DNA from: Siphonodentalium dalli
Taxonomy: Eukaryota > Mollusca > Scaphopoda > Gadilida > Siphonodentaliidae
Assembly: GCA_032622095.1 (NCBI GenBank)
Contig: CP136065.1
Location: 38,786,732 to 38,850,731 of the forward strand
DNA length: 64,000 nucleotides
Reading direction: 5' to 3'
Part shown: in pieces, positions 1 through 64,000 of the stretch
How the letters are laid out: each line of letters starts with the position of its first letter
Numbering within the stretch: position 1 is the stretch's first letter
The notes under the pieces: generated by a model
Database searches by the model: none
What the model was told of the DNA's origin: nothing
What the model saw: only the letters and a program-made list of their open reading frames with translations
Program-made: the position numbers and the translations under genes

Positions 1-1514
1 CATAGAAGTTGTGATTTGCTTGTTGATTGGAGAAATTCATATAACTTGATATTGAGATTATGTACGAACGCATTGTGGGGCTTTAATGCTTCTGATCTCA
101 TGTTACATCTCATTACCTTTCATTTCCCCGGAGACTGAATGTGGCAATAATTTCCAATGTATAACCATCAATGCGGCCTTTCCTATTCAAATAAGGCTAA
201 AAAGCTAGTGATTGTGCATAGCGACTGAAGCGCGGTAACTCCCAATAAACCAAACTTAACCATCAACCATTTGACAACACAATCACAACTTAGCCTATAG
301 ATTATTTGAATTTGGTTATATTTGGTAATCGACGTTGATAACACCAATGGTGCACACATGTATTGTGCATTACAAAAAACATATAGCACCCCCTCATACA
401 TTACAAAGAGGATCTCTTATGAGTCGCAATACTATACGAAATTTATTAACCGAGTGCACAAAATTCGATTCGAGCCGAGCCTTAGCAAGACTCGAATCGA
501 ATTCAGTGGATGATGTTAATAAACTTCGTATATGATTTTGACAAATTTGAGATCCATTTTTTATCACATAAGCACATTTTTAGCAAGGAAAGATGATTTC
601 TAAACGGCTGGTGTCAAAAGAAATTATATATACATATATAATTGTATTCTAATTAACAAAATAATAAAGTTCGGGCATTGACATCGATATCATTGCACTA
701 AGTGCAATAATACACGTGTGTCTTAATACAAACTACGAGGTCGGGTTTATGGGCTAAATATGTAATAAATACAGAATACCTACGGGTTTGGTTGAATACC
801 CGGATTATCCCACGAGCGCGGCTACAGGAAAATACCGAATTCCACGATCGGCCGAAAGCCGCAAGTGGAAGTTTTATATTTCATTGTAGCCGTATTTCCG
901 AGGATTATATGCGTTTCATGTTCCGATTACGCAATATAAATTTTCCTGACACTCCGTTTCCGATTTCAGAATTTCAATCAAAAACAAATGGCACAGTTTT
1001 TGTATGGGACCCGAACATTGTGGTCGAAGTTTTATTTTGTTTGACTCTTTCTGGTACATATATAATGCCCGAAGAACGATAGTTCAGATATTTATCACCT
1101 AACTCGATGTGAGATATCGGGAAATATTCAAAAGTGTATATATTATATATTATGTGTATTTTGGAACTCAAACCGCCAAAAATTGGCCACCTTATAAGCA
1201 TTTTGTATATTTGATTGATAAAACGATTAACCCATGACGGGTGAAATATTTCCCCATTGCACCGGAGACATGTATATAATATGTATATACCCTATCATAA
1301 TATTTATATTATCCTCTGTAAATAACTCTTTGTAATTCTCTATACATTCATATGAATTCGAGTAATAGGTCCACTTAAGTTTCAAGCATCGATATGAAAC
1401 TGTGACGTTCCACAAAATACAATAGGTCTGTAAATCAGTGTGTAAATAATCATACCAACACAGAGTTTATACCACTGTCATACTTTAGCTTCATATTTGC
1501 CATATAAATGTTCA
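1..1514. other. No gene recognised; AT-rich sequence
   Basis: Short open frames on both strands lack family resemblance, splice structure or codon bias that I can recognise. I see no RNA gene and no clear terminal repeats. The stretch probably is intergenic or old repeat sequence. Confidence 0.5.
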
Positions 1515-1830
1515 GCGATCAGCTGCTTTCAACTTTTCAAACGCTCTTTATTGATATCATATCATATAAAAGAAAAGAAAAAAAACGCTCTTTATTGTTC
1601 CATGTGCAAAGATTCCAGGTTAAAATGGTATGATCAAAGCTAAATGGGCATTTGCCACTGCTAGGCCATATATGTTTCTTAGCTTTACTATATGCATTCG
1701 GCGCCGGAACCAGTTTACATAACGAGGGTTTACACTGTAGTTAATAGGTGCATATTTCAGGCTATTTCTAACATATTTAAACCCTCTCGCGTCATGTGCT
1801 GCCTCGTGGTATTTTAGACGACGGAACTTA
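1515..1830. repeat. Fragments related to the TTAAAGGCACG MITE family
   Basis: The motif ACGCTCTTTATT occurs twice here (around 1541 and 1585). It also occurs inside the full MITE copies at 14363 and 36580. The rest resembles nothing I recognise. Confidence 0.35.
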
Positions 1831-2360
1831 TTAAAGATACAGGCGGTGTTGGCGGTGGGTATGCTGTTAAAATATTCACCTCCGTCAAAAACCGCCATAA
1901 ACAGAAGGGACAGTAAGATATAGACAGATTTTGTTCTTTTGCCAATCAGAAATATGGCATAAACAGTATGCTATTGTCAATTCTTTCCCCTTTGTTATGT
2001 AAACAAAAGCAAAAAACGTTACGTTTCCTGGCTTTTGTTTAGATCCGGATAATTATGTAAACATAAAGAGCGTTATCTGTTACTGTTTTCCTGATATGGA
2101 AATAATAAAGAGCGTTTATATCATTTGTGTGTCATTAACCAATAGATTGCGCTGTGTTATGCAAACAGAAGCACAACGTCTGTAACACGAACAGGCTCTT
2201 GTTTACGTACACCATCGTACGTCTTGGCGACGTTTTTCTATTTACGCGCTGATTATGTTTGGCATATGAGCGAAACTGTATATATTTCGCCGTTCCTTCT
2301 GTTGATGGCGATTTGAACAAATATAAATATTTCTGCAACGAACGCCGCCCGTGCCTTTAA
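1831..2360. mobile_element. MITE, TTAAAGGCACG family, copy A
   Basis: The left end reads TTAAAGATACAGGCGGTG and the right end reads CGCCGCCCGTGCCTTTAA, so the two ends are inverted repeats. The interior carries GGCGGTGGGTATGCTGTTAA, AAAACCGCCATAAACA and TATGTAAACA motifs shared with copies at 14363, 22927, 36580 and 47902. There is no transposase reading frame, so it is non-autonomous. The superfamily is not certain. Confidence 0.7.
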
Positions 2361-2899
2361 CATTTTGACATAACACACTATCGGAGACCAACACAAGATG
2401 TTTTAGCTAATTCGCAGACTGCTCTCAGAATATAGTTATTATTTAATAATGACAAAAATAAACAAAAAAACAGTTTACCAGATCAATGAGTCAAAATATT
2501 CGGGTCTTCGGTATTATGTGCCACATCCCATCCACCAGGTGCATGTCTGTCCTCAATGTGGAACCTTCGTCCACAAATTTCGGATAGAAAAAACTCCAGG
2601 TATACGGCGGCCGTATATGCACGTACCATGGTACGGCAGAATTGTCGAGGGTCAGTAATCCAGGGCTCATACCGTATATAATTTGGATGCGTCCATGGAT
2701 AATGCATATCTCACATAGACGGGCAGGATAAGTGATGTCAAATTTTAGGTTCAAATCGCACGGATCAATTGTTATGTATCTGTCATGTTTCCCTCCTCGT
2801 TTTTAAAATGTGATTTTCTGCTTATTCTTTTCGTATTATTGTTCGTTGATGCATGTATGCATGTTACAAATAACGTTGATCGCGGTTGGTTTTCATATA
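2361..2899. other. No gene recognised
   Basis: Several overlapping short frames occur on both strands around 2449-2754. None matches a family I know, and their overlap argues against coding. Confidence 0.4.
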
Positions 2900-4183
2900 G
2901 TCTGGTCGATAAACTCAAATTTTATGGTCAACCTAGAAAAAATTTGGACTAAGTTGGTTTTTATATCATTTTGAAGAGGAAGCTCTCCTCTATAACATAT
3001 CCAAAATCCGCTAAAATCCGCTTTGAGCAATTTTTTTAATTCAAGATGGCGTCCAAGATGGCTGCCATTTTTCTATAAGTCAGCTCGATGCAATTATAGT
3101 GAGAACATCTTGTCATATGTATACACTTGTATACATTTTTGTGAAGCTATGACATAACGCCATCTTTATGTGCCAAATTTGAAACTTCCCGTCTAAGATG
3201 GCCGCCAAAATGGCTACCGGAAGTGAAATTTATACGTTTTTACTAATACTTTTAAGATAAGTTTATGAGGTTTTGAACTGGTTGAGAATTGTAACGTTAT
3301 CTTGTATATAGCATGTTAACTGACCATTGGAGCAATGATATATGCTGTTCGTGGGGGTCCACACCCTTCCGATCACTCAAAAATTCGATTTTACAAAACG
3401 CGGTATAACATTTTATAAAAGATCCCCTTTGGGATTCTGGTCACATTTCACCAAGAAGTGGGACGAACTGTGCAATGTAAGTGATCCATTCTATATCTTA
3501 TTGATATTCGAACTCAATGGTACCAAAATTGTCACTTTGGCTCAAAATGGCTGTCAAAATGGCCGCCAAAATATGGAAAAATATTAATTATTATCCCAAC
3601 GTGCCATGCAACCGCTTACAATTTATGGTGATGTACACAAATGACTATTCCGTATTATATACATTGATTACCAACATTTCTTATGCACCTTTATTAATTT
3701 TTACTATTTAACATTCTGAAATTACCAGAATTATGGGATTTTTCTATCACAAACAGCATCAAACTCTGCTAAAAAATCACTATCTTTAGTATCAAAGGTT
3801 ATTTTTATTTTGATATGCCTCAAATATGGCATAGTGTGGTGTTTTAGACAATATTACTCAAGATTACATGCAAAATGGCAACCAAATTTAGTAAAAAGTT
3901 TATATTCCGAACATTATTCTCGGCTGTTCCGAAATTGTAGCAAATTGTGACTCACTTGGTTATTAAACATACTACTTAATCAATTGACAACTTAATCTTA
4001 TATTATGGTTGTCCCAAAAAAAAAAAAAAATTTAAGGGATGCAGTATGAATTTTGCCGAACACCTCTTTTGGGATTTTGTCCATGTTTTTTACGGAAACG
4101 GACGGAACGTTGAACCTGAACTGACAGGTATCATATTATGTGGCTACTCTGACCCATTAGCATCAAAATTGATTAACTTATAA
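2900..4183 (+). repeat. Left arm of a giant inverted repeat
   Basis: This about 1.28-kb arm pairs, in inverted orientation and with moderate divergence, with 5918-7222. Matching landmarks include ATCCGCTAAAATCCGCTTTG near 3004 against CAAAGCGGATTTTAGCGGAT near 7106. The AAGATGGCGTCCAAGATGG block near 3043 answers to its complement near 7070. CCATTAGCATCAA near 4153 answers to TTGATGCTAATGG near 5930. Several ATGGC(G/T)GCC boxes occur, so the short frames here (for example 3342-3587) are probably by-products. Confidence 0.8.
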
Positions 4184-4279
4184 ACTATTGTCAGGAAAAC
4201 CGTTTTCTTCACATTGTATATAAAACGCAATTAATGTGGAGAACACTCTGATATTACATCTATCGATTAACATATCCTT

Positions 4280-5890
4280 GAGTTATTGTGGAAAGTGATA
4301 GTCACACAAAGGTGCACCAGTACAAATCACACATGAGCATGCAGTCACTCCATATATACATACATGAATACCACGTAAATGGCCATGTGCCACTCGCTGT
4401 ATAGACATACACCTCACCCATTACCATACAGCCACAATTGGGTGTACCCATACACCAACGCATGGTCATATAGCCGTGAATAACATTGCAGACACACCAG
4501 GTATACTCCCACACATCACATGACCTGTATACATATTCACTACATACATGAACACAAAGTAACCTCTTATATACCTATTCGCCTAACCATAGGCCATACA
4601 GTCACTCCATGTATATGTATTTGCCACATGCATAGCTATACAGCCACTAAATATATACATATACACCTCACCGATGACCATACAGTCACTCCATACCTGT
4701 TCGCTGCATCCATTGTTATATATTACTTCTTGTATATCTATTTGCCTCACCAGTGGTCACACAGTCTCACTCCCTGTATATATACATATTTGCGACACAC
4801 ATGGCCATAAAGCCACTCAAGATATACATATACACCCAACCCAAAACCATAAAGTCACTCTAAGTATATACATATAACCTCACAAAAGTGGCCTGACAGC
4901 CCTTCTAGATATATCAATGTCTCGTACCGCGCATACGGGCATTCATACACTCCAGACTTGCATATACACCTGACCCATGACATTTCAGCTTCTCGATGTA
5001 TACGCATAAACCACATTCGTGATCATAGTCACTCCTTGTATATCAATTCACCCCACCATTAATTTTGTCATACTGTCAATCCCCATATACATATGTACAT
5101 ATTGGCCGTGCCATAGCCATGTAGTCACTCATGATATACATATACACCTCACCCATGACACAGCGTCACTCCAGGTGTGTATATATACCTCACCAATGGC
5201 CATACAACCCTTCTAGATATACCAATACCCCACACACACGGCCATTCGTACACTTCAGACTTGCATATACAGCTCAATCGTGACAATTCAGCCACTCGCT
5301 GTATACATATACACCCTCTCCACGAGCATTCAGCTAGTTACTGTATGCTTGTACACACCACCAAAGACAATACAATAGTACATATTAACATATACATCCC
5401 ATCCATCACCATGGGGTTGCTCTCTATATACACTAGCCGCCAATGGCCATCAAAGTGTACTCCAACAATGACCGTGCAGTCATTCCATGTATACATATAC
5501 ACATTGCCCATAACCACACAACCACATCCTATTTATACATACACCCATCCATTACCATACATCCAACATGTGTATACATATACACCCGCCCATGACAATA
5601 CATCCACCCAATGTACATATGTACAGCCCACCACTGACCACACAATCACTCCATGTATACATACAGGACAAGGTAGCTGCTCTCGTTATGACCATACACC
5701 ACTTCAATGACCAGACAGCCACTCACTGTAAACATGTTCACCTCACACATCAGCATACAGCTACTCCTTATATACATATACATCTCACAATGGACATCCC
5801 ATCCATGACCATATAGTCACACATTGTATAACTATTCACACCATTAATGAATACAATAGTTCCATGTATACCTACTCACATCGCCTATGA
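4280..5890. repeat. Degenerate minisatellite forming the loop of the inverted repeat
   Basis: Units of roughly 42-44 bp repeat throughout. Each contains variants of CATACAGTCACTCCATGTA followed by TATACATATACACCTCACCC. Dozens of diverged copies are present. The open frames that cross it (4520-4810, 5177-5710) translate to His/Ile/Tyr/Thr-rich repeats and look like repeat translation, not proteins. Confidence 0.8.
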
Positions 5891-5917
5891 CCAGACAATC
5901 AACAGACACACTGTATT

Positions 5918-7222
5918 AAGTTGATCAATGTTGATGCTAATGGACCAGAATAGCCACTTAATATGATCCATCTCAGTTCGGTTTCAACGTTCTGCCCATT
6001 TCCGTTCAAAAACAAGGAAGCTTTAGGCAAAATCCATATTGCATTCATCAAAATGAATTTGTCATGACTCGTAGGGTACCGGGACAATCAGAATAGAACA
6101 TTTAGTTGATTAAGTAGCACGTGAGTCACAATTGATTATGTATACATATACACCACGTATATACACATATGTTTATGTATATAATAATGTTTATAATACC
6201 AAACTTTTTTGCCATTTTGGAAGCCATCTTGAGTAATTTTGTCTAAAAAAACTCAGTGTGACACATGTAACACATATCAAAACAATAAACATCTTTGATA
6301 CCAAACATAGTTCCATTTTACTTTCAAAATATGGCTCAAACCTGAACAGCGATTTTTTGCCGATTTTGATATCAGGATTGTGACAGAAAATTTCGAATAA
6401 TTCTGGTAATTTCAGTGGTTAAAATAGTAACAAAATACCAAAGGTGCATCAGAAATGTTAGTACTCAAGCTATATAAGACATACTAGTCAACTGTGTGCA
6501 TCACCCTAACTTGTAAGCGGTTGCGTGGCACGCTGGGATAATAATTACCATTTTCCATATTTTGGTGGCCATATTGGCAGCCATTTTGAGCCAAAGTGAC
6601 AATTTTGGTACCTTTGAATTCAAATATCAATAAGATATAGAATGGATCAGTTACATTGCACAGTTCTTCCCACTTCTTGATGAAATATGATTAGAATCTT
6701 GGGGATCTTTTGTGAAATGTTATACCGCGTTTTGTAAAATCGATTTTTCGAGTGATCAGAAGGGGTGTGGACCTCACGAACAGCATATTTCATTGCTCCA
6801 ATTGTCAGTTAACATGCTATATACAAGATAAAGCCAAAATTCTCAACCAGTTCCAAACCACGGACACTTATCTTAAAGATATTATTAAAAAAACGTAAAA
6901 AATCCACTTCCGGTCGCCATTTTAGCGGCCATCTTGGACGGGGAGTTCCAATTTTGGCACATAAAGGTGGCGTTATGTCTTAGCTTCACAAAAATGTATA
7001 CATGCGTATATATATGACAAGATGTTCTCACTATAATTGCACCAAGCTGACTTATATGAAAATGGCAGCCATCTTGGACGCCATCTTGAATTACAAAAAA
7101 TGCTCAAAGCGGATTTTAGCGGATTTGGGATATGTTATGGAGGATATATTCCTCTTCAAAATGATATACAAGCCAACTTAGTCCAAATTTTTTCTAGGTC
7201 AAACCTTTTATCGACCAGACTA
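5918..7222 (-). repeat. Right arm of the giant inverted repeat
   Basis: This is the reverse complement of 2900-4183 with many substitutions and small indels. The outer end stops near TCTAGGTCAAACCTTTTATC, complementary to the left arm near GTCGATAAACTC. Neither arm preserves a reading frame I recognise. The 62-codon frame at 5899-6087 (-) has no parallel frame in the left arm. Confidence 0.8.
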
Positions 7223-8325
7223 ATAGTGCATTCTCCCCATAAGCGAAATAAAGAGGCTAAGGAAAGTTTGCCTAATTTGGTGTCCAACCGGATGGGGCAT
7301 CTTGTTCTTGTATTTACAGGGTCTAAAAGTATAGGGCTGAAAGTACAGACAAGGATGGAAACTTTCAGGCCATAATGAAGGTGGTTTTAGTGTTTCCAAC
7401 TATTGGAAACCTTGAACAACTATCTTACAAAAGGAGAGGGGTACGTGCAAATGAAACTTCTCACCTGTAGTTGAAATGGTCCTGTGTTGTTCAAGGGCTG
7501 CAGCTAACATTATATGTTTTAACCCCGAGACGAGTGTCGGATCGGTGTCATGATTGTCATCAACAGATTATCCATAATCAGGGTCCGCGCTGGACCGAAA
7601 TTTACTTTTGCCAAATGAAAATATTTTTTGCCAAATTCTATTAGAATTTGCCAAATGTTATCCCTGATAGAATCATTTCCTGCAACCTTGATTGCGATTA
7701 TGTTTCGACACTCGGCATGAATGACAATAAACCAATCACCAAACAATAAAATGGTAGAAGAGTTGCTTCACCAGAAGGGAACATCATAAGAGGATTAGCT
7801 ATGTAAACACCACCATCACACACAATATTGTTAATCACTCCACCCATTGATAATAATGTTACCAAATTAACTGTATCTTAATGGAGGTGTTAATATTTCC
7901 TAAACCATATAAACACCACTAATATAGTTATGCATGTATTGTAATAGTTTCCTAAAGTGAATGGTATTGATTGACCGATATTTTTTAACTTTATTGAGGA
8001 ATTAAAAAGTGACTTGCCAAAACTTTTGCCAAATGAAAATATTTTTGGCCAAATGTGAATTATTTTTGCCATTGGCAAATTTGACAAGTGGCAGCGCAAA
8101 CCCTGTCCATAATGGACACCAGCGACGCAGCTATAGTTGATTCGTGGAATGCTTCCGAATATTAAATTGCAGCCCATGGTCAACAGGTTGCAAACTAAAT
8201 GTTCAACCCCAGATACATGACGTTTGCTATACAACATGAACATGAACTCGGGATAAATACATCAACAATATCGATGGCCAGCAAAACGTTAGCATGAATG
8301 AATCTACTGACAGATTCGAATGCTT
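7223..8325. other. No gene recognised; contains TTTGCCAAA-rich repeats
   Basis: Motifs such as TTTGCCAAATGAAAATATTT recur at about 7610 and 8030, and a related motif appears near 15490. This suggests an old dispersed repeat. The frames at 7519-7746 and 7890-8243 (-) are not recognised. Confidence 0.4.
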
Positions 8326-8355
8326 TTAACCCTTTACCCAACAGAACGGCCCTGT

Positions 8356-8519
8356 GCCAATGCATTCTCTTATATATGCGAGTCGACCATAGGTCGCCTC
8401 GCATATATAAGAGAATGCATTGGCTTAACACATTAAAAATTATAAAATTGTTAAAGAATGTAAGAAAAAATGGCCTATGGTCGACTCGCATATATAAGAG
8501 AATGCATTGGCACAGGGCA
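8356..8519. repeat. Palindromic cassette in type I MITE
   Basis: A 69-bp dyad (8356-8424) runs from GCCAATGCATTCTCTTATA to its complement around a CGACCATAGGTCG centre. An AT-rich spacer and an inverted half-copy ending GCATTGGCACAGGGC follow. The same cassette recurs at 15680, 17515, 21556, 26085, 33335, 35662, 50090, 57040, 60371 and 63744. Translation of either strand yields the recurrent MHWLN/QCILLYMR peptides, which are not real proteins. Confidence 0.9.
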
Positions 8520-8570
8520 TAACTGTAACTATCACAATGTGGGCAAGGAGCCGGTTCCAATGATATCCAT

Positions 8571-9368
8571 TTCACTTTCATTCGACCAATTTTAGAATAT
8601 GCCTCCCCCGTTTGGGATAATTGTCCGGACTACTTACGAGATGATATTGAAGACATCCAATATGAAATGGCGAGAATAGTTACCGGTGCAACCCGAAGTG
8701 TTAGTAATGCCAAGTTGATAAATGAGGCCGGGTGGGAATATCTTGACGATAGACGCAAGCAGCATAAATTGATCCAATTCTTCAAAATGAAAACCGGTAG
8801 GGCACCACCTTATATTAGTAATATGGTACCCCCAGAAAGTAACTCATTACATGACCACAACACTAGAAATACAATGAAACGTCCCCCTGGTAGTAATAAT
8901 GACTACTATATGCAATCCTTTCTTCCGTCGTCTGTCCGTTCGTGGAATGTACTCCCAGACTCTGTTAAAGAAGCAACTTCAATAGGCGATTTCAAACGCA
9001 ATCTTAAACCTGATATATTAAAGCCTAAGTACTACTTTACCAGCTATTCTAGGACAGCTCAAATTTACCACACCAGGCTGAGATTAAGATGTAGCAATCT
9101 TAACAGCGATCTAAAAGATAACCACCTCAAAGACTTGCCTTATTGCATGTGTGGTTGCATTGAAACTGCTAGACATTTTTTTCTGGAATGCGCGCAATAT
9201 ACCGCTCACAGAGAAGAACTTCTTAATACCCTATCTGATGTAACAATAACTAATGAATTATTACTATGGGGATCTGATGAAATATCCTATGAAACTAATA
9301 AGAAAATCTTCATGGCAGCTCAGAAATTTATAATAACCAGTAATCGCTTTCAACGATTCTTCTCTTAA
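8571..9368 (+). pseudogene. C-terminal part of LINE ORF2 (reverse transcriptase thumb and zinc-knuckle region)
   Basis: The frame is open from the insertion boundary to the stop at 9366-9368, about 265 residues. It begins with FIRPILEYASPVWD, the motif that follows the catalytic fingers/palm in Jockey/CR1-like reverse transcriptases. Next come an IEDIQYEMARIVTG segment and an RxWNxLP-like stretch (SVRSWNVLPDSV). A C-terminal CMCGCIETARHFFLEC motif (C-x-C-x8-H-x4-C) is typical of LINE ORF2 ends. The catalytic YADD portion was lost by 5' truncation, so it is dead on arrival. The open frame without a stop suggests a recent insertion. Confidence 0.85.
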
Positions 9369-9882
9369 GCTGTTCCAAAATTGCAATATTGAACTCGCAT
9401 GGTACATCATACACCGGGATGCTATTGATCTCTCCAACGTGGGTCGTCGGGTCGATGGACCACTGCAGATGTTCACATGGTTATTTTTCCAATCACAAAT
9501 TATGTATAAATACTTTTTATTTCCTTGAAATGTGTTATTATATATCTTTTTGGTTTATTTGAAATTAATTATATGCATGTTCAGATATATAATTACACCT
9601 CACACTCTGTACTCTCTGACATTCTCTCTAAAATTCTGACATTATCTTCTGTCCCTTTGTCTCGCCTCCACCTCATATTTCTTCTTTCTATCGATCTTTT
9701 TTATGCCTCTATTATTTACCCCTACTTGACTTGCAGTCAAGTAGGGCTGTGCCATTGTCAAGGGAGAGGGCTTCAAATAAGCCTATGGCTTGTTGCCTAA
9801 TCCCATTTTTCTTCTAAATTTGTATCTATTGTAATTATTTATATGAATGTCCATAGAGGGAAAAATAAATACTGTTTAAACT
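8571..9882 (+). mobile_element. 5'-truncated non-LTR retrotransposon (LINE) with target site duplication
   Basis: The insert is bounded by the 12-bp direct repeat AATGATATCCAT (8559-8570 and 9883-9894). The uninterrupted MITE at 25934 carries this sequence once (as complement, near 26027), which acts as the empty site. The insert starts in the middle of the reverse transcriptase reading frame. It ends with a 3' UTR containing AAAAATAAATACTG, as expected for target-primed reverse transcription with 5' truncation. Confidence 0.9.
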
Positions 9883-9988
9883 AATGATATCCATATTTGT
9901 ATGGTTCTATTGAGACAGACCGAAGATATTTTAGGTTGTTGAAGCTTTATTTGGCCGGTTTTGACCGGTTTGTTGGGTAAAGGGTTAA

Positions 9989-10699
9989 CACGTATCACTC
10001 GCTCTGAAATATCTTAATTGTACTCAGAAAGTGTTTATGTCGACAGTTTATCTGTAAAATAGATAGGTACAACCGATTATCAAAGAGTGGCGCGGCCACT
10101 TTCGAAAACATCGATGACAGTATGTCAACTCAAGAACAACTTTGTGTTGCCGTCAAAATGCTAAGGGTACTTCAATGTGCATGCTGTTTAGTTGGGCTCT
10201 GACAACAGCAATCAAGTTCACTTGACCAATTTGTTTCGCGTGAAATTATCTTTTTCTATGCGTCCCAGACATTGACATCTGATTATATGATTGTCATCTT
10301 AAAATTGCGTTCGTGGTTTCAGATATTTAATTAATACCTATTACACATCACCAGATATAAACAAATTGTGACGACGTTTCTTACCTACCATATATACACA
10401 TCAATGTTGCATATGGCACAATTTGAAGAGTTGTTAGATTCCAGACATTACATATAAAGGGTCATAACTACCAAACATATACAACCATTCAAGATAAAAT
10501 CTCTTTAATAAAACCGACGAAGAGTTTACAATATTTACGTCTCTGGATATATCTCATTCATAATCAGTACTGAATTGATGGGATTCCCTCCATTTCATTG
10601 GAGAGTGGCGAAGCACGCACGCGATTTCTTTGGTTATGGCATAACAGATTACTTCACAGATCAGAAGTCAATGATGTGTTGACAAGTTTCCCCATTGTC
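9989..10699. other. No gene recognised
   Basis: No long frame, terminal repeat or splice pair that I can support. Weak protein-like traces may belong to the decayed LINE that follows. Confidence 0.4.
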
Positions 10700-11620
10700 A
10701 AACTTAACTATTGTTGGAAAAATGAATACAGGCGATATACCCATAACTCATTTTACTCATCGCAATAGACGAGACATCATCCTCGAGTTTTTATCAGTCA
10801 ACGATATTCGTGACTGATTATTCTTTGGCATCTTGTTGTATTTATAACTATTTCTAAATACTACGATTCTCACAAACATTTACTTCGCCAGGAATACACA
10901 TATTTGGAAATGGTTTATTACGTCATGTTGAGAATGCCGCGTTGTTTGTTGAAATGAACATCACAGAAACAATGGAAAGAAATTGTAAAAGAGAAGATCA
11001 ACAACTTCGCATATCAAGAACCATGGTGTGATTCGACAAATGAATCACTGAATTTCTTTCGGAAGGTTAAATCCTATCCTATGTCGATCTGGAGAGGCTG
11101 GTTACTATGCAGGGAACACACAAAGTACAAAGCTAAAGCTCTCTATATGGCAAACATCATCTCCAGAACGACATATGACAACAACGCATTATACAAGCAT
11201 TATGGGTGCCAATACTCTATCCTCATGGCACTCATGTACCTCCATTGCTTCTCTCCGCATATACAGGAACTTAGAAATCAATTCTGGTATAAAATCATAA
11301 ATATATTCGGAATTCCCACATTTTCATTCCTGGATTTGCTCTCGTCGGTAGGATTCCTCACTTATGTATGCGGATGTGGAAGTCATCCTAATCTGGAACT
11401 CATATGTGATGAGAAACGTGAAACGTTTATTTATTCATTGTCTCATATTTATGTGTGTAATTTGTTCCATCTGACCAATGCAAAATGTGTGTCGTGTGAA
11501 AGAACGCATTATATCACGAGACTCGTATGACGCCTGCAGGTGTATATGAGCGCATATAATTGTATTTACTATATGTTGTACATAATATCTTCATTCATTG
11601 GAGGAATAAACAATTCAACA
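10700..11620 (+). pseudogene. Decayed LINE ORF2 C-terminus
   Basis: The open part (11081-11530) continues upstream in frame with YQEPWCDSTNESLNFF and FRKVKSYPMSIWRGW. It continues downstream with a segment resembling the R..FWxxIxxxxGI...L region that ends many LINE ORF2 proteins. A further upstream stretch (about 10905-10965) reads like GNGLLRHVENAALFVEMN in a different frame, implying at least one frameshift. The sequence after the stop includes AGGAATAAACAATTC, a plausible 3' end. No target duplication was found. Confidence 0.55.
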
Positions 11621-11629
11621 ACTCACATC

Positions 11630-12510
11630 CACAGTGCGAACTCTCTTTTTGGTATACAGGTAAGTCTCAGCCTGAAATAAGATAAAGGTAGCCACGACTC
11701 ATTATGTATGTCGTCTTGGTATCAATGAAGTTGATAGTGAAATTACACGGACCTCACAAATACATCTTCAAGGAAATGCCACAGCATATAGTTACAAATG
11801 TGGTTGAGTTCGCATATGCAGTCGCGTACAATTATTATCAAATACTACCGTTCACTTCCACGACACGAATATTGGGATTTTTGTTTAATGAAAATCTCAC
11901 CAGAAATGGTATTACATTAACCATAAATGTCGCTGCGGGCGAACAATGTATGAATAGCAATTATTATTTAAACAGATTACATATATAAGCAGAATACTGT
12001 AATATCTGCATGCGAGCTTTCTATCTGCCATCTCCTTTTATAACTACGGTTAATCCGCTGATCAAACTCATAGTCTATACTTAACAACTGTTATCTTTGT
12101 TTCTCAACGATAAATAACAGAAACACTGAGATTCAGAAAGCGACATGAGCGAAAACTAATAAAGATCCATATTGTAGTATTTCATTAGAAAGCACAATAC
12201 AGGCTAAACTACAGAGGAAGGAGAGTAACTCTTGTAGGATTCGTATAACTACAATACGCTATAGAGTTATTGCTCTTTGATTTAAAGAGTAATTGAAGTT
12301 ATACCTCCACAGGCGAAGTAGTATTTTAATTCATGGAATTTTGCATTACTATTCTTAGCAAACCTGTTCGATGCGCGAGTTTATAGGCACTTGGTAGTTT
12401 GGAACCCGAAGCTATGCATTACTGGCGTTTGTCGCATACCGACCAATCAGTTAAATACTGTTATACGGCCGCGGAAAGACTTATTAGAGGCAAATAATCT
12501 ATCGCCACCT
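11630..12510. other. No recognised gene; open frame 11704-11988 of unknown nature
   Basis: The 94-codon frame on + has no motif I recognise. A consensus-like donor CAG|GTAAGT sits at about 11658, but I cannot tie it to an exon. Confidence 0.3.
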
Positions 12511-12516
12511 TTTGAA

Positions 12517-12790
12517 GATAGTCCTCTTTTTCCTCGGCATGAAACAACGAACAGTGTGCGGTAAGTCTATTCCTAATACAGTAAAATTAGAGAGAGCCTG
12601 TGTCACTTGTGTGCTGTATATTGAAACTGTCCGATACAGTTCTATGATTTCTGAGTTCTTCAGAGTATTATATATGATATATATTGGAATTTCGTGTATT
12701 TATCGACTTATATTACACACACACAAATTACTTGAATGTTCGAATAGGCCATATCCAATTAAAGCAAAGAATCTGTCGCATCCTATATAA
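12517..12790 (+). repeat. First copy of a tandem duplication
   Basis: Landmarks GCATGAAACAACGAA, TCTATTCCTAATA, GATACAGTTCTATGATTTCT and GAATGTTCGAATA appear in the same order as at 12838-13230. This copy has only a short AGAGAGAG tract where the second copy has a long microsatellite. Confidence 0.85.
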
Positions 12791-12837
12791 AAGAAAGTCC
12801 TCTTGTTCCTCGGCTTGTTCTATGCGCCGCCTATAGA

Positions 12838-12917
12838 AGACAGTCCTCTTGTTCTTCTGCATGAAACAACGAAAAGTGTGTGGTCAGTCTATTCCTAATA
12901 TACTATACTAACATTAT

Positions 12918-13014
<97 letters not shown>

Positions 13015-13032
13015 AACAGAGAGGGAGAGAGG

Positions 13033-13063
<31 letters not shown>

Positions 13064-13230
13064 GAGCCTATGTCACTTTTGTGTTGTGTAAATTGAAAAT
13101 GGCCGATACAGTTCTATGATTTCTGTGTTCTTCAGAGTATATTTGATGTATATTGGAATTTATCGACTTATATTACCCACACAAATATTACGTGAATGTT
13201 CGAATAATCCGTATCCAATTAAAGCTAAGC
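12838..13230 (+). repeat. Second copy of the tandem duplication, with expanded microsatellite
   Basis: Same landmark order as 12517-12790. An about 150-bp (TA)n(GA)n block lies at the place of the short AGAGAGAG tract. The 79-codon frame across it is a translation of the microsatellite. Confidence 0.85.
12919..13067. repeat. Compound (TA)n(GA)n microsatellite
   Basis: About 43 TA repeats run to 13006 and are followed by a GA-rich tract with AG and GGGA interruptions to 13067. Confidence 0.95.
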
Positions 13231-13379
13231 GAAAACTAATCCAACAGAAATATATTTCTTGTGCAATGGGTTACGTGTGAAAATCTAGATAAGTGAAGTC
13301 AAATCAGTGGGACAATTATTTTTTATGCCGAATATCACAGAGCATGCCGCACAGTGTACCGGCACAGTGAGTATGGGGT

Positions 13380-13720
13380 TCCCACGAAAACACGATTACT
13401 TTTACTAAGTTAAGAATCAGTGGCAGTAAGTTATTAGTAGAAAAGGGTAGACACAACGAATACAAATTGAAAAAAAAAATCTGTCCACTATGCAAACTTG
13501 ATATGGAAGATAAGAAATCATTTTATACTTCCTTGTAACAAATTAGCATGAGAAAGAGCAGACCTTTTCCAATCTCTTACTAAAATAATCCCTGATGATA
13601 AAGCAATGTTTTTAATGAAGTCACACGATGTAGATATACCTAAAAATAATTCTCACTGGTGTCCATGACATGTACTTCAAATGAAATTCTTAAATTGCAC
13701 GACATCTTATCATATATTCT
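13380..13720 (+). pseudogene. Decayed LINE ORF2 C-terminal fragment
   Basis: One frame reads TKLRISGSKLLVEKGRHN and then KKKICPLCKLDMEDKKSF. This matches the 'LRIS..KL.IE.GR ... CPLC....EDE.HF' region of Jockey/CR1-type ORF2 proteins, with the histidine region degraded. After a stop and frame change, ERADLFQSLTKIIPDDKAMF follows, matching the 'ER..LF..L....P' segment. At least one frameshift and one stop make it non-functional. Confidence 0.7.
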
Positions 13721-13789
13721 ATGTAAGTTCTTTTACGAACCAACAACCGTTAATACCTACAAGTATAACCACACAGTCAAAACAAGATA

Positions 13790-14360
13790 TGCATGCATAA
13801 TCATATGAGTTATATATAAGCCACTCATGACTTCAAAGATCACTTTAGTTTAACACAGGATAGATCCGATCCCCATTTTCTACCCGAATCACGACACTTT
13901 GAGGCTCTAACCAAGTACATGTAGTAATCTACCATACGTTTTACCTTTGGTTAATTTAATTCAGACTACTTGACTCCTTTATTTAATAACCTATGTGTCT
14001 CGCCTGATAATGACATGATGTGAACTATCCGGTACAGTAGGTTCTTCGTCATATAATAAGTATTTATATAATTAGTTCATCTTTAAATAATTGGTATATT
14101 TCTCCCCTATTTTCAGGTCACTGAGATTCTAAACATTGCAATTCATTAGATCAATGTGGTTTATTATCAAATACACTTCTGGAGGATGACTTAATATGGT
14201 AAATGAAGTTATGGGCCTGTTGAACTGTTCTAGTCCCATTATCAATGTGTTGTGATCTATGTGATTATGTTTCATTTTATTTACTGCAAGCTGAAACAGG
14301 CTCCCTTTGTGAGCATTTTTCAGCGTCGGAGGGCATGCGGCGTCTGCACAAATGGGTCTG
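13790..14360. other. No gene recognised
   Basis: AT-rich sequence with no supported coding or repeat structure. Confidence 0.4.
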
Positions 14361-14362
14361 CG

Positions 14363-14865
14363 TTAAAGGCACGTGAGGCCTTAATTGTCGAAAATATTCA
14401 TATTTGTTCCAAACACCGTAAACAGAAAAACATTAAAACGCAAACAGTTTCGTTCATATATACCATGACCATCGCGTACACAGCATGTTATCATAAATAC
14501 CTACTATATTTTACCTAAGCAAGAGCCTGATTGGGTTACAGAGGACAGCACAATGCTACTGGCTAATCACACACAAATGGCATAAACGCTCTTTATTAGT
14601 TCCATATCAGGAATTCACCAACAAAGAACTCTCTTTATGTTTACCATCATAATATAAACAAACACCAGAAAAGTAACATTTTTATGCTTTTGTTTACATA
14701 ACAATGGTTAAACATATGAGAATAAGATACTGTTTATGCGATATTTCTTATTTATATACGGACAAAGTCTGTCTACATTTTGATGTTCTTTCTGTTTGTG
14801 GCGGTTTTTGACCGGTGTAAATATTTTCACAGGATACCCACCGCCAAGGCCAACCGTACCTTTAA
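14363..14865. mobile_element. MITE, TTAAAGGCACG family, copy B
   Basis: It runs from TTAAAGGCACGTGAGGCCTT to AAGGCCAACCGTACCTTTAA. The interior shares TATTCATATTTGTTCCAAAC, ACGCTCTTTA and GCTTTTGTTTACATAACAA with copy D (36580-37080), its closest relative here. Open frames inside and across its right end are incidental. Confidence 0.75.
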
Positions 14866-15164
14866 AGGCATGCGGAGGTCCCTGTTTGCACTTCGCGCAC
14901 ATGACAGACAGTTGCTACTCTTATACATATATACATACCATTCAGTACGCTACGCTACTTCAATATATCCGCGTGCAATTAGGTTCATATTGGACCCATA
15001 TAATATGATTATGGAATAAGCCCATATTGGACTTATGTCCATTATTCTGTTGGTTGGCGCGGGGCACAGCGAAAGCACATATATAAGGAGCGTACATCTG
15101 TGAGCTTATTTGTTTGTTTTTTTTATTTAATTAATTAATTTTGTTCAAATCAAAATTTTCAACG

Positions 15165-15396
15165 GCGCTACAACCTCCCCCAGGATACCCCGAGTTGAAG
15201 TCGGACAAGCAGTCTGGGAGAAAAATCCGGACAGACAGATAGATATACCTTCTCTTAAGCTTACCTGCGCTTGTCCTAAATTACTCTTTTATATATATAT
15301 ATAAATGTCAATTTTTCTGTTGTGTTCCTTGCTATGTTTTATAATATTCCTCTATATGTTCTATACCAATAAACATTTGCATTGAATTGAATTGAA
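15165..15396 (+). mobile_element. LINE 3' end with TTGAA-repeat tail
   Basis: The stretch CCCCGAGTTGAAGTCGGACA, then TATACCAATAAACATTTG, ends in (TTGAA)n-like ATTGAATTGAATTGAA. Short pentamer tails are common at the 3' ends of some non-LTR clades. A matching tail on the other strand lies near 48810-48850. No coding part is preserved. Confidence 0.55.
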
Positions 15397-15639
15397 AAAC
15401 ACCAATAACTGGCATCAGAAGTAATCATAAACAATTATCAATGACAACTTACAGTTCCATATGCATGCGCTGACCCAAAATGTATTTTTTTTATGAAAAT
15501 ATTGTTTGCCAAATTGTTTTAGAACTTGCCACATGATATCGGATTTATATTTTGGAAGCGGTGAATAAAATATTCTTTGCTTTGACAATGGCTCTCTCAA
15601 ATCAAAATCAGACACAATGTCCCTACATTTCGCATATGT

Positions 15640-16028
15640 GACCCGCCATATCAAATCCAGTCGGAAGTCGGGATTTTTTTACCCTGTGCCAATGCATTCT
15701 CTTATATATGCGAGTCGACCATATGTCGCCTCGCATATATAAGAGAATGCATTGGCCATACAATATTTTACAATTTTAATAATTTGTTCTTGTATTCTTT
15801 AACAATTTTATAATTTCACCCATACAGAGCCCCAGACAAACATGAGCAGACGACACTCTTCTATGTGCTTCTATATATGTGTGGGGCTCCCTGCAGGGTA
15901 ATGGATGTTTTTTTATTTTATGTCCTAAAAATTGTAAGAAACATTTATTTAAAAAACATGATAAAAAATTGTTAAGCCAATGCATTCTCTTATATATGCG
16001 AGGCGACCTATGGTCGACTCGCATATAT
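15640..16028. mobile_element. Type II MITE carrying the palindromic cassette, right end lost
   Basis: The left end TATGTGACCCGCCATATC continues through AGTCGGAAGTCGGGATTTTT into CCCTGTGCCAATGC. The interior includes ACAGAGCCCCAGACAAAC and GGGGCTCCCTGCAGGGTAAT, shared with 49809-50218 and 60366-60560. The second palindrome breaks off at GACTCGCATATATGAAAG, so the right inverted terminus is missing. Confidence 0.75.
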
Positions 16029-17200
16029 GAAAGTGAAAAATAATGTACCAGATGGATCAGTCTATACACCAAAGTCCGTTCCAGCGTTTATATAGAAGGT
16101 GAGAAAAACCTACCTCTTACCATCTATACACCAAAGACCTGGTTCAAGGGAATGAACTAAGGAATCCGAAATTGCTCATCCCGTACGAAGGACCTCTAGC
16201 CACGTCCCTGGCTGCGCCAATCTGATGATTGAGTACGATTGGTGACCTTTCTAATTGTTACTCAAACCGCAAACCACGGTTTAAGAGCGTCAATACTTGG
16301 ATTTCATATTTGCACCAAGAACATATTATACATGTTAAATAAAGCGAGTGAAAATGGGAGAGGAAATGAAAGACGAATTACATCATGATCCCCCAGATAC
16401 CCCGTTCTTATGTGCTTTATCTTCTAATAGCTGTACGCAAACACGATGATCGCAGTTGTATCAACAACTGCCGAGGGCGGGAATGTTGCTCAATGTAAAG
16501 TGCATGACACTTGCTGTCATATATACGGGGTATCTCCTACGTTCAAACTGAGATATACACGTTCAACCGCACCACTTATCACAGACTGCACCTCGTGAAT
16601 GTGTAATCAGTAACGCAGAATTCTATATTCATGCGATAAACGTAAATCTTTCATATGATATGCATTTGTTCTAATACTTCTAAAGTAATTCACCTTCCGC
16701 CTTTTAGTCCAATGGCATTTATTGGAGAGATTCAGTTACAAACTACACGTACGTGTGTTGCTATGGTGTTACGATAGAGGTAAACGGCAGTCGTATATCG
16801 ATGACAAGCGATTCAAACTTTGTTCGCGGCTGATGTCAACTATCTTCATTAACAAATATTTACATACTAAGTGTTGTCACCACTAAATCCAGCATTCTGA
16901 TTGGTCGGCGCCCACGTGGCTAGTTGCAGTTATTTCTCGGTGAATGCGCAACGCCTCATAACACCAAGCTCATAACACCATCGATACGTCATTGGGTTTG
17001 GAAAGACGAACGCGTAATGTTTTGGGCGCATTTGGACTCGCGCAGGATTGACTTAATACATCATCGGGTTTCAATATGAAGAGAAATTGTTCCTATTAAC
17101 TTTTGCCAAGGGTGCTATTGGGTATTTTGGGCTGTTTTTGTCACGATACACTTTTCTATTTAAATACATTTACAAAAGTGGCTTTTTCGCTAAATGTATA
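16029..17200. other. No gene recognised
   Basis: A short local repeat (CATAACACCAAG / CATAACACCATC near 16960) is the only structure seen. No coding support. Confidence 0.4.
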
Positions 17201-17369
17201 TAAATATAAGGATTAACTGTCATGTGGACTATTTTTATGGAGATGTAACCGTGAGGTAAGTGGTCATAACTTGTCTGTAAAACCCTTCGGGTTTTACACA
17301 AGTTATGTCCACTTACCTCACGGTTACATCTCCATAAAAACAGTTCACATGACAGTTAATCCTTATTTA
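17201..17369. repeat. Long hairpin with GTAAAACCCTTCGGGTTTTAC tip
   Basis: Arms from TAAATATAAGGATTAACTG to its near complement CAGTTAATCCTTATTTA span about 70 bp each. They contain GGAGATGTAACCGTGAGGTA and its exact complement. The tip is a self-complementary AAAACCCTTCGGGTTTT. Confidence 0.9.
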
Positions 17370-17467
17370 ATGATATTTCGATATTTTTACACATTTCGTT
17401 ACACGTTAGACACGAACGTTAGATAGTTCCCGCACATATATTGTGGCTCTTAGTTTATGTGCAGTAA

Positions 17468-18220
17468 CCCTTCCATGATTGGAGCTTTTTGCTTTTTTGT
17501 TGTTGCGAAAACCCTGTGCCAATGCATTGTCGTATATATGCGAGTCTCCCATGGGGGGCCTAGCCCATATATAAGAAAATACATTGGCCTAACAATATTT
17601 ACTTGACCTTATAAGCCAGGCATTCTCTTACATATGCGAGGCTCGAATGAGGAATGGTTATTACGACCATATACTCAACCACTATGGGATAGAACCATAC
17701 CTATATCTGGACACAATCAGTGACTCTACACTATGTTCTTTTCTTCTTGGAACAGAGGTAGTTACCATTCCCGACGAAGTGTTGCATCAAATGGAGCTTA
17801 TTATTCTGGACTCATCAACTTACTTGCTCACCATGTGTCGCTTTATTCGCGGGAACTCAAATTTATATTAGAGTAGCCAGTATATTGTTGTCATTGATAC
17901 ACGCCATGGTATCGATCATCGCTCGCATATACCATGTTATAACTAATACTGTATAAACATATACTCTCAACTCACACGCACATGGCTACGTTAAAACAAT
18001 ATACTACAGCTCTGTGTTGGTGTGTTTTCAACGACGTTGTGATAACCATATACATGTATATACCATATTGTAACCTTTATATATATTCTTCTCCACATAG
18101 GAGGCACACAATAAATATACATATGCGAGGCTCCATATGTGAGACTCGCATATATAAGAGAATGCACTGCCGCTACGTGCTATTTATTGCTGCACCAGCG
18201 CTTCTCCGGCCATGGAAGGG
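17468..18220. mobile_element. Type III MITE (CCCTTCCATG termini) interrupted by a LINE
   Basis: The left end is GTAA|CCCTTCCATG (17464) and the right end is CATGGAAGGG|TTAA (to 18224). Next to the right end is GCTGCACCAGCGCTTCTCC, a subterminal block also present at 33615, 35628 and 57010. The cassette inside is diverged (GCCAATGCATTGTCGTATA). The LINE piece 17645-18117 splits it. Confidence 0.75.
17645..18117 (+). mobile_element. 5'-truncated LINE 3' end with 16-bp target duplication
   Basis: It is bounded by TACATATGCGAGGCTC at 17629-17644 and 18118-18133, both inside the MITE palindrome. The 3' end is ACACAATAAATA. The coding remnant 17647-17871 reads YYDHILNHYGIEPYLYLD and then LLGTEVVTIPDEVL. 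This resembles the extreme C-terminus of LINE ORF2 proteins (compare the fragment ending at 11530). The rest is 3' UTR. Confidence 0.8.
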
Positions 18221-18224
18221 TTAA

Positions 18225-20079
18225 ACTGTCATTTCGACATATTTCCAAAGATATACATATATATAGTTCATTGCATTAGTAAACTGCCAAACTTTTGTTC
18301 GATATCGATGTATACCGATGTGAAACTAATTGCCAATGTTTGTTTGCGTTGTCTAGTTTTAATTATCGCTATGATATGTTGTCATTTACCTTGCAAGCTA
18401 CATGCCAAAAGTAACAAACCTATATATTGACGCAGAGATGAATCTGTATTTAGATGCGTCTCCATTAAACACTAGTAGGGTTGCCATGCGTATATATGGA
18501 GCGCTGGTTAAAAGGGAACCATATATTTGAATACTTCTTCTATCGGTTAATAATATACCTTAGAATTTGGCTGAATAATTGTGCATTATTTATCAATACC
18601 ATATATTAGCCCGTATCCTTAACGTTAATTGTGGTGCCTTGGCCCATACGCCTCTACCCCTAACCCCGAAGTTGTCGCTTCGGAATATTTAAACAATGCC
18701 ATTATATAAATACGTCGTGCATGGAGATAACTATAAATACGTTTGGTGACATCGGTGACACTATGTTTTTGGCAATATTGGTTCACCGTTAATACCCGAC
18801 ATCCATTCCTGTCTTCGATAGCACTAGTTTAAAAACTTTAAACCAAACCATTTGATTCAGCGGAGGAAAATCGATGAAAACATGTTTTATCAATGTTGGA
18901 GTGAGGGGAGTGGGTATAACTTAAAATTCCAGGCATGTCGTTTCACGATTAGTCATTGAATTTTCAACTGTTAAAATTTTCTCGAATCTAATTCCGTTCG
19001 TGGAATGTTGTAGCACCCCTCACGACAAAACCTAAATTATTATATAGTAATTTACATGTAAATGTAGTTATGCTATCTTCAGTATTACCCGCGATCTCAA
19101 ACTACGAGATCGCCAAATCTCCGATTATGCATACCGCTCGCACCAATTTGCCATTCAATGTATAATTCTCCGCAAAATCCGAAATATGCCGCATAAATAA
19201 TTTAATACAAATGCCGAAATTTTAGGGCAAAACTCCCGATAATATTCGTAAATCTATCGCAAAAGGAGCTCATTGTCGGTACGTCGTGTTCGTTCAACGG
19301 TCGGAAACGCAATGGGGTACTGTCTGTCCATTAAGTTGACAATGGGTTAAAATGTCACACCATCCGTGCAGCCAATGAACTCACCCGCAGTCTAAATGAA
19401 CTCAAAAGGAGTCGAAACGTTATGTGACATGCAATCTGCTACTGATGATGATCTTATCAAAACATTTTGGCAGTTTTGTAACTCATTGGGAGCATTTTCC
19501 AAAATTGTATGAATTCTACTTTTGGCATAAAATGAAATCTTGTTTTTGTGGGGTACGTTCTAAAACTATTTTCAAAATTCCAATAAACCGCTCCAGGATC
19601 CAGCTTCCGTCTCAAAATTCATGTCAACAGAACGAGGAGCAAATTGTCTGCGAGAAATTGGGACCTTGGTCATCATCATATTTACCCTCGAATCTTCTTT
19701 AATATGCCTAGCAGACATCCTCCCCTTTCTATTTTTCTATTGACATCCATACATTTATGCACCACCTTCATTATGTGTGGGAATTACATGACGTATAGGT
19801 TGTAAGCCATTTTTTCTTTTACTATACTTATGTTGACAAACGGAAAGGCCGTAAGGTCCGTCAGCCAGTGCTCCATTTTGATTTGTTATTGTAATTCCGG
19901 AGGGCTAGGTGTGATTTTCGTTGACCCGGGAAGATGTGTCACCTTGTCAGTGACCCACTAACCCGTATTGGTTAACCCATATAGAACTGGAATATATACC
20001 TTCCACCATGAAGACGGGTATAATTGTTCATATATACAAATATATACTAATGGACAATCCGGATAGCTTTTGAACAACA
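18225..20079. other. No gene recognised
   Basis: Frames such as 18212-18430 and 19424-19702 have no recognisable motif. No clear terminal repeats were seen. Confidence 0.4.
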
Positions 20080-21330
20080 ACTCGACTACTATTTTGTAAT
20101 CAACTTGAACTGATTATTCTCGAAAGACTACTCAGGTCTGATGAGGTTTCTGGCTTCCTCAATCGCCTATAATATTGTTTCCAAAAGGGGGCTGGTTGTA
20201 CGGTCACCTCCTTCATCCTCCAAGAAAGAGTACAGTATGCACACGCCAACATATCTAATGTATATAAGCCACATTCTTAGATTCACAAAATGCATTTGGT
20301 AGGGCATGGCCGACACGAAGGCATGATATATCAGTTAATTCATAAAGGCTTGAATGGCCGCCGTATGCTTAGAGGTGGTGCGGTTATGTACACAAATGTC
20401 AAAAGCACAGGGAGATATCAAGGACAACATTCAATTGAACAAGGCACTCGGCAAGGGAAGTACCACGTACCCTTCCTATATCTAATATATATTGCTGACT
20501 TATTTAACGAACTTGGCAGCTCATCAGAAGGGCTTCATATAGACACTATTTCATGTTGATGTCTAACAACTGCGGATGATGTATTCTTCCTGGTATATTC
20601 CGAAGTTGGTTGACGAGAGTGTTGGAAGCTTTCTAAAAATAGAGCAAACTGTGGAAATTTGATTATTCATTTGTCAAAAGTGAAATAGTTGTCTTCTGTA
20701 GGAGCAGGACATGTAAAACTCGAATGGCAACAAATGGATTTTGGGACCACAGCCTTTAAAGGATGCTGAAATCGTTGTTCATTTGGGCATTCCCCAAAAT
20801 AATCGTTCAAATGGCTCAAAGAATATCGACAGGGTATGCGAAATGATAAGGACAACATAATTCGCTGCTTGCAGGTCGCCAGTCACAGCATTTCTCACAC
20901 CTTCAACTGTCATTAATATATTTATATACTTTTTGAAAGGTCATATGGTATGTGTGTTAAAATTATCCAGGGCTGACATAAGAGAACGAGTACCGAGCTA
21001 GCCAATCACTCCTTGGACTATCGCCGTTTCGAGTTGAAATAGTTTAACGAAAATTGTTGTTCATGGATTGGCTCATAAACTTGCCGGACGGTCATGCTGA
21101 AGTCCTAAAAATATTCCTGTTCAATGTATAAAGTCATTTCATGTTTAACCGGCCGTTTTTAAGCTTCGCAAAGGATATATTTCCAATTTTACATTATAGG
21201 TATAACATATACCAATGTATCACTGCCTTTGTTAATTGCGGAATTTTCCCCTTGCATAGGCACTGGCAGGAGCTTGTGAACATGAATATTTATACTCCCA
21301 ACGCAACCGATACTGCTGACTTAACGCACG
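20080..21330 (+). pseudogene. Decayed LINE reverse transcriptase
   Basis: Pieces in several frames follow the order of an RT domain. ELIILERLLRSDE is followed by FQKGAGCTVTSFIL, GMIYQLIHKGLNGRR and EQGTRQGKYHVPFLYLIYI. Then comes TADDVFFL, where the usual F/YADD tyrosine position is altered. The thumb follows with KLWKFDYSFVKSEIVVFCRS and VVHLGIPQNNRS. Further on, LINLPDGHAEVLK and KDIFPILHYRYNIYQ resemble the ORF2 C-terminal region. Stops and frameshifts throughout (for example near 20560 and 20750) show an old pseudogene. The family is Jockey/CR1/L2-like; the exact clade needs alignment. Confidence 0.75.
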
Positions 21331-21498
21331 CGCAGCTGACTTTTTTTCCGCATGGTAAATTCTTGTCCAAACTAAGTATGGGGAGGTTGGTTGGTAGCTA
21401 TAGAATAGCAAAACAATCGGCCGAAATTTATTTTCATGGCAAACATCCTCTCCTGAAATACATACGACAATGCTGCTCATCGTATTCATGTCAGATTT

Positions 21499-21908
21499 CA
21501 CATATATGACCCGCCATATCAAATCCAGTCGGAAGTCGGGATTTTTTTTACCCTGTGCCAATGCATTCTCTTATATATGCGAGTCGACCATAGGTCGCCT
21601 CGCATATATAAGAGAATGCATTGGCCTAACAATTTTTTATCATGTTTTTTAAATAAATGTTTCTTACAATTTTTAGGACATAAAATAAAAAACACCCATT
21701 ACCCTGCAGGGAGCCCCACACATATATGGGGCTCTGTATGGGTGAAATTATAAAATACAAGAAAAAATTATTAAAATTGTTAGGCCAATGCATTCTCTTA
21801 TATATGCGAGTCGAACTATGGTCGACTCGCATATATAAGAGAATGCATTGGCACAGGGTAAAAAAATCCCGACTTCCCGACTGGATTTGATATGGCGGGT
21901 CACATATG
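21499..21908. mobile_element. Type II MITE, complete copy with palindromic cassette
   Basis: Inverted termini of about 50 bp: ATGACCCGCCATATCAAATC at the left and GATTTGATATGGCGGGTCAC at the right. AGTCGGAAGTCGGGA and its complement lie inside these. The cassette with two full palindromes (21556-21625 and 21783-21852) flanks an interior containing ACCCTGCAGGGAGCCCC. A one-base difference (CTTCCCGACTGG) marks the right end. No transposase is present. Confidence 0.85.
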
Positions 21909-22840
21909 TTCCCCCATTGCTTCTCTATTCACATTGCAAGTGCATGTACATGTATACACATTGATATAGACAATCTCACACCAGAAAGATTTCTCACGTA
22001 TTCAGCTGGTGGCAGCAGTCATCCAATCGAATTATGATGCAATTATGTAACGACGATATTCTGTTCATGCTTGGACTTCCTCGCATTCATATGTATTTTG
22101 TGCTTAATTGACACATCCACGTATGATTAATAACACATAACATTCATATGTATATACTCTTTCTGTGTTTAATTATTGTATGTTTATCAGTTGTCATGCA
22201 CATGACTGTGACACTTATTCATGTATATGATATCTTAATTCATGTGTTGGGGACATAAATAGTATCTCTCTTTGGGAACTTTGGAAATTATACAATAGAT
22301 TTCATGGAGATGACTAAATATTGGTATTGATAGTGTTTATATTGGCGGCCCCTATTAAACCACAATTCTCGACTAGGTTGCTCCATCTGGGTATCTTTAA
22401 GCCACACCATATAGGATTCCCCATACAACGGAGATGACTACATATAAGTTTGCTGTTCATCGGCAACAAAACTATGAATATAGTACCCTTCCCCTTTTCC
22501 GCACTGACCCCGAGAGCGTCACTTTAGAAATGTTTAACCTGCACCATTATCTTCCTCGTAAAAAGTTACCCCTCATAGACCCATTTGGAGCTATTTAGAC
22601 AGTTCCCCGTTAAAGTTCATATAATTTCATATATACGGATAGACAGATATACAGACATTCTCATACATATATATATATATATATGATACAATGAATGTTA
22701 TATTCTTTTGTTACAAGTACCTTGGACATGAACAATCTTATTCGAATGACTGCGTATACATGTAATCGCAATGGTAACGTGAGTTATTTTCTTTGGCTGT
22801 GTTAACAAACGTTTATAAGTGAACCTCGATAATATCCGGG

Positions 22841-22882
<42 letters not shown>

Positions 22883-22926
22883 TACAAGTATAGACTCAGT
22901 GTCGCGGAACATGATATATGTAGGCA
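21909..22926. other. No gene; two (TA)n tracts
   Basis: A TA-rich tract lies near 22666-22684 and a longer one at about 22842-22878. Nothing else supported. Confidence 0.5.
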
Positions 22927-23448
22927 TTATAGATACGGGCGGCGTTGGCGGTGGGTATGCTGTTAATATATTCACCTCCGTCAAAAACCGCCATAAACAT
23001 AAATAATAGTAAAATATAGAGAGACTGTGTTATTATACCAATCAGAAATATGGCATAAACAGTATGTTATTGTCAAATATTTTTCCTTTGTTATGTAAAC
23101 AAAAGCAAAAAACGTTACAGAACCTGGCTTTTGTTTAGATCCGGATATGGTAAACATAAAGAGCGTTATTTGTTACTGTTTTCCTTATATGGAAATAATA
23201 GAGAGCGTTTATATAATTTGTGCGTGATTAACCAATAGAATTGCGCTGTTTTATGTAAACAGAAGCAAAACTTATGTAACACGAGCAGGCTCTTGTTTAC
23301 GTACACCACCGTGTACGACAATATATTATTTACGCGCTGATTATGTTTGGCATATGAACACAATTATATATATTTTAATATTCCTTCTGTTGATGGCGAT
23401 TTGAACAAATATGAATATTTCTGCAACGAACGCCGCCCGTGCCTTTAA
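22927..23448. mobile_element. MITE, TTAAAGGCACG family, copy C
   Basis: Left end AGATACGGGCGGCGTTGG and right end CGCCGCCCGTGCCTTTAA. It is the closest relative of copy A (1831-2360), sharing GGCGGTGGGTATGCTGTTAA, ACAGAAGCAAAAC and ATTCCTTCTGTTGATGGCG. Confidence 0.7.
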
Positions 23449-23969
23449 GGTCCGTGGCGATTTTCAACCAAATTTGTTCATATTCTCATTTTATCCTGGG
23501 GAAAAAATAAGCAGTTCACTAAAGTTGTCTTAGAACGTCTCTCCGAACAAGTATATTTTTATTCTCCATATATTACACGAGTTCATCTCGAATTTAAAAC
23601 ACTTCCCAGGAAAATAAATAAATAAAAACAACACAATACAATGAAAAGAACAACCCTGATTGATATGAAACTCAATTGTAAAATATAACGTAATCTTTCG
23701 GTAACGAATATCGAAGCCGTCGCAAAAGTACCGGAAATTTAATGAGTGCGATTTCTGAAGAATATGTACAACCTTTACTGACATATTCACATAGTTACCA
23801 TATCCCTTAGGACTCTTTTTTTATTACTTCAACGTATTATATTGAATATCCCACATATTCGCATCACAACAAAGCAAATTATACAAACACAAAATTTTCA
23901 CATTGGGGGTTGGAGCACAGGCTATATCAACTTGAATGTTCCCCCTCCCCAAAATTTGAAATCCTTGAA

Positions 23970-24330
23970 ATTACTGCTGTGGAAATCAAAGAGTTGGTAT
24001 CCTCTCTGCACTATATCATAGATATTTCTTTGGCTTCGGGGGTAAAACATATTTGATTCGAGTCGAGGAACCCACCCATCAAAGCTCCGAGTGATCAGAT
24101 ATAGATTTTTGAAGTTTGTTATTTCTCGAGATGTGTAATAATATGTGGACCAAAAACAAGTGGTCAAACGGAGGGTCTCGGACCAAATTTCGGATCAAGA
24201 TGGATATCTAAAATCAAGTGGTAATACGGTCAAATTTCGTGATACTTTAGTGATAATACGGCCATATTTTGTTGAACAAAATGTTGATCAATATCAAGTT
24301 TTGGGAAATTTTATACCATAGATGACAGTG
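23970..24330. repeat. Dispersed repeat, copy 1
   Basis: TATTTGATTCGAGTCGAGGA, AGTGATCAGATAT and TCTCGGACCAAATTTCGG recur at 59590-59770 in the same order. A third partial unit follows locally (AATCAAGTGGTAATACGGTC). No coding potential. Confidence 0.6.
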
Positions 24331-25929
24331 GTTAGCATTATTTTGTTGCACTATAAATCGATTCTTATAACAAAAGTATCTTTTGAAGAAATGTTGTTGT
24401 TGTTGTTTCTTGGTGGTATGGGGATCGCCTGATCGGATTGAGTACCTTTAAGCGACGAGTTAAACGAGGTATGCCCGTTTTAACCAGCTGATTGTGTGAT
24501 CAGATATGAATGTCTATGTTTGGTGCACCTCGAGGCTATCATGAAACTAGAAAACGTATTCACTAAAATAACGGATTGGTACACGTATATAGACATAAAC
24601 TTGTTGAGTTATTTCCCGTCTACAATAACTCTCCTATATATAATATATAGGTTAAGTTTAAAGAGCAACTTTGCTTGAACTTATGACTTCCATGTATTGA
24701 GCTTAACTACAATGTGCGTAAATCTGATCGTGCGACCCACCTTCGCCACATACCACTTCCACCTCATTAGACCCAGTAATAAGATTCTCTATAGGCACCC
24801 AATCAAGTTTAAGGACCATAAATTAATCACAGTTTTGTACGCACCACGTAAACTAGCAATCAGATTTATGCAATTACTCAAGGGGTAATCTCGATCAATC
24901 TCGTTACACTCACCTCAAATTAGCCACATAGTTAACACCTGCATAGCAGAATGTCGTAAGAGTGTGCAGTAAACATGTCGGCTTAGTGTGATAACTGATG
25001 TATTTTTTATTGATTACACGCAAACAGGATCATTTAATTTATTCGGCTCAAATCAATTACGAACATATGTGGATGTGAGAAAGAAAATAAGATCATCTTT
25101 CCTGCCCATGGTCTGGGGCATGAGAAAATCCGGTCCCGACTTACACATACAGTGACTAATCTCCTAATCCATATATTTATGTGTATATCAGGCTAACACA
25201 TTCCTTCACATTATGCAATGAACATAATTTTGTCCCCACCACATGTTTGTCTTACTCAGATATGTTATTATGCAAAATGACGTCAGTTTTGAACCGGAAA
25301 TTGAGTTGTATTGACCACCTCTGCAAAGTAATTTCAATCATCATTAACGGGGTACTGTACGCCATTTTCAATAAATTCCCGGTAATAACAACGATCTATA
25401 ATCGATAATATATAGAAAAATAAGTAATTTGAGTCGAAGATGTATTTTGTAAATGTCCAGGTCAATAGGTTATCTTAAAATCAAAGTTAATAATTTGATA
25501 TAAATTTAATTTATGGCTGACTATGAATTGAATTACGAATTTCCATGTAGAAGACATAATCAAATTAATTGATGGATAGTGGATTGGGCAAAGCATGGCA
25601 CACATGCCCATGTAAACAATTATGTTTATACAGGGCGTAAACTCAAGACACTCACAGTGACTCACTGACTGGTGACTATACAAATAACTTAAATGAGTAT
25701 ATGGGACTAATATGCATATAACATAACATTTAGTATGCTTGAAAACTGTACAAAAATTACTCGATAACGGCAATTTGTATTTTCGCATTCCGGCTAAGCT
25801 GCCATCCGTAACATTACTTCGTACTCAACAGACTTTCAAATAATGGAACTCTGGTTACCTTCATCTACGACTCAGATATTATAGAAACCAACACCAACAA
25901 CATGTGGGTACAGTTTCTCTTTAAGCTCA
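24331..25929. other. No gene recognised
   Basis: The frames at 24697-24888, 25181-25408 and 25462-25788 (-) show no recognisable domain. Confidence 0.4.
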
Positions 25930-25933
25930 TTAA

Positions 25934-26315
25934 CCCTTTACCCAACAAACCGGCCAAAAACGGCCAAATAAAGCTGAAACAGCCTAAATTATCTTGGGTC
26001 TGTCTCAATAAAACCATACAAATATGGATATCATTGGAACCGGCTCATTGACCACATTGTGATGGTTACAGTTATGCCCTGTGCCAATGCATTCTCTTAT
26101 ATATGGGAGTCGACCATAGGTCGCCTCGCATATATAAGAGAATGCATTGGCCTAAAAAAAATCTTTTTTTACCATTTTTTCTTACATTGTTTAACAATTT
26201 TATAATTTTTAATGTGTTAAGCCAATGCATTCTCTTATATATGCGAGGCGACCTATGGTCGACTCGCATATATAAGAGAATGCATTGGCACAGGGCCCTT
26301 CTGTTTGGTAAAGGG
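25934..26315. mobile_element. Type I MITE, uninterrupted copy
   Basis: TTAA|CCCTTTACCCAACAAACC starts at 25930 and GGTAAAGGG|TTAA ends at 26319. The left part contains CATTTGTATGG-type sequence and ATGGATATCATTGGAACCGG, the intact form of the site where the LINE at 8571 landed. The right part is the palindromic cassette (26085-26297) with two dyads around an AT-rich spacer. Confidence 0.85.
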
Positions 26316-26319
26316 TTAA

Positions 26320-27300
26320 AACCACTTTAATGTTGGAAATAAATATGCAAGACATATAGAACGACCCCGGTATGATATTATTGGAAAGGACTTTGCGAAG
26401 GATCTTGCCAATTATTGTCATAACATATATTCCCATTTAGGACTACACCAACGCGTGGTAACAACCCGAATACTTGGCTAATATTGCAGACCGTTTTGGC
26501 TTCGAGAAGACTGATACACCCATGGTTTACATATCGGCCTTTGATAATATAGGCCATAATATAATACTGCATGTAGAGGCCTTATATTAAATGATAGATG
26601 TCGCTGCAATTAAACCGACAATTAAGCATGCTTCTTCAGACCTATACAACCGCCCGATACAGGCACATCGACTAGTTTAAACTAGAATACAAAGGAGAGT
26701 TCATGTGGACACCTTATTGGCTGACCCTATATATATATAGCATGCCTCTTGTAAAAATTGCAACCACATTGAAGCGTGGAGGAATATATAAATATATAAT
26801 CCTGTGATGCGAAATCAATGGCCTGGAGACGACATGACAAGCATGTGCAATATTGTCTGGATTACGGCCCGCAAAGCCATGACGTAAATGACGTCATGAA
26901 ACATGTCATGACGTCTTAACTGGTTTGGATCTCGTTTGACCATTGCTGATTCCGCGCTTTAGCCAAACCACTACCGGAATTCACGTTATTTTGTTTCTCC
27001 AAAAAGTGTACACTGTTCAACATTTCAACGAAACTGTAAATTAGGACATACATGTTCCTGGAAAACACACCGCTCCGTCGTGTGATGTGTGGAAATGGAC
27101 GACATTGACGTCACATGACGTACGTTCGCCCCGACCATGAAACCGGAACTATAAAATAAAAGCATCATCACACGTGACAAAACAAGCTTTGTCTGCTTCT
27201 GAATAAACATCGTATTGTATTTTCAATTAATGGATTATGGGACCGGTGGTGTGCAATGAACTCAGAACGACACGTGCGTTATTGGGTTCGTCGATAGAGA
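26320..27300. other. No gene recognised
   Basis: The frames at 26378-26572 (-) and 27025-27210 (-) are not recognised. GC content rises somewhat towards 27 kb. Confidence 0.35.
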
Positions 27301-27304
27301 ACGT

Positions 27305-28125
27305 ATGCTACCGCGGAAGGATATAACTCGATACTGCGTTTTCAGGTAACGACGGCTCGATAGTTACCCAGCATGCATATGAACGTTGTGGTTCCTCAGC
27401 TCCATCGTATACTCTTCCCGACAGCCGATTGTGGCTCATTCGGTGTACGTTCATTGTATATAGTTGTATATAGTTAATTGTGCCACCATAATCCGGTGAG
27501 CGATGGTGGTATATTTTAAGATAGCCACGGGTTTGTGATCCGTCAACAAAAAATGGGGGGTCCTGATTCGTGAATCTGGACAATTCGTCGATGTTTGAGT
27601 ATCTGGATCTGTAATTGTACGTGCAGTGGTATGCGTGGCATGATTTCCCCGTCAAATTAAATGTATGCGCGGTATCTCCTTCACCTGTATTTACCCACTG
27701 TGGGGGAACTACTCCTGGAGATTTGGTTCTCTATCGAGTTTCGTGAGCATTTTTGGCGAATCCGATTCTCTAAAAGTAAAAATCAACAGCATTAGAACAG
27801 TGTTTCGTGGGTTTCATAGAGCTACCGTGACATTATAGTCACTGGCCATCAGTTTGTGTAAAAAAAGGTTAAAAACTAATCCCGAAATGCACAGAAATTG
27901 ACTTTTTATTTTCCGATTCCGATTCTCTGCTGAGGACTCCGATTCTCTACTGAGCTCTCGGTTCTCTGCGAATAACTCGATTATATACCTTAGGTAAATT
28001 AGTATATGCCGTCCGCAAACTTTGCTCGGTAGAGAATGTAAATAAAGCTCGATAGAGAACCAAATCGCCAGGAGTAGTTCCCCCACAGTGATTTTACCGT
28101 GAGATGGCGTATAGAGGCTGAAATA
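27305..28125 (-). CDS. Unrecognised open frame, interrupted by a MITE
   Basis: The frame is open on - from inside the MITE boundary (27695) to a stop near 27306, about 130 residues. It has mixed composition, unlike the low-complexity frames nearby, and contains FFVDGSQTRGYLKIYHHR and YACWVTIEPSLPENAV. I do not recognise a family. A 395-bp MITE separates it from upstream sequence (28091-28125). In the uninterrupted sequence the same frame would stay open for about 20 more codons and reach an ATG. An acceptor-like TTATTTCAG lies nearby, so it could also be an internal exon start. Local GC is higher than average. It could be a host exon, a decayed gene or chance. Confidence 0.3.
27696..28090. 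mobile_element. MITE with CACTGTGGGGG termini
   Basis: The ends CACTGTGGGGGAACTACTCC and GGAGTAGTTCCCCCACAGTG are perfect inverted repeats. They continue inwards as TTGGTTCTCTATCGAG and its complement (about 40 bp in total). Flanks TATTTACC and ATTTTACC look like an imperfect 8-bp target duplication. No transposase. The interior has repeated CCGATTCTCT motifs. Confidence 0.85.
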
Positions 28126-28372
28126 ATGATAAACCACATGTAACCTCTTTACGATATTTCGCCTGGACAACCGACCCATTTAGAAATCTCCAGACGATCA
28201 GCTGGTCCGTCTCTGATCTATAACAAGACAATATCAATGATCTAACAGTATAAATTACGTCGATAGACATCATAACGGCGAATGAATTGTGCACAACCAC
28301 CTGTTGAACGGTGAATAGATCGAATCTCGCTTCCCCGGGTGGCAGTTTCATTACCCGACCCGAGCACGCCAC
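28094..28372 (-). CDS. Unrecognised 92-codon open frame
   Basis: The frame MACSGRVMKLPPGEARFDLF runs to a stop next to the MITE boundary. It is upstream, on the same strand, of the open frame at 27305-27695, but in another frame. No motif recognised; possibly chance or part of the same decayed locus. Confidence 0.15.
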   Translation of the reverse strand: MACSGRVMKLPPGEARFDLFTVQQVVVHNSFAVMMSIDVIYTVRSLILSCYRSETDQLIVWRFLNGSVVQAKYRKEVTCGLSLFQPLYAISR

Positions 28373-28379
28373 GGATCGA

Positions 28380-28620
28380 TAATAATCAGAACACTAACTG
28401 GGTGGATCATTATTGTTTTATGAATCTCACGGGCACACGTGCACTCACTATTCGCCTGACATTGGTATCGCTGTAACATAAGTTCCGATCGATCAACAGT
28501 TATAGAACATGCACATTCTTGACATAACATAGTTAGAATTGACCCTTTTAAGTAGGCTTGACAATAGAATAGAAATAGAAATTTAACTCAATTCATTTTC
28601 TTTTTAAACACCAGCATATT
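28380..28620. other. No gene recognised
   Basis: No supported coding or repeat structure. Confidence 0.4.
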
Positions 28621-28635
28621 TGGGGCAAATTCTAC

Positions 28636-28800
28636 ATGTGGGGGGGGGGGGGGGGGTAATACAAAATATTCTGGAAGGTATGCCGGGGTGTGTGGTTGGT
28701 CCGAGAGGCAAAACACTTGTTTTTTACAATTTATTTTTCAATTGTTTTTTTTACCTTTTGTGCCCATTTTTGAAATTTGTTACAGTTTAAAACTGACAAA
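28636..28800. mobile_element. Diverged end of the G-run/GTATGCCGGGG hAT-like element
   Basis: A run of about 17 Gs is followed by GGTATGCCGGGGTGTGTGG and TTGGTCCGAGAGGCAAAAC. This parallels the left parts of the elements at 32419 and 37767. The other terminus is not found. Confidence 0.5.
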
Positions 28801-30750
28801 ATCACAATATTTATGTTACTGAGACCTTATATCGGCCTTAGTGGAGAAAACATTAAGCTATGGCATGTTGTATATGGGACGGTGACTCGATGAAGTGAAA
28901 AACTTCCATCCCGACACCCTTCCGAACGAAGCTTCGAGAAATTTAAAACTGCAATAAATAAACTGTCGCAAACATCAATGTGGCTATTATTGGCGAGAAA
29001 ATAACTGTCATCGGTGCATCAAGCCAATAATAAAATTATTTGCATGTCTATCAACTCAGATGATCTGTTACTCTCACAATACCTAAAGTATCCAAGTCTG
29101 GCATAGTGACTGCTTGTCATTTAGTATAACATAATTTGCTATATTAGACTAACAAATGTGTTATGGAATAATGCTATATATAGATAATGGGCTGGTTGAC
29201 CGAATAATCAGGAAATATTTAGAAATTATGAAACCTAGGTTTGCAGATATGAGCAATTTATAAAATAATATTTCCAATTGCAGCCTTGTGAATATCCTCT
29301 CTATGTATTCCAAAAATTCCAAATATTCCAAAAATTGTCAACTCTAGTTGAATTGGAGCTTAACAATTGATTGTCATGAATATGTCTGCAAAATATCAAC
29401 AGTGATTCGAAAGTCAAGATAGAAATCACAACTCCCGAGATGTTATTAGATTAAAATGTATATCAGCCAAATAGCCAAACACATGTTCGGTTCATGTAAT
29501 AGCTTGCATGGGGGTATCATATCTCACTGGATATGCAGGGAATATGCTGGGATATGTATATATTTTTTATTTTGTAAAATTGGATGCATATACCTTATAA
29601 ATACTATAGTGTTTTATGTGCAACTATCAGCTTCTGATCGGTTACACTCTTTGTTCACTACAATGGCACATTGCCGTTTCCATTTAGCAGTATGGAATTT
29701 GACCACCCAATTAAACCTATACTCTCATTATACACTGAACTGGGAACTCCAATGTATGTATGTTGTAGAAAAATTCGTATCAACCAGTATTTTAAAAGGA
29801 TTTTTATATTTGCCTGCATTATAATATTTTTTTTCTCAATTAAAACAGCTTCTGAAACAGCTTTTGGGCGGGGGGTAGGCGTAAACAAAATTGGGAGTAC
29901 AAATGTTTTTTGCAGGTAGGTTTAATGCCACATGCAAATTTCTCCACCTTAAATTTGAAGGAGTCCCAAACCAATTGCCTTGATCACACACATGCATGCG
30001 TTGTCATATGTTTACCTATCCATGATTGAGTTATTTTAACAGAATCATCTGATCTTGAATATGAATATCGCTTTCTGCAATGGTCGTTTCAAATCTTACC
30101 AAGGCAGAGTGAAGACTATATTGGTATCCATAAACGAGCAATCGTGTCTGTTCCTAAACCGGATTAAGCCTGACCAGTATATAAAAGACCCATTATTTAG
30201 CAATATTATATCTCATGTTACTTTCTCGCGTTCTGATTGGCTACACGTTGTTAGTTTTCGATAGTAAACCAGTAACCGGCCTACTCACATACTATTACGT
30301 TTTCTATTTATAGCAACAAAAGAATTTCGCACAATCTGAATAATACCAGAACACACGGTCAATCTGAAACCTTACTGAACGTTACTTGTTGCATGTCGGA
30401 TATTATTTGATTTATTGATGAATTTTAATGATCTTACAAGTGTCCGTTCATATCTATCCAATGCTTATAAATAGTTCGTCCTTTATTAACTTCTCAAGCA
30501 GACAAATCAGCTTTTCAAATTTTCCTGAAATTTCTTTTTTAACCAGTGTGTTAACGACGAATTTTTAGAAATAAATACATGAATCACAAAGAGATTATGT
30601 TAGTTGTAACTGATAACGTAGTTATACACCCCTGTCGTAAATGGTAAAATATGTGACCAATACCCATAATTCGCGGTAAATTCAAATATGACAAAATCAG
30701 ACACAGTAAATTGTGCGTGACTTGTCACCATTGTTCGATATAATGTAATA
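28801..30750. other. No gene recognised
   Basis: Frames such as 29456-29824 and 30055-30264 contain nothing recognisable. Short AATATTCCAAAAATT repeats lie near 29310-29340. Confidence 0.4.
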
Positions 30751-30762
30751 AATAATGCAAGC

Positions 30763-30838
30763 TTATGCCAAATAGTGGTCGTCGACGAGGAATAGTCCTA
30801 GAACTATTCCCCCTTTCGGACCACTATTTTGGCATAAT
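30763..30838. repeat. Short hairpin
   Basis: TTATGCCAAATAGTGGTC pairs with GACCACTATTTTGGCATAA. Between them lie GTCGACGAG and a second small hairpin GGAATAGTCCTAGAACTATTCC-like core. Confidence 0.85.
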
Positions 30839-30938
30839 CAACTCCAAGCCATGTATTATCTATATAATTTTGTGCAACTAACCTGCCCATTGGATTGTGG
30901 ATTAAAGTTCCTGACTATGTGCTAAACATATATAGAGG

Positions 30939-31086
30939 ATCTACAACTCGTCCAAAGTTTATAGCGGAATTTATAAAAGGAGTCCAGTAAATTTTAGGTC
31001 TGGACTGAGTCTTTGGCGAGGTCCAGTTATAATTTACTGGACGCGTTTCGTAAATTCCGCTATAAACTGGGAACGAGTTGTAGATT
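30939..31086. repeat. Long hairpin with GGCGAGGTCC spacer
   Basis: ATCTACAACTCGT at the left and ACGAGTTGTAGAT at the right enclose paired TTTATAGCGGAATTTA / TAAATTCCGCTATAAA and AGTCCAGTAAATT / AATTTACTGGA. The tip is CTGGACTGAGTCTTTGGCGAG. The upstream flank ATATATAGAGGAT is shared with 51571 and 58856. Confidence 0.9.
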
Positions 31087-31089
31087 ATA

Positions 31090-32260
31090 TTCAGATTATC
31101 CAAAACCTCGATAAAACATACTTAAATCAATGTGGGACGTGAAAACTAACATCGGCTTCTATAAGGCCTCCGATGAAGTTTCACGTAAATATGCATTGCT
31201 GCCGCTTAGAGAAATAGTCCTAGATATATAAAGACTCTTTCACCAATTTAATGAAGTATATGTAATGAAATAACCTTTCAAACTATTCATTCGCTAGAGT
31301 GTTGTTGGAAAAATAATGGAAGCCATAGTATTTTGAGACTTAGATTACGGAATGTAAACAGACGACAGACCGGAAGTCAAACTTCACCTGGAGCTATTTC
31401 CTGTTATGAAACGAACGTTCAATATAACAATTTATAGAATGAATTTATTGAATTGAATATGGGTATAATCATGTAATAAATATGTATACATGTATGTGTT
31501 AGACGTTTAGCACAGGGTCAGGAACTTTAATGCCATGCATGTGTATTCTATATTCTCTGAGCATTATTTTCTCTGTGGTGTAAAACTGTTTGAAAATGTG
31601 TTCGCGTGTAGTGTGGATGTCAACATTCGAACTTCAAACGTTCTATGTTTTCAGTTTGAAAGCTAGATTATGCTTTGATGCATGTAGTCTTATAGACGTT
31701 GACATGCATCTTTCAACGGAAATTAAGCACAAGGGGTTTTGCTAAAGAAATCGAGTACAAGCAACACATATATCAATGAATCAAACTTAGAAACGAGCAT
31801 GCCCCCTTTAACAATCGCATCTCTATTAACATAGTGCTGCGTTTGTGAAGTTGGCAAACATCGCCACAATTATATTGTCGTTATACACAGATAGCAATCC
31901 ACTTGAAAGCGGAAATATGCAACAAGAGATAAACAAAATATATTATTGTGTGACATGGTCTGGCTCCAATTAACTATGTCAGTAATTCTGACCTCTAATT
32001 TGAGTTGCATGGTTGTATCACCCACTCAAATCTACACAAACGCATGCAAAACATAATTGCACTTTACATAATGCTTTATAGCCGTAAGTACATATTGCGC
32101 AGGGAGCTCCATATACATATTTACTTCCAGTGTGCCCATGAACGTGTTCTGAATAGATCAGTTCTCATACCTCACTCACGTGAAGACCAAGAGAAAATAT
32201 ACCAAATGAGCATAACTGGCTTTATATATAGAGAGCAGATATTGTGACAGCCAAGGTCAA
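31090..32260. other. No gene recognised
   Basis: No coding or repeat structure that I can support. Confidence 0.4.
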
Positions 32261-32269
32261 GGTAAATAT

Positions 32270-32418
32270 TGTTAGGCCAATGTATTCTCTTATATACGCG
32301 AAGCTCCATTCTCTTATATACGCGAGGCTCCATTCTCTTATATACGCGAGGCTCCATTCTCTTATATATGCGAGGCTCCACGTATGAGTCTCGCATATAT
32401 AAGAAAATGCTTTGGCAC
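32270..32418. repeat. Cassette fragment with a 24-bp half-palindrome tandemly repeated
   Basis: Four successive units containing CATTCTCTTATATACGCG plus AGGCTC fill 32283-32378. They are followed by the closing half GACTCGCATATATAAGAAAATGC-like sequence. It is a type III cassette whose left half-arm was multiplied. Confidence 0.85.
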
Positions 32419-32961
32419 CAGGGGGGGGGGGGGGGATTTTTTTCCTTCCGGGCACGTATGCCGGGGTGGGTGGGTGGTCGATGGGACCAACAAACAATTG
32501 TTTCTGCAACTCAAAATGTTTTCTCCTGCAAGTTTTTTGACTGTTTTTGCAATGAGTTTGGCTTAAAACACATTAGAATAAGAGAAATAATGTAATTCTA
32601 ACTGCTAAACTGACTGCAGGCAGTTATCGTGTTGTATTTTGTTGCAAATTTTGAAATCCAAGATGGCAGCCATGTTTTTTGGCCGAATGACCGCAAAATG
32701 ACCGTTCCTTTTACATGTCAATGTTAACATCCATGACAAATAGTATGCACAGACATTCAGATACATCTGTTTACAGTGAATTTACCCGTGCAAATCTCTG
32801 TTTTAGTGTTAAAAGGTGGGGGGTGGGCGTCCAAAAATGGTCGAAAAAAAAAACTGCCGAAAACGGAAAACATTTTGGACGCGGGGTGGGTGGGTCCCAA
32901 CATGGGTCGAAAGGCAAAAATCAGCATACGTGCCTGAAAACATTTTCTGACCCCCCCCCCC
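32419..32961. mobile_element. hAT-like non-autonomous element, copy 1
   Basis: It begins CAGGGGGG, then has CCGGGCACGTATGCCGGGGT. It ends with CATACGTGCCTGAAAACATT, then CTGACCCCCC. CAGGG...CCC(T)G termini are typical of hAT elements. Copy 2 (37767) shares the body, including GACTGCAGGCAGTTATCGTG and TTGAAATCCAAGATGG. The left flank is the end of the palindromic cassette. A target duplication is not clear here. Confidence 0.7.
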
Positions 32962-33294
32962 AAGAAGCTCCATTCATGGAATGGTTATACCGTGGCCCAT
33001 CGATGACTTGTTTCAATGCTGATATCCATGGTAAATTATTAAAACCCTAAATCTTCCAAAAACAAAGCTATATCTACAAATTAATGGATTCATTGATAAA
33101 CCGTATATCTATAGTGTGAGCATTGGTTTGTATTTTCTTTTGAAAATATGTTGTTTGTACAAGTTGATGGATAGGACATCTTCCAAAATGACACTGCTTT
33201 TCAATTCGTTTTTAAAATTTCATTTAACCTAGTAAAACAATGAGTGTCCTAGATTTACAATATAAGAGTTCAAGCTCTGTGATTTTAACCCTTT
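32962..33294. other. No gene recognised
   Basis: No supported feature. Confidence 0.4.
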
Positions 33295-33298
33295 CATG

Positions 33299-33654
33299 CA
33301 TGACTAGAGTTTTATTATTTGTTTGTGAAAACCCTGTGCCAATGCATTATCTTATATATGCGAGTCTCCCACAGTGAGCCTCGCATATATAAGAGACATT
33401 GGCCTAACAATATTTACCTTGACCTTGTAAGCCAGTGCATTATCTTATATATGTGAGTCTCCCATAGTGAGCATCACATATATACTCGCATATATAAGAG
33501 AATACATTGGCCTAACAATATTTACCCCGACCTTGTAAGCCAGTGCATTATCTTATATATGCGAGGCTCCCTACTGGAGACTCGCATACATAAAGCATGC
33601 AATGACACAAGCTCTTTAACGCTGCACCAGCGCAGCTCCCGCCATGAAAGAGAC
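33299..33654. mobile_element. Type III MITE with palindromic cassette
   Basis: TTAA|CCCTTTCATGCATGA at the left, and GCTGCACCAGCGCAGCTCCC then GCCATGAAAGAGACTAA at the right. It has three diverged palindromes (near 33345, 33430 and 33548) separated by GGCCTAACAATATTTACC-like spacers, one more than usual. Piggybac-type TTAA target at the left; the right TTAA is degraded. Confidence 0.75.
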
Positions 33655-34872
33655 TAATTATTAATATTTGTGTGGTTTCGTACCTTAAGTTTAGAATGTC
33701 CCACTAGAACGAAAGAACTATATTGCGATACGGTGTGATTTGGTTCTCAGATTATATTATCAACACAAAAGTCTGAGCGCACATGGACGACAATGTCCCG
33801 ACAACATGCATGACAAGTCAGACCCAAGAGTTCTAATTTGCTCCAATTGTGACGAGTTGCTTGCGAAAATCGTCAACAAAAACCGCTCTGATCCTCCATT
33901 CTGTTATGTTTTTAGTGCGGGAATTATTCTCAAAGTACATAGGACATTTGACTTTGGGGCGAGCGGTTTACGCCGTTTTGTTTGGAAAACCCCGCGCTAA
34001 ATATAGAAACCACAGACTAGTACCCAGGCGGTGACAGAGTCAGAAAGGAAGTATAATGGACCTATCCGTACGTCCCGCCCACCAGTAGACTGCATGGTTA
34101 CTGGTATACTACGCACCACAAGCCATCTCAATTTCGCTTTCTCTTCAGTGCTAAAATGGCTTCCGATGAGAAAGGACTATGTTGTTAAACGCCAGGTAAC
34201 ACGATAATATAGCTTCTTTCTGAATATCACGATTTTCAAGATACCTTTGTGTGTATATATGCATCTTGTAAAAGTGACTGTCGTTAGATATAAACAAAAA
34301 TAGAACCAATTTTTAAACAAAAAACCAGGTGTCATCGTTAGGCCACTTCCGATAACCAACAAATATAGATGTTTATGTTGAATCAAACTGTGTAAATGAA
34401 ACCATTATGAAACTTCAATATCAAATAGCAAACTTAATATCGAAGCTATGCTAATGGTTCAAACCTTGATGAAATAAACCAAACGGAGGTATGCATGTGG
34501 TAATTAATCTATAATCCCTTTTTGTCGAAATAAATATAACGATATCAGTTTACCATAATACACGTAGTTACCACGAGCGTCCTGAATGTCGAGCCCCGGT
34601 GACGTGCCTCAGACCGGATGCAAAGGATTATCAAACAATGGCCTTTTAAAATTCCACATCCTATTTTGCCGTCACTAAAGTACATTAAAGAAAACGCCGA
34701 CTATCGTGGAGTCAGTTACATGTTGCCATGAGGCAACAATAGCACAAAGTGAACTTGTTCGGCGAAGGTTGCGTGTATACACCGCGAAGCACGTGCAATA
34801 TGTGAAAATTTCGTGCAATTATCTTGGAAAGCATCTGTTGATTCTCATTTATACGTACATTGTCGCATTAAT
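33655..34872. other. No gene recognised upstream of the candidate exon
   Basis: The frames 33740-34000 and 33849-34034 overlap in two phases and carry no known domain. The stretch 33960-34150 is somewhat richer in CG, which could suit a promoter, but no element can be defined. Confidence 0.3.
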
Positions 34873-34932
34873 ATGGAGGAACCTTTAGATTCTCAAATGG
34901 ATTCAGTAAAACGTTTGCAGGAGATCCTACAG
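34873..34932 (+). CDS. Candidate first coding exon of an unidentified gene
   Basis: An ATG is followed by 20 codons, MEEPLDSQMDSVKRLQEILQ, and then a consensus donor CAG|GTAAGT. The exon would end in phase 0. The peptide is hydrophilic and could start an amphipathic helix. I do not recognise the protein and find no partner exon in the window. It could be a start exon of an unknown gene or a chance arrangement. Confidence 0.3.
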
Positions 34933-35610
34933 GTAAGTGTGAATATCAGACATTTGAACTCAATATTACCACGGTGTTATAACAGCAACAAATGTATACA
35001 TTTATAACGAAAAACACTTCACATAAAACACATACTCGCGGCACAGTTAATATTCATAACGCATCATCGATCGGGACTACTATTTCCACGTTTTAGTTTG
35101 AAATCTGTTATATATCAATATTGAAATTTAAATAACACTAGGATCCGAGCGTGGTCGTTGGCATTGTTTAATCCAGCACAATCAGATGTCTTAGTTACTT
35201 TTTTATTTAGGAAACCGAACTAAAACATGTATAAATATCGTTCGTGAACCGGACATGTTCCCCATGTACATTTCAACGCCATTTTAGCTTTTTAACACTT
35301 ATTTTGCTCTTGTGTTCGTAAATTCCCTATGGCTTACAATGGTAGTTAGGGAACCGCTTGTGGTGCGATTCACATCACTAGGCAGGCACATGTCGCTTCC
35401 GGGTTTAAGCTATCGGGGGCATTGGCTATACTTGAAATTGGGGCGGTACCTACGGATAGGTCCATTGGTGCGCTCTGATATAGATTGCATGATAGCTATA
35501 CAGTTAAGGAAGGGTGTCCAGTTTACTATACATGTAAATGAGTGCCATAGCATCAAATTACCAGCCGTGATGAACTGATATTTCTTTGTTTGTTGATGAC
35601 AAAATTGGTC
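34933..35610. other. No gene recognised
   Basis: The frame 35312-35578 shows nothing recognisable. Confidence 0.4.
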
Positions 35611-35617
35611 ATCTTAA

Positions 35618-35868
35618 CCCTTCATGGCGGGAGCTGCGTTGGTGCAGTATTAAAGACCCTGTGCCAAAGCATTCTCTTATATATGCGAGTCTTATGGAGC
35701 CTCGCATATATAAGGGAATGCACTGGCATTTAAGGTCAATGTAAATATTGTTAGGCCAATGTATTCTCTTATATATGCGAGGCTCCCTATGGGAGACTCG
35801 CATATATAAGAGAATGCATTGGCACAGGGTTTTCGCAAAATTCAGGAGAAACTCCAGTCACGGAAGTG
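35618..35868. mobile_element. Type III MITE with palindromic cassette
   Basis: TTAA|CCCTTCATGGCGGGAGC (35614) and CGGAAGTG|TTAA (to 35872) are the ends. GCTGCGTTGGTGCAG near the left end is the subterminal block of this type. Two palindromes have centres GAGTCTTATGGAGCCTC and GAGGCTCCCTATGGGAGAC. This is the shortest copy in the window, with about 250 bp. Confidence 0.8.
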
Positions 35869-35872
35869 TTAA

Positions 35873-36579
35873 GGGTATGTAATGCCACACACACACTTGA
35901 CAAACATGTTACAATTGGTACGAAGGCCACATTGCTGTTCTGTGTAGATATTATCTAATTCTAACCTCGTGAATTGGAATGTTGGGTGTTCACGTTGATA
36001 AAGTATATCAAGTACTATTCGATATGTCTTTGAACATTTTTTGCGAATAACTTGGTCACTGCATGCTTCATGCTTGTCACAAATATTATGTCACTCGTCA
36101 CTCATTTAACACATTCAACTATAGGCTTCAAAGGATCCCACCCTTAAAGTATTTCTGTACGACGATAATTATACGTATAATTTATTACGACAGTTTGTCA
36201 AAGTGCATGCTCGTGTTACCTCCTCGCACTTACGGTGCATAACTTAGCCACTTAACTATATACTAGTCTAAACGAGCAGTTGCGTGTTTGCCATCCATCC
36301 GTCCATCCGTCCGTCCATCCATTCGTCACTTTTCAAAGTACACGCCCAGCCTCGGGTTATCTTCTCACACATACAACCAGTAGATGTAAGTCATTTAATG
36401 ATTTGATAATAGACTACATGTGTAGTTGCTAGATTTTCATCAATATATTATTAGCCAATCAAAGTGCATGACCAGTTTACCCCCATGCACATACGGTGCT
36501 TGACCTGATAGATGTGATTCATTTAACTAGATAGCAGACTCGCACTCACACACACTCGCCTCAACACAATCTTACATAT
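35873..36579. repeat. Degenerate local repeats and (CCRT)n tract
   Basis: A CCAT/CCGT tetramer tract spans about 36290-36326. CAAAGTGCATG...ACGGTGC...CACTTAACTA-like blocks recur about three times between 36190 and 36545. No coding support. Confidence 0.45.
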
Positions 36580-37080
36580 TTAAAGGCACGTGCGGCCTTA
36601 ATTGTCAAAAATATTCATATTTGTTCCAAACACCGTAAACAGAAAAACATTAAAACGCATACAGTTCCGTTCATATATACAATGACCATCGCGTAAACAG
36701 CATGTTATCATAAAGACCTACTATATTTTACCTAAGCAAGAGCCTGGTTGTGTTACAGAAGACAGCACAATGCTACTGGCTAATCACACACAAATGGATA
36801 AACGCTCTTTATTAGTTCCAAATCAGGTATTCACCAACAAAGAACGCTCTTTATGTTTACCATCATAATATAAACAAACACCAGAAAAGTAACTTTTTAT
36901 GCTTTTGTTTACATAACAATGGTCAGACATATGACCATAACATACTGTTTATGCGATATTTCTTATTTGTATACGGACAAAGTCTATCTACATTGTTATG
37001 TTCTTTCTGTTTGTGGCGATTTTTGACGAGTGGAGATATTTTCACAGGATACCCACCGCCAAGGCCAACCGTGTCTTTAA
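36580..37080. mobile_element. MITE, TTAAAGGCACG family, copy D
   Basis: It runs from TTAAAGGCACGTGCGGCCTT to AAGGCCAACCGTGTCTTTAA and is nearly identical in body to copy B. It abuts the 3' end of the - strand LINE at 37085. Confidence 0.75.
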
Positions 37081-37084
37081 ACCT

Positions 37085-37758
37085 ATTTTATTAGTAACAA
37101 AAGCTAAAGGGATCAATACACAAGTTTAAAGTAACTTACAAACGTCTTTCTCCCACGCACAATTTAAATAAAATTACATACATTTGCCTGAACATTAAGA
37201 ATAATTCGAACACATCAAAAGAGCAACAAGGTGTGTGTATATTCAAATTATGAATAATACATTCAGAACTGTTGGTTTTTGATCAGTTCTGAATCGGAAT
37301 TATCTGCGAAAATAGAAAGTGAAGTTACTAATTGCACGTCGAAGGGAAAAACTAGATTTAAGTTGGCTTTATCACTTGCTGTGTGTATTCATTTTTTAAA
37401 CCGTTTGGTTGCAACAATGTAATGGTGTACTGCTATGCTTAGTTTTTCACATTGTCCATATACAGTATAGTTACGTAAGTGGTTCCAAACAATAGAATTT
37501 CTAATGTTATATGATGAATACCAATCGTTTTAAGTTTATCCAGTAATACATATCTTTATTCTGTGTATAACTGTTGACAATCAAAGAAGAAATTGTGGAT
37601 ATTTTCAAGTGCACCATAAGAGCATATCGGTGAATCCGATCCGATCTTACGCTTGCCCATTACATGCACATATTCCTATTCTGCGTATAGGTACGACTAA
37701 GCCACGACAGTACGATACTGACGTTAGACTATATAGCTCCATTCTCATCTATATCCGC
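37085..37758 (-). pseudogene. Decayed LINE ORF2 C-terminus and 3' UTR
   Basis: On - the stretch 37560-37650 reads KIGSDSPICSYGALENIHNF and then FFDCQQLYTE. This is the C-x2-G-x2-E-x3-H(N)-x4-C region of Jockey/CR1-like ORF2. It is followed by LLDKLKTIGIHHITLEILLF. Stops and frame changes are present. The 3' UTR resembles 42905-43330. Upstream sequence is broken by the hAT-like element at 37767. Confidence 0.65.
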
Positions 37759-37766
37759 CATTCACC

Positions 37767-38307
37767 AGGGGTGAAAAAAATTCTTCCGGCACGTATGCCG
37801 GGGTGGGTGGGTGGTCAAAGCCACCAACAAGCAATTTTTTCCGCAACTAAAAAAACAATTTCCTGCTTGTTTTTTAGTGTTTTGGCAATGAGTTGGGCTT
37901 CAAAACCACTTTGAATGAGAGAAATAATGTAATTCTAACTGGTAAACTGACTGCAGGCAGTTATCGTGTTGTATTTTGTTGCAAATTTTGAAATCCAAGA
38001 TGGCCGCTGGCAGCCATGTTTTTTTGGCCGAATGACCTCAAAATGACTCATTCCTATTTACATGTCCATGTTAACATCCATGATAAATAGTATGCACAGA
38101 AATTCATATACAGCTGTTTACAGTGAATTCTCCCCCCCCCGCAAATCTCTGTTTTAGTCTTAAAAGGGGGGGTGGGTGTCCAAAAATGGTCGGAAAAAAC
38201 TGCCGAAAACGGAAAAAAAATTTGGCGGTGGGGGTGGGTGGGTACAAAAAATGATCGAAAGGGAAAAAATGCCATACGTGCCTGAATTTTTTTTCCGACC
38301 CCCCCTG
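37767..38307. mobile_element. hAT-like non-autonomous element, copy 2, with 8-bp target duplication
   Basis: CATTCACC occurs at 37759-37766 and 38308-38315. The ends are (C)AGGGGTGAAAAAAATTC and GAATTTTTTTTCCGACCCCC then CTG. GGCACGTATGCC and CATACGTGCC are part of the termini. Two GGGTGGGTGGGT tracts lie inside, plus AAATCCAAGATGGCCGC. An 8-bp duplication and CAGGG ends support hAT. It inserted into a LINE remnant. Confidence 0.8.
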
Positions 38308-38315
38308 CATTCACC

Positions 38316-38890
38316 GGTATAAAGAATGGTCAAATAATATACGCACAGAAAACCACCTGCAGCAATTGGTATTGTGTGGTATTATGTTATCGCCGCTACA
38401 CGAATAAATGATACCCCAAGGTACCACTATCGCCCGCTTATATTATCTGAACACATCTACAGATGAAGAAAACACATTTCCGTGTATATATACTTGTGGA
38501 ACTAACTGGGAAAATCGAGTCGGGAGTGAATGTGCATTTCACGAGTTGTATTTGAAAACTGTCTTCACACAGGAATTTGGACAACAGTTCGAGATTCAGA
38601 ATGTAGAATAGTCATGTCCCGGTTATACGAACAAAGCCCACATTGATACCTTTCACAGTTATATACCGATGCCCTTCAGAAGGACTTATGTACCCCGCAT
38701 AATTACATTTGATGTCAATGTCAATGCATATATGACACCGATATAACACAAGACAAATAGTGACCAGGCGTTAAATACGCAGTTCTTTCTGACATCGCTG
38801 TTTCTAGTGCATATGACATAAAAATGCTCAAGAATAAACAGTAATAAATTATACACCTCGTGCACGCGAAAGGTCCGAACAATATTATAA
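38316..38890. other. No recognised gene
   Basis: This may contain more of the decayed - strand LINE split by the hAT-like element. The 67-codon frame at 38408-38611 (+) is not recognised. Confidence 0.35.
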
Positions 38891-38894
38891 AGTT

Positions 38895-39055
38895 ATTATA
38901 CAATGTTGTGTACAGTATGTGTTTTTCTTGTACGAGTCCAGGTTGTGGTGAAAAGTCATATTAGGCGAGACACGCAGTGTCGAGTCCAATATGACTTTTC
39001 ACCACAACCTGGACGAGTACAAGAAAAACTCATACTGTACACAACAATGTATAAT
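38895..39055. repeat. Long hairpin with GTCGAGTCC spacer
   Basis: The arms are about 68 bp and near perfect. ATTATACAATGTTGTGTACA pairs with TGTACACAACAATGTATAAT, and GTGGTGAAAAGTCATATT pairs with AATATGACTTTTCACCAC. The spacer is AGGCGAGACACGCAGTGTC then GAGTCC. The 92-codon frame here is palindrome translation. Confidence 0.9.
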
Positions 39056-39459
39056 GACATTTTTATTATCCATCTGTATGTTTATCCAAATTTTGGGAAT
39101 AAAACTTTTGTGGTTATTTTTGGTATTTGTCGGCACTTAATTCTCTATAAAAGCCTGTATATTGATCATCAGAAAGCATGATTTGGAAAAGTAAACACGG
39201 AAGTGAGAAAAAAAAAACTCAATGCGGAAGTGAAACGTCTGCTAAAATCCATCAGTGTTGCGCGCGCATCACAATGTCACCGATTCATTTCGCATTAGAG
39301 TTAATTCGTGACGTCACGGAGTCCCAATAAAAAAGTGATATTGTACAGTCGGGAGTCAAAATTGACTTTCGGGAGTCCAATATGGTTTTTTCCAGGACTA
39401 TCACGTGGCTTCTTTTTAAGAATGTCCCGTAGCCGATGTGGTCATATCGTGGATATCAT

Positions 39460-39690
39460 CATCGTAGCCTTGCATGGCGTGACGAGGAGGTCGTGGGTTC
39501 GAACCCATGGATAATCGGGACCAATGTCAAAATTAATCCGAGTTGAGATATACTGGTATCTGAATGTGCTATTCCAATAGTAGCATGGCCATTTCGATAA
39601 GACATGATCACGCACAATGAAGCAATGAACCCATCATAACAAGCCAGTGCCCCTCCCCAATCTGATATATAGATGACACTCACTCGTATA
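39460..39690 (+). repeat. Possible tRNA-derived SINE remnant
   Basis: GGTCGTGGGTTCGAACCCAT at 39489-39508 contains a perfect B box (GGTTCGAACCC). The upstream CGTAGCCTTGCATGGCGTG could be a decayed A box. No cloverleaf can be folded, so this is not a tRNA gene. Confidence 0.4.
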
Positions 39691-39699
39691 TTTTGAAAC

Positions 39700-40840
39700 T
39701 GCGTTCTATTTCAGAAAATGGCTTCGTGACTGGAAATCTGAATTTGCATGCAAAAATGTCTCGACCGCTTCTAGATCCGAATATATCCAGTCTTCGCTCG
39801 TCCACTAACCATGGCCATTAATCAAGGTCCTCGGTCAAAACTGATGTGTTAAGTCTTCGTGTTAAAATGGTGAAGTCATTCGTACAAGCCTTTTGTAAAT
39901 TGTCGAATAAGAATGATTCTATATGCACACTTGGGACTTGTCTTACATCTATACTAGCGCTCGGTGCATAGTCTATCTTATATTCCAAGTTTTAATTCTG
40001 GGAGTGAATGTAGTTTGGCAAATTGGATGGACCAAATTGGACGTTATTCCATAATTTGTAGGTACTAGTTACCCATGTGATCGAACCTATAGACAATTCA
40101 ATAATAAGTTGGGAACATAATTATATAGTACAACAAATATATGGGATCACGACCAATTCATATTTGTTGGTACCATATCAGTGCCCATGTATACATCTCC
40201 ACATTGCGAGCCATACAATACCCACATCATACATATTGTATAAATTGCAGCATGTAAACAGAACATTTCAGTGCAACGCATCATTTTGGATTGACTATAT
40301 ATAATGCCATGAATCTCTACTCAATCTACGCCAGTATAGAGATTGGATTGTTTATTTTCACAAATTATGATACATAATACAGACATATAATAATCTGTCC
40401 TGAAAATTGCACAGGAGCGGCATGCATGGTCAATACAGGCCGTCTTCCTGTCGCCCCTATGCACAGTATAGAGCAAGTGTATGGCGATCATATTGTTGTG
40501 TGACAATCGAGGTGTGGCATGACCGTCAGCTATGGTTCAGAAGATTTATTAAATTTTTGGGGTTGTGTTATATTCATCGGCAGCTATGTTTAAATATATG
40601 TCTATAAAATTATGTGTATATGGATTTGTGCCCTTAAGTGGTGAGTATGTCAGGGTTACGGTGCATGGCGGGGACACGTGTCTTGAGCGAAATTATACAC
40701 AATACATGTGTACTTATTATATAATTATTGTTCTAATTACTTTCTACAATCTCGGCATTCCGCGTTGTCACAATTTACTGAGTTCTTATAGTGCATGTTA
40801 TTGCACATTTATAATTATGGAAGATTTAAATATGGTTCTG
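39700..40840. other. No gene recognised
   Basis: The overlapping frames 40077-40912 have no recognisable domain. Confidence 0.4.
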
Positions 40841-41212
40841 CTAGCTGCAATTTTGTGTATTGGGTCCAAGCTCTTCCACACACAAGGGAATGAGTATCTT
40901 GGTAGAATTTAGGAGAAATTCGACGTTCAAATTGTAGTAGCCAAGTTGCCGGACTGTCGTTGGTTGATATATAAATAAATTTTCGAAAGACGGCGGGAGA
41001 TTTTTATTTTTCCAATCGTTCATGAACAGTGCGATTTGAAGATGATACAGGTCGTGGAATTTGAGTATTTTTAGAATTTTGAACAACGGCTCTGTGTGAC
41101 TGCGATATCCTTTATTGCATAAGATCCGGATTGATTTTTTTCTGTAGCGGGTATATATACATAGCCGAGAGGTCATATTCCACCAGTACAAAACTTGGGA
41201 AATGAGCAACAT
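40841..41212 (-). pseudogene. LINE reverse transcriptase C-terminal fragment (CR1/L2-like)
   Basis: The - frame includes RKKSIRILCNKGYRSHTEPL, FKILKILKFHDLYHLQIALF and LPPSFENLF. This is the conserved 'QKKAIRII...SHT.PLF..L.IL.L.DL' segment after the RT palm in CR1/L2-like LINEs. The frame then runs through a TVRQLGYYN segment. The 5' part and catalytic domain are absent. It is open over about 120 codons, so decay is moderate. Confidence 0.75.
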
Positions 41213-41340
41213 GAATTTCGTTACTTATTCCTTATTCGCAAAATATCGGACACGGAAGTTTATAACATTGAAAAAACAACACAGGTAACAGGTGAAGGTA
41301 TTTATACACCAACTGGAGATTGCACGATTTATGTGCCATT

Positions 41341-41388
41341 ATGAGTGATTTTGATCTGCGTCACTTGCAATCATGGAATTTCTCCCAG
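41341..41388 (+). CDS. Candidate first coding exon of the rolling stone-like gene
   Basis: ATG at 41341 opens 16 codons, MSDFDLRHLQSWNFSQ, ending at CAG|GTAATT (donor at 41389). The exon ends in phase 0, and the internal exon at 58398 starts with a whole tryptophan codon. The junction would therefore read NFSQ|WTNNP. Rolling stone-family proteins have a short N-terminal stretch followed by an (S)QW motif just before the first membrane segment, which fits. The implied intron is about 17 kb. Another first exon upstream or within the intron cannot be excluded. Confidence 0.42.
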
Positions 41389-41520
41389 GTAATTAATTAA
41401 ATGTTTATTGCGATATCGGCTCACACAAGTCTAAAAAAACATCCAGCTGTGACCACCCCCTACTGTGAAGTAGATTATTGAGGAACAAGTTTTAAGAAAA
41501 AAATATGTTCCCTGCCTTGT
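41389..41520. other. Putative start of intron 1
   Basis: Non-coding sequence after the donor. Intron 1 would run to 58397 and hold most of the repeats listed between. Confidence 0.35.
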
Positions 41521-41845
41521 TTGATGCGAGATCAATTCTGGAAATTGATGCACTACCCACTGGATCGGAAATTTACAACGGGTAACTTACATATAAGTTT
41601 GCTAACTGTTGGGCGAATTTCACATCTTCCCTTATTCTTGACGAGTATCCATTTTTGGGGCATGGGTGGCGTGGTACTCACGTTCATAAAATTATGTTTG
41701 TTCGTACCTCCACGCATTTGTTTATTGCACCTATTTAGATATTATTTCTGGGAGAGGAGATATATGTAAGTATGTATGCGATTGGGATAAACTTAGTTTG
41801 AAGTGTACTGCCGTAAAACACACAAACAGCGAAGCCATGACTTAT
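41521..41845 (+). repeat. Duplicated segment, copy 1 (no MITE)
   Basis: ATTCTGGAAATTGATG, TTTACAACGGGTAACTTACA, GCTAACTGTTGGGCGAATTT and TTCTGGGAGAGGAGATATAT match 43581-44273 in order. This copy keeps the empty site GTTTGCTAACTGTTGGGCG. The last part (GATTGGGATAAACTTAGTTT near 41781) recurs at 42325. Confidence 0.85.
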
Positions 41846-42904
41846 GTTTCGTATATGTGTAATGCACTGTCAGAATTGGTAAGACCATCAAAAAGTTCCC
41901 AAGTTTTGAACTGGTGGAGTATATATATATATCTACGGGCGTAGCTAGAATAGAGATCCATGTCATGATTTACACACCCAGCAGCAAACAAAAAGCTTCG
42001 AACAGAACGAACGTCATGCAGTAGTGACGTAGTTAACGTCATTAACTGCGCAACCGACAGTCAAATTGGTTAGAAACAAGAAATTCTCGAAAAAACAGTA
42101 TAACTTTAATTGCGACTATTAGCCGTCATATCAAAACAATATATCAGTGAAATGACATCGTATTTTCAGAAAAGAATGTGTTATCATTGAGTAATCATTG
42201 CTAGAGGCAGGGGTTAACACAATAATTGTTAAATTATCTACTGTCTTTCCTTTGCCGCAAGACGTTCATAGGGTAACCCTATTATAATTTCTCTGCCACA
42301 CATCCGTAATATTTATACCGCGTGATTGGGATAAACTTAGTTTGAAGTGTATTGCCGAAACACACAAACAGCGAAGTCAAACGGTTGGCCAGCCCAGAGG
42401 ACCGCCGCGTTACTGGCTAAACTTTATTCATATAATGCACTACTTGTATGCAGTTTCACACACTGTCCGTTGGAGGACCGCTATGTTGCATAAGTCATTA
42501 ATGATGGATTGGTGTTACTGCGGTGCATGAAACGCGTACTGGGGATTACATTAGTAGTGTACCTTGATGAAGAAACAAATAGCGAAGACCGTTAGTAATA
42601 GCTCGATCAGGCCTATACTAAAATGCGGTCCACGGGACAGCCAGTCGTCACAGGAGAAAACTCTAAAAAAAAACTTGGAATTAAATATAAAGGATCCGAG
42701 GAATTTTGTTCTCTCACAAGTAAGTCCTTGTGCAATTTAAACATGATATATCTCTTCACAACAACAACAACAACAACAACAACAATAACAATAACAACAA
42801 CACAATCAACAATAACAAAAATCTCATTGAAAATCTTTCTGAACGTTTGCGTTAATATTCTCCGAAGAAAAAAAAACACACATGCAAAAGGAGCATCTGC
42901 ATAT
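41846..42904. repeat. Partial repeat of segment end; (CAA)n microsatellite
   Basis: GATTGGGATAAACTTAGTTT followed by CACAAACAGCGAAG occurs at 42325-42378, repeating 41781-41838. A CAA/AATAAC tract spans about 42757-42822. No gene recognised. Confidence 0.7.
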
Positions 42905-43330
42905 TGATTTATGATTTAAAGATATTTTATTGTATATCAATTGTAGAATACATGGGGATCAGGACACAAGTTTTGTCAACTTAGTGACATCTCTCTCCCA
43001 CACAAAATGTTTAAAATACCAGTTAAACTAGATGACAGGATGAAATTTGTGTATTTAAGCAGTGAAACAGATGTGAATATTTGTACAGAGTGTGCTATGA
43101 ATGGGTTGGTTTTTTTGTGTTGCCAGTTTTTTCTCTCACGTTGTCATAAGTTGTGTCTAAAAATGCCGGGCATTTAAATTTTAAATTGTTTTCAATGACA
43201 GGTTGTCATAATGGAGAAAAATAAATGATGTTACCCAACGTTTGGTTGCAGTAATGTAGGACTGATGCACTTACTTCTCAAAAAAGTTTTATAACAGACA
43301 TATGTTCAATCAAAAACGCGCAAATGGCTC
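42905..43330 (-). mobile_element. LINE 3' end remnant
   Basis: On - the sequence contains CAGTCCTACATTACTGCAAC then CAAACGTTGGG, and GTGTGGGAGAGAGATGTCAC. Both resemble the LINE remnant at 37085-37640. It ends with ACAATAAAATATC. Coding content is degraded beyond recognition. Confidence 0.45.
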
Positions 43331-43580
43331 CCTATAGGCCGTGGACAAATAGGGAAAAACTTATTTCCTGGGGACAGAAACTCTTGCTACCTGGTGTCTG
43401 TTACTCAAATTGTTTATTTATACATGTACCTCTGAATCAATGCATAAGCTAGAGAATCGATACATCACTTTTAAAAAACGTATTGAAGTTAATTATCAGA
43501 GTGTCAGCCCTGTTCCTCACAACATGATCACGCGCTCAGGGATGTGGATATGAGAATATCGTTCGATAAGTGAGCGAGTT

Positions 43581-44273
43581 AAATTCTGGAAATTGATGAA
43601 CCACCCACTGGATACTCTGAAGGATGTTAAGGAGGAGGTCATGTGACCAATTTTTAATGGGGATTTCCATGCAAATCTCTGGTGTAAAAGTTGCACAATG
43701 GATTGAAAATTTACAACGGGTAACTTACATGTAAGTTTGCTAACGCTGAAGGGGTCACTCTCACCAAAAAAAAAGTGCTGAAGGGTACACAGGATTTTAA
43801 AATGTGCTGAAGGGTGCAGGTTTTTGAAATCTCGTTTTAAATGACGTTTAGTATTCGTATCTAGAGAATGATTGTTTGCGTTCCAATGAACATTAAAATG
43901 AACAGAAAACAAACTGCTATTGGGCATCAGACTTTCAGAAATGCAGTTTTAGAAACGGTGTTAGTGCCGATCACAAACCATGTGTACCATTCAGCACATT
44001 TTCCAAACCCTGTGTACCCTTCAGCACTTTTTTTGGTGAGAGTGACCCCTTCAGCTAACTGTTGGGCGAATTTAACCTCTCCCCATATTCTCGGATCACA
44101 GGTCCCCTGGTGCGATACCACCACTACAAGGATAAGTGTCCATTTGGGGGGGGGGCATTGGTGACGTGTTACTCACGTTCATAACGTTATGTTTTGTATG
44201 TACCTCCACACGTTTATGTTTATTGCACTCATTTAGATATTATTTCTGGGAGAGGAGATATATGTAAGTTGGA
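43581..44273 (+). repeat. Duplicated segment, copy 2 (interrupted by a MITE)
   Basis: The same landmarks as 41521-41770 are present. Additional sequence between CCACTGGATA and GGATTGAAAATTT is missing from copy 1, where a deletion between two TGGAT sites is likely. A G-run GGGGGGGGG occurs near 44147. Confidence 0.85.
43745..44055. mobile_element. 311-bp MITE with about 90-bp inverted termini and TAAC duplication
   Basis: GCTGAAGGGGTCACTCTCAC starts the element and GTGAGAGTGACCCCTTCAGC ends it. The next blocks, GTGCTGAAGGGTACACAGG and CCCTGTGTACCCTTCAGCAC, also pair. TAAC flanks both sides (43741-43744 and 44056-44059). Copy 1 of the segment has a single TAAC and no insert, a paralogous empty site. 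The open frames 43517-43927 and 43868-44164 are by-products. Confidence 0.9.
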
Positions 44274-44511
44274 ATAATTTGTGCCCCGAACCCCTTTGTA
44301 AACAACATTATTACGTATACATGTATGTATTACTATGTACATGACTTATGTTTTGTATATGGGGGTCTACAAATAAAATATGTTTAAAATGAACATGCAA
44401 TTATTGTACATATTTTACCTATACTTCTCTATAGCTATAAAATCTTATAATTTTATTTTTTGCCTTTTTGTCCTTGCATGGTTATCTGGTGATCGGTTAT
44501 TAATGAAGTTT

Positions 44512-44549
<38 letters not shown>

Positions 44550-44599
44550 CGAGAGAGAGAGAGAGAGATATAGAGAAAGAGAGAGAGGGAGAGAGAGAT

Positions 44600-44633
<34 letters not shown>

Positions 44634-44760
44634 ACACACACAGCGAGTAAGAGACAGATAGAGAGAGAGAGAGTAAGAGAAAGAGAGAGGAGAAACATGA
44701 ATATACTAGAGTACTATAATTATACGAAGTAAGATTAAGAGCGAGAGAGGGCGAGATAAT
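44512..44760. repeat. (GA)n-rich low-complexity tract
   Basis: Long GAGAGA runs with CACACACA and GATA interruptions. It is read on both strands as RERERE and SLSLSL frames, which are not proteins. Confidence 0.95.
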
Positions 44761-44785
44761 GAGGGCGAGATGCATGTTTTATTTA

Positions 44786-44932
44786 AGAAATAAATACACG
44801 GTGTAGAGGTGTGTATGGTCAAGTTGTACCACAAAAAAACTGATTGTAGGACGACGCGTAGCGGAGTCCTACAATCAGTTTTTTGTGGTACAACTTGACC
44901 ATACACACCGATACACCGTGTATTTATCTCTT
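44786..44932. repeat. Long hairpin with GCGGAGTCC spacer
   Basis: TAAATACACGGTGTA at the left and TACACCGTGTATTTA at the right enclose TGTATGGTCAAGTTGTACCA and its exact complement. The inner part is AAAACTGATTGTAGGA / TCCTACAATCAGTTTT. The spacer is CGACGCGTAGCGGAG. Confidence 0.9.
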
Positions 44933-46254
44933 TTGTAATACGACTGAAAGTTTATGGTCACAATTCGACTGAATAGTCAACGAAATACTGCGCTTTTTCG
45001 GTCTCAGGTGAGAAAACATTTCGTGGTGTAATTCGTATTGGGCGTACTCGATTTATTTGCATGGAGTACTCCGGTAATCTTGTCTTGTTATGAAATTCCC
45101 CCGTTGACTTTTCGAGGCACCTCTTCTAGAAAATAATCGTTGTGATTGTCTAAAAAACAATGTGTTTTCAGCGGCGCCCGTGCCTTTCATTTAAATTGTA
45201 CAGGAAATACGATTGCGGTCATTTCTGTGTTGAACGTTGTTGGGACAACATGAATATGATCATCGACTATGGACCATTTTCCTTACACAAAGCGATCTAA
45301 ATGATCTAGTTTACTAAACTAATCTTATCCCCCTTCTGTACTGGTGAACAAACGCTTTCATTTTCAACTTTATTCCGAAATATCGAATATGATCGAGATT
45401 CGAATCGACGAATGCACAGCCCGGCCCCATGGATTTATTTTGTCATTTAATATACTTATTAAGTAACTTTCTTTGGTCGTAACATATATCAATATACCAT
45501 AACATCATTTGGACCATATTCATTGGCAACCAAACTGGTTTCAAGCGACAAATCGCTTGAAAATTCGCAAGATTGTCAAGATGTAGCAAAATTCAAAGGG
45601 TTACGGGTGCGGGTGTACTCCGTTGATGCCCCGTTTGCGCGGAGTTAGAAAAGACGGGAAAAGTCGCGTGCGGCGATCTGAATAAACCGATTTTTTTCGT
45701 GGTACAATCGGAAAAAGTAGAATTGTACCACAAAACTGGAACGAGATAGCCATGGTAACTCGGGCCACTGGCCAATCAGAACATGGCTTTTAAGCATAGT
45801 TAGGCAGGGTCGTATTACAATCCGGTATATACGAAGTCAGATCAATGTATCGGAATAAGGCAAATACTAAAATAGAGTCGTGCGCTATATTCTCATCAAT
45901 ATATTTCTGTCCTTTTTACAAAGATTAAAATATAAGGAATTATTTTTTATAAAGCCGTAGTGCATTTTATATCATCTATGATTAGTTATGTTATGTTTTC
46001 AGAATTGCGATTATTTTGGCTTTGAAAGAAAACATGATTCGGAAGTCGTGTTAAAGACATATTGAGGACTTATTTCAGTGAATAAAACCGATCAGTTAGT
46101 ATCCAAACACTCTCTCCACTGGAAGAATGTAGCAATCAATTAAGATTATTGAAAATTCCAACCACATAAACAGTACCAATTCAGAGAACACAACGTTTGA
46201 ACTAAGCATAAATGTAAATAATTACTACTTTATTCGGGACGAATTATTCGGCAT
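44933..46254. other. No gene recognised
   Basis: A short imperfect inverted pair (GTGGTACAATCGG / GAATTGTACCAC near 45700) is the only structure noted. The - frame at 45593-45775 is not recognised. Confidence 0.4.
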
Positions 46255-46480
46255 AAACATTACGGCAATTACAGTAATGCCCTAATTAATCGACTCCATA
46301 ACCACGGCATAATTATGGGTAACTTTTCAGGATTTAGTCGGAAATATGGCTTGTTGTCATTCATCGGAAAGCTCTGACAACAAGCCATATTTCAGACTAA
46401 ATCCTGAAAAGTTACCCATAATTCTGCTGTGGTTATGGAGTCGATTAATTAGGGCATTACTGTATTCCGCCAACATTAGT
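46255..46480. repeat. Long hairpin, GGAGTCGATTA family, copy 1
   Basis: ACAGTAATGCCCTAATTAAT pairs with ATTAATTAGGGCATTACTGT. CATAATTATGGGTAACTTTT and CGGAAATATGGCTTGTTGTC lie inside with their complements. The tip is ATTCATCGGAAAGCTCTG. A relative lies at 50581. Confidence 0.9.
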
Positions 46481-47115
46481 CACTGCATGTAATTCGTTGA
46501 TATCAATGACGCTGTTTTCTTTCTATTTTTATATCAAATGTACGAAAAAATAACTTATTTTGGCATGATTCTGTGTTATTCAGTTCTGACCACCCAACCG
46601 GAGTGTTTCTCACCACTTTAAGGGTATACCCCCAAAAAACTAATGACCTCACAATTCACAGTGCACCGAACGTCTCCTATATGTCATGCGAATGTCGCCT
46701 TGAAAAATAACAAATGAACTGGTACAAATATCGGTCCATTGGTACATATTCTTGCTTTGCCGGAGGCATTTTTCTATGTGCTTCGTAACCTTATGTTCTG
46801 CCCAGGTGCATATGTATATGGAAAAGATCAGATAACGTATTAGTGTATTATATAACAAAACGAATGTTGTGTATAATTGTCATCCCTTATTAAGATAAAT
46901 ATTAGAAATGTCCGAACACTGTCAGTATGGCGTCGTTGTGCTCTTGCGTGCATGGGGCATGGCTCATTCATTTGTTCATATTTACTTAGACATTTCAATC
47001 GAGAACAAATAGTTCTTTTCAACGCCTATTCATGATCTGAATCTGAACCAATGAATTCGAAGGCGTCATCATATCATGCAGCTCTAATTTGTAACTTTGA
47101 ATAATGCGTGTCCCA
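46481..47115. other. No gene recognised
   Basis: The - frames 46649-46858 and 46840-47022 are not recognised. Confidence 0.4.
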
Positions 47116-47123
47116 ATATGGGG

Positions 47124-47290
47124 GTTCCGGTGGCTCAGTTGGCTAGCCGCCAAGCGATGGCGAACTCGTTTCGATTCCCGATACAGTCCTACTAGTATTT
47201 GATTTACACACTCTTAACATTCGAAGTGCTGAAACAACACCTCCGGTGCCGTATATAATACTTGCTATAAGTATACCTCAACAGAACATA
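47124..47290 (+). repeat. tRNA-derived SINE-like sequence
   Basis: TGGCTCAGTTGGC (47132-47144) fits the A box and GTTTCGATTCC (47169-47179) fits the B box with one mismatch. The spacing suits an RNA polymerase III promoter. The would-be acceptor stem does not pair, so it is not a functional tRNA. The following TTTACACACTCTTAACATTC with CCTCCGGTGCCGTATAT probably is the SINE body. Confidence 0.55.
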
Positions 47291-47451
47291 CGTCATACCA
47301 GTCGTCTAGTCACGTGGTATCCATGATCCAATACAGATTATTCTGAAAACTTTCGCGCTCTCAACATTTCGTCAAAGCCAACAAAAACATGTATACATAC
47401 ACTTCGTGAAGTGTTAAAATCGTAACACCTTACGTGCTCAACAAACACCTA

Positions 47452-47806
47452 CAAGGATAAGATGGATGTAGAACTCGGTATGAGTAGAGGATAAGATGGA
47501 TGTAGAACTCGGTATGAGTAGAGTACTAGTATAAGATGGATGTAGAACTCGGTATGAGTATAGAGTATAAGATGGACGTAGAACTCGGTATGAGTGGAGT
47601 ATAAGATGGATGTAGAACTCGGTATGAGTAGAGTATAAGTTGGATGTAGAACTCGGTATGAGTAGAGTATAAGATGGATGTAGAACTCGGTATGAGTAGA
47701 GTATAAGATGGATGTAGAACTCGGTATGAGTAGAGTATAAGATGGATGTAGAACTCGGTATGAGTAGAGTATAAGATGGATGTAGAACTCGGTATGAGTA
47801 GAGCTG
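47452..47806. repeat. 34-bp minisatellite
   Basis: About ten units containing ATAAGATGGATGTAGAACTC then GGTATGAGTAGAGT. Some units have insertions (ACTAGT) or single substitutions. Frames read on - (47438-47875) are repeat translation. Confidence 0.95.
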
Positions 47807-47901
47807 GTGCACTTGAGTTTTTTGAGTATACGCATATGGATTCATTCTAATTCTAGTTATAAATCTCAATAGCATTCAATATCCTTCACGTTATGCATGT
47901 T

Positions 47902-48272
47902 TTAAAGGCACGGGTGGTCTTCGCGGTGGGTTCGCTGTTAAAACAATCACACCCGTAAAACTGCCGTAAACAGGAAGAATATTCAAATATAGACCTATTT
48001 TGTTCTTATACAACTATCGAGTATATATTATGCTATTGGCAAGTTAGTACGCTTTGTTACGTTATGTAAACAAATGCCAGGTTCTGTCACATTTATGGCT
48101 TTTGTTTACATAACAAAGCGTACGAACTTGACAATAACATACTTTTTACGCGATATTTACGATTGGTATAAGAACAAACTCTTATTTTAATATTATTTCT
48201 GTTTATGGCGGGTTTAACGGATGTGAGTTTTTTAACAGCAATAACCACCGCGAATGCCATCTTTGCCTTTAA
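47902..48272. mobile_element. MITE, TTAAAGGCACG family, copy E (short)
   Basis: It runs from TTAAAGGCACGGGTGGTCTT to GCCATCTTTGCCTTTAA. Inside are GCGGTGGGTTCGCTGTTAAA and its near-complement TTTAACAGCAATAACCACCG. AACAAATGCCAGG and TGGCTTTTGTTTACATAACA form an inner inverted pair. It is more foldback-like than the other copies. Confidence 0.75.
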
Positions 48273-48274
48273 CT

Positions 48275-48805
48275 TGGATGATATAATAATGGACACACCG
48301 TATCACCCCGTTTTTCAGCTGCTTGTCATGGGTCGATTGGTTCTTCGTGAATTGGTGGATTCTCAGTGAAGTAAAATTTTGTGCAATATTTCCTCCACTA
48401 ATGTAACTGTATTAGCATTCTAACAGATTCACAGGAAATCAACCGGGTACCAATTTAAAGTGATGTGAAACACCCCGGTAGGGTGATCATATATAAATGT
48501 AGAATAATCATGCTAAAAGTAGTTATTTTTTACAAATATTATATCTAAATTGACAACACACATCGTCATTCTTACATATTAACTAAATAGTGACTCTCGA
48601 TGATGAAATCGTTTTCGTTAGTTAATCGCCGATAGTTGCGTCCCGAATCGAGTTGTAAATATTTACAATTCAGCGTAGTTCTGATGATGTTTTCTATTGA
48701 GTGGTACCGTCGATTTGCTTGAGATTTTCGGTGATGTTAATATAATGCAACATTCCCACTGTGCCTGGATACTAACTCATTAGTTTCTCGTACCCGAACA
48801 AGTCA
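48275..48805. other. No gene recognised
   Basis: AT-rich sequence without supported features. Confidence 0.4.
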
Positions 48806-48807
48806 AT

Positions 48808-49252
48808 AATATCACATTCAATTCAATTCAACTTCAATTTATTGGTATATACTCGTCGTCGTTTTGACATATAGAGTGGAACATATACAGTGTTAAATTT
48901 CAAAATATTTATGAATTGTGCATGCGTACAGTGAATAAATATACGACACTATAATATGGGATATGTGGTCAGTAATCAATGGGTTTGGGTCGGTTTTGGT
49001 AGTTGTTTTGTTGTTGCGATTATTGCGATCGAAGTTTCGTGCCCAGCGGCGCGAGGATTGAAATACCGCAACGAAATTACCGTGTATCAGTTTAGTGAAT
49101 CTCGTCATCACGCGTGGATCGGTTTTGCTGTATAACTGAGTGGTGGTAACCCATCTAGGTAGTAGCTTCTGTGATTTAAAGAGAACAGCGTCGAAACAAG
49201 TAACTGCTGCCTCTTTGGAATTCATTGTATGGTGCAACTGTAGTTCCTGCAT
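48808..49252 (-). mobile_element. Probable LINE 3' end on the minus strand
   Basis: Read on -, TATACCAATAAATTGAAGTT then GAATTGAATTGAATG matches the 3' end at 15350-15396. The 119-codon - frame (48893-49252) upstream of it may be the degraded C-terminus, but I do not recognise specific motifs. Confidence 0.4.
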
Positions 49253-49808
49253 GACTATTCAATTGCAAGTTAACGAAATGTTAAACTGCGACAGAAAATG
49301 ATACATCAATTTTTTATTGTAATAAATGACCTCCCATGCCCTCTTGGAAGTTGCATCCGCAACTCAGATTTCGTCTGGTGTGTTTACAAATAAAATGTGT
49401 TTAAAATTGTCCATTGTAGCCTATATCGTAAACATCACACAGTGTAAGATTACCATTACTATTCGACGTATACATTAGTAACCATATACCCATGTTCATG
49501 CATATATCTGAAACCACGCGAGGGGAAGCATGAACACTATAATATGAACTTGTGATATGCTATACCGCTGAGAATGAGAATAATAATGAAACGATATCTA
49601 ATTCAGTCACATTACACGTCTGCTTTATTGCTGTCCATACATTATACCCCATGCATTCAAAACCATTGTCGCCTTAGGTTTTCAAATGTCGACAATTTTG
49701 TATATACTTCACACGATCGCACTAAACCAATACGGACCACGCAGTGCGGAAGGTGAAAATACCTGGTTATGGCACAGTTATCCCATTGTGCTTTCAGCCT
49801 TGCTAAGG
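49253..49808. other. No gene recognised
   Basis: No supported feature. Confidence 0.4.
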
Positions 49809-50218
49809 ATATGTGACCCGCCATATCAAATCCAGTCATAGGTCGCCTCGCATATATAAGAGAATGCATTGGCCTAACAATTTTTTTTACAATTTTAATA
49901 ATTTGTTTTTGTATTCTTTAACAATTTTATAATTTCACCCATACAGAGCCCCTGACAAACATGAGCAGGCGACACTCTTCTATATGCTTCTATATATGTG
50001 TGGGGCTCCCTGCAGGGTAATGGATGTTTTTTTATTTTATGTCCTAAAAATTGTAAGAAACATTTATTTAAAAAACATGATAAAATATTGTTAAGCCAAT
50101 GCATTCTCTTATATATGCGAGGCGACCTATGGTCGACTCGCATATATAAGAGAATGCATTGGCACAGGGTAAAAAAATCCCGACTTCCGACTGGATTTGA
50201 TATGGCGGGTCACATATA
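49809..50218. mobile_element. Type II MITE with deleted first palindrome arm
   Basis: ATATGTGACCCGCCATATC at the left goes straight from AAATCCAGTC into ATAGGTCGCCTCGCATATAT. The AGTCGGAAGTCGGGA block and the first half-palindrome are therefore deleted. The right side is complete: second palindrome 50096-50164, then CCGACTTCCGACTGG and GATATGGCGGGTCACATAT. Confidence 0.8.
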
Positions 50219-50580
50219 TATACATACATGATCAATAACTTATCACACATATTATGTTAATTAGCATGTTAGGTCACGTGCCAGTCTGTTTGTAAAGCCG
50301 ACGAAAATTTTACCATCTGATAGGACTTTCGTCTGTTTTTTGAAAGAGACTGAGTACGTGCATGCACACTTTAACAATTGTCATCGAATCGCGTGGATAT
50401 TCGTAATTTGCTATTAAGGCTTTACAATATTGTTCGGCGAATTTCGTATATATGTTTTGCAAAGCAAACAATATAATTATAATCCACATACCTAAACAAA
50501 TCCCATCCTCCAACCGCATGCACGACAAAATGGTGTAGCTAATTTTGCTATCAGAAGACTGAGTTATTCCTTTTTGCTGT
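50219..50580. other. No gene recognised
   Basis: No supported feature. Confidence 0.4.
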
Positions 50581-50858
50581 ACAAGTTTCGTATACTACAC
50601 GTTGGACAAACAACTTTTGAACGGTCTGACCGAGTAAATGTAAAGCCCTAAATAATCGACTCCTTAACCACAGCATAATTATGGGTAATTTTTCAGGATT
50701 TATTCGGAAATATGGCTTGTTGCCCATAATTATGCTGTGGTTAAGGAGTCGATTATTTAGGGCTTTACATTTACTCGGTCAGACCGTTCAAAAGTTGTTT
50801 GTCCAACGTGTAGTATACGAAACTTGTAAGGAGTCGATTATTTAGGGCATTTCTGTAC
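50581..50858. repeat. Long hairpin, GGAGTCGATTA family, copy 2
   Basis: Arms of about 105 bp: ACAAGTTTCGTATACTACAC and GTGTAGTATACGAAACTTGT are exact complements at the outside. CATAATTATGGG and GGAGTCGATTATTTAGGGC units are inside. A third GGAGTCGATTATTTAGGGC follows at 50830. The tip keeps TTTTCAGGATTTATTCGG, shared with 46320. Confidence 0.9.
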
Positions 50859-52555
50859 ATGTTCCGTTATGCGGAAATGTCAACTGAGTTAATTTCCGTT
50901 GATAATGTCAACACAGTGCTTTCAAAGTGCGGTGGCGGTATTTTCAATGACAAGTAACGCTCTGTGATGTCACTCCTCTATCGGAATAAATAACATGCAA
51001 TAGTCCAACAAGGTCAAGCCATAGATACTTTGTCAAGTTATCTTATATATTGGTTTCCTTTAATGTAGCTCGGAAAATGGGCCTTATATTTGATACTTCA
51101 TCATTTAGGTGCCATGTGTGCATCATCTTTATCGTTCTGCATGATGGGGCCCTCGACACTTGAGGTTTGGCACACATTAAATTACAAAACCTCAGTAATG
51201 GATATGGTTATATTGGTGCAGTTGTAAATTACAACAGGACACCCTCGGCTTTCGAACGAATACATGTACTAATATTCACATCGCTGCAAACTACGTCTTA
51301 GCTTATCCGTATACCCTATAATACATATACATTTAACATATACAGGAAATTTCGTCTTGACATTAACATTAATCTGACCAATGATTACAAAAGAGGCGGT
51401 TAAACGATGTAACTCATTGACTTAAGGACATTGCCCTTCCACCATAAGTGCAGTATAAACAGTTACACGCTCGTTCAACCAATAATACACCAGCTAAGAG
51501 ATCACGCGATACACACGATCATATATATACAGAGTAATAAGTACAATAAATTGTAAAAGCAAATATACAGTCATGAGAATATATAGAGGATCTCCAACGA
51601 GTTATTTTGGGATATAAGATTTTATGAAACGAGTTTGATCAATTTGATTCAAAATGAGTCGTAGACGAGTTGTGAATCAAATGTAGCCCTATGTGATTTG
51701 TTCTCATGCTCCTTTCAATCTTCTTCGAACCATTATCAACTTGTGTGAGAATTAACTTCTTTGGTCTGCTGATAGTTGATTTATTTTATTTGTCTGGCCT
51801 AAACTGACCCGACTTATAGTGAATTGTCAATTACCAGAGTATACTGCTGAGCGCGCGTTCATTATCAGTAATCATGTGGTGATCACAGTAATCTGCGACA
51901 CGTGACTTCACACAGATCTGTATACAGATCTACAGCAATGTAAACACACCCATAGAACATTAAGTGAGCCTTTAACCATTTCTATACTAAAGCATCATTG
52001 ATGAGTAGTTATCCCATGGGACATGTTCATATAAAAAGTTTAGCACACAACCACAGGTCGCTTGTTGAACTTACTATCTAAACATTTCCCTGCACTTTTA
52101 TTTACCTGTCGTCTGCTTTTATCACGTTAACATCCCTCCATATTAATAATAGACGATTCCAATGTATATTTTTTAACTCATTGTGTGAATCCATTTATTA
52201 TATAAAGGGTTAATATTATATCAACCACTGTATCGATATATATAGGACTCGTTTGTTCTTGCTGTATGCTCGATGCAATTGAACTTGTTTATTGTGAGAA
52301 ACATCAACATTTACATATTATCTTATAATCTGACATTTCGTACTGCAATGTAGCGGGTATTGTGTCAACAACTGAAAATGTAAATTCAACATATCATGCA
52401 ACTAAATACACAAAACTTAAATAAGTATATATATTGTAATAATATGCACCAATACTAATTTCCACTTTGATTCTTCACAGATGTACACCGGATAACGAGC
52501 GTTGTGTGGGGCCGAGTTTTTACTAGAATATTACGGCATTGCCGAACTAACGTAA
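50859..52555. other. No gene; small hairpin near 51585-51690
   Basis: GAATATATAGAGGATCTCC and TTTATGAAACGAGTTTGATC resemble the flanks of the hairpins at 30939 and 58863. TTTGATTC...GAATCAAA encloses GAGTCGTAGACGAG. The rest is without support for a gene. Confidence 0.5.
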
Positions 52556-52559
52556 TTGA

Positions 52560-52770
52560 CCACACGAGCACAGATTATGTACTTGATAAGCAACATATTA
52601 TACGCTGGAGCATGTCAATCTTAAACGTCAAATAACCAATGCATCATAGCGCAAACTCATTTGTTTTGATATCCATATCAATGGAGTTGAAGTCGCTTAG
52701 GTGCAGAATATATTAAACACATTTATCACTGAATGCCACGGGATCATACCGCACACCTCTAGTATATATG
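52560..52770 (+). repeat. Direct repeat upstream of the 33-bp minisatellite
   Basis: ACTTGATAAGCAACATATTA, TTTTGATATCCATATCA, AAGTCGCTTAGGTGC and ATGCCACGGGATCA recur in the same order at 56535-56735. Confidence 0.8.
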
Positions 52771-53840
52771 ATGCCATGAATCTCTACTATGGCTAACAGC
52801 ATGAAGACTTAATCTGCGTGCGACTGGGTATTTGGGCATCACTTTCACCACCTCCTAATTGTCTCACACAAGGGATACATTTATCTAGCCCCTGCTTTTT
52901 CTCGATGTGGGTGTGTGCTGTTCACGGTGCCCTTTATGCAAAAACATAGCCATATAGTGCCAATGCATGTTTGGTCCACACCAAAGGACTTGGTGGCATA
53001 TATAGTTGCCGTTCCAATGGTTTGTGTCTGTCTCCCATTGTATGCATCCTAGTCCACTTTTGTATATATGTATAAATGTTTTTGCATGTAATATGTTAAA
53101 TCATGTCTAGCAATAAGGCATAAAAAGCACACATAATCGCTAGTAGTGTAATAATGGGAGCGATTCTCCACTGTACCACAGAGTTCCAAGAGCTAACAAT
53201 TAATCCATCCACTGGAAAAATGCAAATTACCTAATTGATTCTGCCTAACTCAAACAACTTGTTAAAATATGGAAGCTTCATTTTCACGTTTCTTTTCTGC
53301 CATCGTAAACACAATATATAGATTACTTTCTATCCCAATTTGTTTATTTAGGCAATGATTGGTGAGAGGAGTTGCAAAATTAATCCATACCCTTCATCTT
53401 TTGTTCTGTATTATTTTCTGTTTTTTAATGTACATATGTTCAATATGTATGTTGAATGTTAAATACAATATTTCCTTTTAAAATGTACCTTTTATAATGA
53501 ATTAAGAGATACTTTACTAGACACTCTCCCTCTAAATATAGCTGTAATGATACATCAAAATCGTTTAAATTTAGCTTTTATTGAAATAATATACAAACAC
53601 ACACGTCAGTGTGCCTCATTTGTTCATGATGCCTACCTGAAAAGAAAACAATTTATTTATAAATAAAACCTTTTATAATTTAATAATATAAACCAACGTT
53701 ACCAACATCTATACAATAGGAAATTAATAATCATTTTATTTTTCAGGGTGACATATAGGCCCGATAGGGCCGGGTGCGCAATGTAATTGTTCTAATGTAC
53801 CATAAACTGTAAACATGCACATGTCACTTAAATTAATGAT
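52771..53840. other. No gene recognised
   Basis: No supported feature in this AT-rich sequence. Confidence 0.4.
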
Positions 53841-53841
53841 T

Positions 53842-53842
53842 A

Positions 53843-53893
<51 letters not shown>
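53842..53893. repeat. (CTA)n microsatellite
   Basis: About 17 CTA/ACT triplets in a row. Confidence 0.95.
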
Positions 53894-54269
53894 AATATGT
53901 TCAAATCAGTTCCAGTGATGGTTCGTGAACGACATTAAAATCTGCCGAAAATGTGAGACTAACCCACGCAGCACATTACGTCAGCCCAATATAAGATTTC
54001 CAAGCACTTAGTAACGATTAATACGTGATCGATACAGATAACTGGTTTCATGCAGGTGCAATTCGGCTGAACTTTAAAAAGCACGCCCAATTATCCTGCT
54101 GGCCGCTTTTAGTAATTAGGTCAACAATTTGTGACGTCGTGTTCGTGCACACTACAGTCAGTGTTATTGGGGTATGAAACACGTGACCCAGTTGGCAGTT
54201 GACCAATCACAAAACAGGTTTTAATGTAACACAAACGGGCTATATATGTAAATATATATGCATGAACAT

Positions 54270-56440
54270 TGAATTGTATGTTATTTGTGGGTTTATGAAC
54301 ATTGAGTTATACATTTTGCGTGGGTTTATGAACATTGAATTATACATTTTGCGTGGGTTTATGAACATTGAATTATACATTTTGCGTGGGTTTATGAACA
54401 TTGAATTATACATTTTGTGTGGGTTTATGAACATTGAATTATACATTTTGCTTGGGTTTATGAACATTGAATTATACATTTTGCGTGGGTTTATGAACAT
54501 TGAGTTATACATTTTGCGTGGGTTAATGAACATTGAGTTATACATTTTTCTTGGGTTTATGGACATTGAGTTATACATTTTGTGTGAGTTTATGAACATT
54601 GAGTTATACATTTTGCGTGGGTTTATGAACATTGGGTTATACATTTTGGGTGGGTTTATGAACATTGAATTATACATTTTGGGTGGGTTTATGAACATTG
54701 AATTATACATTTTGCGTGGGTTTATGAACATTGAATTATACATTTTGTGTGTGTTTATGAACATTGAATTATACATTTTGTGTGGGTTTATGAACATAGA
54801 ATTATACATTTTGCGTGGTTTATGAACATTGGATTATACATTTTGCGTGTGGGTTTATGAACATTGAGTTATACATTTTGGGTGGGTTTATGAAGATTGA
54901 ATTATACATTTTGCATGGGTTTATGAACATTGAATTATACATTTTGCGTGGGTTTATGAACATTGAATTATACATTTTGCGTGGGTTTATGAACATTGAA
55001 TTATACATTTTGCGTGGGTTTATGAACATTGAGTTATACATTTTGCGTGGGTTTATGAACATTGAATTATACATTTTGCGTGGGTTTATGAACATTGAGT
55101 TATACATTTTGCGTGGGTTTATGAACATTGAATTATACATTTTGGGTGTGTTTATGAACATTGGATTATACATTTTGCGTGGGTTTATGAACATTGAGTT
55201 ATACATTTTGCGTGGGTTTATGAACATTGAGTTATACATTTTGCGTGGGTTTATGAACATTGAATTATACATTTTGCGTGGGTTTATGAACATTGAGTTA
55301 TACATTTTGCGTGGGTTTATGAACATTGAATTATACATTTTGGGTGTGTTTATGAACATTGGATTATACATTTTGCGTGGGTTTATGAACATTGAGTTAT
55401 ACATTTTGCGTGTGGGTTTATGAACATTGAGTTATACATTTTGCGTGGGTTTATGAACATTGAATTATACATTTTGCGTGGGTTTATGAACATTGAATTA
55501 TACATTTTGTGTGGGTTTATGAACATTGAGTTATACATTTTGCGTGGGTTTATGAACATTGAATTAAACATTTTGCGTGGGTTTATGAACATTGAATTAT
55601 ACATTTTGCGTGGGTTTATGAACATTGAATTATACATTTTGCATGGGTTTATGAACATTGAATTATACATTTTGCGTGGGTTTATGAACATTGAATTATA
55701 CATTTTGGGTGTGTTTATGAACATTGGATTATACATTTTGCGTGGGTTTATGAACATTGAGTTATACATTTTGCGTGTGGGTTTATGAACATTGAGCTAT
55801 ACATTTTGCGTGGGTTTATGACCATTGAGTTATACATTTTGGGTGGGTTTATGAACATTGAATTATACATTTTGCGTGTGGGTTTATGAACATTGAGTTA
55901 TACATTTTTTGTGGGTTTATGAACATTGAATTATACATTTTGTGTGGGTTTATGAACATTGAATTATACATTTTTCGCGGGTTTATGAACATTGAGTTAT
56001 ACATTTTGTGTGGGTTTATGAACATTGAATTATACATTTTGTGTGGGTTTATGAACATTGAATTATACATTTTTCGCGGGTTTATGAACATTGAATTATA
56101 CATTTTTCGCGGGTTTATGAACATTGAATTATACATTTTGCGTGTGGGTTTATGAACATTGAGTTATACATTTTGTGTGGGTTTATGAACATTGAATTTT
56201 ACATTTTGGGTGGGTTTATGAACATTGAGTTGTACATTTTGGGTGGGTTTATGAACATTGAGTTATACATTTTGCTTGGGTTTATATGAACATTGAATTA
56301 TACATTTTGGGTGGGTTTATGAACATTGAGTTATACATTTTGCTTGGGTTTATATGAACATTGAATTATACATTTATCGTGGGTTTATGAACATGGATTA
56401 TAAATTTTGCATGGGTTTATGAACATTGAAATATATATTG
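54270..56440. repeat. 33-bp minisatellite, about 65 units
   Basis: The unit is GGGTTTATGAACATTGAATT then ATACATTTTGCGT. Because 33 is a multiple of three, both strands stay open: + gives GFMNIELYILR repeats and - gives MYNSMFINPRK repeats. Units with an extra GT (GCGTGTGGG) or a missing G (GCGTGGTTTATG) shift the frame and split the frames at about 54820, 55400, 55780 and 56140. Variant units recur in blocks. I see no signal, splice or composition evidence that it is translated. Confidence 0.95.
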
Positions 56441-56534
56441 TGCACAGGAATATGGTAGTCCGAGCAATTCCAATTAATCTGATGAATCCCAGAGACCTCG
56501 CACAGCGATCGCCAAAATCATTAAAGTACAGAAT

Positions 56535-56735
56535 TTTCTGTACTAAGACTTGATAAGCAAAATACTATACGCTGAGAGATGTCAATCATAAATGCAAAAT
56601 AATCGATGCACACAGCACGAAATTATATATTTTGATATCCATATCATTACAACGTGAAGTCGCTTAGGTGCTAAATATATTAAAACATTTATCACTTAAT
56701 GCCACGGGATCAAACTGCAGACAGCTATACGTGGT
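56535..56735 (+). repeat. Direct repeat downstream of the 33-bp minisatellite
   Basis: Matches 52560-52770 in order and orientation, with moderate divergence (ACTTGATAAGCAAAATACTA, AAGTCGCTTAGGTGC, ATGCCACGGGATCA). Confidence 0.8.
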
Positions 56736-58270
56736 GTGATAAATTGACAATTGGCACCTAATTTCTCACACGATTGAATATCGAAAGATACTTAATCGGG
56801 GGTCGCGATTATAGAGCGATAGGTACATATTCAATCTGAGTAACACGTGCCACGCGATGTTAAGATTATATATCAAATTGAGTATCCTGATTATTCGGAA
56901 ATAAGGGGGGGGTAACCCATTATATATAGAGCGCGTAACATACATATGACTAAATAACGGAGTTTTCTCTGAAACAGTTTATAAATAAGTCTTGAACCTT
57001 TTCATGACGGGAGCTGCGCTGGCGCAACATTAAAGACCCTGTGCCAATGCATTATATTATATATGAGAGAGTGAATTGGCCTAAGCATTTTTTATCATTT
57101 TTTTATCATGTTTTCTTACATTCTATAACAATTTTTATCATTTTTTCTTATATTCTTCAACAATTTTATCATTTTTATAATTTGTTCTTTCATTCTTTGT
57201 CAATTTTTATCATTTTTTCTTACATTGATTAATTTTTTTTATCATTTTTGTATCATTATTTCTTACATTTTTTAACAATTATAAAAAATAATATAAAATG
57301 TGTTAGGCCAATGAATTCTCTTATATATGCGAGGCGACCTATGGTCGACTCGAATATATAAGAGAATGCATTGGCACACGGTTTTCCCAACATTTCAATA
57401 AGCTCCACAAGCTATATACTTTTGTCGTCAATAAGTCACTGCACCTATTACCCACACGCTTGTCTACCAAAAGATAACTAATCGGGGTTCACGATTACAT
57501 AGCTATTGGTATATAATCTCGACCACAGGTGGCACGCGAGGCTTCGATTGAGTAATATATTCAATCTGCAGGGTGATAACTCTATATAAAATGTACTTTG
57601 ACGAAATAACTGAGATTTGTATGACATATTTTGCAACACCACAATTGGTCAACTCTGGTGAAATATAAGTCAAATTCTTCTATTGTATTGGTTAGCTTTA
57701 CGCTCTTTAAAACACTTCTTTAAATATATCCGTTATTTCGTTAATAATAATCGCTATGTAACAGTCTGTTTCGTTATTTCGCTGAGTTTCCTATTTCTAT
57801 ATTTCGCGAATTTCGCTGCATTTCCTACTCCGCTATTTTCCTGTGTTTCCTATTTCGCTTTTTCTTTGTATTTAATATTTCGATAATTCGCTATATTTAA
57901 CATATTATGGGATATGGGATTATGTAGGATATCCTATATTCTGATATTCAACCGAACATCCCGTGCCACGTAATACTGGATTAACTATCATTAGATTCCG
58001 AATCCCGAATCCCGATTACATATTGTTTGCTATATAATCCTTGTAGTATTGGCTAGTCAAATTCACCTATACTGTGGAGGTTTTGGCTGCTCTTGAAAAA
58101 ACCCTTATCTTAAATAGGTACTGTACACTAAATCCGACCATTTATGGCACCATCTCCTTTTATACTCAACAGAATGTATGCAACAAATGAATGAACTTCA
58201 GCCATGGATTAGTGCAAAATACACTCATGTATTTCGCTGACTGAAACCTTTCTCAATCTTGTTTTTTTTA
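56736..58270 (+). repeat. Diverged tandem repeat block with a MITE between units
   Basis: TACTTAATCGGGGGTCGCG near 56789 and AACTAATCGGGGTTCACG near 57477 head similar stretches. These continue through GATTA(C/T)A, GGTA(C/T)AT, TGCCACGCGA/GGCACGCGAG and GACTAAATAACGGAG/GACGAAATAACTGAG. A third weak unit follows near 57990. The type III MITE at 56995 sits between units 1 and 2. Confidence 0.5.
56995..57395. mobile_element. Type III MITE, degraded, with palindromic cassette
   Basis: ACCTTTTCATGACGGGAGCT and GCGCTGGCGCA at the left belong to the type III terminus. The first palindrome is collapsed (GCATTATATTATATATGAGA). The interior has repeated TTTTTATCATTTTTTCTTAC units. The second palindrome near 57308-57371 is well kept and ends GCACACGGTTTTCCC. 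Confidence 0.7.
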
Positions 58271-58397
58271 TTTTTCAGTGATTGATATACTCCTAGCTCG
58301 AATCAACATACACGTCTCAGTTTGCACCTTTGGAAATCTGAATGATTGAACGTATTTCGGTGACTGAAACATTTCTAATTTTTTTTTTATTTTGCAG

Positions 58398-58611
58398 TGG
58401 ACAAACAACCCAACGCCTTACATCATATACAGAAGCATTGCGGCAGTCCTTATTCTGGCGGCCACCATATATCTATGCATCACTGACAAGAAGAGAGTCA
58501 AAATTCTCATTTATCTCACCTACTGGTCGTTTTTCACTCTGTGTTTCTGCGTTATCCTGCAGACATTATCGTGTTGGTATTACTTCGGGCTCCACATTAT
58601 TGATGATGCAG
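58398..58611 (+). CDS. Rolling stone-like protein, internal exon
   Basis: The exon is bounded by TTTTATTTTGCAG and GATGCAG|GTGAGT, with 71 codons plus one base (ends in phase 1). The peptide starts WTNNPTPYIIYRSIAAVLIL and continues through KILIYLTYWSFFTLCFCVIL and LSCWYYFGLHIIDDA. The YR near the first membrane helix and the L(T/I)YW(S/T) motif before the second are typical of rolling stone/FAR-17a/AIG1-related proteins. Two membrane helices are evident (codons 8-27 and 36-56). The Drosophila relative is a membrane protein needed for myoblast fusion; a role here is only inferred from the family. Confidence 0.8.
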
Positions 58612-58862
58612 GTGAGTGGTATCAACACTGAGTTGGCGCTGATGTTTTTCACCCCCTCGAAACCTGTTTCTCACAGGAAATTCAAAAAATATGATGTCAC
58701 TGATTTACATCTCAAATAAACTAGGAATCATTTCTGAAATATAAGTATTGTTGAATTTCATAGAAAACTATTTCATGAATTAAAGTTGGGAGACATATTT
58801 TGAGGATAAGAAATATTTCTCAAACTAATCTATATCACACAGTGTAATAGTATGATATATAG

Positions 58863-59009
58863 AGGATATGAAATGAGTGTTTCTCTCATATGATATTTAT
58901 GAAACGAGTCTAAGAATTTTCAGTTTTCTCGAGCCTCCGGCGAGAGAAAACTGAAAATTCGTGACGAGTTTCATAAATATCATATGAGAGAAACACGAAT
59001 TACATATTC
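58863..59009. repeat. Long hairpin in the rolling stone intron
   Basis: GTGTTTCTCTCATATGATAT pairs with ATATCATATGAGAGAAACAC. GAATTTTCAGTTTTCTC pairs with GAGAAAACTGAAAATTC. The spacer is GAGCCTCCGGCGAG. The flank ATATATAGAGGATATG and the internal TTTATGAAACGAGT relate it to 30939 and 51585. Confidence 0.9.
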
Positions 59010-59549
59010 TATTTATCATATGACACCTATAAATTGATTATGATGTCCAAAACGCACACAAATCACTAAATAGCTATATGACATCGGCAGCAAAAGGTTA
59101 ATGTGACGTCACTTCATTGCACCGGAAGCCCAATTACACCTGGTGAACTAGCAGAAATAATATGCACGCGAAGATATAGTGCGTCGCTATTCTGTTCTCA
59201 GTTTGTGACATTATATCGTATGTTTATTAGATAAATACGAATTACATATTCTATTTATCGTATAACAATGTCCAAAACTATATATTTCAAGATTATAAAT
59301 GCGAGAATTTGACCTGCATTTAGTTAGAGATGCGGCTCGGCACAGGCTGCCATTCAGAACACACTTTTAGTCAACAAACCAATCAAATTATCGGAAGGTG
59401 ATATGAACTAGTAGTTCATATGAAATTGATGTATGACATACTTTCCAACGTAAATAATGATTGAGTCATATGATAAAAACGTTTATTAAATTAGTACACA
59501 TGAACGTAAAGGTAAATACTAGCTAAATCATTTAAAGATGCATAATCCG

Positions 59550-59780
59550 AATTAACGCTCCCAAATTACTATTTCCTGGCTTCGAGGTCAAAAATATTTG
59601 ATTCGAGTCGAGGAACCCACCATCGAAGTTCAGAGTGATCAGATATCGATTTTTGAAATCTATAATTTTTTTACCACGGATAATTATAGTGGCCCAGTAA
59701 CATGTTTTACGAGAAGACGGTCCCGGACCAAATTGCGGATGAAGATGGATAACTCTAAAAATCAAGTGACTCTGTTGTGT
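59550..59780. repeat. Dispersed repeat, copy 2
   Basis: ATTTGATTCGAGTCGAGGAA, GTGATCAGATATCGATTTTT and CGGACCAAATTGCGGAT match 24050-24220. Confidence 0.6.
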
Positions 59781-60194
59781 CAGATATTTGACAATAGTAT
59801 ATACCATTTAAAAGAGGAAGCTCCAAAACATTGTATTATCAACTTATTCGGTGTAATAAACTGTGAAAATGTTGTTGTTTTTGTTGAGAAACCGACGTGT
59901 GTTCTGTGCTCAAGTTTCATTATTTTCAATGGAATGTGAATAACTCTGTATATTAATATATAGTGTTATTCCCCTTCCATTGAAAATATTTTTTTAGTTT
60001 GAATTCTGTTGCATTCTTGGAGCCATAACGGGGGAAATGTTTATGTTATTTCAGCTAATTTCTATATCTCTATGGGGACCTTTTGATACAGACATTCCAA
60101 ATAGTGATGAATTATAGTATCTTAATCATATTTTATGGCATAGATTGTTATTAAAACCGTATATCAAGTCACTATAAAAAATAGATGGTGACTC

Positions 60195-60260
60195 GAAAAT
60201 TAAGTGGGCATTTAAAGATGCGGTGGGTATTGATTGCTGTTAAAATAGTCACATCGGTTA
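60195..60260. repeat. Fragment of the TTAAAGGCACG MITE family
   Basis: TTTAAAGATGCGGTGGGTAT then TGCTGTTAAAATAGTCACAT matches one end of that family only. Confidence 0.5.
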
Positions 60261-60365
60261 ATACCACCAGCTTGTGGTGTTTTTTTTATGTTGCTATGGT
60301 GTCGTTGGGTCTTTTTGCTTTAGCTATGGGGTTGGTTGGGCCCTGCTGGTTTATCTATGATAATA

Positions 60366-60560
60366 TAATACCCTGTGCCAATGCATTCTCTTATATATGC
60401 GAGTCGACCATATTTTACAATTATTTACAATTTTAATAATTATTTTTTATATATTCTTTAACAATTTTATAATTTTACCCATACAGAGCCCCAGACAAAC
60501 ATGAGCAGACGACACTCTTCTATATGCTTCCATGTATGTGTGGGTCTCCCCGCAGGGTTA
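60366..60560. mobile_element. Type II MITE fragment
   Basis: CCCTGTGCCAATGCATTCTC begins the cassette, which breaks at GAGTCGACCATATTTTAC. The interior ACAGAGCCCCAGACAAAC and GGGTCTCCCCGCAGGGTTAT matches 15780-15900. Both outer termini are missing. Confidence 0.75.
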
Positions 60561-60779
60561 TTCACACTTTAAGCTGTGAGCTTGTAGGTCTTTTTGATGT
60601 TGTCCTGAGCTTGTGGGTCTTTTTGATATTACTATGATGCCGGTGGGCTTGTTGCTTTAGCTATGGGGTTGGTGGGTCCGTGTGATTGATATTAGGTTTA
60701 ATTCAAGCATAATGCACTGATGATGCAATAACGTGATGTTGTTGATATTTCCTACTGAACATTGTTCTCTTCTTTTCAG

Positions 60780-60890
60780 AAAGTTTTGCTACGGGACAAT
60801 GGCGTATTGTATTAAAGGTCCAATGGGTCCTGTACTATATATCGACTGTTGCCGCTCCTGTCGTCTCGATGCTGTATTGGACTATGCGAG
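60780..60890 (+). CDS. Rolling stone-like protein, next internal exon
   Basis: The acceptor CTTTTCAG|AAAG and donor ATGCGAG|GTAACC bound 111 bases. Joined in phase to the exon at 58398, it reads ESFATGQWRIVLKVQWVLYY and ISTVAAPVVSMLYWTMRG. The W.L..I...AA..VS..YW pattern is the third membrane helix of rolling stone-like proteins. It ends in phase 1. The following exon, which should carry the conserved His/Asn membrane region, is not found before 64000. Confidence 0.78.
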
Positions 60891-60894
60891 GTAA

Positions 60895-61590
60895 CCATTA
60901 TTAACCCTTAATATACTGAATGGGATCTCCCAATCAGTTATATAGCTATACATTGGAATGGTATAATATTCATTTGGAGGGGTGTTAAGGTAATAAAAGC
61001 AGACGACAGACAGAAAAACAGATAATACAAGAGTAGAATAATTCATATTCATTGGTGGGAATTACTCGTCAATGAGTATTTTGTATAGAAATGGTTAATA
61101 GCTTAGATTCCAAAATCCGACGTTTGCATGGAGAATCTAGATACATTCCATTTCACCACCACATGACACACATAGTCCATGAACATACGACTTGGATAAT
61201 CAGAGCAAAGCTCTATTCTGAGCGATAGCTCTGTCATGCGCACAGACCAATCACACACCCTGTGTATTATGGTAATGGGATGGGATACCATCTTGGTATC
61301 TTGTTTGTGTAAGTTTTCAATTCTCATATTCATTAAACTGCTTCGTTTCAATATCATCTACGTGCAGATGTACGCTATGCCATGGTCCACAATAGTCCCG
61401 AGGTGTCAGATTCAACACTACTTTGTACAATGTTATGTGACCATCCAGCTATACACCAAGCGCAATTTGAATCACTGTGAATCAGTGATTTTGACGAAAG
61501 ATTTCAGATATTGACTCATGTTCTCTGAATTTGCTATCTAATTGGAATAGTAGGTATATCCTTCATGTAAGAATACACGAAACCACGCAT
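60895..61590. other. Downstream intron sequence, no further exon found
   Basis: No acceptor followed by a compatible rolling stone-like peptide was seen. The frame 61236-61514 is not recognised. Confidence 0.45.
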
Positions 61591-61597
61591 ATATGTG

Positions 61598-61890
61598 TTA
61601 GGGTTAGGGTTAGGGTCAGGACTAGGGTTAGGGTTATGGTTAGGGTTAGGGTTAGGGCTAGGGTTAGGGTTAGATTTAGGGTTAGGGCTAGGGTTAGGGC
61701 TATATGGTTAGAGTTAGAGTTAGGGTTAGGGCTAGGGTTAGGGTTAGACTTAGGGCTATGGTTAGGGTTGGGGCTACGGTTAGGGCTAGGGTTAGGGCTA
61801 GGGTTAGGGTTAGACTTAGGGCTATGGTTAGGGTTGGGGCTACGGTTAGGGCTAGGGTTAGGGCTATGGTTAGGGTTAGAGTTAGGTGGT
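61598..61890 (+). repeat. Interstitial telomere-like array (TTAGGG variants)
   Basis: Runs of GGGTTAGGGTTAGGG are mixed with CTAGGG, TTAGAC, TTAGAT and TATGGTTAGG variants. A longer unit (GACTTAGGGCTATGGTTAGG) occurs twice, so part of the array was duplicated. Frames giving RVRVRV and LGLGLG are repeat translation. Confidence 0.95.
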
Positions 61891-61892
61891 TA

Positions 61893-62550
61893 GTGTATTC
61901 TAATGTATTCTGGATTTTGGATAAGATATATTCTACCGATATACTGAATATGTGCTTCAGTCATAATGGGACATTTTATGGAACAATATAGACTATATAG
62001 TTTAAATTATTGGAATTTTCGAACCGAAATGCGACCTTTGTGAGTAATTACTACATGCTTTGTATATTCACTGTGTCGCCAGACATGGCTCAGATGGACC
62101 AGTCTGATAACATAGCACCGAAATGGCTAACTTCACTCTAACACACATGAGATTTGCCGTGACGCAAGCCCACTAACATCAAGCGTATAATTGTATAACT
62201 CGAGTTAGATTGAGCTCTCGGAAAGACGGTACGAAACACCTACGCGGAATTAGCTGCAACCTTTCAAATGTCAAATGTACCGCGCTGCGTTTGTAGTGCG
62301 TTACTTGACCTGACACGGGATGGCCTGTCTGTTTGATCATTGCAATCTTCTTCTTTGTTCACAGCGCGGTTTTTTTGGAAGGTCGAGCATAATACTACAT
62401 GACTAATCAAAGCACATCTTCCCAAAACCAGTAACAATTTAACAATTAAACGACGTTTAGTGTAAAATGCATCGTTCCCATGTATGTAGACGACGAAATG
62501 GATTGGTTTTATTGGTGGAGAAAAGACCACACGCTTGTAACTTGCGACAG
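61893..62550. other. No gene recognised
   Basis: The - frame 62264-62530 is not recognised. Confidence 0.4.
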
Positions 62551-62552
62551 TC

Positions 62553-62870
62553 TAAAGCCGCTTTCACACATGTCCGTTTCTCCGATGCGTTTCCTTGCGT
62601 TTCTAATATTTTAACGCATCCTTAAAACGCATCGATCAAAACAGTGATAATATCACTGGGTCTTTCACACATGTGCGTTTGCCGGATGCGTTTCTTTTTT
62701 TTCAAGTCTCGGACTTGAAATGCTGCGTTTCGCCTGCGTTTCTAAAAAAGCATACACAAGCATGTGTGGATAGCTTCACTATTTCGACCGATGCGTTTTC
62801 CGGATGCGTTAAAATATTAGAAACGCAAGGAAACGCATCCGAGAAACGGACATGTGTGAAAGCGGCTTTA
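62553..62870. mobile_element. TA-flanked foldback MITE
   Basis: TAAAGCCGCTTTCACACATG at the left and CATGTGTGAAAGCGGCTTTA at the right are exact complements. The arms continue through GTTTCTAATATTTTAACGCA and its complement for about 75 bp. TA on each side could be a Tc1/mariner-type duplication. A second, inner repeat of TTTCACACATGTGCGTTTG lies at 62662. No transposase. Confidence 0.85.
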
Positions 62871-63702
62871 ATGCGATATGCCCCTCTTCGATATAGGGCT
62901 ATAACGCACCTGCACTTGGAAACATATACATGTACCGCCAGTATTTCAGGATCTTATAGCATCACACCGGTGTAGTTTTTCTCAGTCATTGTCGATGCCC
63001 GCTAATCAACTGAGCACGTTGCCGAAAATTTTTGTGTGATAGTAATGACGTTATGTGACCTTATGCCGATTCATGCGATTGAATATTCCAGCATGGATTA
63101 TCCAGTCTGGCTCGTTAATGTTAATGGACTAGGTATTGGCTTTCTTTTACCTACTGATGGTAATCAATAACTGATTGTTTATACAGAAGCGGCTGGACCA
63201 TCGGAGCTGACATTGTGTACATATGGGTAATTTGACCCGGGAATGTTATTAGATAGGTCCTGTTGACATCAGATGTCTCCATAACATATGGTTTCTCGAC
63301 CGCGTACTCAATAAGCAAAATTATTATACACATTGAGTTCACAGTTCTGTTTTTTAATTGGACGAAGCGTGATAAAATGTCAGAGAGTAGTTTTGACCAT
63401 TACCCGCCCGCTGACGTCACGAGGCGTGAGGCGGCAGTTGTGTCATATAAAATGCAACACGCATTGACTGCCTTTGGTGGCATAGCGAAAGCTATTTTCC
63501 CACGACTTCTGAACAGCACTCAGCACTATTGACGCCAGCCTGCGTGCTGCTTGCCGTTCAAAGGACCACCCCGGATAGAGTATATACTCTACGAACATAG
63601 CTTCAGTTACTATACAAAGAGCGAGCTGATTTCATCTTCACACTGATATGTTGATACGTATTATCGTAAAACCCTGGTACAATACGCGCAACATTTCTCT
63701 GT
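62871..63702. other. No gene recognised
   Basis: The frame 63263-63532 shows no known domain. Confidence 0.4.
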
Positions 63703-63706
63703 TTAT

Positions 63707-64000
63707 CCCTTTCGTGACTGGCGCTTCCTGAATTTTTCCGAAAACCCTGTGCCAAGGCATTCTCTTATATATGCGAGTCGACCATAGGTCGCCTCGCATA
63801 TATTAGATAATGCATTTGCCTAATAAATTTTATATTATTTTTTATAATGAAAAATGATTTTTTTTAGCAAATTGTTAAAGACTGTAAGAAAAAATTATAA
63901 AAAATGATAAGAAGTATCAAAGAATGTAAGAAACATTGATAAACAAATTGTTAGGGGATGCATTCTCTTATATATGGGAGGCGACCTATGGTCGACTCGC
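63707..64000. mobile_element. Type III-like MITE with cassette, cut by the window edge
   Basis: TTAT|CCCTTTCGTGACTGGCGC is followed by TTCCGAAAACCCTGTGCCAA and the first palindrome (63751-63818). An AT-rich spacer and the start of the second palindrome follow, running off the edge at GGTCGACTCGC. Confidence 0.75.

What the first reader, a model, noticed from the sequence alone, without database searches (positions are those of the whole stretch)
8349..64000. One palindromic cassette inside three MITE types with unrelated ends
The same core (CCCTGTGCCAATGCATT, 69-bp dyad, AT-rich spacer, inverted dyad, AATGCATTGGCACAGGG) occurs in at least 11 loci. Its outer context differs: TTAA|CCCTTTACCCAACA (type I), TATGTGACCCGCCATATC (type II) and TTAA|CCCTTNCATG with GCTGCRCCAGCGC (type III). 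The boundary is always at the CCCTG/CAGGG edge. Either the cassette is itself mobile and enters other MITEs, or MITEs exchange outer ends while keeping it. The palindrome centre also differs by type (CGACCATAGGTCG against CTCCCATAGTGAG or similar). This modular behaviour is the best candidate here for something undescribed.
Basis: partly seen in the sequence, partly recalled or inferred. Interest (0 to 1): 0.75.

Follow-up and report, generated by a model that had tools for sequence, protein, structure and literature searches.

The report
Shared hairpin core in unrelated mini-transposons
In this 2.2-billion-base genome one double-hairpin DNA core sits inside at least four kinds of small transposons with unrelated ends, and at least one element combines the ends of one kind with the core of another, which shows one way such elements can diversify.

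Summary
The edge CCCTGTGCCAATGCATT occurs 17 times in 12 window loci (0.2 expected) and about 253,000 times in the 2.23 Gb genome. The core (two inverted 69-bp palindromes around an AT-rich spacer) lies between unrelated ends: type I (TTAA|CCCTTTACCC), II (2-bp, mostly TA, duplication), III (TTAA|CCCTTTCATG) and a fourth, IV (TTAA|CCCTTTGAGTGCC). Ends of different types align no better than shuffles. The majority palindrome of I, II and IV is identical over 69 bp.

Most likely the core is a passenger amplified by its carriers and swapped between them by recombination. One element read in full has type I ends around a type II core; its right junction is at 360 places, the other 359 unread. No exact cassette-free join of types I or II was found. 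Stand-alone cores look rare (5 of 28 selected loci, 4 insertions); independent movement is possible but not proven.

Coral CMITEs (Wang 2010) already show different ends with one conserved interior. New here: scale, a second duplication class, the double hairpin, the recombinant. New variant of a known kind.

The parts
8326..9988 (.). Type I element (TTAA|CCCTTTACCC ends), core 8350-8517, long arm split by about 1.4 kb of other sequence
   Evidence: ends at 8326-8343 (+) and 9971-9988 (-); core
15637..16033 (+). Type II element, left end and core with inverted palindrome; right end not found
17464..18224 (+). Type III element, diverged, core edge at 17512
21505..21904 (.). Type II element, complete, TA on both sides, core 21551-21858
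   Evidence: inverted repeat I1 with 137-nt arms
25930..26319 (.). Type I element, complete, core 26077-26295
   Evidence: DNA fold of the core -98.1 kcal/mol, z -23.0
32252..32988 (-). Degenerate copy assigned to type III by eye; core edge 32406-32422 separated from its outer end (32964-32988) by another repeat
33285..33646 (+). Type III element with repeated palindromes
35614..35872 (.). Type III element, complete, core 35657-35829, palindrome centre CTCCC/GGGAG on one side
49812..50214 (.). Type II element, left half of the core truncated, right core edge at 50169
56993..57420 (+). Type III ends around a modern-type core (57037-57381) with GTCGACC centre in its right palindrome and the AT-rich repeat spacer
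   Evidence: the right limit is estimated
60371..60557 (+). Short form: core edge, half palindrome, spacer, ending at CCCCGCAGGG; flanks of no known type
63703..64000 (+). Type III end with modern-type core, runs off the window

Best explanation
The cassette is the shared interior of a clan of non-autonomous DNA transposons. Types I, III and IV insert at TTAA with CCCTT(T) ends (piggyBac-like); type II makes a 2-bp, mostly TA, duplication. The carriers move and multiply as whole elements using transposases made elsewhere. The core spreads between carriers because it is long, nearly identical and palindromic: a break or fork collapse at one hairpin is repaired from the core of another element, which puts a core between foreign ends, and some chimeras then multiply. 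Shown: unrelated ends, an identical palindrome consensus in I, II and IV, no exact cassette-free join of types I or II, one type I/type II chimera whose right junction is at 360 places, and two type III copies with the modern core. Inferred: that those 360 places are copies of the chimera, the repair route, the transposases, and the first origin of the core, perhaps an old TA-inserting foldback element.
For: Outer ends: in 18 between-type comparisons none stands out from shuffles (lowest: 43 of 300 shuffles at least as high), while the two ends of types I, III and IV align with each other (0 of 300 shuffles each). The majority palindrome of I (19 + 19 rows), II (44) and IV (9) is identical over 69 bp with 0.7-1.2 changes per copy. 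Empty type I by exact join (0-12 bases between): 2 places, both with core remnants, against about 54,500 ends per strand. Empty type II by exact join (0-20 bases): 0 places, against about 14,400 ends per strand. Chimera: the L090+L092 core matches a type II core in 358 of 368 columns, its left end reads CCCTTTACCCAACAGAACGG, its right arm matches type I in 62 of 62; the junction is at 176+184 places at up to 2 mismatches, 0 in the reversed control. Target duplications: TTAA on both sides in 15 of 18 type I pairs; the same dinucleotide in 19 of 22 type II pairs, 15 of them TA. piggyBac-type transposase frames without stops exist: 128 matches in all, best E 2.2e-94.
Against: Only one chimeric copy was read; the other 359 junction places may hold another core, and its own flanks are TGAA and TTAA, not a perfect pair. 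No discordant ends were seen among 48 core pairs typed on both sides, out of 61 pairs joined, so exchange is rare. Five of 28 selected loci (4 distinct insertions) look like stand-alone cores with TA on both sides, which favours some independent movement. The exact-join searches would miss mutated or rearranged cassette-free copies, and types III and IV were not searched for them. The 601-bp windows beside 3 of the transposase genes showed no matching element end.
Confidence: 0.6

Rival explanations
1. The core is itself a mobile TA-inserting MITE (ends CCCTG...CAGGG) that jumped into each carrier and still jumps on its own.
For: Type II boundaries read TTTTTTTA|CCCTG...CAGGG|TAAAAAAA, as expected for insertion at TA. 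Stand-alone-looking copies L060/L064 (short form), L063, L066 and L077 have TA on both sides; L066 has a non-type-II spacer and flanks of no known type. L016:880 is similar. L091 keeps the short form's right end with TA and a foreign flank, but its left edge is degraded. The chimera's right junction also falls on a TA.
Against: Type I (ATG|CCCTG...CAGGG|CCG) and type III (AAAA|CCCTG...CAGGG|TCTTT) show no TA. TA on the left was imposed by the search pattern, and type II already has TA on the right, so L060, L063 and L077 could be trimmed type II copies; L016:880 has type-II-like bases on both sides. No empty site for L060 was found at up to 3 mismatches. Window 60371 has TT, not TA, on the right. 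Stand-alone copies are few: 4 of 20 loci with CTA (all CTA places listed) and 1 of 8 with GTA, which scales to very roughly 150 edges against about 253,000.
Confidence: 0.25
2. The double hairpin is a transposition enhancer usable by different transposases, so unrelated ends multiply only if they acquire the core.
For: The type III-b majority palindrome (3 rows) differs from that of I/II/IV at 3 base pairs, all changed on both sides; III-a (10 rows) differs at 2 such pairs plus one one-sided change. Within 62 resident modern copies 0 of 35 changed pairs are compensated. Pair covariation exceeds the shuffle mean on all five measures.
Against: No function tested. Hairpin-templated repair during copying would also keep symmetry. 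Most of the covariation comes from two centre pairs that separate two clades, so few events; the number of pairs with a both-sided change (7) is matched by one slid control (7 at +1, 6 at -1). In the 9 old copies 5 of 36 changed pairs are two-sided against their own majority.
Confidence: 0.1
3. All types descend from one element whose outer ends diverged while the core stayed conserved.
For: Types I, III and IV share TTAA|CCCTT.
Against: Outer parts do not align beyond CCCTT(T) and type II shares nothing above shuffles, while the majority palindromes of I, II and IV are identical.
Confidence: 0.05

Closest known systems
Coral CMITEs (Wang et al. 2010, PMC2872659; passages and sections 10 and 15 read)
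   Same: TTAA-flanked MITEs whose ends (CCCTTT-type in most families) differ while a 75-bp interior is more conserved than the ends; one element had the interior of another family; piggyBac-like transposases in the genome.
   Different: CMITEs are about 100 bp and about 1,600 copies in A. millepora, with TTAA duplications; here complete cores of about 170-370 bp with two 69-bp palindromes, about 126,000 edges per strand, one carrier with a 2-bp duplication, and a chimera junction at 360 places. Sequence similarity of the two interiors was not tested.
Modular pearl-family MITEs of bivalves (PMC5139131, passages read)
   Same: Modular non-autonomous elements with internal repeats similar to other repeats; in one of them a palindrome near the repeat junction.
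   Different: Their shared part is a satellite-like tandem repeat; here it is a palindrome pair. The host group of this genome is not known.
Galileo elements of Drosophila mojavensis (PMC3573991, abstract and outline only)
   Same: Foldback-like inverted repeats and exchange of sequence between copies, suggested to lead to new subfamilies.
   Different: Exchange there is among copies of one transposon, not between carriers with unrelated ends.

Membership tests
piggyBac/TTAA MITEs (types I, III, IV) | TTAA target duplication | tested here: met
   15 of 18 type I pairs TTAA/TTAA, the other 3 altered or offset on one side; TTAA is seen beside many type III and IV ends but was not counted there
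piggyBac/TTAA MITEs (types I, III, IV) | CC[C/T]T terminal motif | tested here: met
   CCCTTTACCC, CCCTTTCATG/CCCTTCCATG, CCCTTTGAGTG; the motif definition is from PMC2872659
piggyBac/TTAA MITEs (types I, III, IV) | A piggyBac transposase with the same ends in the genome | tested here: inconclusive
   128 PF13843 matches; no matching end in one 601-bp window beside each of 3 of them
CMITE-like group | Different ends around one conserved interior | tested here: met
CMITE-like group | Homology of the interior to the coral CMITE interior | not testable with these tools
   the coral interior sequence is not in the text read; no animal genome collection is on hand
Tc1/mariner-type MITE (type II) | TA target duplication only | tested here: inconclusive
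   of 22 pairs, 15 TA/TA, 3 TT/TT, 1 TG/TG and 3 unequal: a 2-bp duplication, not strictly TA
Tc1/mariner-type MITE (type II) | Matching transposase | not tested

The most novel reading that the evidence does not exclude
The core is a hyperparasite of transposons: a double-hairpin module that turns unrelated ends served by different transposase classes into high-copy elements, and spreads among them by recombination so that new carriers keep arising.
Probability: 0.15. Interest if true: 0.8.

Novelty: new variant of a known kind. Interest (0 to 1): 0.5.

Why it matters
Where MITE families come from is an open question. Here one genome holds the parts: carriers with unrelated ends, a common core, a chimera whose junction is at hundreds of places, and rare stand-alone-looking cores. 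That makes the order of events and the role of the palindrome testable by reading junctions, by population polymorphism and by transposition assays.

Tried and rejected
One ancestral element: rejected by alignment of the outer parts against shuffles. Free-moving cassette as the main mode: disfavoured by the base before the edge and by the rarity of stand-alone copies. Compensation in resident modern copies: 0 of 35 changed pairs; that class is defined by four centre letters, so compensated changes at those two pairs could not appear in it, and 8 rows with mixed centres were set aside. Empty site for the L060 insertion: none found. Transposase ends matching types I, III, IV beside 3 piggyBac-type genes: none in the 601-bp windows read. 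Rfam on the window: no match at gathering scores. Pfam on 7 open frames of the window: none at E 0.01. Exact 33-mer in viral contigs and exact 29-mer in the bacterial and archaeal genome collection: none. Literature for the 13-mer GTGCCAATGCATT: no paper.

Rows dropped: palindrome rows that were not 69 long or had more than 14 differences (I_long 24 to 19, I_short 20 to 19, II 55 to 44, III_a 19 to 10, III_b 8 to 3, IV 9 to 9), palindromes with indels or without a left edge, one of the 80 selected rows (window:32348-32416). Overlapping or duplicate loci: L003, L005, L006, L007, L008 and L053 were left out, and L064 and L065 also. Remaining doubles: L040 and L078 have the same flanks, L061 and L065 the same insertion, L052 gives two overlapping pairs, and L026 there is a chance match.

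Sampling limits: L001-L008 and L041-L055 are the first matches on C1; L029-L040 and L056-L083 were picked by place from match lists; so these are not random. The only near-random sample is the 20 loci L009-L028, 6 of which hold an edge. One search pools those with the window, which was itself selected.
Full report
What is there. The window lies in a 2.23 Gb genome of nine contigs. The edge CCCTGTGCCAATGCATT is found 17 times in the window at up to 3 mismatches against 0.20 expected, in 12 loci, and 126,620 + 126,415 times in the genome at up to 2 mismatches against 35 for the reversed control. The exact 33-mer of edge and palindrome arm occurs 123,984 times. A complete core is edge, 69-bp palindrome, AT-rich spacer, inverted palindrome, edge. 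One core folds as a single DNA strand at -98.1 kcal/mol, z -23.0.

Carriers. In the window plus 20 loci of 10 kb placed at fixed steps in the genome, 42 edges were typed: 15 type I, 9 type II, 11 type III, 2 type IV, 5 unassigned by score; by eye 3 of those 5 are type III (window 33332, window 32422, L009:7480) and 2 are a short form (window 60371, L016:880). Cores cluster: 6 of the 20 loci hold any edge. Genome-wide, type I ends number 54,480 + 54,553 against 198 for the control and type II ends 14,370 + 14,436 against 0, both at up to 2 mismatches. Type I pairs are flanked by TTAA on both sides in 15 of 18. Type II pairs have the same dinucleotide on both sides in 19 of 22: 15 TA, 3 TT, 1 TG. 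Type IV (TTAA|CCCTTTGAGTGCC) carries one palindrome in each of 7 loci scanned, 6 of which also show the type IV right end.

One core, unrelated ends. Outer parts of different types do not align above shuffles; the two ends of one type do (ends of types III and I_short were typed templates, the rest single copies). Yet the majority palindrome of types I, II and IV is letter-for-letter the same. A spacer unit near TTCTTACATTCTTTAACAATTTTATAA is found in 13 of 19 cores tested: 3 of 3 type I, 2 of 3 type II, 2 of 4 type III, 3 of 3 stand-alone and 3 of 3 short-form cores, but 0 of 3 type IV; 0 of 200 shuffles matched in each case. Type III copies are more diverged (5.3 changes per 69 in III_a, 10 rows; 2.3 in III_b, 3 rows) and have another centre.

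The palindrome changes in pairs between lineages. The III_b majority (3 rows) differs from that of I/II/IV at six positions that form three base pairs; the III_a majority (10 rows) differs at two of these pairs plus one one-sided change. Among 62 resident modern palindromes, 35 changed pairs are all one-sided or broken (the class is defined by its centre letters, so changes at those two pairs are excluded). In 9 old copies 5 of 36 changed pairs are two-sided against their own majority. The pair count on 79 palindromes (40 distinct) gives 31 two-sided cells against 8.7 in shuffles, mostly from two centre pairs; the number of pairs with a two-sided change, 7, is matched by one slid control. So symmetry seems restored or selected in source elements rather than maintained in young resident copies, on few independent events.

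Does the core move alone? The edge is preceded by C or T in 1,043 of 123,984 exact cases. Of 15 such loci read (two overlap), 13 belong to types I-III, some truncated on the far side, one is a type II copy without its left end (L044) and one is unclear (L048). Exact edges with C or G before TA number 406. Of 28 of these read (20 CTA, 8 GTA), 15 are type II, 5 type IV, 1 type I, 1 type III, 1 unclear (L069) and 5 look stand-alone: L060 and L064 (one insertion, duplicated), L063, L066 and L077. All five have TA on the right too, but only L066 has a core unlike type II, so the others may be trimmed type II copies. The empty site of L060 was not found. Of 5 short-form ends read that are followed by TA and a base other than A (252 exact places), 3 are ordinary type II, 1 is the chimera below and 1 (L091) has a foreign right flank and a degraded left edge.

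Were the carriers ever without it? Type I arms joined without a core, exact letters and 0-12 bases between: 2 places, both with core remnants. Type II, exact and 0-20 bases: none. So, as far as exact joins can tell, the core was in place before types I and II multiplied. Cassette-free versions of types III and IV were not searched.

A recombinant. L090+L092 (C1:81685108-81685640) has the type I left end, a core that matches a type II core in 358 of 368 columns (a type I core aligns with 141 gap columns), and then TATTTTAGGC..., the type I long arm from an internal TA onward, 62 of 62 identical to L036, ending in GGGTTAA; its left flank is TGAA. Its right junction is at 360 places at up to 2 mismatches, with none in the control. 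Window 57037 and 63745 are type III ends with the modern centre and spacer.

Mechanism. Carriers move as wholes; piggyBac-type transposase frames are present (128 matches, best E 2.2e-94), although none was tied to these ends. The core changes carriers by recombination at homologous, hairpin-prone cores; the chimera's right junction falls on a TA shared by both parents, which fits either a short-homology join or TA insertion. The first origin of the core as a TA-inserting foldback element is a plausible inference, not shown.

Known relatives. Coral CMITEs have different TTAA ends and a shared interior, whose origin 'remains a mystery' in the authors' words (PMC2872659; passages, sections 10 and 15). 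The modular pearl elements of bivalves were seen as passages (PMC5139131) and Galileo as abstract and outline (PMC3573991). Searches for print on this arrangement were made, of which I saw listings only, apart from these three papers; one search returned only the CMITE paper and nothing. The library lacks most subscription journals, so absence there is weak evidence.

Noticed in passing
L029 and L030 (C1:4495900-4497850 and C1:4549480-4551400): 1.4 kb elements with type II ends and half-palindrome inverted repeats whose interior encodes a Bcl-2 family protein (L030:602-1138, 179 aa, PF00452 E 1.8e-13; L029 frame shorter, 148 aa, E 9.6e-11). Copy number unknown: the search did not complete.
   Followed up: partly
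C1:820017-920855 and C1:94237018-94292256: Edge hits recur about every 11.2 kb and about every 7.9 kb: large tandem units that carry the core.
   Followed up: no
window 54262-56443: 33-bp tandem array, about 66 copies.
   Followed up: no
window 61597-61886: GTTAGG-rich array resembling telomere repeats; the telomere resemblance is recalled.
   Followed up: no
window 8529-9368: Open frame of 279 aa inside the split type I element that looks by eye like the end of a retroelement reverse transcriptase; no Pfam match at E 0.01.
   Followed up: partly
L035 (C1:1989240-1989590): Type I element with a single palindrome instead of two, as from recombination between its two palindromes.
   Followed up: no
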